Shown here piece by piece: positions 1-38,379 of a stretch of DNA of 38,379 nucleotides. Within the stretch, counting starts at the first letter, position 1, and the number at the start of each line of letters is the position of its first letter. This DNA comes from a virus, in IMG/VR virus record IMGVR_UViG_3300043399_000021, positions 1 through 38,379 of that record, one strand, 5' to 3'. The notes beneath the pieces are model-generated. The model worked only from the letters and a program-made list of their open reading frames with translations. It had not been told where the DNA came from and did not search any database. The translations under genes and the position numbers were made by a program.

Positions 1-208
1 TGATGTGATGGCAGGAAAAGCAAAAGAACGTGCCACTAGACTTATCCACCTCACCAGCAGGTGAGCGTGAGTTATTATGGAAGGGGCAGAAGATAATGTA
101 GTCCGAATCTACTTCAGACTCAATATCTACACCTGCTCCTGTGAGAACTCTTTTAATTTGCTCTTGTGTGAAGGTATTGCTCGTGTTTCGTCTATTCCTG
201 ATATCCAT
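1..208 (-). CDS. DNA primase, CHC2 zinc-finger type, N-terminal part (runs off left edge)
   Basis: Reading the minus strand from the ATG at 208 gives 69 codons beginning MDIRNRRNTSN that stay open to the window edge. The fragment holds a complete CHC2 zinc ribbon: Cys41-x2-His44 in the string YIIFCPFHNN, then Cys63-x2-Cys66 in GTFFCFSCHH. This is the template-DNA-binding zinc domain at the N-terminus of DnaG-type primases, which make RNA primers at the fork. The TOPRIM catalytic domain should lie beyond the edge. The gene follows the helicase and a small gene, which fits a replication module. It overlaps the last 82 bases of the 108-residue gene in another frame. No strong Shine-Dalgarno is visible, only a GGAAAG about 11 bases upstream, so the overlap may matter for translational coupling. 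The zinc motif makes the identification firm. The exact start is less certain. Confidence 0.85.
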   Translation of the reverse strand, partial: MDIRNRRNTSNTFTQEQIKRVLTGAGVDIESEVDSDYIIFCPFHNNSRSPAGEVDKSSGTFFCFSCHHI

Positions 209-453
209 TGTGCTTTTTTCTTTCCTACGTATACTCCATATAATGAGATTGTAAATTCGAATACTTTTCTTTTGTGGTCAAAACTGATTGTGAAGTCTGG
301 ATTAATATCTAGTCTTTGTACATACCCTGTCAAAACCATCTCTGTCTTGAGTAGTCGGATGTATTCTTCTTTTAGTCTGACAATTGCCGAATCGTCATAA
401 ATTACTCCGTCTAGCCCAAATCGTTTGATAGGTTTGTGGTGATAGTTTTGCAT
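127..453 (-). CDS. Hypothetical protein, 108 aa, between helicase and primase
   Basis: I do not recognise a function. The product is a small basic-acidic mixed protein (MQNYHHKPIKRFGLDG...) with a predicted helix around residues 22-40 (rich in K, E, R, L) followed by alternating hydrophobic strands such as FTISFDHKRKVFEFTISLYG. It has no signal peptide or membrane segment. It lies 12 bases after the helicase stop, and its 3' end overlaps the primase start by 82 bases. Its start has no Shine-Dalgarno sequence, but a TATAAT box lies 5 bases upstream, so it may be leaderless. Placement between helicase and primase suggests a replication accessory role by association only. The alternative, that only the primase frame is real here, is less likely because the reading frame is open from just after the helicase. 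Confidence 0.65.
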   Translation of the reverse strand: MQNYHHKPIKRFGLDGVIYDDSAIVRLKEEYIRLLKTEMVLTGYVQRLDINPDFTISFDHKRKVFEFTISLYGVYVGKKKAQWISGIDETRAIPSHKSKLKEFSQEQV

Positions 454-458
454 ACCCC

Positions 459-464
459 ATTATA
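459..464 (-). promoter_or_regulatory. -10 box TATAAT before the 108-aa gene
   Basis: The minus strand reads AGTTATAAT, overlapping the helicase stop region. The -14 G of an extended -10 is kept but the -15 T is not. Only 5 bases separate the hexamer from the ATG at 453, and no Shine-Dalgarno is present. This is the weakest member of the promoter set in the window. Confidence 0.35.
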
Positions 465-465
465 A

Positions 466-1686
466 CTAGTTATCTTCGAAATCCTTGTATCGATACATAC
501 CCTTGTCAAAATCAGTCTCAATAAAGAACTCGCCCATAAAGCCGTTTCGGTTCTTACGGAAGACACACTCAATAATGTCTGAGTTTGCTCCACGACCAAG
601 TGCAAGCACCCAGTCAGCATCGTAGGCAATCTGGCGTGACCAAGCAGTTTGTCCCAATGTAGGAACAGTATCCAGCTTGTTAACATCGTCTGGTGTGGCT
701 GACGAGATAGCAATGATTGGAATCTCCTCGCTAATAGCCATAAGCTTTAGTTCACGAGATAGGTTCTTCATACGTACCGTCTCGTTATCAGCCTTCTGGT
801 TAGGCGACATAAGTTGCAGGTAGTCTACAATAATGAAGTCAGGCTTGTACTGATCGATCTTACCTCGCAGAACTGATGGCGTAACTTCTCCACCAGAATC
901 GTTTGAGATGATGTGGAACTCTGGCTTGCCCTGCAGATTCTTCTGATGCCAAGACTTGAGCATGTCTAGCTCAACTTGACCAGAAGATAGCTTGCGGTGA
1001 GACCAAAGACCATCGCCCATGATTGTAAAAACACGGTTACGAACCTCCGTCTCTGACATCTCAAGACTGATAACCATAGGCGACTTGCCCTGTCTCCACG
1101 CCTGTACTGCAAAGTAAAGCGAGAGCCACGACTTACCAATACCTGGATAGGCAAGGAATACGCCTAGCTGTCCTGGCATGATACCTGCAGGAAGATAGTT
1201 GTCGAATCCTGGAAGACCAGTCTTGATACCTGTGACACCAAGCTCTGCTTGCTCTTGCACCTGACGATAGTATGCAAGTGCCGAATCAATGTCTGTCACA
1301 TCAATATCACGAATAGCAGAGGTATTCTTCTTAAGCTCTGAAGTCTTTGTAATAAGGTCTTCTAGTGCTTCTAGACCTTGCCCAGACTGAACGTCCGCAG
1401 CAGCATTGCGAATAATGTCCTTAAGGTTATCATTAAGGTATTCTGCCTGTAGTTCATCAAGGTGATGCTTGGTCGCACCTACCCCAGCGACTGGCTCAAA
1501 GTCACGAAACTTCTCAATGACAAGACTGGTGGGCGGAACTGTGCCATTGTTCTCAAAATAGTTGCGGATAAAGTTCCAGACATCATTATGTGTTCGTAGA
1601 AGGTTGTCTACGTTTGCCTGAAGCAGTACGTGTACCTGCTTGTCCTCTAGGACTGCGGAGATTACCTTTGATTCGATGTTACTCAT
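466..1686 (-). CDS. Replicative DNA helicase, DnaB-like
   Basis: The 406-residue product is a RecA-fold hexameric helicase that would unwind DNA ahead of the phage fork. A small N-terminal helical domain (about residues 1-115) and linker precede the ATPase core (about 145-406). Walker A is AYPGIGKS at 179-186 and Walker B is IIVDYLQL at about 285-292. An arginine-finger-like segment FRKNRNG lies at 376-382. VISLEMSETEVRNR at about 205-218 matches the DnaB H1a region. It is shorter than typical bacterial DnaB (about 450-470 residues), mostly because of a reduced N-terminus, as is common for phage helicases. The ATG overlaps the end of the preceding gene by 8 bases, with AAGGA upstream, implying translational coupling. 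The primase start lies just downstream, so helicase and primase are co-transcribed. Confidence 0.93.
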   Translation of the reverse strand: MSNIESKVISAVLEDKQVHVLLQANVDNLLRTHNDVWNFIRNYFENNGTVPPTSLVIEKFRDFEPVAGVGATKHHLDELQAEYLNDNLKDIIRNAAADVQSGQGLEALEDLITKTSELKKNTSAIRDIDVTDIDSALAYYRQVQEQAELGVTGIKTGLPGFDNYLPAGIMPGQLGVFLAYPGIGKSWLSLYFAVQAWRQGKSPMVISLEMSETEVRNRVFTIMGDGLWSHRKLSSGQVELDMLKSWHQKNLQGKPEFHIISNDSGGEVTPSVLRGKIDQYKPDFIIVDYLQLMSPNQKADNETVRMKNLSRELKLMAISEEIPIIAISSATPDDVNKLDTVPTLGQTAWSRQIAYDADWVLALGRGANSDIIECVFRKNRNGFMGEFFIETDFDKGMYRYKDFEDN

Positions 1687-1987
1687 TCAGCCATTCCTTT
1701 GCTTTCTTTCTACGAGCCGCTCGTTCCTCAAGATCCTGTCGGAGTTGGTCACGAGCAATGATTAGTGATTCTGCATAATTTGCGAAGTATTTCCATGTTG
1801 GCGTTTCTGCAACGTCAAAGTAGTACTCAAGTAGGTCGTAGCAGTATGGCAAGCCGTATGACTCAATGAGTGCATCGGCTGACCATTGCTCAACGTTAAG
1901 GTTTAGTAGTGGCTTCTTCTCATGCTTTACGACATAAAGCTTGGAGTACCTTGAGAGCAAAGCCATACGGTCTTTGCGGTCTGCCAT
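1679..1987 (-). CDS. Hypothetical protein, 102 aa, directly upstream of helicase
   Basis: This small, mostly helical, charged protein begins MADRKDRMALLSRYSKLY and ends in a strongly basic-acidic helix with EERAARRKKAKEW. A hydrophobic/aromatic centre (LPYCYDLLEYYFDV, then TWKYFANYAESL) suggests a compact helical fold. There is no catalytic motif, membrane span or signal peptide. Its start overlaps the stop of the 69-aa gene (TAATG), and its own stop overlaps the helicase start by 8 bases, so the three are translated as one coupled unit. Tight coupling to a DnaB-like helicase makes a helicase loader or replisome accessory role attractive. That is inference from position alone, and I see no DnaC-like ATPase motif. 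Confidence 0.75.
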   Translation of the reverse strand: MADRKDRMALLSRYSKLYVVKHEKKPLLNLNVEQWSADALIESYGLPYCYDLLEYYFDVAETPTWKYFANYAESLIIARDQLRQDLEERAARRKKAKEWLNE

Positions 1988-2196
1988 TACTTACTGTCGA
2001 TCTCTGACGAAGCTTCACGTACCTTTTCTGCAAGCTTCTCTTCTACGAATGCGTAGACTCGCTCAAAGGCTTCGTTTGCACTTTCACCGTCACGGCGTGT
2101 ATCGACTACCCCAAGGTCTACACGCAAGGACTGAAAGTTGCCCAGATTAAGCGTATACCCAAGAGTAACGCTGATTTTTGTGTTATCGTTTTCCAT
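1987..2196 (-). CDS. Hypothetical protein, 69 aa
   Basis: The product is short and acidic, beginning MENDNTKISVTLGYTLNLG. The first half alternates hydrophobic residues as a beta-hairpin would (KISVTLGYTLNL, then LRVDLGVV). The second half is a single amphipathic helix with ANEAFERVYAFVEEKLAEKVREA. A strong Shine-Dalgarno (AAGGAGA, 3 bases before the ATG) supports this start. The stop codon overlaps the next start (TAATG). I do not recognise a function. The strand-then-helix layout and the position at the head of the helicase group suggest a small replication or DNA-binding accessory protein, with low certainty. Confidence 0.72.
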   Translation of the reverse strand: MENDNTKISVTLGYTLNLGNFQSLRVDLGVVDTRRDGESANEAFERVYAFVEEKLAEKVREASSEIDSK

Positions 2197-2211
2197 GTCT
2201 CTCCTTATGGA

Positions 2212-2748
2212 CTAAATAGATTCTGACCAAACAGGCACGAATCGCCCATCGTCAGTTCTCGTATATGTCAGTATACCATCTCCCATACGTCTTGTCAACT
2301 CTTGTCTGGAAGGTGTTATATCGTTTGTAATGAGTCGATCTTTTCTTGGTCGTCCCATATGGTAGGTAGCAAGTATATCACGAATATCGTGTACCTGCGA
2401 TTCTGAGTAGTAGCACCTGACTTGCCATGCTCTTTCTCCACCTTTTTGTGCTCCCATTGGTTCTGGGATAATGCCACGTTTCATGAGGCTTGGCATATAT
2501 TTTCTGTGACGATTAACAAGTTTAGCTACCTCGCCAACTGTATAGGCTCGTTCACGATTTTTCTTAAAGTCACCGACGAGGCAACTTTCTATTTGGTCTT
2601 TTGTAATGTTGTACAAAGACATAATTCCATTAGATTTGCTCAAGTGGTGGATTCTAACCAGATCTCCATTAAGAAACCAGATCTTTTTGCTACCAGGAAT
2701 TACTGGGGCTGAGTTATAGGCTTCACGATCAAAACCTGGTGATGGCAT
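2212..2748 (-). CDS. Helix-turn-helix DNA-binding protein, MerR/excisionase-like
   Basis: The 178-residue product has a winged-helix-turn-helix-like core at about residues 68-125: AYTVGEVAKLVNRHRKYM is the MerR/excisionase pattern in which GEVAKL forms the first helix and the following helix reads DNA. A GRPRKDR stretch at 132-138 resembles an AT-hook core and would contact the minor groove. The N-terminal 65 residues (WFLNGDLVRIHHLSKSNG...) are unassigned and may sense a ligand or bind a partner. The gene starts by TAATG overlap with a baseplate gene and is followed 15 bases later by the replication-side small genes. It therefore sits at the border between structural and replication modules, where a transcription regulator or replication-initiation protein would make sense. 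Its target is unknown. Confidence 0.8.
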   Translation of the reverse strand: MPSPGFDREAYNSAPVIPGSKKIWFLNGDLVRIHHLSKSNGIMSLYNITKDQIESCLVGDFKKNRERAYTVGEVAKLVNRHRKYMPSLMKRGIIPEPMGAQKGGERAWQVRCYYSESQVHDIRDILATYHMGRPRKDRLITNDITPSRQELTRRMGDGILTYTRTDDGRFVPVWSESI

Positions 2749-3194
2749 TAGACTGGGACACCAATAGCGACAATGTGTACACCAACAGCTGCGTTACCAG
2801 TTACGTTAAAGTTTACGATACCCTCAATTCTAGAAGTTGTAACGCTACTCAATGTTACAGAGACATTCTTTCCAGATGTTGAGTTGTTAATGTTTACTGG
2901 TGTAACAGAAACAATTGGTGGATACTTAAACTGGGTAACAAAGTCATAGGTAAATGCCTTTGTATTACCTGCGTTAACGCTTGCATTGTTTGCAACTTCC
3001 TTGTACCCACCAACCATCTTGACTTCTGAAGCCTTTAGTGTTGTCTTAATTGCTGAGTTGGGATCGTCAATAACAGCTGATGTTGCACCACGATTGGCGA
3101 CAATCTCAAATAGTTCATTGATTGCTGTTGCAATGCTTGCAATGTATGAAAGGTCTAGTGGTTGACCCTGTTGTGGAATAGTAATCTTAGCCAT
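2748..3194 (-). CDS. Small tail/baseplate-associated protein, 148 aa
   Basis: The product starts MAKITIPQQGQPLDLSYIA, with an N-terminal helix (about 13-34) followed by a beta-rich C-terminal half full of Ser, Thr, Val and Asn (VSVTLSSVTTSRIEGIVNF...). This composition is typical of small peripheral baseplate or fibre proteins that trimerise by their N-terminus. There is no signal peptide or enzyme motif. It follows the fibronectin-like 159-aa gene. Its start lacks a Shine-Dalgarno, but TATAAT lies 7 bases upstream, so a leaderless transcript is likely. Its stop overlaps the start of the helix-turn-helix gene. The structural role is inferred from composition and position. Confidence 0.7.
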   Translation of the reverse strand: MAKITIPQQGQPLDLSYIASIATAINELFEIVANRGATSAVIDDPNSAIKTTLKASEVKMVGGYKEVANNASVNAGNTKAFTYDFVTQFKYPPIVSVTPVNINNSTSGKNVSVTLSSVTTSRIEGIVNFNVTGNAAVGVHIVAIGVPV

Positions 3195-3201
3195 AGTAAC
3201 T

Positions 3202-3207
3202 ATTATA
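3202..3207 (-). promoter_or_regulatory. -10 box TATAAT before the 148-aa gene (leaderless candidate)
   Basis: The minus strand reads GTGTATAAT, overlapping the stop codon of the upstream gene. Seven bases separate the hexamer from the ATG at 3194, so a transcript starting 7-8 bases downstream of the box would begin at the ATG. No Shine-Dalgarno is present. The TG is one base too close for a classical extended -10. Confidence 0.45.
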
Positions 3208-3682
3208 CACTAACATCGATTGGTTCGCTTGTTTTATAAAGGACAAGATCTGCGTTATACCCCTTGGTTGGCGTTGGAACCTGTACGACTGCATCAATCT
3301 GGATTACGCCAGATGGAATAACTAGGTTAAAAATTGTGTTTACAGATGTTGCAAGGTAGGTCCACTGATAGTCAGCAACGGTTCCTGTGTATGCCAGCTT
3401 TAAATATACATCATATTGCGTTATACCATTTTGAGCCTGTGGCTCCCAAACAAGCGTTAACTGTTTGCTAGTTCCAATATCGGAGACACTTGCAAGAATA
3501 AAATCTTGATTTAAAACTAGATCATTTGTTTTTTGCATAAAATAGAATGGAGACCATGCAGAAAATCTGTTTCTGTCGTCAGATACCACTCTATACCTTA
3601 GAGTATAGCCTTCTTCTACCGCACCAAAAGCTGGAAGATCGTTTGCAGAAATCCTAACCTTTTTAATGTTAAGGTCTGACAC
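3203..3682 (-). CDS. Baseplate/minor tail protein with fibronectin-III-like fold
   Basis: The 159-residue product has a beta-sandwich pattern: YTLRYRVVSDDRNRFSAWSP at the N-terminus is the kind of strand seen in fibronectin-III-like modules of phage tails, followed by LTLVWEPQAQNGITQYDVYL, where the W-x-P and Y-D-V-Y residues mark successive strands. It starts at a GTG that overlaps the previous stop (TAGTG), with GGAGGAGA upstream as Shine-Dalgarno. Such modules usually decorate the baseplate or aid contact with host surface carbohydrate. The fold is inferred from residue pattern. The location after the 1475-aa hub and the 456-aa protein supports a peripheral baseplate role. Confidence 0.72.
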   Translation of the reverse strand: MSDLNIKKVRISANDLPAFGAVEEGYTLRYRVVSDDRNRFSAWSPFYFMQKTNDLVLNQDFILASVSDIGTSKQLTLVWEPQAQNGITQYDVYLKLAYTGTVADYQWTYLATSVNTIFNLVIPSGVIQIDAVVQVPTPTKGYNADLVLYKTSEPIDVSV

Positions 3683-5052
3683 TAGCTTTCTCCTCCAATT
3701 GTTGCACCAACATCCATCGCAAACCTAAACTCAATAACATTTGTCGTGTTTGCATTTTTTGTGATTGGCTGAGCAAAAACTGTTGTTCCAGTTGCATTTA
3801 CAATTGGAGAATATGCAACAAGACCGTATAGGGCATTTGGTGTAGAAGTATTTTCTAACCTAATACCATCAAGAACTACTAGATAGTTTGATGTTGGAGC
3901 ATTTGCGGTTGCTCCAGTAATACCTGTGACAGTAGTGGCGGCTACCTTAAATTTTGTTCCATCTGTGCTTACCTCCAAAATCTTTGACCCAATTCCAGTA
4001 CCTGTAACATTTGTTAGTGTTACCTGCGATCCAACAGCAAATCCATGCTTTGTTGTTCCAGTTGTAAACTCAACCTTTCCATCTGTAACAGAAGAATTTG
4101 CAGTTATAGAGTATGTCTGTCTAACAGAAGCAAAAATTCTTGCTGTATTTACTGAGTCCCATGTAAAACCATTTTCTTTGCCCTTTAGGTTTCCAAGATT
4201 TGTGCTTATTACCTTATATCTACCAGCTGAAAAATCAGTTTCGTTAATATCAATTCTTGCAAGAAGTGCAGACTCTGACTCTGATGAAATAAACTCAATC
4301 ATTAGTCTTACAGACTCTGGGTCGTCGTCATTTAGATTTTTATTAATTACAGAAAACGCTGTTTTAATAGAGTCTGTCGAAGAATTTTTGCCAAGTTCTG
4401 AAACAGATATGTCCATGTAGTGAACATGGTTCTCAAGAATTGAGTTTGTGGTAAGAACGTTATTTCCACCGCTCACTCCGATGTCGCACATATTACCAGA
4501 AATAAAAACAGATGCGTCTAAAAATCTCGGAACCTCAAATCTTTCTAGCCTGGTCTCATTACCAAATACACCGTTTGTTGACGAAGCAATAAAGGCTCTT
4601 CCGTCATAATCGTCTTTTATTGATTCCCCATTATTTAATGGCTCAACAACTTGCTCTAGGGCTTCTGCAGTACCAGTATTTGGATCGACTGTATGGAACT
4701 CCCAGTTTTCATTAGTTGAGAATGTAAACAAAACTTTGCTGTCTGACGCACCTGCTGCTGAGTTAGATCCTGCAGAATATACCCCAATTTCTGTGATATC
4801 GTATTTTTCTTCTGAAGGAAGCTCACCGACAAAAACAATCTTAGACACTCCGTCTTCTACAATGTATCCACGAGATACGATTGGTACACGGAACATCTCA
4901 AAATCCATTGATATCTTATTTGAGTAGTCTCCGATATCCAGTGCTGACTCTAGTGGTGTTGCACCGCAACCAACAGCAATGTGTGATGCATATGACGGTG
5001 CTTGACCAATAAGATATTTGGCAAGAATGTTTTTTCCATTTTGTGTAATCAT
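3682..5052 (-). CDS. Minor tail/fibre protein, 456 aa
   Basis: The N-terminus (MITQNGKNILAKYLIGQAPS, then IAVGCGATPLES) is a pattern I associate with actinophage minor tail or fibre proteins that dock to the baseplate. The first 110 residues probably form the attachment domain, including EEKYDITEIGVYS. The rest is beta-rich with many Thr, Ser, Asn and Val, consistent with a fibre shaft or jelly-roll tip (VTLTNVTGTGIG..., then a hydrophobic end). AAGGAAGG 5 bases before the ATG gives the start. It sits in the group of three peripheral tail genes downstream of the baseplate hub. The receptor is not predictable from the sequence. Confidence 0.78.
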   Translation of the reverse strand: MITQNGKNILAKYLIGQAPSYASHIAVGCGATPLESALDIGDYSNKISMDFEMFRVPIVSRGYIVEDGVSKIVFVGELPSEEKYDITEIGVYSAGSNSAAGASDSKVLFTFSTNENWEFHTVDPNTGTAEALEQVVEPLNNGESIKDDYDGRAFIASSTNGVFGNETRLERFEVPRFLDASVFISGNMCDIGVSGGNNVLTTNSILENHVHYMDISVSELGKNSSTDSIKTAFSVINKNLNDDDPESVRLMIEFISSESESALLARIDINETDFSAGRYKVISTNLGNLKGKENGFTWDSVNTARIFASVRQTYSITANSSVTDGKVEFTTGTTKHGFAVGSQVTLTNVTGTGIGSKILEVSTDGTKFKVAATTVTGITGATANAPTSNYLVVLDGIRLENTSTPNALYGLVAYSPIVNATGTTVFAQPITKNANTTNVIEFRFAMDVGATIGGES

Positions 5053-5063
5053 AAGAACCTTCC

Positions 5064-5552
5064 TTAGTATATTGTATCATCAAACAGCTTAGCGTTTGCT
5101 ACAAACTGTACCTCTATCTGAAGATCTGGTGTCATGCCAGTGGTGTTAATGATAATACTTCCAGTTGTTTCGTCTATTTCTACTGGCTCAATGTAGAGTG
5201 GTACATAAGAAGAAAGAGTTAGTGGGTAGTTATTTGTATCATCATCCGCTGTATCTGAATACCCTGCCATTTGATCGATGCTTTGCTGAGGAATTACTCT
5301 AACAACATTTTTAATTTTTGGGAATACAACGTTTGCACTGTTGATAAGATCTGAACGAGAGATTTCGATTAATTCTTCTCCACCAATGTCTTCGAAGATA
5401 AGGTCAGACATTGCGTCTGCAGATGTGCTATTTGGGTCAAAGATGATTAAGTCTGGAGTTGCAACCCTGATTGATTCGCTTGCATCTGTTACAGCAGTTT
5501 CTGATGCAAGATTTGTGCTTGTACTTGTTACGTTATTTTCATTTCTTCCCAC
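5064..5552 (-). CDS. Baseplate-associated hypothetical protein, 162 aa
   Basis: The product is acidic and Asp/Ser/Thr-rich. It begins at a GTG with GAGGTGA 6 bases upstream, and this Shine-Dalgarno lies over the stop of the 1475-aa gene, indicating coupling. The N-terminal 30 residues (NNVTSTSTNLASETAVTDAS) look disordered. A mixed alpha/beta region follows (LIFEDIGGEELIEISRSDLI), then a C-terminal beta domain (YVPLYIEPVEIDETTGSIII) with the feel of a small beta-sandwich. I see no enzyme motif. Because it is coupled to the hub gene, it is probably a structural partner of that protein, perhaps a sheath of the tail tip. This is inference from position. Confidence 0.7.
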   Translation of the reverse strand: MGRNENNVTSTSTNLASETAVTDASESIRVATPDLIIFDPNSTSADAMSDLIFEDIGGEELIEISRSDLINSANVVFPKIKNVVRVIPQQSIDQMAGYSDTADDDTNNYPLTLSSYVPLYIEPVEIDETTGSIIINTTGMTPDLQIEVQFVANAKLFDDTIY

Positions 5553-5553
5553 A

Positions 5554-8500
5554 CTAAATCACCTCACTTAAATAAATAGTCATTGATGGACCATCTACGC
5601 TACGAGAATACTCAATCTGGTAGACAACAAATCTTGATGTTTCTGGAGCCACTTCATCTTTACCATTTACCTTGTAGTGAATGTTTACAATATCTCCAAG
5701 CTGAAGCATTGGGTTGGCAAAGATTTCTAGTCCAGCAGATTTGCGAGGCTTCATGATTTTCTCAATCATCCAGCCCATAAGTTCATTAGCAGCGTCCTGT
5801 GACTGAATGTATGGAGAGTTAAGCGTAAATTCTTTTCTTCCATATGTTAGTCTACTGTTTTTTATATCTTGATAATTCTTTCGTGCTAAGTCTGGGTCAG
5901 TTGTAACAATACCGTTGCTAATTTCTGGATCTGAGAAGTCGCTCTTCTTTGAGAAGTACTCGTCTACAGTTAACTTGTGGTCTGACTGTTGTGTAAACGT
6001 AATTCCCTGAATCCTTAGATAGTTTCCACTTGTCTCGTCAAGATTGAGGGCTGTATCTGTAACATTAAATACTAGGAATTCGGCACGGTAAGCACTTGGC
6101 ATATAGCCAGAGACAACGTATCCCTGCATCTTGTTAAATGTTGGTGAAAGTTTTGAGAACAGTGCAGGGTATGCCTTGTCGTACTTGACATTAAAGTATG
6201 CAGCCTCTCTCATGATTGTTCCAAATTCGTCAAAGTACATGTCGTACTTGGGTGGGTCGAATGAGCTAATTCCAGCAAGGTATGCAGACTGAACAGCCTG
6301 AGACATTGCATAACGCCTAAAGCCTTCTTGTGAACCATTCTCATTGTAAGAAATTACATTTTCTGTTGCTGTGTCTGCAAGGTTGTCTGCATAGTTTGGA
6401 GCAAGAGCATAGATCTTTTCGAACATACACTTAGAAGATCCACGAGTAAATAGTGCAACATTATTGTAGATTGGTTCTGGCTCTTGATCTACTACTCTTG
6501 CAACAATCTGGTTGTTAAGATAAAGGACAAACTCTCTACCCTCACGAATGTCTTGATACTCTACCGCAAGGTCAAACACTGTTGGAGAGTCCTCTCCAGT
6601 AAGTCTGTGCTGACCTGTAAATAGTCCGTCATCAACAAGAATCGGTGCAAAGCCAGACCATAGTACAACTGGAATTGCTTGTTCATCAAGAGTTAGTGTC
6701 CAGGGAATTCCACTTGGGTCTGCCTTTCCAACATTTGTTAGTTTATAATATCCAGGGTGATCTCCGTCATTAATAAGAATTCTGGCATTCTTTGGAATTG
6801 TTTCTTCTGTTCCATCAATTTCGAATCTACCGTTTGTTGATGGGTAAAATGTTCTAGTTAGTTCGTTGTATAAAACGTTCACGGTTTCTTGATCAACACT
6901 GGTGAGATCTGAGAAGTCAGCCTCATAGTCTGAATCTACGTTAAATCCGATCTTGTAGAAAAATACATTTGCTACATCTGTATTGCCAGCTAGATTGGTT
7001 ACGTTGTTATCTGTAAGTGCTGCAATCTCAAAGTAGTATCCACAGTTTGTGACTTCATTGACAAGTACTCCAAGACCTCCAGACGCACCACCAACGCTAG
7101 TATTTTGGTCTGGTGTTGATGGGCTAATGTTGTAGTAGGTTGTAGTTCCTACTGGTGTCTGAATGCGTGAATCGCTGTTGTCTTGCTTACCAACAATACG
7201 CATACGAGTTCCAAAGTGTGTGTACTTATTGTCCATTTCTTTGGCTACATAAGATATGAAGTCAATTGGCTTCGGTGTTGTTTCGAATACTGGACCGTGC
7301 ATGACTAGTGCAGAAGATTGCATTGTTCCAGACTGTGGAGTATACATCTGATTTACATCTGTCTCTGAGTATAGTGTGTCAGATAGGAAGTTTTTGATTA
7401 CAGAGTTTCTGGTTGTAGTTGATGCAATATTGTCATAGTCATAGCCAGCCAAGTATTGATCTGCAGGGCTGATTGTTGTTGGAACTTCTAGTGTTCTATT
7501 GAGCATATACTTAGACTGCATGTCAATACCGCCAACTATTGCACCTGAACCAATCCAGTCAGAATTAGCTGATGCGTTGTGTTCGACAATGCTTGTTCCA
7601 AACTGACCACGACCATGCTTAGCAACAGCACCCTTCTTAAGCACTACGTTGCCAGAGACTTTTTCATAGTATGGTTCTGAGTAGATTCGGATTCGACCAG
7701 TTGGGTAAATCTTTCCATTAAAGGGAACCTTGCTAAAGAAGTTCTGGTACTCTTGTACGCTGCTTATCCATACATCGCCAATTCCATCTACAGTGTACTC
7801 TACGGCATCATACTTGATTACTTCTTTGTTTGCGTAGAAATATCCATTGTAACGAGACATCCAATAAACACCCTCGCCAAGATCGATTACGTTATCGACA
7901 AGCTCTCTATCGTCGTTAACTGATGGAATGTTTGCAGATAGGCTTGTTGCTAGTGGAATTGCAGCCAAAGAGTAGTTTGACTGATTGTTTAGCTCCTCAT
8001 TGATTGACTTGGTGTTTTCGCTACCTGCAACTTCCCAAAGAAGTGCTGGCTTATAGATCCATGTCTTTTCACGGTCAATCAAGCTTGCTTGTCTAATGTT
8101 TCCGTATGAACGCTGAATGTATCGTGAAGAGTAGTCAATACTTCCGTCATTGTATACTTCATTATCTTTATTGGCAACATTCATAATGTTTTCTAGAGCA
8201 TCTACCCCAGTTTTTGGTGAGCCATAAAGTGTAATGTCTGTGGCTCTGTCTGTTGAGCTTGGGAGCATATAGTCTTTTGACATTACGACCAAATTATTGT
8301 TTTCGTCAAAGAACATGGCTGACTGTGTTGATACGGCTAGGTCATTTAAGACCTCTGCCACGCTCTTGTCTGGACCAACAAAGAAGTAGGGAATGATTGG
8401 GTCGTCTTCGTAGATTGGTCTATTGTTTGAGTCTACAAGTGCAACGCCATCTTCGTCTCGCTTTTGCACTCTTTCGAAAACGTAGTTTGAGAACCCAATT

Positions 8501-9981
8501 GAGTCTAATAGCAGTGAGACGGCATAGCCAAGTGATGCATTCTTTACAAGAAGTTCTGGTGCAGAAATTGACTCAATGTGGAAGAATAGGTCTCTTAACT
8601 GAATCTCGGCTGATCTTTCTGCGTTTAGTGATTCTGGAAATGACTCAACATATAAAGTCTTAAGTGGAACGTAGTAGTCTGTTGTTCCGTCATTAAGTAC
8701 TTCCATAAACTTAAACTGAATATTCTTTTTGACAAGATTGTATAGAATGCTATCTGTGTTTAGATTACTTAGTGACTGGTCATAGTCAAAGATTGAGATA
8801 TCTCCTGTAGAGGCAAGAAGCTGTCCTACTGGCATACCGCTTACTCCAAGGTCAGATGCAATCTTGTTGATAGAAAAACTTTCTGTTCTGTCAGAGAAGT
8901 CAATGGCAAGTCGTGGTGAAATTTCGATTAGCTCAAGCATTGAGTTCTTTTTATTCATTGTGTCTACGACAAGTCGGACACCAGAAATGTACTGGAACTG
9001 TTCGTACTGGCTTCCAGAAACTTGTGTGGGAGAAACAAGAGTTGTAACATATGGAATTGTGTCTAGGTCACTGATTGATTCTTCATCAAATACATACCAG
9101 CCATATGTGCTGGCTCCAGTCTTTCCATAGGCAAGCTCAAGATAGCCATCTGCACCAATTGGATCATCCTCTTCGTCAAATGTAATAATGTCTGTCCAGG
9201 TTGTTCCGATTAACACCTGTACTTTCCAGTGAACTGGTGTTGTCTTGTTTGCATTCCCAATAAATGGATCTGGCAGACTAACTCCATTGTTGATGAATGG
9301 TCCAAGGTTATATGCATTATCTGCAATATTAGTCTGCATTTTTATGACAAGTCTATTTGCAGGAAGTGTCTTATTGTAGACTACAAATGGCGATACATCA
9401 TCAATGTAGTATCCAGAATCCGATTCGTGCAACTCTTCTCCAGAGATACCACGATAAACTGTGAGACCGTCTACGACCTCTGTTCTAAGCGAAGACCAGT
9501 ACTTAAACTTATCATTACGGTCTGCCATGTAGTATCTTGGGCGTGATGCAAGAAACTGATTTGTAAAGTGTGTGTAGTTATACTGTTGAGGAAGTTCTGT
9601 ATCTTCCTTGGAACTAAACTGAAAGTATCGAAGCTTGTTGATTCCAGAGCGTGGACGGAATCTTTGGAAACAGTCCTCAAGAGAGAATAGAAGTTTTTCT
9701 TTTTGCTTTGTAGATGTAACAATGTATGGGTCTCCAGTAGAATCAAATCCACCGTCAATGGCAACGTCAGAATCTGTAGCCCCTGTGTACAAGCTGCTTG
9801 CATCAGTAGCATCGTATGTTGTTGTGTACATTGTTGTGGCACTACTTGGACGGTAGCGGTAGTTACCAATATTGCTTAAGACTTCTGCAGAGTTTAGATT
9901 AAGTTCCCCTACAACAAAAGAACGAATGCCAAGTGTTTGGCTTTCTTCGATATGGGCTTTTAGATCTTCGCTATCAAACAC
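5554..9981 (-). CDS. Large baseplate hub / tail tip minor tail protein, 1475 aa
   Basis: This is the largest protein after the tape measure and the second gene downstream of it, the position normally taken by the tail-tip hub (Tal or gp27-like) in siphoviruses. The C-terminal 130 residues (SRLTYGRKEFTLNSPYIQS... then LQLGDIVNIHYKVNG) follow a hub-domain pattern in which a LGDIV-type strand precedes a terminal beta-strand. The middle contains long Asn/Tyr/Asp-rich beta stretches and a concanavalin-like segment (about residues 1030-1180) with LDEQAIPVVLWSGFAP. I saw no peptidase or lysozyme motif, so I do not call it a tail lysin. The GTG start has GAGG 8 bases upstream. It would connect the tail tube to the peripheral fibres and may carry carbohydrate-binding domains. 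Confidence 0.82.
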   Translation of the reverse strand: MFDSEDLKAHIEESQTLGIRSFVVGELNLNSAEVLSNIGNYRYRPSSATTMYTTTYDATDASSLYTGATDSDVAIDGGFDSTGDPYIVTSTKQKEKLLFSLEDCFQRFRPRSGINKLRYFQFSSKEDTELPQQYNYTHFTNQFLASRPRYYMADRNDKFKYWSSLRTEVVDGLTVYRGISGEELHESDSGYYIDDVSPFVVYNKTLPANRLVIKMQTNIADNAYNLGPFINNGVSLPDPFIGNANKTTPVHWKVQVLIGTTWTDIITFDEEDDPIGADGYLELAYGKTGASTYGWYVFDEESISDLDTIPYVTTLVSPTQVSGSQYEQFQYISGVRLVVDTMNKKNSMLELIEISPRLAIDFSDRTESFSINKIASDLGVSGMPVGQLLASTGDISIFDYDQSLSNLNTDSILYNLVKKNIQFKFMEVLNDGTTDYYVPLKTLYVESFPESLNAERSAEIQLRDLFFHIESISAPELLVKNASLGYAVSLLLDSIGFSNYVFERVQKRDEDGVALVDSNNRPIYEDDPIIPYFFVGPDKSVAEVLNDLAVSTQSAMFFDENNNLVVMSKDYMLPSSTDRATDITLYGSPKTGVDALENIMNVANKDNEVYNDGSIDYSSRYIQRSYGNIRQASLIDREKTWIYKPALLWEVAGSENTKSINEELNNQSNYSLAAIPLATSLSANIPSVNDDRELVDNVIDLGEGVYWMSRYNGYFYANKEVIKYDAVEYTVDGIGDVWISSVQEYQNFFSKVPFNGKIYPTGRIRIYSEPYYEKVSGNVVLKKGAVAKHGRGQFGTSIVEHNASANSDWIGSGAIVGGIDMQSKYMLNRTLEVPTTISPADQYLAGYDYDNIASTTTRNSVIKNFLSDTLYSETDVNQMYTPQSGTMQSSALVMHGPVFETTPKPIDFISYVAKEMDNKYTHFGTRMRIVGKQDNSDSRIQTPVGTTTYYNISPSTPDQNTSVGGASGGLGVLVNEVTNCGYYFEIAALTDNNVTNLAGNTDVANVFFYKIGFNVDSDYEADFSDLTSVDQETVNVLYNELTRTFYPSTNGRFEIDGTEETIPKNARILINDGDHPGYYKLTNVGKADPSGIPWTLTLDEQAIPVVLWSGFAPILVDDGLFTGQHRLTGEDSPTVFDLAVEYQDIREGREFVLYLNNQIVARVVDQEPEPIYNNVALFTRGSSKCMFEKIYALAPNYADNLADTATENVISYNENGSQEGFRRYAMSQAVQSAYLAGISSFDPPKYDMYFDEFGTIMREAAYFNVKYDKAYPALFSKLSPTFNKMQGYVVSGYMPSAYRAEFLVFNVTDTALNLDETSGNYLRIQGITFTQQSDHKLTVDEYFSKKSDFSDPEISNGIVTTDPDLARKNYQDIKNSRLTYGRKEFTLNSPYIQSQDAANELMGWMIEKIMKPRKSAGLEIFANPMLQLGDIVNIHYKVNGKDEVAPETSRFVVYQIEYSRSVDGPSMTIYLSEVI

Positions 9982-9984
9982 TGA

Positions 9985-10698
9985 CTATACCTCTTCCAAT
10001 GTAAACGAGATGTCCCACATATCGTGATTTGTTCCACCACGCTTATTGATAGAATATCCGAAGTCTGCGAACATGACCTCCACCACTTGAGTATAGTTGC
10101 CAAGACGAGTATACTTCGATGCTCCAGAGAAATCGTTGTACTTGTCATATGATAGTAGCACATAGAATGATCCAGGATGATTTTCATACCAGTCTAAAAG
10201 CTCTACTCCACCAGCACCACCGTCTGTTGTGTACTGCTGGTCTTCTGTGTAACGTGAACCAGAAAGTTTAATTGGACTAACATTCTTGTCGTCATTTGTA
10301 AACGATGTTGTTAGTGTAGTTGGCTTACCAAGAGCGTAGGCATCATCATCAGTGACTGACTCAAACTCTGGGCTTTTTGAGAATGAGCGTGATGGGAGCA
10401 TTGACCAGGACAGGCTTAGGGAGAGCTTATCTGCAATATGGTACGACCTCATTTTTCCATTTGTCATTCTTCTTCTATTCTCAATTCTTTCTTTTGAGAC
10501 ATCAATAGGTGCTCTGTTGTCGTCGGAAAGAATAAGAAAGCTGTCTGATGTACCGTTTGACAAAATCTCTGTGCCTGAAGGAATATAGATTCCAGCATCC
10601 TCTTTATATGTGTATCCGTCGGCAAGTATTACTGCCTGTGGTCTAGCACGAGACGATGGCTTTCTAGATGCTAGGTATAGCTCTTCTGCTAGTGTCAT
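9985..10698 (-). CDS. Distal tail (Dit-like) minor tail protein, 237 aa
   Basis: The first gene after the tape measure is normally the distal tail protein that caps the tube and seats the hub. This 237-residue product fits by position and size. It is soluble, with no enzyme motif, and ends with a strand-rich segment (QVVEVMFADFGYSINKRGG, then MWDISFTLEEV) typical of the last strands of a Dit N-domain-like fold. Residues 90-110 (LSLSLSWSMLPSRSF) form another core strand pair. The start overlaps the tape measure stop by the TAATG pattern, with GGGGGA about 11 bases upstream. The gap to the hub gene is 3 bases. Assignment rests mainly on gene order. Confidence 0.72.
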   Translation of the reverse strand: MTLAEELYLASRKPSSRARPQAVILADGYTYKEDAGIYIPSGTEILSNGTSDSFLILSDDNRAPIDVSKERIENRRRMTNGKMRSYHIADKLSLSLSWSMLPSRSFSKSPEFESVTDDDAYALGKPTTLTTSFTNDDKNVSPIKLSGSRYTEDQQYTTDGGAGGVELLDWYENHPGSFYVLLSYDKYNDFSGASKYTRLGNYTQVVEVMFADFGYSINKRGGTNHDMWDISFTLEEV

Positions 10699-13600
10699 TA
10701 GAACTTATTCCCCCTGAGTCTTTGTGAGTCAACCTGCTTGATCTGTCGGATAACAGTCTGTGCAATCTTGTTGGGATCTGCCTCAGAACTTACGTTGACG
10801 CTTACATTATAATTATACACGCCTCCAGAGGCTGTTGCTTGACCATTATTGATTGCCTTAAGGTTTTCTACACCAAACTTGTCTACCGCAAATTTACGGA
10901 CTACAAATTCTCCTGGAGAAAGCATAGCAGGAACTGTATCTGTTCCTAGTGATGGGAATCCTCCACTAGCAAGATACTTTGCAACCATACCGCCAGCCGC
11001 TAAGAATCTAACTCCACCACCGCCGCCGCCTGTGGTACTGCCGCCGCCACCACCTGTTCTTGGCTTTAGGACCCATTTATCATTTACAGTGTCCCATGCC
11101 CAATACATTGTTGCTGATGGTCTTGTGCTTGGTACAGGAACTGTCTTTTTGTACCAGCTATTTGATGCTGCGTTATAAGCCCACTTTTTCCCAACGCCAG
11201 CGTCTGAAGTTGGTTTTGCAGCCTTTACAAATCCACCACCGCCGCCACTAGATGATGTTGATGCCCCACCTCCACCAGTGCTGGCTGGTGGTTCTGCAAC
11301 AGCTACCTGTTTATAGTCTGTAATTTCTTTATAAGCATCAAGTGCGTTCTTTGCAAGAATTTCTTCTGCTGGTTTAATTTTAGTTAGCTCAATATCTGCA
11401 ATTTGAGCCTGAAGTTCAGCAATCTTATTCTGAATCTCTTCACGGTTCATCATTTGACCATTGACAGTTACCTGGAAATTTTTAATCTCTGATTCACGCT
11501 GACGGTCAAGAGCATCACGCTGTGCCTTAATTGCATTTTGTGAAGAAAGTTCTCTGGTCTGCTGCATTGCACGAGCAGCTGCAGCGATATCACCACGAGA
11601 TAGGGCATCTGCTAGTGATAGCTGTTGCTGTTGCTGTCTTGCAATCTCAGCGTTTGATTGCTCAATCTTGTCAAGAGCCTTGATGCGTTCGTCATAAGCC
11701 TTGTTGATCTGATCTTCTTCTAGCTGAATAACGTTTAAGCCAGCTTGGAATTCATTAATCTGTGCGTTAAGTAGTCCAATGTCAAGGTTGGCGGCATCGA
11801 TAATGTTCTGTGCTTCGCTAGTAACCTTTCTACCTGCCTGTTGTGCAGCCATCCATGCATTAACTGCCTTTGTAACTGAATCTGCTGTTGCACCGTTTGC
11901 AGTAATACCAGCAACAAGGTCTTTATCCTGAATCATTGCGTATGCATTAGCAGCATCTACACCAGCATTTGTAAGTTTCTCAAATGCCTTTACTTGATCA
12001 TTTGATGCAGCAGCGGCTGCTCTTTGGTTTTCCACAAACGTTCCAAGTGAAATTTTTCCAAGAGCAATCTCAAGTTTCTTTCCAAATGATGTTAGCTCAC
12101 CGTTCTTAAAGATTTTCTTTAGCTCTTCGTTACTTGCCTGAAGTGCAAGAGTAATTAGTTCTGAGCTTGCACCAGCGTTGCGTAGCTGGTTTGATAGACC
12201 ATTAACTTCTGCTTTACCAGTGTTAGCAAAATTCTTAATTGCCTTAATAGCCTTTTCGAATGTATCAACAGCTTTCTGGCTACCCTTATTAAATTCACGA
12301 ATCTTGGATACAACATCTGTGAGGTATGAGGATTCGTCTTTTCCTCCTCCACCGCCACCAGTTGGAGGTGCTGGTGTGTTGGCTGGTGGGTTTGGATTGA
12401 TTGATGGAGTGGTTGCAACAGCTTGCTGTGCTTTAACATTTGCAAACTCTTCGAATGTAAAGGTCTTTCCTGCTGCTTCTCTTTGTTTAGCCCATGACCT
12501 GTACGCAGCACTGTTTTCATCAAATGTTCTATATACTGTATCGACAAATGTTGTGTAGACTACCTGCTGCTCTGGAGGAAGTCCATTAAAGTAATCTTGG
12601 TTTGCCTTTACGACATCATAAACATTGTTGTCATATAGGGTCTGAATAACTGAAAGTTCTACTGGACCTTCTTTAGAAGCATCAACCATTTCATTATAGT
12701 TATCAAGAACTTCTTGTCCCTCTCCAGGATCAATATTCATAACAACGTCAAGACCTAGAACCTCCCCTGTCTTCTGAATAAGTTCATACATCTCAAGAAG
12801 TCTATCGGCTTCAGCATCTGATCTACCTTCGAATGATGCAATAAACGTTTCTTGTTTTTCGGGATCGGCAAACATATTTGCAATTTGGAATATTCTATCT
12901 GCATTAGCTCCACCAAACTGAGTAATAAGGTTTACAACTTTTGTTACACCCTCTGCAGTATCGCCCATAATTCCAAGAATATTACTTAATGTTTGTGGAT
13001 CAACATCTTTTGATGCGAGAGCAAGTTTAAGCGTATACTCTTGTTCATCTGTTCCAGCAGAATTAATGATTTGTTGTCTTGTGCCTTCTGCAGCCATCTG
13101 CATAAGTGCGTCGCCCTCATATGCTGATGTAATTGCTTTATCAATTGATTGATTTGCAGCGTCACGAGCAAATAAGTCTCCATTTGTTTTTGCATATGTA
13201 TCTGTAAGAGTCTGGTATGTTTGTGCTCCTGCAGCAAGAATTTGCTGTCTACCCTTCTGATATTCAGATGTTAGTCTTTCTGCCTCTGCGGTATCTCCAG
13301 CAGCCTCAGCAATGGCAATTCTTTGTTCGTACTCAAGTTGTAGAGAATCAAGTAGTTCCTGATTTTGCTGAAGTGCCATAACTCCATTTGCAGTAATAGC
13401 ACCATAAGCTGTTCCCAATTCCTTGCTGTAGTCCATAATCATGGACACGCCTTCGACGATTCCGTACAGTCCTCCAGCTATTCCTACAACAGTAGTTCCA
13501 ACACCTGGAAGGACGGACCCAGCAGCCGCACCGACTCCTGCTTTTGTAGCAATATTTATTCCAATCTTGGTAAGAAGAGAAGTTGCAGCCTTCTCAACTA

Positions 13601-16600
13601 CTTGACCTGCTACCTTTGTTCCTGCCTTAAGACCAATTGCCGTCATAGCAGAGCCAGCGGCAGCCATTCCTGCTCCACCAAAAGCTCCTACTGGAGAAAC
13701 ATTGTTTGATCCAGCAATATTTTCTAGTTTTTGATTGCTTTCATTAATAAGATTTACTCTTACACCAATTGGGTCTTTGAGTAGGTCTTCTCCATTTGGA
13801 CCAACAAGACTTATAAGTTTAGCGTTTGCATTGATTGCAAATGAGTAATCATTTATTTCTGCTCCAACTGCATCGATGATGCTTGCAGCTTGTTCAGCAG
13901 TGAGAGCTTTAGTTGCAATTGCAGTAGCCATTTGATTAACAAGGTTTGACATTGCTGTTGTGCTACCATTAGCCAGAATATTCTTCTGAATACTTTCAGC
14001 AAATCCAGTACCCTGCTCAGACTGAAGGAATGTCTGTCCAAATGTTGACTGACCTTCCTGAATACCAAATCTTGTAAGGGCATTATCTCGTCGTTTGTCC
14101 ATAATCTGACCAGCAGTTGCTGTTCCAGCAAACTCAGCTAGTGATCCAATGGCTTTTGTTCCAGAACCAGTTGCTTCGGCAAGCTCCATTGCAGAATCTC
14201 TTGCTGCATCAAATGTACCCTTGAGTGCCATAGCACCCATAACTACTGCTGCAAGACCAGCAACAACAAGTCCAGCGGTACCAGGAATCATTGATAGGGC
14301 TGTTCCAACTGCCATAACTGGACCAGCTAGTGATCCAATAGTTTCTCCTATTGGTCCTGGCATCATTGAGCCAGCCATCATTCCAGCCATACCGCCCATC
14401 ATAGCCATACCGCCGATACGACCACTAACTCTATTCATTGCAGCAACACGCTGTTGTCTTCTAGTTTTTCTTTCTTCAGCGGCTGCTGCTGGATCTGGAG
14501 CAGCAACAACTGGTGGCATAGCAGCTCTAGTTGCTCTTGCTTCACGAGCCTTTGCATTTCGGGCATCCATCTTATTGACTTTATCAATTGCAGCCTCACC
14601 CTCTGCATTCTTAATTTGTTTTCCATTGACTGTGTAGTAGACTCTTCCATTCTTGTCTACATTTGCAACAACATCTCTTGGATTAATTTTTCTAGCAGCA
14701 ACAGTTGGTGCCTTCTTTGGCTTTTTTGCAGCAGGTTTCTTTGGTGCTGATTTCTTTTCTTCACTACTAATACCTAGAGATGCGGCTCTTGCTTCTGCGG
14801 CTTTTAGCTGTCTGTCCATTTCAGCATTTGCTCTTGGGTCTTGTGATGGATCGTATGCAAGTGTTCCAGCAGCAATGTCGTCATAATACCTTCCACCCCT
14901 TCTAGTTCTAATTCCAAGAACTGCAGAAGTTCCAGCAGCTTGTCTAACAAGACCTGCACTCTTTGTTGGATTTGCGGCAACGTACTGTGACTGAGGAACA
15001 AAGTCAGTGACTGCTTTTAGCATCTGAGCACTCTTCTTTGTTACTGGGTGGATACCTTTTCGTAAATTGTCTAACTCTACTTTTGCTTCATCCATAGAGA
15101 TACCCAGCTTTTTGGCAACACCTGCAAGCTTAGTATTCTGGAATTCATCAAAGATTGGGTTCTTTCCAGTAGCATCTGAAATTTGTGAAAGGTTATTTAG
15201 TGTATTATTTACACCCTGTAGGTCTGGAACTAGGTTTTTAGCAAACCAGTTTTTCATATCAAAAATCTTGCCCATCAATGGGACTTTGCGTGTATCTGAG
15301 ACTACGTGAGATGCAGCAATAGATGATTCAGTTGCTCTTCCACCTGCAGCATTTTGCCAAGCCTGTTGCTCTTCTGCCATTGTGTTCCAAGACATTTTTC
15401 TTGTTTGGCGACGAATCACTTCTGGTGCCTGGCGTAGTTTATAGTTATTCTTAATTTTTTCTAACAATTCTGATGGAGAAAGACCTTCATAGAATCCAGG
15501 AATGCTATCAGAAATCATTGCCTGAATTAATGGAGCATATTTCTGTGACATCTTTGCAGGAATTACAGACTCTCCTGGTGAAAGCATTGCAGGAACAACG
15601 TCACCCTTTCCCTTTGGTCCTGGAACTGATACAACACCCTTAGCATATTTCTTTGGAGCAGCCTTCTTACCAGCAGCTACCCCAGCTGCAGCAGCAGGTC
15701 CACCAAATGAACGCTGAGCAGCAGCAGCAGTTTGATACGCCTTAGTAAGTGCTGCTAGAGCAGATGCTTCAGATGTGAATGCTTGTGCTAGATTACTGTG
15801 CGACTGTGCAAGAGATGCGGCAGCAGCCTGTGCTTCGATTTGTTGCTGTGTCATGTATTCGATTTGGTTTCCAAGTGTTGCAGCTTCTGCACCAGTGTTT
15901 GTAAAACGACCACGAATAAATTGGAAGAACTTGATTAGGTTAGCAGCTGCGTTACCAATAAGACCAATGACCATTAGGATGATTGGACCAAGACCTGCTA
16001 TTGCTGCAGTTGCAATAACAGCAAAGCTCTTGGCTCCATCGCTCATGTTGTTAAACTGGTCTAGTAGTCTTCCACCAAACTCAATGATTGGTGTGACTGC
16101 CTTGAGGAACTGCTCACCGATTGGAGCTAGTTTAGCTTGGAACTGTTCGAATGCCTTCTGGAACTGGAAGGTAGTTGAGCTTTCGATCTTCTTAAGCTCT
16201 CGGTCAGATAGAACTGCAAGCTCTTCTGTAGATGCTCCAGCAAGTGCTAGAACACGCTGTGCCTGAGATCCTTGCTTTGTGACGTTTTGGAATAGAGTTG
16301 ATAGACGAGCAAACTGGAACTTACCGAATAGTTGCTCAATAGCCTGTGCTCTGTTTAGGGGGTCAAGTTCGTTTAGTGCTTCTGCGAATCCTACTACGAT
16401 TCCCTTTACATCACCCTTATTGGCTTCTACAATTCCCTTGAGGTTAATTCCAAATCCCTGCAAAAATTCTGATGCTTTTGCTGTTGGGTTAATAATAGAT
16501 GCAAGACCTGACTTGAGGGCGTTAGCACCTTCTGCTGCGTTAATGCCACCTTCCTTCATTGCTGTAAGGAAGAATGCAAGGTCTTCTACGCTACCACCAA

Positions 16601-17651
16601 GTTGCTGAATAACAGGACCAGCTTTTGGAATGGCTTCGGTTAAGTCTTCGATAGATGTTACCGATTGGTTTTCGACTGCGTTAAGGAAGTTAATCTTATT
16701 ACCAAGATCTTCTGCAGCGATACCAAATGCGTTGGTAACAGACATTGTTGTTTCTAGAGCCTGTGCTTGCTCTACGTTACCAAGAACTGCTAGACGGCTT
16801 GCTTCCGATACTTGTGCAAGAAGGTCTGCACCAGTCTTACCAGCAGCAGCGGCTTCTGCAGCAAGGTCTAGGGTATCTGTAACTGCAACACCATACTTTG
16901 TAAACTCATTTGCAAGTACCTTCAGGGCATCTGTCATCTTTTGTGTATCAGCGACTGATGTTGTGAAGTCACCGTAAACACGCTGAATCTTGATAACTGA
17001 TTTCTCAATTTCCATGAATGACTTAGCCGCAACACTACCAAGCATTCCCAGTGGAATAGTGAAACCAACCATGAGCTGACGACCAGCCCACTGGGTATTC
17101 TTACCCCAGTTAAGTAGATTAGTTGATCCTTGGTCAATAAGCTTGTTTAGAATCTGCTGTTTCTGTGCAGCGATGGCAGTCTTTGTTGCCATATTGTCAA
17201 GGTCAAGGAGTAGCGGTCTGATCTTGATTGCTTGCATTGCACCATTGGCATCACGACCCATGCGTAGGTACTGTGTCTGAAGATCCTTGACTCGCTCACG
17301 AGCTACCTTAGCAACTGTGTCAAACTCAGAGCGGAAGAACTTTCCGAATGTCTTTGTCGCTCCCATTGAGTATCGGAACGTCTGAGCCATTGTCAGCTTG
17401 TTCTTCTCAAGAGCTGTTGTAAAAGCTTCTGTTGTCGAAGCAACTGTTGTCATAGATGCATTAAATGCACCTGTCTTGTTTACCGCATTTACGAGGTTCT
17501 GCTGCATGGCTGCAGCTTGCTGGTTGGCGGCGGCACCGCCCTTTGCCATGGCAGAATGAAAGGCTGATATCTCCGCCTGTAAAGCTTTAATACTAGCGAT
17601 AGCACCGCTTGTATCAATATTTACATTAATATTTGAGTTGACATCAGCCAT
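10698..17651 (-). CDS. Tape measure protein, 2317 aa
   Basis: This protein sets tail length and is ejected ahead of the DNA. Residues about 200-500 carry the TP901-type PhageMin tail core (SFMEIEKSVIKIQRVYGDF, LAAEAAAAGKTGADLLAQ, AIEQLFGKF). Hydrophobic segments follow at about 543-570 (IATAAIAGLGPIILMVIGL), 1075-1145 (Gly/Met-rich) and 1320-1407 (Gly/Ala-rich), suitable for membrane insertion. Long Ala/Gln helices lie between. The VPAMLSPGE motif occurs twice, near residues 685 and 2240, and several poly-Gly linkers occur near the end. At about 1.5 angstrom per residue it predicts a tail near 350 nm. The ATG follows GGGGTG by 7 bases. No peptidase or transglycosylase motif was seen. Confidence 0.96.
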   Translation of the reverse strand: MADVNSNINVNIDTSGAIASIKALQAEISAFHSAMAKGGAAANQQAAAMQQNLVNAVNKTGAFNASMTTVASTTEAFTTALEKNKLTMAQTFRYSMGATKTFGKFFRSEFDTVAKVARERVKDLQTQYLRMGRDANGAMQAIKIRPLLLDLDNMATKTAIAAQKQQILNKLIDQGSTNLLNWGKNTQWAGRQLMVGFTIPLGMLGSVAAKSFMEIEKSVIKIQRVYGDFTTSVADTQKMTDALKVLANEFTKYGVAVTDTLDLAAEAAAAGKTGADLLAQVSEASRLAVLGNVEQAQALETTMSVTNAFGIAAEDLGNKINFLNAVENQSVTSIEDLTEAIPKAGPVIQQLGGSVEDLAFFLTAMKEGGINAAEGANALKSGLASIINPTAKASEFLQGFGINLKGIVEANKGDVKGIVVGFAEALNELDPLNRAQAIEQLFGKFQFARLSTLFQNVTKQGSQAQRVLALAGASTEELAVLSDRELKKIESSTTFQFQKAFEQFQAKLAPIGEQFLKAVTPIIEFGGRLLDQFNNMSDGAKSFAVIATAAIAGLGPIILMVIGLIGNAAANLIKFFQFIRGRFTNTGAEAATLGNQIEYMTQQQIEAQAAAASLAQSHSNLAQAFTSEASALAALTKAYQTAAAAQRSFGGPAAAAGVAAGKKAAPKKYAKGVVSVPGPKGKGDVVPAMLSPGESVIPAKMSQKYAPLIQAMISDSIPGFYEGLSPSELLEKIKNNYKLRQAPEVIRRQTRKMSWNTMAEEQQAWQNAAGGRATESSIAASHVVSDTRKVPLMGKIFDMKNWFAKNLVPDLQGVNNTLNNLSQISDATGKNPIFDEFQNTKLAGVAKKLGISMDEAKVELDNLRKGIHPVTKKSAQMLKAVTDFVPQSQYVAANPTKSAGLVRQAAGTSAVLGIRTRRGGRYYDDIAAGTLAYDPSQDPRANAEMDRQLKAAEARAASLGISSEEKKSAPKKPAAKKPKKAPTVAARKINPRDVVANVDKNGRVYYTVNGKQIKNAEGEAAIDKVNKMDARNAKAREARATRAAMPPVVAAPDPAAAAEERKTRRQQRVAAMNRVSGRIGGMAMMGGMAGMMAGSMMPGPIGETIGSLAGPVMAVGTALSMIPGTAGLVVAGLAAVVMGAMALKGTFDAARDSAMELAEATGSGTKAIGSLAEFAGTATAGQIMDKRRDNALTRFGIQEGQSTFGQTFLQSEQGTGFAESIQKNILANGSTTAMSNLVNQMATAIATKALTAEQAASIIDAVGAEINDYSFAINANAKLISLVGPNGEDLLKDPIGVRVNLINESNQKLENIAGSNNVSPVGAFGGAGMAAAGSAMTAIGLKAGTKVAGQVVEKAATSLLTKIGINIATKAGVGAAAGSVLPGVGTTVVGIAGGLYGIVEGVSMIMDYSKELGTAYGAITANGVMALQQNQELLDSLQLEYEQRIAIAEAAGDTAEAERLTSEYQKGRQQILAAGAQTYQTLTDTYAKTNGDLFARDAANQSIDKAITSAYEGDALMQMAAEGTRQQIINSAGTDEQEYTLKLALASKDVDPQTLSNILGIMGDTAEGVTKVVNLITQFGGANADRIFQIANMFADPEKQETFIASFEGRSDAEADRLLEMYELIQKTGEVLGLDVVMNIDPGEGQEVLDNYNEMVDASKEGPVELSVIQTLYDNNVYDVVKANQDYFNGLPPEQQVVYTTFVDTVYRTFDENSAAYRSWAKQREAAGKTFTFEEFANVKAQQAVATTPSINPNPPANTPAPPTGGGGGGKDESSYLTDVVSKIREFNKGSQKAVDTFEKAIKAIKNFANTGKAEVNGLSNQLRNAGASSELITLALQASNEELKKIFKNGELTSFGKKLEIALGKISLGTFVENQRAAAAASNDQVKAFEKLTNAGVDAANAYAMIQDKDLVAGITANGATADSVTKAVNAWMAAQQAGRKVTSEAQNIIDAANLDIGLLNAQINEFQAGLNVIQLEEDQINKAYDERIKALDKIEQSNAEIARQQQQQLSLADALSRGDIAAAARAMQQTRELSSQNAIKAQRDALDRQRESEIKNFQVTVNGQMMNREEIQNKIAELQAQIADIELTKIKPAEEILAKNALDAYKEITDYKQVAVAEPPASTGGGGASTSSSGGGGGFVKAAKPTSDAGVGKKWAYNAASNSWYKKTVPVPSTRPSATMYWAWDTVNDKWVLKPRTGGGGGSTTGGGGGGVRFLAAGGMVAKYLASGGFPSLGTDTVPAMLSPGEFVVRKFAVDKFGVENLKAINNGQATASGGVYNYNVSVNVSSEADPNKIAQTVIRQIKQVDSQRLRGNKF

Positions 17652-17672
17652 TCATTTGCACCCCTATTTTAT

Positions 17673-17987
17673 TTATGCTCCAATGCCAATGGGGTTTCCC
17701 ATTGTAATACCTGAAGCTGCCTCTACAACCTTGTAAACGGTTGGAAGGTCAATGTTGTCTTCTAGAGCCTTGAGGTCTTCTGCGAGCTCAGGCTTGTACT
17801 GACGCATTGCAATCTGGACACACTGCATGAGTACATCCATTGACTTTGCGTTGTCGTCTGCTACTGTGGCGACCTCTTCGAACTTCTTCATGAAGTCACG
17901 GAGTAAAGAGATCTTGAGAGGGCGAACTGCGATTGTACTTCCATCTAGAAGTGTTAGTTCTGTTGCCTCATTAACTGTTGTTGCCAT
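17673..17987 (-). CDS. Tail assembly chaperone, short form (G-like)
   Basis: The 104-residue product is a paralogue of the N-terminal half of the neighbouring 241-residue gene. Both have LLDG near residue 15, PLKI with a downstream LR-x-FM, a Cys-x3-AM-x-QY-x-P stretch and the identical string DLPTVYK near residue 85. Tail assembly chaperones coat the tape measure protein while the tube polymerises around it, and are normally made as a short form and a frameshifted long form. Here the short form is its own gene, with an extended -10 (TGGTATACT) and a strong Shine-Dalgarno (AAGGAGGA) in the 44-base gap upstream. It ends 21 bases before the tape measure start. Identification is by this paralogy and by position. 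Confidence 0.85.
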   Translation of the reverse strand: MATTVNEATELTLLDGSTIAVRPLKISLLRDFMKKFEEVATVADDNAKSMDVLMQCVQIAMRQYKPELAEDLKALEDNIDLPTVYKVVEAASGITMGNPIGIGA

Positions 17988-18015
17988 TTAGTTCCTCCTT
18001 GTTTGGCTTATTAAA

Positions 18016-18024
18016 AGTATACCA
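18016..18024 (-). promoter_or_regulatory. Extended -10 promoter TGGTATACT before short tail chaperone
   Basis: The minus strand reads AATATGGTATACTT, a 14-base string repeated exactly at 27129-27142. It lies 29 bases before the ATG at 17987, leaving a short leader that includes AAGGAGGA. No -35 match is visible. Confidence 0.55.
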
Positions 18025-18031
18025 TATTGAG

Positions 18032-18757
18032 TTATTTATTTTTAGACTTTTTACCGCCACCGAATGGCTGTTCTCCAGGCTGGACTCTAGAATAGCCTAG
18101 CCCATTGCCAATACCAAAACCAGCATTTGCTGCATTCTGACCTTGTAGTGCAAGAATGTCATTTGCATCTTTTGCCTGTCCACCACTGAATACTCTAGCT
18201 TTCATTTCTTCCCAAGCGTTCTGCTTTCCAGATTGCTGGTCAATGTCGATTCCCTGAATTGCAGCAAAGAACTTCTTTTCATTATAGTCTGTCTCTCTCT
18301 TTGCCTCAAGAGTTGCTACTAGCTCTGGCATTGACAGTGAGGACTCAAGCTCATGGTAGTCTTTCCAAATACCCAGCAAAAATACCTCTGCCTCAAGTTT
18401 TGCTAAATCCATTTCGTCCCAAGAGCTACCACTATCTACAGCTTGATCTTTTACAGTTTCCTTAGAATCTTTGTCTACCTTGACACCAGCTGCATAATCT
18501 AATATTTTGTATACAGTTGGCAGGTCTACTAGGTCTTCGAATTCTTCTAACGTGTTTATGTCTGGCAAGTATTGCTTCATTGCTACCCTTGCACAGTACG
18601 TCAGACAGGTTATTGCCTCTTCGTCATTGTTAGCCTGTTTGATAAGTGCAAACGAAGACATGAACTCACGAAGATACAAAATCTTAAGTGGAGTTGCCAA
18701 AAACTCTCTTCCGTCTAATAGTTCTACTATTCCAACATCATATATTTTAGTTGCCAT
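18032..18757 (-). CDS. Tail assembly chaperone, long form (GT-like)
   Basis: The 241-residue product contains the complete two-domain chaperone in one uninterrupted frame. Residues 1-95 match the short-form neighbour (DLPTVYK, AM-x-QY). Residues about 108-185 carry the T-like part (WDEMDLAKLEAEVFLLGIW, then a LEAKRETDY stretch), and a Gly/Lys-rich tail ends GGGKKSKNK. In most siphoviruses this long form arises by a -1 frameshift. No shift is needed here. I chose the ATG at 18757, since a TATAAT box ends exactly 6 bases upstream, which would place the transcript start at that A. The ATG at 18760 would lie upstream of that transcript start. There is no Shine-Dalgarno. It follows the major tail terminator, so it begins a new transcription unit. 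Confidence 0.87.
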   Translation of the reverse strand: MATKIYDVGIVELLDGREFLATPLKILYLREFMSSFALIKQANNDEEAITCLTYCARVAMKQYLPDINTLEEFEDLVDLPTVYKILDYAAGVKVDKDSKETVKDQAVDSGSSWDEMDLAKLEAEVFLLGIWKDYHELESSLSMPELVATLEAKRETDYNEKKFFAAIQGIDIDQQSGKQNAWEEMKARVFSGGQAKDANDILALQGQNAANAGFGIGNGLGYSRVQPGEQPFGGGKKSKNK

Positions 18758-18763
18758 CATTCT

Positions 18764-18772
18764 ATTATAGCA
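18764..18772 (-). promoter_or_regulatory. Extended -10 promoter TGCTATAAT, leaderless start for long tail chaperone
   Basis: An exact TGnTATAAT lies between the hairpin terminator (18780-18805) and the chaperone start. The predicted +1 is the A of the ATG at 18757. The -35 region would overlap the terminator stem and shows no TTGACA-like sequence. Confidence 0.62.
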
Positions 18773-18779
18773 AAGACAA

Positions 18780-18805
18780 AGCTACCCAGCCGAAACTGGG
18801 TAGCT
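18780..18805 (-). terminator. Rho-independent terminator after major tail protein gene
   Basis: On the minus strand a 10-base stem AGCTACCCAG with perfect complement CTGGGTAGCT encloses the loop TTTCGG and is followed by TTGTCTTTG. It lies 24 bases after the major tail stop. The stem is perfectly paired and GC-rich relative to its surroundings. Confidence 0.88.
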
Positions 18806-18829
18806 CTGAATATTTAGTTATACAGCTTA

Positions 18830-19483
18830 TTAGGAAGCTGCTGGGATTGTACGGTCAACGATCTTTCCGTATGAAGCGGAGTCGTTGGGGAGAAGTCTGA
18901 ATGAAACTTCGTACATTGTGGGTTCGTCACGCTTCGCTGAAACTGTAACACTCTCAATTGAGAGAGCACGGTATGCAACGTAAATGCGTTCGATCTGCTC
19001 TGATGCAGCACAGTCACCTGTACCTGGACCAATAGCGACGAGACCACGCTCAACAGGACATTCACCGATGTCACCAGCTGACATGTTTAGGACCTTGTGT
19101 CCTGCCCACATCCCTGATCCATCTGCATCAATGTCGCTATCCTGACCAGCGAGTGCGAAGAGAAGGTTCTCTAGAGTTGCCTCAGCGAATGCAGTGTTAA
19201 GGTTAACCTGCATACCCTGCTTGTAAAGCTTAGCAACGTCAAGAACCTGGTCTACCTGGACCTCACCGAAGTCAGGCTGGAACTGGATCTCAAGACCGTT
19301 CATTGTGTAACCAACGTTACGGAAATCGCTGTCGTCATCAAGGGTGTCCTTGTATGAAGTACCCTCAACGAGTGCAGGAAGATCTACATCGTCCAATTGC
19401 TCGGCTCCACCTACTGGTTCGTATGTGAATAGTGCTGCAGCACCAACGATAATGTTGTTGCTTGTACCACGTGTATATGCCAT
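18830..19483 (-). CDS. Major tail (tube) protein, 217 aa
   Basis: The 217-residue product (MAYTRGTSNNIIVGAAALFT) is soluble, acidic and beta-rich, with the N-terminal GAAALFTYEP strand seen in many siphovirus tube proteins. Residues 60-135 (FQPDFGEVQVDQVLDVAKLY...) and the final strands (MYEVSFRLLPND) complete the fold. It would polymerise into stacked hexamer rings forming the tail tube. Three observations support the call: it lies between the neck genes and the tail chaperones, it has its own promoter (TGATATACT) with a leader of about 47 bases and an AGAGGTGA Shine-Dalgarno, and it ends at a strong terminator. It therefore looks like a monocistronic, highly expressed gene. Confidence 0.92.
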   Translation of the reverse strand: MAYTRGTSNNIIVGAAALFTYEPVGGAEQLDDVDLPALVEGTSYKDTLDDDSDFRNVGYTMNGLEIQFQPDFGEVQVDQVLDVAKLYKQGMQVNLNTAFAEATLENLLFALAGQDSDIDADGSGMWAGHKVLNMSAGDIGECPVERGLVAIGPGTGDCAASEQIERIYVAYRALSIESVTVSAKRDEPTMYEVSFRLLPNDSASYGKIVDRTIPAAS

Positions 19484-19536
19484 ATTAATTCACCTCTTTT
19501 TCCTTATTAGAATAAAGGGGCTGTTTCCTCTTTTAC

Positions 19537-19545
19537 AGTATATCA
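19537..19545 (-). promoter_or_regulatory. Extended -10 promoter TGATATACT for major tail protein
   Basis: TGATATACT lies 53 bases before the ATG at 19483. The predicted start near 19530 leaves a leader of about 47 bases with small imperfect hairpins and an AGAGGTGA ribosome site. Such a leader could stabilise an abundant mRNA. Confidence 0.55.
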
Positions 19546-19556
19546 CTGATTTAAGA

Positions 19557-20141
19557 TTATTTAGATTTATGCCAGTTATAGTCGATAATCATTTTGTTAC
19601 CTGCATAAGTTCTAGTGCTTCCAGAGTTAATGATATCTCTAACTTCTTCTAGTTGATATACACGCATGTCATGGAAGAATGGAACTAAAAATTCTTTACC
19701 GTCAAATACAACGACATTGACTGTTTCTCCGTCTACTACTGTTGTGCCAGATACCTTTGAGGCAATCCATGAGTTTAGGTCTTGTGCAGATTCGTCACTG
19801 TAGTCAAGTAGGTCTTGGATAATCTGTGTGATTTCGATAAGATTTACAACTGCATCTTCAGTTAGTGCGTAGAAATAGTAGATAAGCTGTTCTCCCCTTA
19901 CATGTGGGAATGCTGCTCTACGCATTTTAAACATTCTGTCAAACACACATGCCTGTCCTTGGAATACATATCGCTTTAGTGTCCCTCCAGCTGGCTGAAT
20001 GTCAAGAACAAAGTTATTGGCAATACTGAAATCACTTGGGTAGGTTGGAAACATTGGAATCGCACCATATCCCTTTAGAGCCAGCTTCTCTTGTAAATAC
20101 TTGTTTACAAAAACTGGTGGGTAATAAATTGGATCTGTCAT
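19557..20141 (-). CDS. Tail terminator / tail-neck protein, 194 aa
   Basis: The product (MTDPIYYPPVFVNKYLQ) lies immediately before the major tail gene, where tail terminator proteins are usually encoded. The size of 194 residues and the mixed alpha/beta composition with a central helical segment (about 95-130, ALTEDAVVNLIEITQIIQD) are compatible. It shows no enzyme motif or membrane span. The start is well supported by AGGAGG 9 bases upstream and by TAATG overlap with the preceding gene. If correct, it would form a ring that ends tube polymerisation and joins the tail to the head. The identification is by position, and a distant neck component is the alternative. Confidence 0.7.
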   Translation of the reverse strand: MTDPIYYPPVFVNKYLQEKLALKGYGAIPMFPTYPSDFSIANNFVLDIQPAGGTLKRYVFQGQACVFDRMFKMRRAAFPHVRGEQLIYYFYALTEDAVVNLIEITQIIQDLLDYSDESAQDLNSWIASKVSGTTVVDGETVNVVVFDGKEFLVPFFHDMRVYQLEEVRDIINSGSTRTYAGNKMIIDYNWHKSK

Positions 20142-20812
20142 TATGCTGTTCCTCCTGCCTTAGCTATCCATGTAAATCCTGTGGCTAGACCAACTGCTCT
20201 ACCGCCACGCTTTCCAGCAGCAAGATTCTTGGCAAAGATTTCTGGATTCTCTAGGTACTTTGCAACACCGCTAACTCTTAGGAATGCTTGTGAAAAATAA
20301 TTATTAAAGAATGATTCTAGTGCCTTTTCATATGCACCTGCAACATCTCCACCAGGATTGTCCACTGTAACTGGATTCTTTGTAAAAACTGTTTGTCCGT
20401 CTGCCTCAAAAGCGAGAACTGACGAGTTTCTTGGTCTGATTGTTACTGGTCTTCCAGCTTCCATGACTGCTGCTTTATTTGCAAATGGAACATTAGAGCC
20501 AGACTTAATTGATGAAGACTGCCTGAAGGTTGACTTAAAAGAAATTGTTGATCCTCGCACTGTGTGAAATATATCAAATAGGCGAGCTCCTGGAGATCCT
20601 GTTTGCTCCCACTCATATACATGGTGTAGCATTTCTGGATTAACTCTAGCAGAAGAATCTACATAGTCCTTAAGCAGCTCAACTGACTGCTGACCAATTG
20701 TGTCAAGTAGAACCTTCTTACCGTTCTGAACTCCATCAAGAAAACCGAGTGCATAATCAGCAATGTTGTCCATGTCTTTCATGAACTGTGCATCTTGCAT
20801 CATTAGTCGCAT
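20141..20812 (-). CDS. Neck protein, HK97-gp10-like, 223 aa
   Basis: The product (MRLMMQDAQFMKDMDNIADY) begins with a long helix (about 5-55), typical of gp10-like minor structural proteins that join head and tail. A beta-rich central part follows (FKSTFRQSSSIKSGSNV), then a helical C-terminus with AYEKALESFFNNYFSQAFL. In HK97-type order this protein follows the head closure protein and precedes the tail terminator, exactly as here. The start overlaps the previous stop (TAATG), with AGGGGG about 10 bases upstream. The ATGs four and five codons in are alternatives. No catalytic motif is seen. Confidence 0.72.
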   Translation of the reverse strand: MRLMMQDAQFMKDMDNIADYALGFLDGVQNGKKVLLDTIGQQSVELLKDYVDSSARVNPEMLHHVYEWEQTGSPGARLFDIFHTVRGSTISFKSTFRQSSSIKSGSNVPFANKAAVMEAGRPVTIRPRNSSVLAFEADGQTVFTKNPVTVDNPGGDVAGAYEKALESFFNNYFSQAFLRVSGVAKYLENPEIFAKNLAAGKRGGRAVGLATGFTWIAKAGGTA

Positions 20813-21261
20813 TATACGTCTACCCCCTGATTCTCTGATCGTCTTAGGGTAATTGCATGATACTCAACATCTCCGAATGGACCAACAAATGGGTTTAGTG
20901 CAGCAATTTCGAAAATTGTTGACTTGCCACTTCGTGGTCCAGATGTCTCTGTATAAATCTCAACGCCAGACTTATCTCTAATGTTTGTCACAATAATATT
21001 TGTTGCTGCGTTAGCAACCTCACGCTTTGAGAGACGAATATCATTTCGTGTTCGTCCAAGCAAAACATTCTCAAACTTAACGTCTGGATCTGGAATAATT
21101 TTTTCTTTGGCTTTTGGACTAGCATCACTAAAACTGCAAGCAATAGTTTTATCTAGAACCCAAGTCTTAGTGACATTGCCATATGCAGTGTTTGTGGTAA
21201 TTGCATAGTAAACGTCTGCCTGTAATGGAAAGATAAAGTCTGTTGATTCGCAGATAGCCAT
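20812..21261 (-). CDS. Head closure (stopper) protein, 149 aa
   Basis: The product (MAICESTDFIFPLQADVYYA) is a small beta-barrel-like protein with alternating hydrophobic strands (DVYYAITTNTAYGNVT, TNIIVTNIRDKSG, IFEIAALNPF). Its size and placement, second after the connector adaptor and before the gp10-like gene, match head closure or stopper proteins (gp16-like in SPP1, gpFII-like in lambda) that plug the portal channel and receive the tail. GGAG 7 bases before the ATG and TAATG overlap with the 295-aa gene fix the start. Function is assigned by gene order and general fold and not by a diagnostic motif. Confidence 0.7.
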   Translation of the reverse strand: MAICESTDFIFPLQADVYYAITTNTAYGNVTKTWVLDKTIACSFSDASPKAKEKIIPDPDVKFENVLLGRTRNDIRLSKREVANAATNIIVTNIRDKSGVEIYTETSGPRSGKSTIFEIAALNPFVGPFGDVEYHAITLRRSENQGVDV

Positions 21262-22148
21262 TACAGTACTCCTAGTCTTGTGATTGATTTTGCATATTTA
21301 GACAAAATCTTATCAACAAGAATGTTTCCTGTTCCTTCGAATACTCGCTTATCGAACTGTAGTCTGTACTGGTCTGTACTGTAAGAAGCAATGTACTTCT
21401 TGTAGTACTCAAGCTTGCCGCATGAAATATCATCAATAAGTAGCTTTGTAGCTCTTACAATATCTGATGGAACTGCTGTGTATCCTGCCTCAAGAATGAA
21501 TCTGTAGTCGAATGTCTTTGGGAATACTCCAGAGTAATAAAATGTTGTGTCTAGCAGATCTGAGGCACCTGCTGGAAGAACGTTTGGAGCACCTTCCATT
21601 CTATTTGTAGTGCCAGTATATGAGTATGTGATTGCTGTCTTGTCTTTTGTAATCTCATACTCTCTGTCTGTTACCAAAACGTTATTTTCATAAGCAGAAA
21701 GAATCTTCTTAGCATTTACCCATAGTGGAATATAGTCAGCACCTAGACCTGTGACCTCGTAGTTAATTTTCTTGTAGTAGAATCCCTGTGGAATAACTGA
21801 ATCAATTACTGCACGTGCAAGTTCTTCCTGCAGAGTTGCCTCTGCGATTTCAGAAGCGGTTGTGCCAAGCGTGTTTGGGTCTACATATGGTCTACGAAGC
21901 TCGTATGTTTCATCACTGATAATATCATCTGATGCATCTGTAATTACTACTCTGTAGTCTGAGTCGTATGTTCCAGGGAGAGTGATTGTCCACTCATACC
22001 CTGCATTATCTGTAATGGTTTGTGTGGTAACACTAAGATCCGCCATATCTGTAATGGTAGCAGTGAACTCCTCATTAGATGTGTATGATGCTGGAATTGT
22101 GAAACTAACTTCCACATCAGCATATGGCGATAATCTTAGTATTTCCAT
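21261..22148 (-). CDS. Head-tail connector adaptor with N-terminal Ig-like domain, 295 aa
   Basis: The N-terminal 90 residues (MEILRLSPYADVEVSFTIPA..., then YEWTITLPGTYDSDYRVVI) form a beta-sandwich-like unit of the immunoglobulin or bacterial Ig-like type. After RRPYVDPNTLG the rest is a helical adaptor: EIAEATLQEELARAVIDSVI at about 103-122 begins the helix bundle, and ATKLLIDDISCGKLEYYKKY near 230-255 ends it. This two-part layout is one I know from actinophage connectors. It would bind the portal underside and form a ring, perhaps displaying the Ig-like domains outward. The gene starts by TAATG overlap with the acidic protein gene. Confidence 0.8.
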   Translation of the reverse strand: MEILRLSPYADVEVSFTIPASYTSNEEFTATITDMADLSVTTQTITDNAGYEWTITLPGTYDSDYRVVITDASDDIISDETYELRRPYVDPNTLGTTASEIAEATLQEELARAVIDSVIPQGFYYKKINYEVTGLGADYIPLWVNAKKILSAYENNVLVTDREYEITKDKTAITYSYTGTTNRMEGAPNVLPAGASDLLDTTFYYSGVFPKTFDYRFILEAGYTAVPSDIVRATKLLIDDISCGKLEYYKKYIASYSTDQYRLQFDKRVFEGTGNILVDKILSKYAKSITRLGVL

Positions 22149-22621
22149 TATAGTCCGTATTCCTCCGCAACTTCTTTTGGAGTTGCTGTGCGAACGTGAC
22201 TTCTAGTGAGCCACTTATCCGCTAATTCTTTTGTAACGATGTTGTAGCCCTTATTGACCTTTCCAACACCTTCCCAGCTTACATTCTTTGTGGAGAAGAT
22301 TGCAACCTTTTCTTCAGTTATTACTGGCGTTGGCTCAAGCTTTGCCTTTGCCTTTTCTAGCTTGTCTACTTTGACTGAGCCAATTGCTCCACCATTTGTT
22401 GCACCAAGAGCACCTGTCTTTTTACCACCCTTAGCGGTTGTGCGAGATGAACCAATAACGTTATTTTCGTCTGTTTCTGGCATACCCTTGATTTTTGTTT
22501 TAATATCTGCAGCAATCTCTTTTGCAAGATCTTCTACTGTTTCTGCGACTTCCTCTACGGCTTCTGAGACTGATTCTACAATCTCTTCGACTAGAGTATC
22601 ATTGTTTGTTTCTTCTGACAT
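22148..22621 (-). CDS. Small acidic head-associated protein, 157 aa
   Basis: The N-terminal 45 residues are a strongly acidic amphipathic helix (LVEEIVESVSEAVEEVAETV). A Gly/Lys/Ser-rich linker (about 55-85) follows, then a compact C-terminal domain (EEKVAIFSTKNVSWEGVGKV, then NIVTKELADKWLTRSHVR). The C-terminal part resembles a short domain found after capsid genes in actinophages, often with unknown role. It begins a new transcription unit: its start has CAGGAGG 7 bases upstream and an extended -10 just beyond the capsid terminator. Candidate roles are a capsid decoration, a head fibre base or a connector partner. No enzyme motif is visible. Confidence 0.7.
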   Translation of the reverse strand: MSEETNNDTLVEEIVESVSEAVEEVAETVEDLAKEIAADIKTKIKGMPETDENNVIGSSRTTAKGGKKTGALGATNGGAIGSVKVDKLEKAKAKLEPTPVITEEKVAIFSTKNVSWEGVGKVNKGYNIVTKELADKWLTRSHVRTATPKEVAEEYGL

Positions 22622-22640
22622 TTAGAAACCTCCTGAAATA

Positions 22641-22649
22641 ATTATATCA
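22641..22649 (-). promoter_or_regulatory. Extended -10 promoter TGATATAAT after capsid terminator
   Basis: An exact TGnTATAAT lies 11 bases downstream of the capsid terminator stem and 19 bases before the ATG at 22621. The predicted start near 22634 leaves a 12-13 base leader with CAGGAGG. No -35 is visible, since that region is the terminator itself. Confidence 0.6.
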
Positions 22650-22660
22650 GACAAATAAGA

Positions 22661-22685
22661 GGGCAGGAGCTGAATGCCCCTGCCC
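22661..22685 (-). terminator. Rho-independent terminator after major capsid protein gene
   Basis: On the minus strand the stem GGGCAGGGGC pairs with GCTCCTGCCC (10 pairs, one G-U) around an ATTCA loop and is followed by TCTTATTTG. It starts 17 bases after the capsid stop. It is the most GC-rich hairpin in the window. Confidence 0.88.
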
Positions 22686-22701
22686 CCCTACTTATGTTAG
22701 A

Positions 22702-23790
22702 TTATGAATCTGAGCCATCTGCATCAACGAATGCAATTGCGTCTTCTTCTTCCCACTGAATTCCGAAACGAACGAATACGGTGTATTCGATTGTGTCTTT
22801 CTTCGCAACGTATTCACGGTTTACAGTGATATCTCTCTGGAAACCCCAAATGCGGTTGCTGGGGAATGTAAGGTCAACGAACCCTTCGGGGTAGTAAGGA
22901 ACCTCCATGACTGGAATTCCTAGTACACGAGTGGTACGAGCCTGACCGATAACCTGGTCTGTACCTGCAAGGTATGCATTGCGGTACTGTTCTGTCCAGA
23001 TGTTGTCAGCAATGGTTCCGTGGTTCTTAACGATACCCTGGAATGCTTCTGTTCCTGCATAGAACTTGAGACCTGACTTGAGAGCACGGTACTTGCGTGG
23101 TAGAGCGTTGATAACACCCTGAAGAACTTCAGGTGTGAAAGCGTTGTTGCTAACTGTAGCAACGTGCTCGTGTGCATCTCCATTAGTCTTTGCACGGTTG
23201 ACAAATCCTTCCATGATGGAAAGGAAGTTTCCTGTGGCACCATCACCGTTGATCGCTAGATCTTCGATGTCGTTCGCAAATGCGTTAGTCATTAGACGAA
23301 CGAGGTGGTCCTCAAGAGCACCTCCCTCAACATTGTCTTCTAGTGCTTCTGCTGAAACTTCCCAGTCAAGACGAATCTTCTTTGTAGTAAGTTCGACCTT
23401 TGAGAATGTTGCTCCAGCGTTTGTGTAGGTTGCGTCAGCTTGGTTGGCTGCACGAATAACTCGCTCACCAACGTTAACCTTCTCAAGCTCCATAGTGTTA
23501 GCTCGCATGGTTACACGACGACCATCCTTGGCGAGAACTGTACCGTCCCAGACGTAATCGATGAAACGACGAGCCTGTTCTGGACGGAGAATACCACTAC
23601 CAGCATCACCCGAAGGATTTACGGCGTTTGGTCCAGTTGTAACACCAAATTCGGCAGTAGGGATGTTACCAAGTGTTGCTGCACCTGGATCTGTTACACC
23701 ACCAATGCCACCAGATGCGAATGCACCTTCACCGTTTACGGTGGGGTTGCCATCTCCATCTGGATAGTTTTTGATAATCTCTTCCGACAT
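22702..23790 (-). CDS. Major capsid protein, HK97 fold, 362 aa
   Basis: The 362-residue product has the layout of HK97-fold capsid proteins of actinophages: a Gly/Pro-rich N-terminal arm (about 1-65), an E-loop region with DGRRVTMRANTMELEKVNVG, then LTTKKIRLDWEVSAEALEDN leading into the spine helix (about 155-180, DHLVRLMTNAFANDIEDLAI), and a P/A-domain C-terminus with NREYVAKKDTIEYTVFVRFG. It forms the icosahedral shell. The preceding protease/scaffold gene and the excellent Shine-Dalgarno (TAGGAGGTGA) support the call and suggest high expression. No promoter is visible in the 25-base gap, so its mRNA probably begins at or before the protease gene and ends at the terminator 17 bases after its stop. 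Confidence 0.96.
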   Translation of the reverse strand: MSEEIIKNYPDGDGNPTVNGEGAFASGGIGGVTDPGAATLGNIPTAEFGVTTGPNAVNPSGDAGSGILRPEQARRFIDYVWDGTVLAKDGRRVTMRANTMELEKVNVGERVIRAANQADATYTNAGATFSKVELTTKKIRLDWEVSAEALEDNVEGGALEDHLVRLMTNAFANDIEDLAINGDGATGNFLSIMEGFVNRAKTNGDAHEHVATVSNNAFTPEVLQGVINALPRKYRALKSGLKFYAGTEAFQGIVKNHGTIADNIWTEQYRNAYLAGTDQVIGQARTTRVLGIPVMEVPYYPEGFVDLTFPSNRIWGFQRDITVNREYVAKKDTIEYTVFVRFGIQWEEEDAIAFVDADGSDS

Positions 23791-23815
23791 ATTGTCACCT
23801 CCTAAGTGATTTTTA

Positions 23816-24322
23816 TTAATTAAATAGATCGGCAGTTTTGAGGAAACGTCCGCCCCATAGGGATTGCTCAGACTTTTCTATCTGAACTTCCTGTACGATC
23901 TCGCCTAGATCGCCAGACTTACGGAAAGCTGTGTCAGCTTCTACTGCATCTACACGCTTTCCAAATTCATCGAAGCTACCCTTAGTCTCTGCTACCTCAT
24001 TTTTTACAGAGTCAAGTGACTTCTTTAGTTCTGATACCTGCTCATTAAGAGACTTAACGGTATCAGCTAGATCGCTAAAGGCTGATGTAAGAGTGTCCTT
24101 GATTTCAGCAACTGCATCAACAAGAACCTCGTCTGACTTTGAGATTACTTCTTCTGTAGCGTCAACGGTGTCTGCCTTTTCTGCATCAGCTTCTACAGCT
24201 TCTGCTTCGACAACAACCTCTTCTACAGCTTCTTCGGCAACCTCTGCCTCTGGAGCGACCTCTGCTTCCACAGCGACTTCTTCTGCTGCTTCAGCGACTG
24301 CATCTGTTGTTTCGTCAGTCAT
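23816..24322 (-). CDS. Nested scaffold protein from an internal in-frame start (168 aa)
   Basis: Codon 254 of the protease gene is an ATG (MTDETTDAVAEAAEE) preceded by AAGGAGG with 8 bases of spacing, among the best ribosome sites in the window. It is in frame with the protease. Starting here gives a 168-residue acidic protein: an Ala/Glu/Val-rich stretch (about 1-60), a coiled coil (LADTVKSLNEQVSELKKSLD), then a short C-terminal region (LWGGRFLKTADLFN) that could bind capsid protein. Scaffold genes nested in the 3' end of the protease gene are known from lambda C/Nu3. The arrangement is the classical way to make many scaffold copies per protease. Separate expression is inferred from the ribosome site. 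Confidence 0.72.
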   Translation of the reverse strand: MTDETTDAVAEAAEEVAVEAEVAPEAEVAEEAVEEVVVEAEAVEADAEKADTVDATEEVISKSDEVLVDAVAEIKDTLTSAFSDLADTVKSLNEQVSELKKSLDSVKNEVAETKGSFDEFGKRVDAVEADTAFRKSGDLGEIVQEVQIEKSEQSLWGGRFLKTADLFN

Positions 24323-25081
24323 AGGACTTACCTCCTTTTTTATCTCAGTGTTAATGCCTTTAGCACTATCAACTAAGAACTTTACCATATCGGTTTTTTC
24401 TGAATCAGACTTCTCAACAAAGCCGATGTTCTTCATTGGAACGCCTGACCTTGGACTAATTTCTGATTCGTTTTCGGATATCATTACGATACCGTTTTCA
24501 TCATCCCAAAATACGTTTTCGATTTCAGTTTCAGCAATTTCGCCCTTAATAAGTGTATCACCAATATCTGTCTTTTCTACAGAAAGGATGTTAGCGAATT
24601 GATTTGCTGGTGTGTCAACGAGTGAAAGCTCAACGAGGTCGTACTCCTTAATAACACGAACAGTCTTGTCCATCTTCTCGTCGTATGCATCGTCCCACTT
24701 GTTCATTCTTCCTCCAATTGAGAAACCAGAGAGTGTTCCATCTAGAACCTTCTCCCAAGTGTCTTGAGCACCCTTTGATACATATGCTGAAACATATACT
24801 CCGTTATAGAACTTCTTTGTTTCTGGGTCGAAGTATTTGTCTTCCTTAAAGTTTACCATTTTACCTACTGCAATTGGCTGGTGCATTTCACGAATGTTCC
24901 CACGGAATTTTGAGAATGCCTTAACGGATGCCTCAGCAGTAACAATGTCCTGCTGGCGATCAACGTTGTCCAACGTAGCAAATCCAGAGACGATTCGTCT
25001 CTCTACGTCTACTTTGGAAAATGGCATTGACAGACGAACATTGTCTCCGTCTGTGTTCCATTGAGCTTTTGCAATAGTCAT
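23816..25081 (-). CDS. Prohead protease fused to scaffold domain, 421 aa
   Basis: Residues about 15-170 are a HK97-type prohead protease (peptidase family U35): the N-terminal strand VDVERRIVSGFATLDNVDRQ, the catalytic His67 in REMHQP, and a serine in LSGFSIGG (Ser118 or Ser121), followed by EYDLVELSLVDTPAN, which carries the conserved acidic region. After a linker (about 171-253) comes the acidic, coiled-coil scaffold domain. The protease would process scaffold, capsid and itself in the procapsid. The start at 25081 lacks a Shine-Dalgarno but has TATAAT 9 bases upstream, so the mRNA may have a nearly absent leader. It lies between portal and major capsid, the classical order. Confidence 0.93.
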   Translation of the reverse strand: MTIAKAQWNTDGDNVRLSMPFSKVDVERRIVSGFATLDNVDRQQDIVTAEASVKAFSKFRGNIREMHQPIAVGKMVNFKEDKYFDPETKKFYNGVYVSAYVSKGAQDTWEKVLDGTLSGFSIGGRMNKWDDAYDEKMDKTVRVIKEYDLVELSLVDTPANQFANILSVEKTDIGDTLIKGEIAETEIENVFWDDENGIVMISENESEISPRSGVPMKNIGFVEKSDSEKTDMVKFLVDSAKGINTEIKKEVSPMTDETTDAVAEAAEEVAVEAEVAPEAEVAEEAVEEVVVEAEAVEADAEKADTVDATEEVISKSDEVLVDAVAEIKDTLTSAFSDLADTVKSLNEQVSELKKSLDSVKNEVAETKGSFDEFGKRVDAVEADTAFRKSGDLGEIVQEVQIEKSEQSLWGGRFLKTADLFN

Positions 25082-25090
25082 ACTAAATTA

Positions 25091-25096
25091 ATTATA
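25091..25096 (-). promoter_or_regulatory. -10 box TATAAT before protease gene
   Basis: The minus strand reads GGGTATATAAT. The hexamer is canonical but TG is not at the extended position. Nine bases separate it from the ATG at 25081, with no Shine-Dalgarno, which would leave a leader of about 3 bases. A 20-base palindrome lies just upstream, over the -35 region. Confidence 0.5.
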
Positions 25097-25111
25097 TACC
25101 CATATTTATAA

Positions 25112-25131
25112 ATGTTACAATGTTGTAACAT
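25112..25131. repeat. 20-base palindrome in the protease promoter region (operator candidate)
   Basis: On the minus strand, arms ATGTTACAA and TTGTAACAT flank a CA centre, giving perfect 9-base arms. The centre lies about 37 bases before the predicted transcript start, over the -35 region, which suits a dimeric regulator. As RNA it would be an AU-rich 8-pair hairpin with no U tract, so it is a poor terminator. Confidence 0.6.
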
Positions 25132-25149
25132 ATCTACTAGTATATCACA

Positions 25150-26739
25150 TTATTGTGATGCTGGACCCTCACCCTGAGCATTTCTGCCAGAAGTTGCGGC
25201 AGGTCCGTCTGATTGTGCTGCAGCTCTTTCTGCATCACGCTGTCGATTATCTGCCATATTTGCACGAGCATCAGTTGCTTGGCGAGAAGTCATTTGGAAT
25301 GGCTCGTCACCATCTGCTCTCTGTGGAAGCCCAAGAGCTTCACGTGCTTCGTTAGGAACCATAATCTGGGTCTTAACATAACGCTCAAGAATTTGTGACT
25401 GTGCAATTTCGTCTGTGAGTGTAAGTTCGTTAAACTTGAGTTCTAGGATATCTGTCTTCTCACGGACAATCTTATTGATAATCTTCTCAAGATTACGTTG
25501 TGCTGGTCTTGCTACCTGCTCCTTAAAGGTACGGTCTTGTGCAAGTGCCGCAGCAATATTAGATGCATCTGATCCACCAAGCTTTGATAGTGGGACCTGG
25601 TGGCTAATGAGAATGTCGTCACGGTTCTGCTTGCGGTAGTCTCTGAATGAGGCTTCCTGCACTCCGCTCTCAATTGCTTCCATCTTAAACTCAACCTTGT
25701 TAGTGTCTGAGTCTCCAGGAAGTGGAATATAGAGTGTACGGTGATTCTGCCCTTTAAGGCTAGTCTGCAAGAATCGGAACATGCGGTCTTCTGATTCTTC
25801 TGAAAGCTTTGCACCCTTTGTTGTAATAATGTAACGAGGTACAGCCTTGTTTGCAAAATAGTCAATGTTGTATTGTGAGGCTAACTGGTCTCCGTGTAGT
25901 GATCCGATTGACGACATAATGTCAGGGATTCCGTAGTATGTGTTTAATGGCGAATATGCCTTGAGGTGAAGAATCTCGTTTGGACGAGGATCATCTGTAA
26001 TTGGGTTTGGGTTGGTTGCACCAAAGTTGCGGAAGTACACAACCTTGTGACCAATAATCTGAACATAGCCATCCTTTAGACGACGTACACGCATTGTTGT
26101 TGATGGGATATGACCAAGATATCCGATCTCTCCTGTGATAGTACGACCAACCTCAAGATATGCGTTTCCTGTGGCTTCGTAGTCAGTCCAAAACTTCATC
26201 ATTGTGGCTGTAAAAGAGTCGTCGTCATTGAGTCGCTCTAGCCAGTCACGCATCTCTACCTTTGCTCGTTCGATACGCTTACGAGCTTTTTCTGTAGCAG
26301 ACTCATTCATACTTGATTCTAGTTGCATTAGTGTACGCTTTGATACCTCAAAGTCGTATCCAAGACCAACGATGTTTTCCACCTTTGCGTCAATAGCAGC
26401 GTGGTTAGCGAATGATGTGTCGTAGTAGTTTGCAAGTTCGTAAAGGTTCCATGGAGGAGTGATTACATCAAAGAGACCGTAGCCGTTTCTGAATACTGTT
26501 CCTGGATTAATCTCTTTTGACTTTGCCCCACCAATACCGCTCTTTTCTGCAAGAGAGGTTGTGGTGTATGCAGGTGTCATTTCATTCTTTGCAATTCTAT
26601 TTGCACGACGCTTAAAGTTTGCGTTAATTCCGCTTAGACCCTTAATGTCGTTCCATGACTTTATGAATGGATCGCTATCTTTAAATTCATCTACGATCTC
26701 TTCTGCTTTGTCAACTTTTGCGACAATTCTTTCTTCCAT
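25150..26739 (-). CDS. Portal protein, 529 aa
   Basis: The product has the features of the PBSX/HK97-like portal superfamily. WNLYELANYYDTSFANHAAI at about 96-115 is the conserved early helix-turn, and HLKAYSPLNTYYGIPDIMSS near 245-264 and LPLSKLGG-like VPLSKLGGSDASNIAAALAQ near 392-411 mark the core and stem region. The terminal 60 residues are charged and low-complexity (QRDAERAAAQSDGPAATSGR). Twelve copies would form the DNA channel at one capsid vertex and bind terminase during packaging. The start overlaps the previous gene by TAATG, with GGAG about 10 bases upstream. The protease follows 68 bases downstream after a promoter region. No terminase gene is adjacent, which is unusual. Confidence 0.93.
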   Translation of the reverse strand: MEERIVAKVDKAEEIVDEFKDSDPFIKSWNDIKGLSGINANFKRRANRIAKNEMTPAYTTTSLAEKSGIGGAKSKEINPGTVFRNGYGLFDVITPPWNLYELANYYDTSFANHAAIDAKVENIVGLGYDFEVSKRTLMQLESSMNESATEKARKRIERAKVEMRDWLERLNDDDSFTATMMKFWTDYEATGNAYLEVGRTITGEIGYLGHIPSTTMRVRRLKDGYVQIIGHKVVYFRNFGATNPNPITDDPRPNEILHLKAYSPLNTYYGIPDIMSSIGSLHGDQLASQYNIDYFANKAVPRYIITTKGAKLSEESEDRMFRFLQTSLKGQNHRTLYIPLPGDSDTNKVEFKMEAIESGVQEASFRDYRKQNRDDILISHQVPLSKLGGSDASNIAAALAQDRTFKEQVARPAQRNLEKIINKIVREKTDILELKFNELTLTDEIAQSQILERYVKTQIMVPNEAREALGLPQRADGDEPFQMTSRQATDARANMADNRQRDAERAAAQSDGPAATSGRNAQGEGPASQ

Positions 26740-27122
26740 TATTCATCATCTCCATAAACTTCTAGAGTCTTCTTTGCAGCGATGACGGCACCAAGGTCAT
26801 TCATGTTAGGAATGAATCCCTGCTTCATGCGGTCAACCTGTTCTGAGTGTGTCTCGTCTGAAATCTGACGAGTGTTTGGATAAAAGATAGCCTGACCATC
26901 TCCCTCTCCATAATACTTTGCAGCATCAATTAGCTTCTGAATACGATCTGTGTCGTTTTTGTATGATTCGATTGACAGAACGCTACCGTTTCCATCTGTA
27001 AAAGGCTTGCCATTTGACTTAACCCAGATATACGTTCCGAAATCTGAGAACTCTTCTGAAATAATTTGTACTTTGGCTTTGCTTAAAGCTTGCTCAATTG
27101 CATCTGGTTTCTCTTGTTCCAT
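26739..27122 (-). CDS. Hypothetical protein before portal, 127 aa
   Basis: I do not recognise a function. The product is acidic and mixed alpha/beta: an N-terminal helix (DAIEQALSKAKVQIISEEF), a small beta part (FGTYIWVKSNGKPF), a helix (RIQKLIDAAKYYGEGDG) and a C-terminal helix (DLGAVIAAKKTLEVYGDDE). No motif of a small terminase subunit is visible, though its place before the portal would fit one. I chose the ATG at 27122. A GTG two codons upstream at 27128 lies directly against the -10 box and would not be on a transcript made from the promoter at 27130-27138. No Shine-Dalgarno is present, so it is probably leaderless. Its stop overlaps the portal start. Confidence 0.7.
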   Translation of the reverse strand: MEQEKPDAIEQALSKAKVQIISEEFSDFGTYIWVKSNGKPFTDGNGSVLSIESYKNDTDRIQKLIDAAKYYGEGDGQAIFYPNTRQISDETHSEQVDRMKQGFIPNMNDLGAVIAAKKTLEVYGDDE

Positions 27123-27129
27123 AACCACA

Positions 27130-27138
27130 AGTATACCA
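27130..27138 (-). promoter_or_regulatory. Extended -10 promoter TGGTATACT, leaderless start before portal unit
   Basis: The hexamer TATACT ends 7 bases before the ATG at 27122. The surrounding 14 bases AATATGGTATACTT recur at 18015-18028 before the short tail chaperone. This promoter would start transcription of the head module right after the fibre block. Confidence 0.58.
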
Positions 27139-27140
27139 TA

Positions 27141-30119
27141 TTAAACTGGTATGTAAGTATTTCTGGTCAACTCAATGTCAGTTTTTACAGAATATTCGTA
27201 ATCTTGTAACGAAAATACGATTCCAGACACATTTCCGTCAATACTATAGCTATCGCCAATAATTGTGTTAGAGCCAACGTATGTGCTATAAACAATTGCT
27301 GGATTAAGTGTTGGGTCAATATCGCCACTAGTTGAGATAATCTGTCCCCATGTGTCAGGATCTGTTCCTGGATCAATGCCGTCCTGTTGCCAGTAGTTCC
27401 AGGTAACGTCATTTAATGGACCATCTACAGAAGACCATGGATTAAAAACGACTTTTGCAGTAATTTCTGATTGTGGAACTGTGTATAGAACAACGTTGTT
27501 AAATAGTACTGGACCATATAGATCTACAGTTCCTTCGATACCGTCAAAACTAATGGGGTCTTGGAATCTAAGACCAACAAAGAACCATTCACGAACGTCA
27601 ATTGATGGGGTCGCATCAAGCTCACCATTCAGATATACAGAAACATTTGTTGTTGCAGTATCCACGCCATTAATAACTTCTTTGATTACAATGTTTGCAT
27701 CTGTTGTTGATTGTGGGTCAAGGTACAGTCTATATTTCTTGTTTGACTTACCAGTAATCTCAAATATCTTAATGTCTGCAGAAGAGGCTGAAAGCAAATC
27801 TTCATACCTCATTGCAAATTGCATTGTTGACACCTGATAGAATCCTGCAAGTCCTTCGTTGACAAAAAGTCTAAGGAATCTATTTGAGAAGTCCTCTCCA
27901 ACTAATCTGATACCAGTATGCTTAGTCATATACAAGTACTGGCTTTTATGTTTTCCAAGAATTACTGGGTTAATTGTTTTATAGTCAAACTTTCCATCCA
28001 CAATTTTTACTGGATAAATGTCTTTACCAAACTTTGTGCCAATTGCATTAGTTGGGATGTTCTGGTTTGTATTTATGTCAAGCTCGTTATCTTCCATAAT
28101 TCTTGATGCAATTTCTAGTGAGCGGATCTTGACTGGTTTTTTAAGAATACCATCAACAGTAAACTCTGTATGAACAACTAATGCGTAGTCCAAGAAATCT
28201 AAACTTTCTGTGTTTGCTGGTCTGTAGATAATAGTGTCGTTAATTACCTCATACCTTTTTGTAAGATCTGTCGGAGCTGAGACAACATTGTATGCTGGGG
28301 CTTTTACTGTATTTGCTGTAGTTCCTAATGAAAGAGCAATGTCATTTGCCCCCTCGTCAATTCTCTGAAAACTAACGTATGTTTTTACAATCTCTGCTGA
28401 TGTGTCAATGTAGTCTACAGTATCATCAACTACCGTTTCTGCTTCTGGGTAATTAATATTAAACTGAAGGTAATCTAGTGTTTTTTCTCCAGAAATATTT
28501 CTTGATGAAAGAGAAGACAGAGAGATAATATCTTCCCAGTATCCATTCACTGCAATATCAATGTCAAAGAATCCAAGTCTATTCTCAGAAAATAGCGTAT
28601 AGCTTGCTGTGTGATTTTTTACTGATGAAGATAGTGCAAACGAGCCATCTGAATTGATTGCTGTGCTAAAGTCACGGTTTAGTCGCTGATAGTTATTGTC
28701 GTCATAGAGCCCAATCTTATAGATGCTACCTGTAAATGTTTTTGTAAAATCTGCATACCCTCCGACATATACCTTTAGGTTACGTCTATCGGAGAATAGA
28801 TTATAAAACACTGTTCCGAATGTGCTAGAAGATATTGCATCTGCTAAGTCTACACCAACCACAAATTCAGTACCTGCTGTTGGAATGCTTACTGTTTTTA
28901 GAACTGATGTTGGTGTGTAGTTTGTTCTATACACAATGCTTGTGTTTGTAGCAACAATCTCAAATGCGTCTTTGGTTAGTTGATTTTCTAGCTTAAATAG
29001 AATCTGTTCTTCTGCACCTACCCCTGGATTTGTTGCATATTTAAATACACCATAAAAACCACGAATTGGAGATAGCGTAAAATCGAAGTTGTCAAAGACC
29101 AAGTAACCAGTTTCATCTGTATTTCTAATCTTCATAAAAGCACCAGAACTATCCTGATAGGCTTTCCACTGATCTACCGTCTTATTTTTAATCGAAATTG
29201 TTGGCAGAGAATACGCAGGGACGGATAGCTTGTTTGCGTCTACCTCAAGATTATTAATATATCCGTTTTCCCATCTAAAGATATCTGGGTATACCCTATT
29301 CTTTCCAAATCTTGAGAATGAATAGTCAATAGCTGCTGGGGTACTTGAGTATGATGTAAATACTGTATCTAGTGCCTGAGTACCCTGACCATAAACAAAT
29401 CGTCTCTTTGCAATAACAGATGAAACCTGATATGCATAAATAGCAATACAGTCAACCAGAATTGGACCAACATCATCATAACAATAGAATCCAAGCCAGT
29501 CTTGGCTATTTCCACTTGCAGTATCGTCAGCAAGATCGATAGTTGACATATCAATATTCATACCAACCACTTGTTCGCTATTAATCATCATAGTAGCGAA
29601 GTTGTTGGCTATCCCAACGTGAATAAGCATTGGTCGTCCCCACTCACCAACAAAGTGTGAAGAATAGTTATTGCCAATTTTAAGACCAATAAATGATCCA
29701 TCGACATAGATTCCGTCTGTAGATCCAATTGGACCAAAGATGCGTTTTGGGCTTGTGCTCCTATTATTAATGTTTAGCCACATCTCAACTGTGAGATTAA
29801 AGTTTCTTCCATACTCAATAAGGAATCCATTTGCAGGAATCAGAAGGGATGGTTTTGGAGAGTTGCTATATAGCACCGTTGAGTTATATGCACCATATAC
29901 CATTGGCACACCATAGTTTTTAGCATCTGTTCCAGGGTTAACATAATACCCACTTGTAGTAAGTTCGTCATGACCAGCTGCTGGTGCAACAGTAAGGCTA
30001 CCTAGACTGCCAACATTAGAAACTGTGGAGGTAGCAGAAATATCATCATCTAAAGCCCATAAAGCAATGGGATGCTCTTTAGCAATTTGATAGGCATAAG
30101 CATTAGAACGACTGGTCAT
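27141..30119 (-). CDS. LamG-like minor tail protein, 992 aa
   Basis: This 992-residue protein contains several concanavalin/LamG-like jelly-roll units, recognisable from repeated strand patterns: FNLTVEMWLNINNRS with GDIYVDGSF-like IYVDGSFIGLKIG (about 110-160), a second unit ending TFTGSIYKIGLYDD (about 475-490), and a third near 770-900 containing VSVYLNGELDATPSIDVREW. Such domains bind glycans or fold as lectins, so receptor contact on the cell surface is likely. No signal or enzyme motif is seen. AGGAGATA before the ATG fixes the start, and an extended -10 (TGCTAAAAT) lies in the gap upstream. It separates the adhesin block from the portal unit. Confidence 0.82.
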   Translation of the reverse strand: MTSRSNAYAYQIAKEHPIALWALDDDISATSTVSNVGSLGSLTVAPAAGHDELTTSGYYVNPGTDAKNYGVPMVYGAYNSTVLYSNSPKPSLLIPANGFLIEYGRNFNLTVEMWLNINNRSTSPKRIFGPIGSTDGIYVDGSFIGLKIGNNYSSHFVGEWGRPMLIHVGIANNFATMMINSEQVVGMNIDMSTIDLADDTASGNSQDWLGFYCYDDVGPILVDCIAIYAYQVSSVIAKRRFVYGQGTQALDTVFTSYSSTPAAIDYSFSRFGKNRVYPDIFRWENGYINNLEVDANKLSVPAYSLPTISIKNKTVDQWKAYQDSSGAFMKIRNTDETGYLVFDNFDFTLSPIRGFYGVFKYATNPGVGAEEQILFKLENQLTKDAFEIVATNTSIVYRTNYTPTSVLKTVSIPTAGTEFVVGVDLADAISSSTFGTVFYNLFSDRRNLKVYVGGYADFTKTFTGSIYKIGLYDDNNYQRLNRDFSTAINSDGSFALSSSVKNHTASYTLFSENRLGFFDIDIAVNGYWEDIISLSSLSSRNISGEKTLDYLQFNINYPEAETVVDDTVDYIDTSAEIVKTYVSFQRIDEGANDIALSLGTTANTVKAPAYNVVSAPTDLTKRYEVINDTIIYRPANTESLDFLDYALVVHTEFTVDGILKKPVKIRSLEIASRIMEDNELDINTNQNIPTNAIGTKFGKDIYPVKIVDGKFDYKTINPVILGKHKSQYLYMTKHTGIRLVGEDFSNRFLRLFVNEGLAGFYQVSTMQFAMRYEDLLSASSADIKIFEITGKSNKKYRLYLDPQSTTDANIVIKEVINGVDTATTNVSVYLNGELDATPSIDVREWFFVGLRFQDPISFDGIEGTVDLYGPVLFNNVVLYTVPQSEITAKVVFNPWSSVDGPLNDVTWNYWQQDGIDPGTDPDTWGQIISTSGDIDPTLNPAIVYSTYVGSNTIIGDSYSIDGNVSGIVFSLQDYEYSVKTDIELTRNTYIPV

Positions 30120-30134
30120 ATTATCTCCTAGTCT

Positions 30135-30143
30135 ATTTTAGCA
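30135..30143 (-). promoter_or_regulatory. Extended -10 promoter TGCTAAAAT before LamG tail gene
   Basis: TG-C-TAAAAT lies in the 30-base gap between two tail genes, about 16 bases before the ATG at 30119, with a short leader containing AGGAGATA. The hexamer is one base off TATAAT, so it is a weaker member of the set. Confidence 0.42.
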
Positions 30144-30149
30144 TAGAGA

Positions 30150-31376
30150 CTAGGCGTAATATTCTATAATTACAATTCCAGGGTTTCCTGCTCCACCAGA
30201 AGCCTTGTTACTAGAAATAGACATTGCTCCAAATGCACCAGCACCATATGCTCCAGAGTTTGCCGAAGATCCAGATCTAGAAGAAGTTGCTATGGTGGCT
30301 TGTGCATCACCAATCGGATACCCTGGTGCTGCACCTGGTTTTGATGCATATAGGTCTGTAGAGGTTTCGAATGATACGATTCCACTTGCACCACCCAAAA
30401 TTGAGAAATCTCCATATTCTACAGCTCCTGTACCTGTATTTGGAAGTGTTCCACTCTCAAAATCTGGTGCGACAAGTGCCGTGCTTTCTGACAAACTTCC
30501 ATTGCCACCAGAAGCTATACATAGGTAATACGTTAACGATGCTGGTGGTGTTGGTGTTTCTGTAGAAGCCTGATTCCCAGTTCCGATCAAGTCATCAGTT
30601 TCGAACCTTCTTTCTGCAATATTCCTACTAATAACAACACCAAACGATTCATTTATGCTTGTATTGGTAAAACCAGATATTCCAACAACGTCTCCAATTT
30701 GTGGAAGGTATTCTATTGGTGCTTCAGGTATCAAAACATATGTTCCAGTATTGCCACCGCTCATAGAGCCACTCTGAATTATATTTGGAATAGTAAAAGA
30801 TACGCTACTTCTTCCGCCATCGCCACCAGATGTTGGACTATTTGTTCCAGCAGTTCCACCTGCACCAACCGTAATTGTTGGTGTATTGTAAATAGTATTC
30901 GTTAATACAAAGCTTTCTGAATAGTTGCCGCCAGAACCTCCAGCAGATGCTGCACCAATAGCACATCCACCAGAACCCCCTCCACCACCAATACATTTTA
31001 TTCTAATTGCTCTATAGTTTGCAGATGATGGCATTGTGGTTGACGAAGTATAGGCTACTGTTTCTATTAGCCTATAGCCATTTGACGATACTAGTCCAAG
31101 ATCGGATGCTGTTTTGTCTTGCCAATATCCTCCTGTAGAGTTATAAGACAGTATGTCATTGTTTGACAAAGAAGAGAGGGTTATTCCAGAAAGCTGGCTT
31201 AGCGTATATTTTCCAAGAACATAATCAAGTGAGTTCCAGGCTGTGCTACCAGTTCCAATTTTTACCTTGCCAGTATTTGTCTCAAATCCAAGTTCACCTT
31301 CTGCAAGTGTTGGGTTTGTTGAGGTCCAGTTTGCAGCGGTATCTCGTCTAAATGCAATAAGAGATTGTCTTGCCAT
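30150..31376 (-). CDS. Mtd-like N-terminus plus Gly-rich adhesin, 408 aa
   Basis: The N-terminal 55 residues (FRRDTAANWTSTNPTLAEGE, then TGKVKIGTGSTAWNSLDYV) match the Mtd-type N-terminal domain that attaches many phage adhesins to the tail. A linker (YTLSQLSG...) leads to a Gly-rich receptor-binding region starting IKCIGGGGGSGG near residue 130, with further runs such as GGDGGRSSVSF, and it ends GNPGIVIIEYYA. Gly-rich tips of this type resemble polyglycine-sandwich adhesins. It is a clear paralogue of the gene at 31577-32548. GAGGAG is upstream of its ATG, which overlaps the previous stop (TAATG). It would determine host recognition. The receptor is unknown. Confidence 0.85.
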   Translation of the reverse strand: MARQSLIAFRRDTAANWTSTNPTLAEGELGFETNTGKVKIGTGSTAWNSLDYVLGKYTLSQLSGITLSSLSNNDILSYNSTGGYWQDKTASDLGLVSSNGYRLIETVAYTSSTTMPSSANYRAIRIKCIGGGGGSGGCAIGAASAGGSGGNYSESFVLTNTIYNTPTITVGAGGTAGTNSPTSGGDGGRSSVSFTIPNIIQSGSMSGGNTGTYVLIPEAPIEYLPQIGDVVGISGFTNTSINESFGVVISRNIAERRFETDDLIGTGNQASTETPTPPASLTYYLCIASGGNGSLSESTALVAPDFESGTLPNTGTGAVEYGDFSILGGASGIVSFETSTDLYASKPGAAPGYPIGDAQATIATSSRSGSSANSGAYGAGAFGAMSISSNKASGGAGNPGIVIIEYYA

Positions 31377-31567
31377 TACTGCTCCTCTACAACGTCATCT
31401 TTTGGATTACGCCAACCAGACTCTGTTCTATAACAACCTCTTCCAGCTCCAGGAATATCTGTAATGTCTAATACTTCTGCTCCTTCTGGAAAAATATATT
31501 CGGATTCTCCATCCCAAACAACAACGTTTTCGATAACATCATTATAAATAATTGCGTAATTTCTCAT
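31376..31567 (-). CDS. Small tail-fibre-associated protein, 63 aa
   Basis: The 63-residue product (MRNYAIIYNDVIENVVVWDG) is typical of small proteins next to phage adhesin genes: an N-terminal beta-hairpin (YAIIYNDVIENVVVW), an acidic middle and a short C-terminal tail with ESGWRNPKDDVVEE. Related proteins beside fibre genes are thought to be attachment or chaperone components, but I cannot assign it firmly. It lies between the two adhesin paralogues. AGGAGGA 4 bases before the ATG gives a strong start. Its stop overlaps the next start (TAATG). It may cap or assist folding of the Gly-rich tips. Confidence 0.72.
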   Translation of the reverse strand: MRNYAIIYNDVIENVVVWDGESEYIFPEGAEVLDITDIPGAGRGCYRTESGWRNPKDDVVEEQ

Positions 31568-31576
31568 TTTATCCTC

Positions 31577-32548
31577 CTATACATAAACGTCAACAATGAC
31601 GATTCCAATCGCACCAGCTGATCCAGATCTTGCAGTTGTTTGTGACTGAGTATTTGTTCCACCAGTTCCTCCACAACCTTTATTTGTTGATGATACTGAG
31701 CCACCAGATGCTCCAGTTGTGACTGCTGATGGTGGCTCTGCATTTGGGAACATTGCTGTTCCGCCACCAACATTTGTGTATGTATCTGTAGCATTAAGTT
31801 GATTTCGTACTCCAGACGCTTCTCCAAGAATAATTATATCTCCAACATCACCAGTAGTGTTTGGACTTGTTCCTGAATCAAAGTCTGGAACGGTAGTCGC
31901 CACTCCACCACCGCCACCGTTTCCTCCAACAGCAACAACAAGTGTCCCAAAACTGCTATTACCACCATCGGTTCCAGCGTTTCCACCTGCTGTACCACCT
32001 GCACCACCTGCACCTACAGTCACTGTTTCTGTTGTGCCTAATGCTGATGCAAGCAAAAACTTTTCTGCATAGTTTGCTCCAGAGCCACCTGCACCATTTG
32101 CAACTTGTGACGCTCCAGTAGTAGCGGCTCCACCGCCGCCACCGCCACCGCCGATACAGCGAACTCTTACAGCTCTAATTCCAGAATAGTTTGCCTTAGT
32201 AAAAGTACCACTGGCTGTAAAATAAACTGTTTGCAAATAACTGTATCCAACAGTTGTGGCAAGACCTGCCTCCGTAGGAGTCTTATTTATCCATTTGCTT
32301 GTTGCTGTGTCGTATGCTAAAACTTCGTTGTTTGCTGGAGTTCCATCGATCACAACGTCAGAGAGGCTGTCAATTGGAAAACTTTCTACAATATATGGTA
32401 GTGATGTCCAGGCGGTAGAGCCAGTTCCGATCTTAAACTTACCAGTATTTGTCTCTACCCCAATTTCTCCAGCACTAAGTGTTGGATTAGTAGATGTCCA
32501 GTTTGATGATGTATCTCGTCTAAGCTTAATTGTTGACTGTGCTGGCAT
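31577..32548 (-). CDS. Mtd-like N-terminus plus Gly-rich adhesin, 323 aa (paralogue)
   Basis: Residues about 7-52 (LRRDTSSNWTSTNPTLSAGE, then TGKFKIGTGSTAWTSLPYI) are nearly the same as in the 408-aa adhesin and match the Mtd-type attachment domain. A fibre-like linker NEVLAYDTATSKWINKT near residue 75 is shared with the 433-aa fibre upstream. The tip is Gly-rich, starting VRCIGGGGGGGG near residue 130, with GGAGGTAGGNAGTDGGNSS, and it ends GAIGIVIVDVYV. It would bind a host receptor. The start overlaps the previous stop (TAATG) and has GGAGG 9 bases upstream. Two paralogous adhesins side by side suggest alternative or mixed host recognition. Confidence 0.85.
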   Translation of the reverse strand: MPAQSTIKLRRDTSSNWTSTNPTLSAGEIGVETNTGKFKIGTGSTAWTSLPYIVESFPIDSLSDVVIDGTPANNEVLAYDTATSKWINKTPTEAGLATTVGYSYLQTVYFTASGTFTKANYSGIRAVRVRCIGGGGGGGGAATTGASQVANGAGGSGANYAEKFLLASALGTTETVTVGAGGAGGTAGGNAGTDGGNSSFGTLVVAVGGNGGGGGVATTVPDFDSGTSPNTTGDVGDIIILGEASGVRNQLNATDTYTNVGGGTAMFPNAEPPSAVTTGASGGSVSSTNKGCGGTGGTNTQSQTTARSGSAGAIGIVIVDVYV

Positions 32549-33849
32549 TATGCACTACCTCCATCAATTGTTCCAGTAAACGATGTTCCAGCAATTGGTC
32601 CATTAACTGTAAAGTTTGCTGCAACCGTTTGTCCAACGATAACGTCTCCTCCATCTGGATTTATTAGCAGTGTGGCTGCTGTTCCATTATTAAATCTACT
32701 AATCTCATTTTGATCAATTCTTAAATTAATTCCGTCACTTGGACCAATCTGAAATGCATGTGTTGTAGAAGAGCTTGTTGCATCATCGGTTGCCGTAAGT
32801 CTAAGTGTGGGAGACTCAATATTGCCAGTAAATGTGGCACCTGAAAGTGCAGCTAGTCCTGCCTCTGCTGCTGTTTGGTTAATCCAAAGACCAGATGTTT
32901 CGTCATAGGCAAGGACTTCATTGTTTGCTAGTGTTTCCTCAATAGTCACACCGTGAAGTTCTGTAAGTTCGTATCCGTTTTGGATTTTAACAATTACTTC
33001 ACCAGCACTAGCGTGTGCTTTAACTACATACCCCAAAAATACTACGTGTGCTGGTTCAGAAGGTGCTGTTTGAGTAAATTGTCCTGCAGTCTGTGAAAGA
33101 TAGATTGCCCCACCCTCAGTAAGCCCATCAGTATTTACTCCACGGAGAACACCTTCTGTTACAACAAAGCCTTCTGCACCATCTAGAATTTGCTCTGCTA
33201 CAAAACCAAATGTCTTGCTTGATGTGGTTTCTGTATCTGCATCAGCAAGTGCAACTGTGGGCATTTGCCCTTGAGCACCATTAATATATACAACAGATCC
33301 TTTAGATAGTGTGGAACCTGTAGAATTCTTTACAGTAATAAGAGATTCTTGTCCAAGACCAATTGTTACGTTTGCATTTAAAACTGCTTTTGGAATACCG
33401 TCTCCAGAATCCCAAAAAATTGTTCCTGCATCTGTCGATGGTGAAGTTGGGGTGGTATCAAAAGTAATGGCATTTATAGCAGTTAGATCTGCGTCTACTG
33501 CAATAGTAATAGTGTCTGATGTAGAATCACCAGTAATTCCAATGTTTACACCATCGGCAAAAGTAATTGTATCTGTGGCTGAGTCTGCTACAGGGTTTGT
33601 TCCAGATGGGACGGCAAAAGTAGTAAACGAGTTACCTCCACCACCTGCACCAGTAGCATCTGTATCGTTAACCCAGTTTGTGCCATTCCATTTAAGGACT
33701 TGTCCAGTGGCAACGTCAGTAATAACAACGTCTCCAAGAGCGTTTATAGACGAAGCGGTAGTAAGAACGTCATTACCGTTAACAGTTGCATTTGCACCCT
33801 CAACAATAAGACCGTTCTTTACCCTAAAGTCTTTGTTAGTAGTCGCCAA
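32548..33849 (-). CDS. Tail fibre protein, 433 aa, TTG start
   Basis: The N-terminus (MATTNKDFRVKNGLIVEGA) is the phage fibre attachment motif also present in the next-upstream fibre. A middle domain with AVLNANVTIGLGQESLITVK and GSTLSKGSVVYING is a module widespread in phage fibres, continuing through GAIYLSQTAGQFTQT to IVKIQNGYELTELHG. A WINQTAAEAGLA linker precedes the C-terminal shaft (LRLTATDDATSSSTTHAFQI) and the end. The start is TTG at 33849, preceded by AAGGTGAT. The nearby ATG is out of frame. An extended -10 (TGGTATAAT) lies upstream, flanked by an inverted repeat. It is probably a trimer mounted on the baseplate. Confidence 0.83.
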   Translation of the reverse strand: MATTNKDFRVKNGLIVEGANATVNGNDVLTTASSINALGDVVITDVATGQVLKWNGTNWVNDTDATGAGGGGNSFTTFAVPSGTNPVADSATDTITFADGVNIGITGDSTSDTITIAVDADLTAINAITFDTTPTSPSTDAGTIFWDSGDGIPKAVLNANVTIGLGQESLITVKNSTGSTLSKGSVVYINGAQGQMPTVALADADTETTSSKTFGFVAEQILDGAEGFVVTEGVLRGVNTDGLTEGGAIYLSQTAGQFTQTAPSEPAHVVFLGYVVKAHASAGEVIVKIQNGYELTELHGVTIEETLANNEVLAYDETSGLWINQTAAEAGLAALSGATFTGNIESPTLRLTATDDATSSSTTHAFQIGPSDGINLRIDQNEISRFNNGTAATLLINPDGGDVIVGQTVAANFTVNGPIAGTSFTGTIDGGSA

Positions 33850-33888
33850 GTATCATCACCTTAGTAAATTATACCAGATAATGATACT
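33849..33888. repeat. Inverted repeat flanking the 433-aa fibre promoter and ribosome site
   Basis: The 8-base arms AGTATCAT (33849-33856) and ATGATACT (33881-33888) enclose 24 bases that hold the extended -10 and the Shine-Dalgarno. The start-side arm covers the bases between the Shine-Dalgarno and the TTG. A read-through mRNA could fold the arms together. A transcript from the internal promoter lacks the upstream arm. Confidence 0.4.
33868..33876 (-). promoter_or_regulatory. Extended -10 promoter TGGTATAAT before 433-aa fibre
   Basis: This is an exact TGnTATAAT in a 53-base gap, with predicted start near 33861 and a leader of about 12 bases carrying AAGGTGAT. There is no -35. Confidence 0.58.
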
Positions 33889-33902
33889 CAGCAACTAACT
33901 TA

Positions 33903-35279
33903 TTAGGCTTCGATGTATGTCTTGCTGACCTTAAAGACAACACCACTTGCAGTTGATGTGGCTGATAGAACCACGGCTCCTGTAGAATATGTTGCTGTAA
34001 ATTCAGCTAGTGATGCATTTGAGTAAACATTTGCATACTCTGTGATGTAAACGTTATTGCTTCCATCTACTGCAACGAGAAGTTCTGTAACTTCGATGTC
34101 TCCAGAGCCGTTCTTAGCCTGAATGACATACTTTGCTGTTGAGTATGTTGATGTTGACCATGTATCAATATCTGCTGTTGTTCCAGTTGATGTTGCTGTC
34201 TTGCTTCCAAGAAGAACATCTGGAAGTGTAACTGATGCAACTGTAGCAGTTGACGCTGCGTCGAATGAGTAAGTGACTGTATCGGTTGTACCATTGACTG
34301 CTACTGATAAACCAGTACCTGCAGCAAATGTAAGGGTATCGTTGCTTGAGTCTGGTGAAGCAGTGTTTGTCCCATCTGAAATTGTTCCAAATAGGTTTGT
34401 GCTTCCACCAGTTGCAATTTCAGCATCTGTTGCTGCACCGTTGCTGTCTCCAGGTGTAGAAACATACCAAGCATTGGCTGTCTCGTTCCAGTAGATCTTT
34501 GCGTTAGTGTATGTTCCACGCTCAACCTCAAGACCTGCGTCAAGAGTTGGTGTACCAGTAACATTTGAGTTAAGAACAAAGATATTATCCTCAACGTTCA
34601 TTGTTGCTGTGTTAAGTGTTGTAACATCACCGTTAACTGTAAGGTCTCCAGTAACTGTAAGGTCTCCACCAATAGTTACATCATCTGGAAGACCAATGGT
34701 TACTGATCCAGTGCCAGCAGAAACTGTGATCTCGTTGTCTGTACCAGCAACTGATGTTACACCAGCGTTTGTAAATGTAATTGTGTCTGTTGTAGCATTT
34801 GTGGTAATTGTTACACCAGAACCAGCAAGTGTCAGTGTGTCAGAGGTTGAGTCTGCAACGACATCTGTCTGTCCAGAAACTGACAATGTTGTGAACGCAT
34901 TTGTAACTGTGTTTGTGTCAGTGCTAGAAATTGTGATTGTGTTTTCGTCGGTACGTGTAACAGTTGTTGCACCGCTACCAAGAATTGCAACATCATCTGT
35001 GCTTGAGTCTGATCCAGTAAGTCTTAGGTTTGATCCACCTGTTGTTGAGACTGCACTAACAGAGTATGTTGTGTTATTATCTGTGACGGTAAAGTTAAGC
35101 TTTCCTCCGTCGTCGTCGTATGATACTGAAATACCAGATTCGGTGTTTCCAGTTACCATACCGCCAATTGTGTCCTGAATAATTTCGGGAAGTGTGTCTG
35201 TTCCGACTACAACATCTGTTGCTGCACCCTCAACTACAAGACCGTTCTTGACTCTAAAAGATTTATTTACGGTTGCCAT
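33903..35279 (-). CDS. Tail fibre protein, 458 aa
   Basis: The first 20 residues (KSFRVKNGLVVEGA) are the fibre attachment motif shared with the 433-aa fibre. Residues about 60-210 are Thr/Ser/Val/Asn-rich repeats with DNTITISS-type and TTDTITFT-type strands, a likely beta-helical shaft. A module with DNIFVLNSNVTGTPTLDAG and KIYWNETANAWYV near 225-270 is a well-known phage fibre unit. The last 85 residues (KYVIQAKNGSGDIEVTELLV, then YITEYANVYSN) match the C-terminal domain of the adjacent 148-aa protein. AAGGAGA 6 bases before the ATG gives the start. It would be a trimeric fibre for surface binding. Confidence 0.83.
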   Translation of the reverse strand: MATVNKSFRVKNGLVVEGAATDVVVGTDTLPEIIQDTIGGMVTGNTESGISVSYDDDGGKLNFTVTDNNTTYSVSAVSTTGGSNLRLTGSDSSTDDVAILGSGATTVTRTDENTITISSTDTNTVTNAFTTLSVSGQTDVVADSTSDTLTLAGSGVTITTNATTDTITFTNAGVTSVAGTDNEITVSAGTGSVTIGLPDDVTIGGDLTVTGDLTVNGDVTTLNTATMNVEDNIFVLNSNVTGTPTLDAGLEVERGTYTNAKIYWNETANAWYVSTPGDSNGAATDAEIATGGSTNLFGTISDGTNTASPDSSNDTLTFAAGTGLSVAVNGTTDTVTYSFDAASTATVASVTLPDVLLGSKTATSTGTTADIDTWSTSTYSTAKYVIQAKNGSGDIEVTELLVAVDGSNNVYITEYANVYSNASLAEFTATYSTGAVVLSATSTASGVVFKVSKTYIEA

Positions 35280-35293
35280 GATTTATCTCCTTG

Positions 35294-35740
35294 TTACGCC
35301 TTAAGTCCCATACGAGCAAATCGCACGGTGACTGGCTTTACTGAAGGGTTTGGGGTAACAATAAGTCTAATGCTACCTGAAACCCTAGAGACATTAACGG
35401 TTCCCATATCCCCATCGTTGTCTAGTGTTCCATATTCTGCGACGTGAATGTTAGTTCCGTCGATCAGGATGGTTAGTTCTGTTGCGTAGAATTTGTTAGC
35501 TCCATCAACTACCTTTGAGATTGATACAAGATACTTGACCATTCTCCATTCATCTTCAGGAAAGCTGTCGATGATTGTTGTGTTCTCAATGCCATTGATT
35601 GTTTGCTCATTGTTACCAGCTGTGCCAAGATCTGTAGACTGCTGAATAAGCGTATCAATTAGATTCGCAAAGTCTGTACCGTCTGGAACATCTCCAGTCT
35701 CAAATCTGGCTTTGAGGTTCTCAATGTCAATTCTAGCCAT
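35294..35740 (-). CDS. Small fibre-like protein sharing a tip domain with its neighbour, 148 aa
   Basis: An N-terminal helix (MARIDIENLKARFETGDVPD, residues 1-38) probably trimerises or docks to the baseplate. Residues about 66-148 (KYLVSISKVVDGANKFYATE, then LTILIDGTNIHVAEYGTLD) form a beta domain that matches the end of the 458-aa fibre: both have Tyr-Val/Leu, T/A-TEL, a V/IDG-(S/T)N turn and (T/A)EY(A/G). This looks like a mobile receptor-contact domain. The start has no Shine-Dalgarno, but TATAAT ends exactly 6 bases upstream, so the A of the ATG would be the first transcribed base. Leaderless translation is therefore likely. Confidence 0.78.
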   Translation of the reverse strand: MARIDIENLKARFETGDVPDGTDFANLIDTLIQQSTDLGTAGNNEQTINGIENTTIIDSFPEDEWRMVKYLVSISKVVDGANKFYATELTILIDGTNIHVAEYGTLDNDGDMGTVNVSRVSGSIRLIVTPNPSVKPVTVRFARMGLKA

Positions 35741-35746
35741 ATTAAG

Positions 35747-35755
35747 ATTATATCA
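35747..35755 (-). promoter_or_regulatory. Extended -10 promoter TGATATAAT, leaderless start for 148-aa fibre-like gene
   Basis: An exact TGnTATAAT in the 19-base gap ends 6 bases before the ATG at 35740, which would itself be +1. No Shine-Dalgarno is present. This is the cleanest leaderless example in the window. Confidence 0.65.
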
Positions 35756-35759
35756 GATC

Positions 35760-36074
35760 TTAAAGAATATAGTTATTAAAACCAATCACTGCAATGCCAA
35801 TAGGGGCTGGATTGCTTGGTCCATAGTTCGAAACTCCAACGGTAGTAAATCTAACTCTGAATGGATATATGCCATTAATTATAGATCTATAGCCATTATC
35901 ATCAATATTAAATATTGAGTAGTCTGTTGTATTTATAGATTTTGTTTCTAATGAGAGATCTGTAATAGTAGAATTAATATCTAGGTCGATAGGCTTTGCA
36001 ATAGGATAATCTACTCCACCAATAGTTTTTGCGGTTGCATAGATATTATCTATTACTACCGCTTTTGCAACCAT
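35760..36074 (-). CDS. Small tail protein, 104 aa, unknown
   Basis: The product (MVAKAVVIDNIYATAKTIGG) is beta-rich with alternating strands (LDINSTITDLSLETKSINTT, YPFRVRFTTVGVSNYGPSNP) and no enzyme or membrane features. It lies between the BppU-like gene and the 148-aa fibre-like gene and starts by TAATG overlap with the former, so it is probably co-translated with it. I do not recognise the family. Size, composition and coupling suggest a small baseplate or fibre-base protein. It could equally be a free accessory factor. Confidence 0.65.
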   Translation of the reverse strand: MVAKAVVIDNIYATAKTIGGVDYPIAKPIDLDINSTITDLSLETKSINTTDYSIFNIDDNGYRSIINGIYPFRVRFTTVGVSNYGPSNPAPIGIAVIGFNNYIL

Positions 36075-36436
36075 TAGTCTGTTACATCTTCGATGATAAC
36101 CATGCTACCCTTAGCAACGGTCCAAACTCTTGTTGGGTCTGAGAGCTGAATATCGAAGATGTCTCCTGTTTCTAAAAGCTCTGATTGATCTGAGTCAAGG
36201 AATACTGTAAACTCTCCGTCGCCGTCTTCTGCACCCTGCTCTGGAGTAAGAGAAACAATCAGTGTATCTTCACGCTTAATGTCCATTGCAATAGTCCAGT
36301 TTTCGATTGTAAGTGGAGTCTTATTGTCGTCAGTTACATAGACACGAAATGAAGCAGTGTCACCACGAACAACTGTCCAGGTCACATCTGGTGGGGTATT
36401 TCCAACTGAATACCCAGAATTTCTTGTGGTAGCCAT
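36074..36436 (-). CDS. Baseplate protein with BppU-like N-terminal fold, 120 aa
   Basis: The 120-residue product is nearly one domain: VVRGDTASFRVYVTDDNKTP (about 22-41), ENWTIAMDIKREDTLIV, GEFTVFLDSDQSELL (about 75-89), ELLETGDIFDIQL and KGSMVIIEDVTD at the end. This strand sequence is characteristic of the BppU-type beta-sandwich in baseplate upper proteins, which anchors receptor-binding proteins. No C-terminal receptor domain is present, so it is only the anchor. It has no Shine-Dalgarno, and TATAAT lies 7 bases before the ATG, so a leaderless transcript is likely. It is coupled to the following 104-aa gene by TAATG. Confidence 0.8.
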   Translation of the reverse strand: MATTRNSGYSVGNTPPDVTWTVVRGDTASFRVYVTDDNKTPLTIENWTIAMDIKREDTLIVSLTPEQGAEDGDGEFTVFLDSDQSELLETGDIFDIQLSDPTRVWTVAKGSMVIIEDVTD

Positions 36437-36443
36437 ATCAACA

Positions 36444-36452
36444 ATTATATCA
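36444..36452 (-). promoter_or_regulatory. Extended -10 promoter TGATATAAT, leaderless start for BppU-like gene
   Basis: An exact TGnTATAAT ends 7 bases before the ATG at 36436 in a 22-base gap. The first transcribed base would be at or one base before the ATG. No Shine-Dalgarno is present. Confidence 0.62.
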
Positions 36453-36458
36453 TAACTA

Positions 36459-37646
36459 TTAGGTCTGTAAATCTATCCAACCAGACTCTGTGTAACGTTT
36501 TACGTTTTGCACAGTTCTCCAACCATTTTCATCTGCACCTGGTCCACCGATTCCAACGTAAATTTTTGCCATGTTTACTGGAGTAAGCGTAGAACCATCT
36601 GGAGTCATATATCCATACGCAGATAGAAACAGGCTTTCAGAAACTCTTGCCTCAGAGTCGCCAGTTGCGTTTGTTGCATATACTCTGAACAAATATGTTG
36701 CTGCTGGAGTTAGAAGATCTGAATTATTATGTGCTTCCCAAGTAGATCCACCATTCGATGATCTTTGGACGGTATAGGTTGGAGAAGTATCATACCCACC
36801 ATTTGTAGCAGAATTGCCATACGTTACTGTAACTTGTCTTCCAACTTTTGACAAAGAAATTGAGACTGGCTTTGATGGATATCCATAAATTGTTTGTACT
36901 ATGTTTGCTGTTGATATACCGTCTTTATCAACTGTTCTACCGTCAGCTGTTGCAGTTGCCCTTACCCAAACTCTTTGCAGTGGAGATACTGACAGTGTGC
37001 CAGAAAACGGAGTATATGTTCCAGGTGTCGACGATGTAGAAACTGCATATTCCTGAGATATTGTAGCACCAGATGTTGTATTAGTAGTAGTCTCATACCC
37101 AGAACTAGTCGTAATTTCATTTGATGGGCTAGTTAGGTAAGAAACACTTGATGTATTAGAAGGAAGATTTACTAATGTTCTTTGTAGTGTAAAAGATGGA
37201 ACTATTGGATATAGGCTTGCATTTGAGGTAATAGTATCTGTTTCTTCTGTTGGAAGTGCATTCCATGAAGATCCAACCAGTGGGTCCGTTCCAGAACTTA
37301 CACCACCACCAATTCTATATTGAGCAATACCAGTAAGTGAGTTTGTATTATTAACGCCTGTACCATTTGTAAACGTATAGGTTGCTGTTGCGTAAGTTCT
37401 CCAGGTATTATCATTCTGAATAGTTGTATTTGATGTGCGAGTTGCAGTAGCAACAGCTGTTCCAGAAGAGTTTTCTATATAGACTTTAAATCTTGCTTCA
37501 CCCTGAGAGTCTACAGAACCAGTTGATTTTACTCTAAAATATGCACTAACTGTTGTGCTGTTTGATGCAGCACTATAGGATACATCGTACTCAATACGAC
37601 AATCAATGAATGAGACATCTGGATTCAGGGTAACAGCGACAGCCAT
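36459..37646 (-). CDS. Tail protein with fibronectin-III domain, 395 aa
   Basis: The product is rich in Ser, Thr and Tyr and made of beta modules. Residues about 258-345 are a fibronectin-III domain (GYPSKPVSISLSKVGRQVTV, then TYLFRVYATNATGDSE, the typical YxFRVxAxNxxGxS end). Earlier residues have an Ig-like feel (CRIEYDVSYSAASNSTTVSA, TYAQ-type strands). The C-terminal 45 residues (MAKIYVGIGGPGADENGWRT) look like a short attachment or tip segment. The gene lies 3 bases after the 179-aa fibre stop. Such modules commonly decorate tail tips and weakly bind surface polysaccharide. No enzyme motif is seen. Confidence 0.8.
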   Translation of the reverse strand: MAVAVTLNPDVSFIDCRIEYDVSYSAASNSTTVSAYFRVKSTGSVDSQGEARFKVYIENSSGTAVATATRTSNTTIQNDNTWRTYATATYTFTNGTGVNNTNSLTGIAQYRIGGGVSSGTDPLVGSSWNALPTEETDTITSNASLYPIVPSFTLQRTLVNLPSNTSSVSYLTSPSNEITTSSGYETTTNTTSGATISQEYAVSTSSTPGTYTPFSGTLSVSPLQRVWVRATATADGRTVDKDGISTANIVQTIYGYPSKPVSISLSKVGRQVTVTYGNSATNGGYDTSPTYTVQRSSNGGSTWEAHNNSDLLTPAATYLFRVYATNATGDSEARVSESLFLSAYGYMTPDGSTLTPVNMAKIYVGIGGPGADENGWRTVQNVKRYTESGWIDLQT

Positions 37647-37649
37647 TTA

Positions 37650-38189
37650 TTACCACATCCAAATGTCGCCAACTGTCATTCCAGTTGTTGGCTGAGTCTG
37701 TCCTGTAAAAATTTTATTTGTTGGGGTAACTGCAGAATAGTCTCCACCAGAAGTAGCTTTATAGTGAACAACTGCTGTAGCATTCGATGCAGTTCCTGTA
37801 AGATTACCAGAGAATGTTCCTGATACTGTTCCAGTGAATGTTGGGTTTGCTATTGGAGACTTTAGATCAAGTTGTGCCTGAATAGCAGAAGTAACATCCG
37901 ACAAATACCCCAGTTTTGTTGTTGTAATATCTGAAGAGACAATTTTAATTTGACCTGATATTGTTGAGGAAATAAGGACTCTATCGGTAGCAATTGTTCC
38001 AATTTTATCGCTAATTGTTTTTAGGTGAGAATAGATTGAGTCTGCGGCTGCTGTTGCTGCGGTAGCAGGGGATCCAGCATTGTTTCCGTAGTGATAGAAT
38101 CTAAAAGCATTCTGAATATTGGCAACATCAGTAAGATCTGGAATGGTTGTATTAAAGAGTGTTCCAGACTCTCCGATTTGTATTGGCAT
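37650..38189 (-). CDS. Short tail fibre protein, 179 aa
   Basis: The product begins MPIQIGESGTLFNTTIPDLT and has a helical region (about 65-85), followed by the fibre-module string KLGYLSDVTSAIQAQLDLKS, then SPIANPTFTGTVSGTFSGNL. That pattern (LDxKAPxxxPxFTGT) occurs in many phage fibres as a coiled coil leading into a beta-helical shaft. The C-terminus (TGQTQPTTGMTVGDIWMW) resembles a small beta end-cap. An extended -10 (TGTTATAAT) and AGGAG lie upstream, and it is coupled by a 3-base gap to the fibronectin gene. It would be one of several peripheral fibres. Confidence 0.8.
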   Translation of the reverse strand: MPIQIGESGTLFNTTIPDLTDVANIQNAFRFYHYGNNAGSPATAATAAADSIYSHLKTISDKIGTIATDRVLISSTISGQIKIVSSDITTTKLGYLSDVTSAIQAQLDLKSPIANPTFTGTVSGTFSGNLTGTASNATAVVHYKATSGGDYSAVTPTNKIFTGQTQPTTGMTVGDIWMW

Positions 38190-38206
38190 AATAACTCCTT
38201 AGATAA

Positions 38207-38215
38207 ATTATAACA
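38207..38215 (-). promoter_or_regulatory. Extended -10 promoter TGTTATAAT before short fibre gene
   Basis: An exact TGnTATAAT in a 31-base gap, 17 bases before the ATG at 38189. The leader, about 11 bases, contains AAGGAG. There is no -35, and CGCTTT sits where one would be. Confidence 0.58.
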
Positions 38216-38220
38216 TAGAG

Positions 38221-38379
38221 CTAAAGACCAAAGCGTAGTTTTGTCGCCTCAAAGTTGTCTTCGATTTCTGTTGGAGAAAGCTCTTTAGTGTAAATGTATA
38301 CAGCACCAACCTTTGACACTGGCTCACGAGATGTCTGCTTTCCAGCATTAATTCTTAAATCCCCTGTATTTGTTCCAAG
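38221..38379 (-). CDS. LamG-like tail protein, C-terminal 52 residues (runs off right edge)
   Basis: Only the 3' end is in the window: 52 codons then TAG at 38221. The segment VGAVYIYTKELSPTEIEDN followed by FEATKLRFGL is a common last strand and helix of LamG/concanavalin-type jelly-roll domains in phage tail proteins, usually at the extreme C-terminus. It is therefore the end of another glycan-binding-type minor tail protein, similar in kind to the 992-aa protein at 27141-30119. Nothing can be said about its full length or attachment domain. A promoter follows its stop codon, so transcription of the next gene need not depend on it. Confidence 0.78.
   Translation of the reverse strand, partial: LGTNTGDLRINAGKQTSREPVSKVGAVYIYTKELSPTEIEDNFEATKLRFGL

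Follow-up and report, generated by a model that had tools for sequence, protein, structure and literature searches.

Boxes resembling an extended -10 promoter recur along a 38 kb fragment of a tailed-phage genome (the window, i.e. the whole stretch of DNA analysed, 38,379 nucleotides), and we consider it probable (roughly 0.85) that they are promoters of the host primary sigma factor, sigma-A, which occur genome-wide in two conserved modes and include a pair embedded in a coding sequence. What we document is the sequence of the boxes, their position and conservation, missing Shine-Dalgarno motifs and synonymous constraint; we infer where transcription starts, that sigma-A is used, that leaderless mRNAs are translated and which host is involved. 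In addition to the genes listed in Table 1, the window contains the tape measure and tail genes, then the DnaB-like helicase followed by a primase fragment. The order portal, protease, capsid, tail, helicase, primase is common to the window, itself a fragment, and to the Stanwilliamsviridae, the Streptomyces phages that are its nearest cultured relatives (the capsid is 43% identical to that of LukeCage). The window phage is, on gene order and capsid homology, an uncultured relative of the large Streptomyces phages. IMG/VR is rich in close relatives: a capsid scan gave at least 586 confirmed matches, and 80 relatives (1.02 Mb) were kept for comparison, the window and most of these relatives being fragments with inferred gene starts.

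Distribution of the -10 boxes and their -35 regions

The initial annotation had described thirteen minus-strand boxes, and all thirteen were found where it had placed them (Table 1). TG stands one base ahead of a TATAAT-like hexamer in ten of the thirteen, and the minus strand carries six exact copies of TGnTATAAT, as had been counted, the plus strand none. Chance had been expected to supply about one exact match per 38 kb strand, a figure borne out by 300 dinucleotide shuffles (mean 0.82 and maximum 4, against the six on the minus strand). With about one match expected, it could be argued that the boxes are composition-driven TATAAT matches in AT-rich gaps. We give this reading hardly any credence: the minus strand of the window has 12 matches to TGnTATA[AC]T and the plus strand has none (shuffle mean 1.56, maximum 6), and ten of the 12 matches lie wholly within the 633 intergenic bases that make up 1.6% of the window (binomial p ~1e-16). 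The 80 relatives have 188 TGnTATAAT matches on the coding strand versus 15 on the opposite one, and 178 of the 188 coding-strand matches lie no more than 60 nt upstream of an ORF start. Conservation data already contradict a chance origin, since the spacing is kept over diverged flanks and both intragenic boxes overlie synonymous constraint (see below).

Matches inside genes or on the plus strand that equalled those in the gaps had been named as the observation that would speak against promoters; the plus strand has none and most TGnTATA[AC]T matches are intergenic. Boxes are not absent from genes, as had been supposed, because one gene contains two copies of TGnTATACT, and both copies in turn resemble promoters under selection. 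The proposed division into numerous small units transcribed from extended -10 promoters is well supported by where the boxes lie, by their strand bias and by conservation. One further intergenic box, upstream of the protease promoter, had been overlooked; the small ORF that follows it is not conserved in the relatives viewed.

That the boxes share no -35 element was also claimed at the outset, and this holds for the TGn boxes as a class; the protease promoter at 25091 does have a -35-like TTGTAA, and TTTACA lies upstream of the box at 36444. At TGn leaderless boxes -35 enrichment was not found (0.15 versus 0.15 in the control) and the upstream columns are nearly flat. Among boxes no more than 9 nt from an ATG, four or more -35 matches were present in 15% of those with TG (15% in shifted controls) versus 41% of those without TG (13% in shifted controls). 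A search for a shared upstream activator site at the TGn boxes saw none. By these features the TGn boxes have the make-up of extended -10 promoters that would need no -35 contact, as in the known extended -10 (TGn/-10) sigma-70 promoters, including the AsiA-resistant class in T4, where TGn likewise abuts the -10 hexamer and the -35 is dispensable (PMC2988021). In a minority of promoters a -35-like element would take the place of TG; the protease promoter is an example, with a -35-like A/T-rich region in 37 non-redundant relatives.

Table 1. Predicted promoters, associated elements and genes in the window (positions in nucleotides; distances are from the box to the start codon).
Feature	Position	Strand	Description
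TGTTATAAT	38207..38215	-	SD-led promoter of gene 37650..38189; 17 nt to ATG 38189; SD taaggag
TGATATAAT	36444..36452	-	leaderless promoter; 7 nt to ATG 36436; TTTACA 16 nt upstream
TGATATAAT	35747..35755	-	leaderless promoter; 6 nt to ATG 35740
TGGTATAAT	33868..33876	-	SD-led promoter of gene 32548..33849; TTG start; SD aaggtgat
TGCTAAAAT	30135..30143	-	short-leader promoter of gene 27141..30119; inverted repeat CCTAGTCT...AGACTAGG encloses box
TGGTATACT	27130..27138	-	leaderless promoter; 7 nt to ATG 27122; gene upstream of portal
Portal	25150..26739		structural gene
TGATATACT	25139..25147	-	intergenic box; 7 nt before 13-codon ORF; upstream of protease promoter
ATGTTACAACATTGTAACAT dyad	25112..25131	-	contains -35-like TTGTAA (25115..25120), 18 nt upstream of TATAAT
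TATAAT without TG	25091..25096	-	head maturation protease promoter; 9 nt to ATG 25081
Head maturation protease	23816..25081		structural gene
Major capsid protein	22702..23790		structural gene
TGATATAAT	22641..22649	-	SD-led promoter of gene 22148..22621; SD aggagg; GC-rich hairpin precedes
TGATATACT	19537..19545	-	SD-led promoter of major tail protein gene; 53-nt spacer
Major tail protein gene	18830..19483
Intrinsic terminator stem-loop	18777..18808	-	14 pairs; directly upstream of 18764 promoter
TGCTATAAT	18764..18772	-	leaderless promoter; 6 nt to ATG 18757 (second ATG); long tail assembly chaperone
TGGTATACT	18016..18024	-	SD-led promoter of short tail assembly chaperone paralog 17673..17987
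TATAAT without TG	3202..3207	-	leaderless; 7 nt to ATG 3194
HTH gene	2212..2748		MerR-like HTH protein, so named in Streptomyces relatives
Embedded TGATATACT	2372..2380	-	within HTH gene; frozen at synonymous sites
Embedded TTGACA (-35)	2293..2298	-	17 nt upstream of TATACT 2270..2275; frozen at synonymous sites
Embedded TGGTATACT (extended -10)	2270..2278	-	within HTH gene; frozen at synonymous sites
DnaB-like helicase	466..1686
TATAAT without TG	459..464	-	5 nt to ATG 453

Predicted leaderless and Shine-Dalgarno-led modes

The spacing between box and ATG has a bimodal distribution. Of 288 non-redundant TGnTATA[AC]T boxes from 240 related viral loci, 114 have a spacing of 5-7 nt and 23 one of 9 nt, whereas 10-14 nt is seen in 6 and 15-40 nt in 96. 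Spacing was taken to the closest ATG that begins an ORF of 50-60 codons or more, a measure that could favour short distances by chance; the near-empty zone at 10-14 nt and the ortholog tables argue against such a bias. By exact spacing, 75 phage boxes stand at 6 nt and 32 at 7 nt. A 5-nt Shine-Dalgarno (SD) sequence was found in none of 62 non-redundant members of the 5-7 nt class versus 67 of 119 led cases (Fisher p 7e-17). Initiation would occur about 7 nt below the -10 box, so that a box 5-7 nt before the ATG should place the first nucleotide of the mRNA at the A of AUG and leave it leaderless. In the 9-nt class the mRNA would carry a 3-nt leader, and in the led mode, with the box 15 nt or more upstream, an SD would usually follow. 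At the predicted +1 (nt 7), led promoters show a purine preference and A is present in 96% of the 9-nt class. The window phage appears to start many mRNAs directly at the start codon (about half of its boxes): six of its thirteen boxes stand 5-7 nt before an ATG. These leaderless starts, together with the conserved embedded promoters, had been overlooked in the initial annotation.

As judged from the orthologs, each gene keeps one promoter mode throughout the phage family. For the gene starting at 36436, 59 of 64 relatives have the box at the leaderless distance, and for that at 35740, 76 of 80 have it 5-7 nt from the start; the gene upstream of the portal has the leaderless arrangement, with no 5-nt SD, in 47 of 47; its ortholog in the cultured phage Annadreamy has TATAAT, 7 nt and ATG. 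The long tail assembly chaperone has a -10 box 6 nt from the ATG and no 5-nt SD in 49 of 49 relatives, a count read from the sequence listing and not from the automatic per-gene classing, which takes the nearest box even at distance 0 and so mislabels a few starts; a strong hairpin lies upstream of this gene in the same proportion (49/49; median MFE -25 kcal/mol). On the led side, the gene starting at 22621 is SD-led in 15 of 15 relatives, and a 5-nt SD accompanies the major tail protein in 56 of 56 and the short tail assembly chaperone in 39 of 49. The arrangement at the 33868 box, an SD-led TGGTATAAT, recurs at position 88884 of a relative (G004). The protease mRNA is predicted to carry the 3-nt leader AGU-AUG, and in several relatives the counterpart of the 3202 box is TGGTATAAT at 9 nt from the ATG. 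The gene with ATG 453 is likely leaderless, judging by its box.

The close spacing might be a by-product of genome compression, with the real mRNAs starting elsewhere, and the tiny gaps, which would press boxes toward start codons, fit such an explanation. Compression alone, however, would neither empty the 10-14 nt zone nor strip the SD from the close class only, nor would it fix the mode per gene, and the candidate host shows the same peak at 6-7 nt. We therefore regard compression as a very improbable cause of the spacing.

In phages, leaderless mRNAs are familiar above all from repressor genes, lambda cI being an example. In Actinobacteria, TA-led genes with the spacing seen here are a well-known feature and exceed 20% of genes (PMC3160421). 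Like the leaderless boxes of the window, the TA-led genes of Actinobacteria and Deinococcus-Thermus have a -10 about 6-7 nt from the start and no Shine-Dalgarno (PMC3160421; for Deinococcus, PMC12340547); the boxes of the window, in contrast, belong to a phage family and have the consensus TATAAT/TATACT plus TG, whereas those of the candidate host are a weak TAnnnT mostly without TG. In Cluster O mycobacteriophages such as Corndog, leaderless SigA starts have been predicted for three promoters from a -35/-10 scan, two of them divergent in one intergenic region and one serving a leftward gene (PMC4351075). The window boxes differ from these in that they are mainly without a -35, are spread genome-wide, would drive head and tail genes and are conserved in many relatives. 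Beyond the predicted Cluster O cases, the open-access literature searched yielded no paper describing leaderless transcripts of phage structural genes, and none of a phage family with leaderless head and tail operons whose mode is fixed by gene, most subscription journals being outside the search. It is such a large uncultured family that apparently uses leaderless mRNAs for its head and tail genes, with the mode fixed per gene.

Stanwilliamsviridae (LukeCage, Annadreamy) resemble the window in gene order and in having TATAAT, 6 or 7 nt and ATG at several genes, including the ortholog of the gene upstream of the portal. They differ in the scarcity of exact extended -10 boxes, as far as the regions viewed show, and in their tail chaperone, which is SD-led and split over two genes. 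Among 216 plus-strand starts of Annadreamy, 11 have TAnnnT at distance 6 versus about 3-4 at a typical other distance. The signature is common to cultured Streptomyces relatives and is therefore directly testable.

A predicted promoter pair within the HTH gene

We compared the HTH gene in 80 relatives, of which 46 are non-redundant (mean pairwise identity 76%). The codons CGT GAT ATA CTn, which spell the embedded TGATATACT, GGT ATA CTn, which spell TGGTATACT, and GAG TTG ACA, which spell TTGACA, are near-invariant, and the codons adjoining these elements vary freely among the 46. Seven of the ten most frozen of 168 degenerate codons fall on -35/-10 elements (hypergeometric p 6e-8), and the complete -35/extended -10 pattern is present in most HTH loci compared; the pair is absent from the Annadreamy ortholog. 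The HTH coding sequence would hold two promoters ahead of the helicase and primase genes, the 2270 box with its TTGACA being the predicted promoter for genes 2196 and 1987, the DnaB-like helicase and the primase. In compact genomes such as these, regulatory signals are also placed inside coding sequence, where scans of intergenic DNA miss them.

Sigma factor and candidate host

On the reading that we prefer, the boxes would be recognized by the host's primary sigma factor (sigma-A/HrdB type). The initial annotation had instead proposed late promoters, perhaps with a phage activator or modified host sigma, and a phage-encoded sigma factor could be added to this list. Such a factor would account for TGn boxes without a -35, and its supporters could point to the WhiB-like proteins, elsewhere binders of sigma-A region 4, which are encoded in three of eight long relatives and in Annadreamy, and to the extended -10 promoters of T4, which resist a region-4 blocker (PMC2988021). 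The late-specific part is not supported, since the boxes are not confined to the neighbourhood of structural genes: three long relatives (88-95 kb) have them across the whole contig, on both strands (G003, G004) and in leaderless and led form alike, and the embedded pair precedes helicase and primase genes. Sigma70_r2 was not found in 14 relatives, and Sigma70_r4 gave just two matches in 8 relatives, both below the cut-off; a search for a T7-type polymerase gave no match, and neither did its control. The TGn boxes also come without a shared upstream activator site, and they stand as far from the start codon as the boxes of host genes do. Overall, we consider dependence on a phage factor unlikely.

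The candidate host comes from a scan of genome contigs, in which a capsid relative was found on one contig binned in an actinobacterial MAG; no further capsid match was found in 200 genomes of the same family. On the basis of this one phage-like contig in one MAG, the host of the window phage is likely actinobacterial, and freshwater Nanopelagicales, a name that we propose, would agree with the MAG in size and G+C. A second contig of the MAG (C172), considered as part of the same phage for its TTGACA..TGGTATACT, was rejected, as it has no match to the HTH protein. In 240 kb of the MAG (G+C 44.6%), TAnnnT stands 6-7 nt before the start in 41 of 221 genes (31 at 6 and 10 at 7), and in 20 genomes of its family in 42 of 266 genes (31 at 6 and 11 at 7). 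That phage boxes share this 6-7 nt leaderless spacing with the candidate host and its relatives points to unmodified host sigma-A. TG extensions are rare at host leaderless starts (at most 3 of 41 in the MAG and 1 of 42 in its family), which means that the phage has not just copied the promoters of its host. Most simply, it would rely on host sigma-A and on leaderless translation as practised by the host, but with stronger boxes.

The WhiB-like genes in three of eight long relatives also speak for the preferred reading, the WhiB family being restricted to Actinobacteria (PMC6282962) and their phages. WhiB1, WhiB3 and WhiB7 bind sigma-A region 4 (PMC6282962), as reported for WhiB-like proteins more generally (PMC3905903), and T4 AsiA blocks the contact between region 4 and the -35 and spares extended -10 promoters (PMC2988021). 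By analogy, a phage WhiB-like protein might shut -35-dependent host and early promoters and leave the extended -10 leaderless promoters on, as a counterpart of the AsiA takeover; we think this improbable, and, unlike AsiA in T4, the WhiB-like protein is only a candidate for a comparable role. Were it so, the phage would sort its genes by promoter type, and among those shut off would be the embedded promoter, TTGACA-17-TATACT, that precedes the replication genes.

The rule of box, 6-7 nt and ATG also corrects gene starts. For the gene upstream of the portal the start is likely ATG 27122 and not GTG 27128, and for the long tail assembly chaperone 18757 replaces 18760.

Tail assembly chaperone genes and tape measure gene

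Two adjoining tail assembly chaperone paralogs, one long and one short, share 38% identity across 96 aa. In the Streptomyces relatives (cultured Stanwilliamsviridae phages such as LukeCage), the region matching this pair comprises two consecutive genes and is recovered as two tblastn pieces, a split that resembles a frameshifted G/GT pair, so the duplication in the window's phage may stand in for frameshifting. At the DNA level, megablast matched 50-60 bp of the tape measure gene, coding for about KNTQWAGRQLMVGFTIP, to 29 Streptomyces phages at 92-96% identity, and this was the only match in window positions 1-25000.

Coordinates of the features described
Feature	Location	Remark
Long chaperone paralog	18032-18757	own promoter; additional C-terminal part
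Short chaperone paralog	17673-17987	own promoter
Tape measure stretch	17059-17113	
Dyad	25112-25131	
13-codon ORF	25090-25131	
Inverted repeat	30125-30155	
WhiB-like gene	L100 14998-15171 (G004:C1:54998-55171)	relative of the window's phage

Repeats and a short ORF at predicted -10 boxes

A 20-bp perfect dyad, ATGTTACAACATTGTAACAT, lies at the -35 region of the predicted promoter ahead of the head maturation protease gene, and related dyads are present in several, not all, relatives. The 13-codon ORF starts 7 nt past the box at 25139 and terminates at the protease promoter box; no conservation of this ORF was seen among the relatives viewed. A further inverted repeat (CCTAGTCT ... AGACTAGG) surrounds the TGCTAAAAT box, where it may represent an operator or a terminator-promoter overlap.

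WhiB-like genes

The WhiB-like gene also occurs in relatives G001 and G002, and gene 161 of Annadreamy is WhiB-like.

Follow-up and report, generated by a model that had tools for sequence, protein, structure and literature searches.

A tandem pair of paralogous tail assembly chaperone genes with distinct start signals, and the probable single loss of a programmed frameshift in a clade of uncultured phages

The DNA analysed here, hereafter the window, is the whole 38,379-nt IMG/VR record IMGVR_UViG_3300043399_000021, and all the features of the locus described below are read on its minus strand. The major tail protein gene (19483-18830; phrog_885/2175 matches) is followed on its 3' side by a terminator-like hairpin with a 14-pair stem and a U-rich tail (18777..18808), placed directly upstream of the promoter of a long gene. 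This promoter is an extended -10 box (TGCTATAAT, 18764..18772) that ends 6 nt before the ATG at 18757; a second in-frame ATG of the same gene is found at 18760. The long gene (18032..18757) encodes a GT-like tail assembly chaperone of 241 aa, has no Shine-Dalgarno sequence and is predicted to be leaderless. Its residues 1-95 constitute a G-like domain (18473..18757; phrog_10504, E 1e-18) and residues 112-241, approximately, a T-like domain in frame with the former (18035..18424; phrog_10474, E 1.5e-13, together with T HMM matches). Another extended -10 box (TGGTATACT, 18016..18024) ends 28 nt before the ATG of a short gene, with a Shine-Dalgarno sequence, AAGGAGG (17994..18000), lying between the box and the ATG. 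The short gene (17673..17987) encodes a G-like chaperone of 104 aa (phrog_10504, E 5e-18), and beyond it lies the tape measure gene (17651-10698; 2317 aa). With the major tail protein gene on one side and the tape measure gene on the other, the pair has the position of tail assembly chaperones, and its neighbours in the equivalent region of Streptomyces and Rhodococcus phages are annotated as the same two genes.

The two genes are paralogues. A first-pass annotation had regarded the short gene as homologous to residues 1-95 of the long one on the basis of shared motifs, and in fact the LLDG, PLKI..LR.FM, AM.QY and DLPTVYK stretches are common to both proteins, which are 38% identical over 94 residues in this part (BLASTP, E 2e-20). 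A comparison of profile against profile, whose failure had been named as grounds for abandoning the homology, detects the same similarity (99.9%, E 1e-36, 96 columns). Moreover, the long gene is an in-frame fusion, as had also been claimed: residues 131-189 are matched by phrog_10474, the T-like part is open in the G frame, and the separate T frame of the relatives aligns onto it. The window pair therefore presents a short and a long isoform with a common N-terminal part, and tblastn retrieves genes annotated as tail assembly chaperones with E values from 1e-27 to 2e-30, the closest annotated relatives being the tail assembly chaperones of Stanwilliamsviridae infecting Streptomyces. From a structural perspective, the AF2 models (pLDDT 80 for the long protein and 73 for the short one) predict the same N-terminal order of strand, strand and helices in both proteins, and the Foldseek/BFVD matches to viral models include tail assembly chaperones and the N15 tail assembly protein GT (E 8e-3). 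Among solved structures no relative was found by sequence, and the structure search gave only generic helical matches. Homology, gene order and fold together indicate that these two genes encode the tail assembly chaperones of a tailed phage, a relative of the Stanwilliamsviridae. Streptomyces and Rhodococcus are the hosts of the closest cultured phages. A cyanobacterial host was considered and rejected: the single match to a genome contig is to a contig of a MAG binned as cyanobacterial, which is no host evidence. This contig, of 110 kb, carries a relative of the frameshift type (L164) and is probably a phage contig binned there. Elsewhere in the window, two neighbouring genes of the minus strand (32548-33849 and 33903-35279) have a common N-terminal pattern, MAT.NK.FRVKNGL.VEG, and from their sequences look like a second paralogous pair, perhaps of tail fibre or appendage proteins.

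The distribution of the two layouts was obtained by a domain scan of 162 related loci. A fused long gene with a short paralogue downstream (GT-G) was found in 128 of them, corresponding to 98 distinct sequences, whereas in 30 others (24 distinct sequences) G and T lie in different frames, with T in the -1 frame; the latter comprise 26 uncultured loci and four from Streptomyces phages. The remaining four loci are truncated, and none of the 162 is intermediate between the two layouts. All 26 uncultured G-T loci carry an in-frame slippery heptamer of the XXXYYYZ type inside the G/T overlap, GGGAAAC in 23 cases and CCCAAAC in three; CCCAAAC and the G-T layout are also present on the MAG contig mentioned above (L164, 10001-10605), while the heptamer of the Streptomyces phages Circinus and Faust is CCCAAAT. 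As for the Rhodococcus phages, a joined G-T is annotated in NiceHouse and Francesca, and two adjacent genes in Trina. The lambda-type organization, that is, T in the -1 frame with a heptamer in the overlap, is absent from the window, and T is in frame with G in all the 128 GT-G loci.

The start signals were counted over 72 non-redundant two-gene loci, in which the long and the short gene have two distinct and conserved initiation architectures. The separate extended -10 boxes reported for the window by the first-pass annotation are conserved over this set, and its reading of a leaderless long gene and a short gene with a Shine-Dalgarno sequence gains support as an architecture from the same loci. 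In the case of the long gene, 69 of the 72 loci have an extended -10 box that stops 4-9 nt short of the start, the distance being exactly 6 nt in 53, as against 8 of 360 random sites with a box at leaderless-type spacing, and a Shine-Dalgarno run of at least five was found in none of the 72. Because of this spacing and of the missing Shine-Dalgarno sequence the long gene is predicted to be leaderless. The usual step from a -10 box to the first transcribed base is 7 nt, and since the box of the window ends 6 nt before the ATG, transcription is predicted to start on the A of this codon. The short gene has its extended -10 box 24-37 nt before the ATG in 72/72 loci, with a Shine-Dalgarno run of at least four in 72/72 and of at least five in 66/72. 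The G genes of the frameshift type start in the same way, with box and Shine-Dalgarno sequence (15/15), and the major tail protein genes nearby show a Shine-Dalgarno sequence in 85/85 cases and a leaderless-type box in 0/85. Furthermore, a hairpin precedes the -10 box of the long gene in every locus (72/72, mean z -6.6) and that of the short gene in only 5/72. Neither gene shows a -35 box that stands out clearly from random sites, the mean number of matches being 2.0 for the long gene, 2.9 for the short gene and 2.6 at random sites.

Other occurrences of such boxes were noted in the window. A second leaderless-type start belongs to an unrelated 148-aa gene (35294-35755, minus strand), with TGATATAAT ending 6 nt before its ATG at 35740; TGATATAAT also occurs at 22641-22649 on the minus strand, about 20 nt upstream of a 157-aa gene at 22621-22148. 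Perfect TGNTATAAT boxes number six in the window against 2.3 expected, all of them on the minus strand.

It is conceivable that the ratio of the two proteins depends on these signals. The first-pass annotation had proposed that its control passed from frameshifting to promoter strength and start type, and on the basis of sequence we infer that the start signals may well set the G:GT ratio. A perfect 8/8 match to the -10 box is found in 71 of 72 short genes, the exception being the window, and in 20 of 72 long genes; locus by locus, the better match belongs to the short gene in 52 cases, the two are equal in 19, and the long gene is ahead in the window alone, where it matches 8/8 and the short gene 7/8, contrary to the promoter-strength proposal. 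The interval between the two genes of the window yielded no terminator, so that transcripts of the long gene should run through the short gene too; with the contribution of the short gene's own promoter added to this read-through, the amount of short mRNA would be expected to equal or exceed that of the long one. At one locus (L032, 5729-6800) two other genes, of 204 and 154 aa, separate the long from the short gene; the promoter of the latter is intact behind this insertion, which fits independent expression. The missing advantage of the short gene's box in the window also lends something to an alternative that we regard as unlikely, according to which the genes are paralogous but the differences between their starts are incidental, the ratio being set by mRNA stability or protein turnover, or no fixed ratio being needed. 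It has to be reconciled, however, with the persistence over diverged loci of the 6-nt leaderless spacing (53/72), the Shine-Dalgarno sequence of the short gene (72/72) and its perfect box (71/72), as well as with the lambda G and GT proteins, reported at 30:1, a ratio described as crucial to tail assembly (PMC5009743).

The time and number of the switches between the two layouts were examined on a tree of five genes or gene parts, namely the major tail protein, three connector-region proteins and the tape measure N-terminus (1410 columns), rooted on the Streptomyces phages. The two-gene loci form one clade with the frameshift loci outside it (FastTree, SH-like 100; IQ-TREE with 52 rows, SH-aLRT 96), and the window is nested well inside this clade. 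The two-gene layout thus has a single origin on the species tree, and for this reason the frameshift appears to have been lost once in the sample; the frameshift state is seen in the uncultured relatives that fall outside the clade and in the Streptomyces and Rhodococcus phages. The duplication, the in-frame fusion and the loss of frameshifting that had been postulated from the window alone are supported by this distribution. In the trees of the G domain the long and the short genes each form approximately one group, which fits one duplication. The T tree places the frameshift rows among those of the long genes; a nesting of the frameshift loci within the two-gene loci was nevertheless rejected, because this alignment is short, its support is weak and the five-gene tree contradicts it.

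The G domain itself leaves room for a rather improbable reading, in which recombination with another phage brought in the G part of the long gene as a xenologue, or the duplication predates the split of the frameshift lineage and the long gene was later lost there. In favour of this, frameshift-type G is nearer to the short G (identity 0.55) than to the long G (0.40), and in the G tree of 163 rows the short genes group with the frameshift-type ones and the long genes with those of the Streptomyces phages, with a support of 97/100. When the MAG sequence is used as outgroup, however, long and short genes make up one side of a branch of the free tree (support 78), although the grouping of short with frameshift-type genes has a p-AU of 0.84, so that both topologies are allowed and the G tree places the duplication neither before nor after the split of the frameshift lineage. 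A faster change of the long G part would yield the same pattern, and in fact the mean identity among loci is 0.49 for the long G domains and 0.66 for the short genes, with the long value lower in 96% of the pairs. Moreover, the T domain of the long genes groups with the T of the frameshift relatives in the T tree, which speaks against a foreign or early origin of the long gene.

With regard to the slippery site, no heptamer is conserved in either gene across the two-gene loci. The first-pass annotation had suggested a search for a residual site near codon 95 of the long gene: none was found in the long gene of the window, and none is conserved there among its relatives. What it had overlooked is a GGGAAAC in the short gene of the window (17694..17700), in frame as G_GGA_AAC at codons 96-98, which is most likely due to chance. 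This heptamer is absent from the short gene of every relative, the -1 reading past it gives PLALEHK and then a stop with no T frame behind, and heptamers at the 3' ends of the short genes number five against 5.2 expected. Its interpretation as a relic of the lost shift was rejected as unproven, given that the window lies deep in the two-gene clade, that its neighbours lack the site and that such sites occur at the chance rate. An in-frame heptamer of some kind is found at the junction of 20/72 long genes, with about seven expected; these are mostly A_AAA_AAN at lysine codons, and their place and kind vary among loci. In nearly all the frameshift loci G ends with TAG in a CTAGA context, and a TAG at the old G stop position is retained in only 40 of 70 long genes, a difference with a Fisher p of 8e-4 if the 15 frameshift loci are all taken to be constrained. 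A remnant of T behind the short gene was suspected at three loci (L044, L046 and L049) and discarded, because the tblastn stretches passed the stop codon of the short gene and reached the beginning of the tape measure region. That frameshifting still contributes, by a slip at the GGGAAAC of the short gene, which is in the canonical frame and identical to the heptamer of the frameshift relatives, or at an A-rich junction of the long gene to give a truncated G in a dnaX-like manner, as some junctions might allow (AAAAAAG in L057, L059, L105 and L136, for example), is very improbable, since neither gene conserves a heptamer, the window long gene has none, the short-gene heptamers do not exceed chance and a shift in the window short gene would add only seven residues, with no T frame after them.

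The explanation that accounts best for these observations as a whole, and that we hold with considerable confidence, is that a frameshifted G-T gene was duplicated once to give separate GT and G genes, with the excess of G over GT set at initiation. In the ancestor, a -1 frameshift at GGGAAAC or CCCAAAC would have allowed a single G-T gene to supply both proteins, and one duplication, most simply on the stem of what is now a large clade of uncultured phages, would have followed. The upstream copy would have turned into a GT fusion read in one frame and started without a leader from an extended -10 promoter of its own, and the downstream copy would have lost T while retaining the promoter, leader and Shine-Dalgarno sequence with which G was expressed in the ancestor; today the two forms would be separate products whose unequal amounts are established at initiation. 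We lean, if only slightly, towards the fuller statement that a frameshift setting the ratio of a morphogenetic protein was replaced once and completely by duplication, a leaderless GT gene with a weaker promoter and a leadered G gene with a Shine-Dalgarno sequence and a near-perfect promoter having moved ratio control to initiation. If true, the frameshift state and the two-gene state can be directly compared in sister phage lineages, in a family where the loss of a frameshift can be put on a tree, the ancestral state survives in living sister lineages and the signals of the replacement are readable in the sequence. Such a family offers a test of whether the frameshift itself is needed, or only the ratio that it provides. 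Furthermore, it presents a G domain that evolves faster once freed from serving both products (mean identity 0.49 vs 0.66), and a leaderless start that apparently forms one half of a dosage pair. A literature search for this combination, which reached few subscription journals, gave no match; to our knowledge, neither a single switch of known polarity nor the pairing of a leaderless with a leadered start has been described so far.

Most long-tailed phages produce the short and long chaperone forms from one gene by a slip of the ribosome, and this frameshift is described as widely conserved. The tail chaperones G and GT of lambda, in particular, depend on a programmed -1 frameshift (Levin 1993; Xu 2004; reviewed in PMC5009743). 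The window pair resembles lambda G/GT in lying between the genes for the major tail protein and the tape measure, in the short G and long GT with a shared N-terminal part and, at the level of the fold, in the match to the N15 tail assembly protein GT (E 8e-3). It differs in having no conserved slippery site, a long form in one frame, and two genes with separate start signals. Judged by sequence and gene order, the closest relatives in culture are the Stanwilliamsviridae (Streptomyces phages Circinus, Coruscant and Faust) and the Trinavirus-type Rhodococcus phages. The G gene of the Streptomyces phages has an extended -10 box and a Shine-Dalgarno sequence like the short gene of the window; unlike the window, however, these relatives have one G gene with T in another frame, and neither a paralogue nor a fused long gene.

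Arrangements of two genes are on record in other phages. In Microbacterium cluster EA phages two separately expressed chaperone ORFs are described, with no evident frameshift in some subclusters, and the portions of these sources that deal with the locus, unlike what is seen in the window, do not describe the second gene as a paralogous fusion of G and T (PMC7302621, PMC11659878). T4-like phages are closer to the window, which also has a separate short gene and a long fused gene with no frameshift: in the outline given by a secondary source, they make the short and the fused long form from one gene each without frameshifting (Vladimirov, Gautam and Davidson 2022, as described in PMC10885494). 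As far as these accounts go, the two-gene arrangement itself is already known. T4 genes 26 and 51, which we take to be the short/long chaperone pair of T4, lie on opposite strands, and gp26 and gp51 are 20% identical, whereas the genes of the window are tandem and collinear, encode products 38% identical and combine a leaderless with a leadered start; the likeness is one of arrangement, and homology is not claimed. Unlike T4 26/51, moreover, the window pair has sequenced relatives in the frameshift state, which polarise the change.
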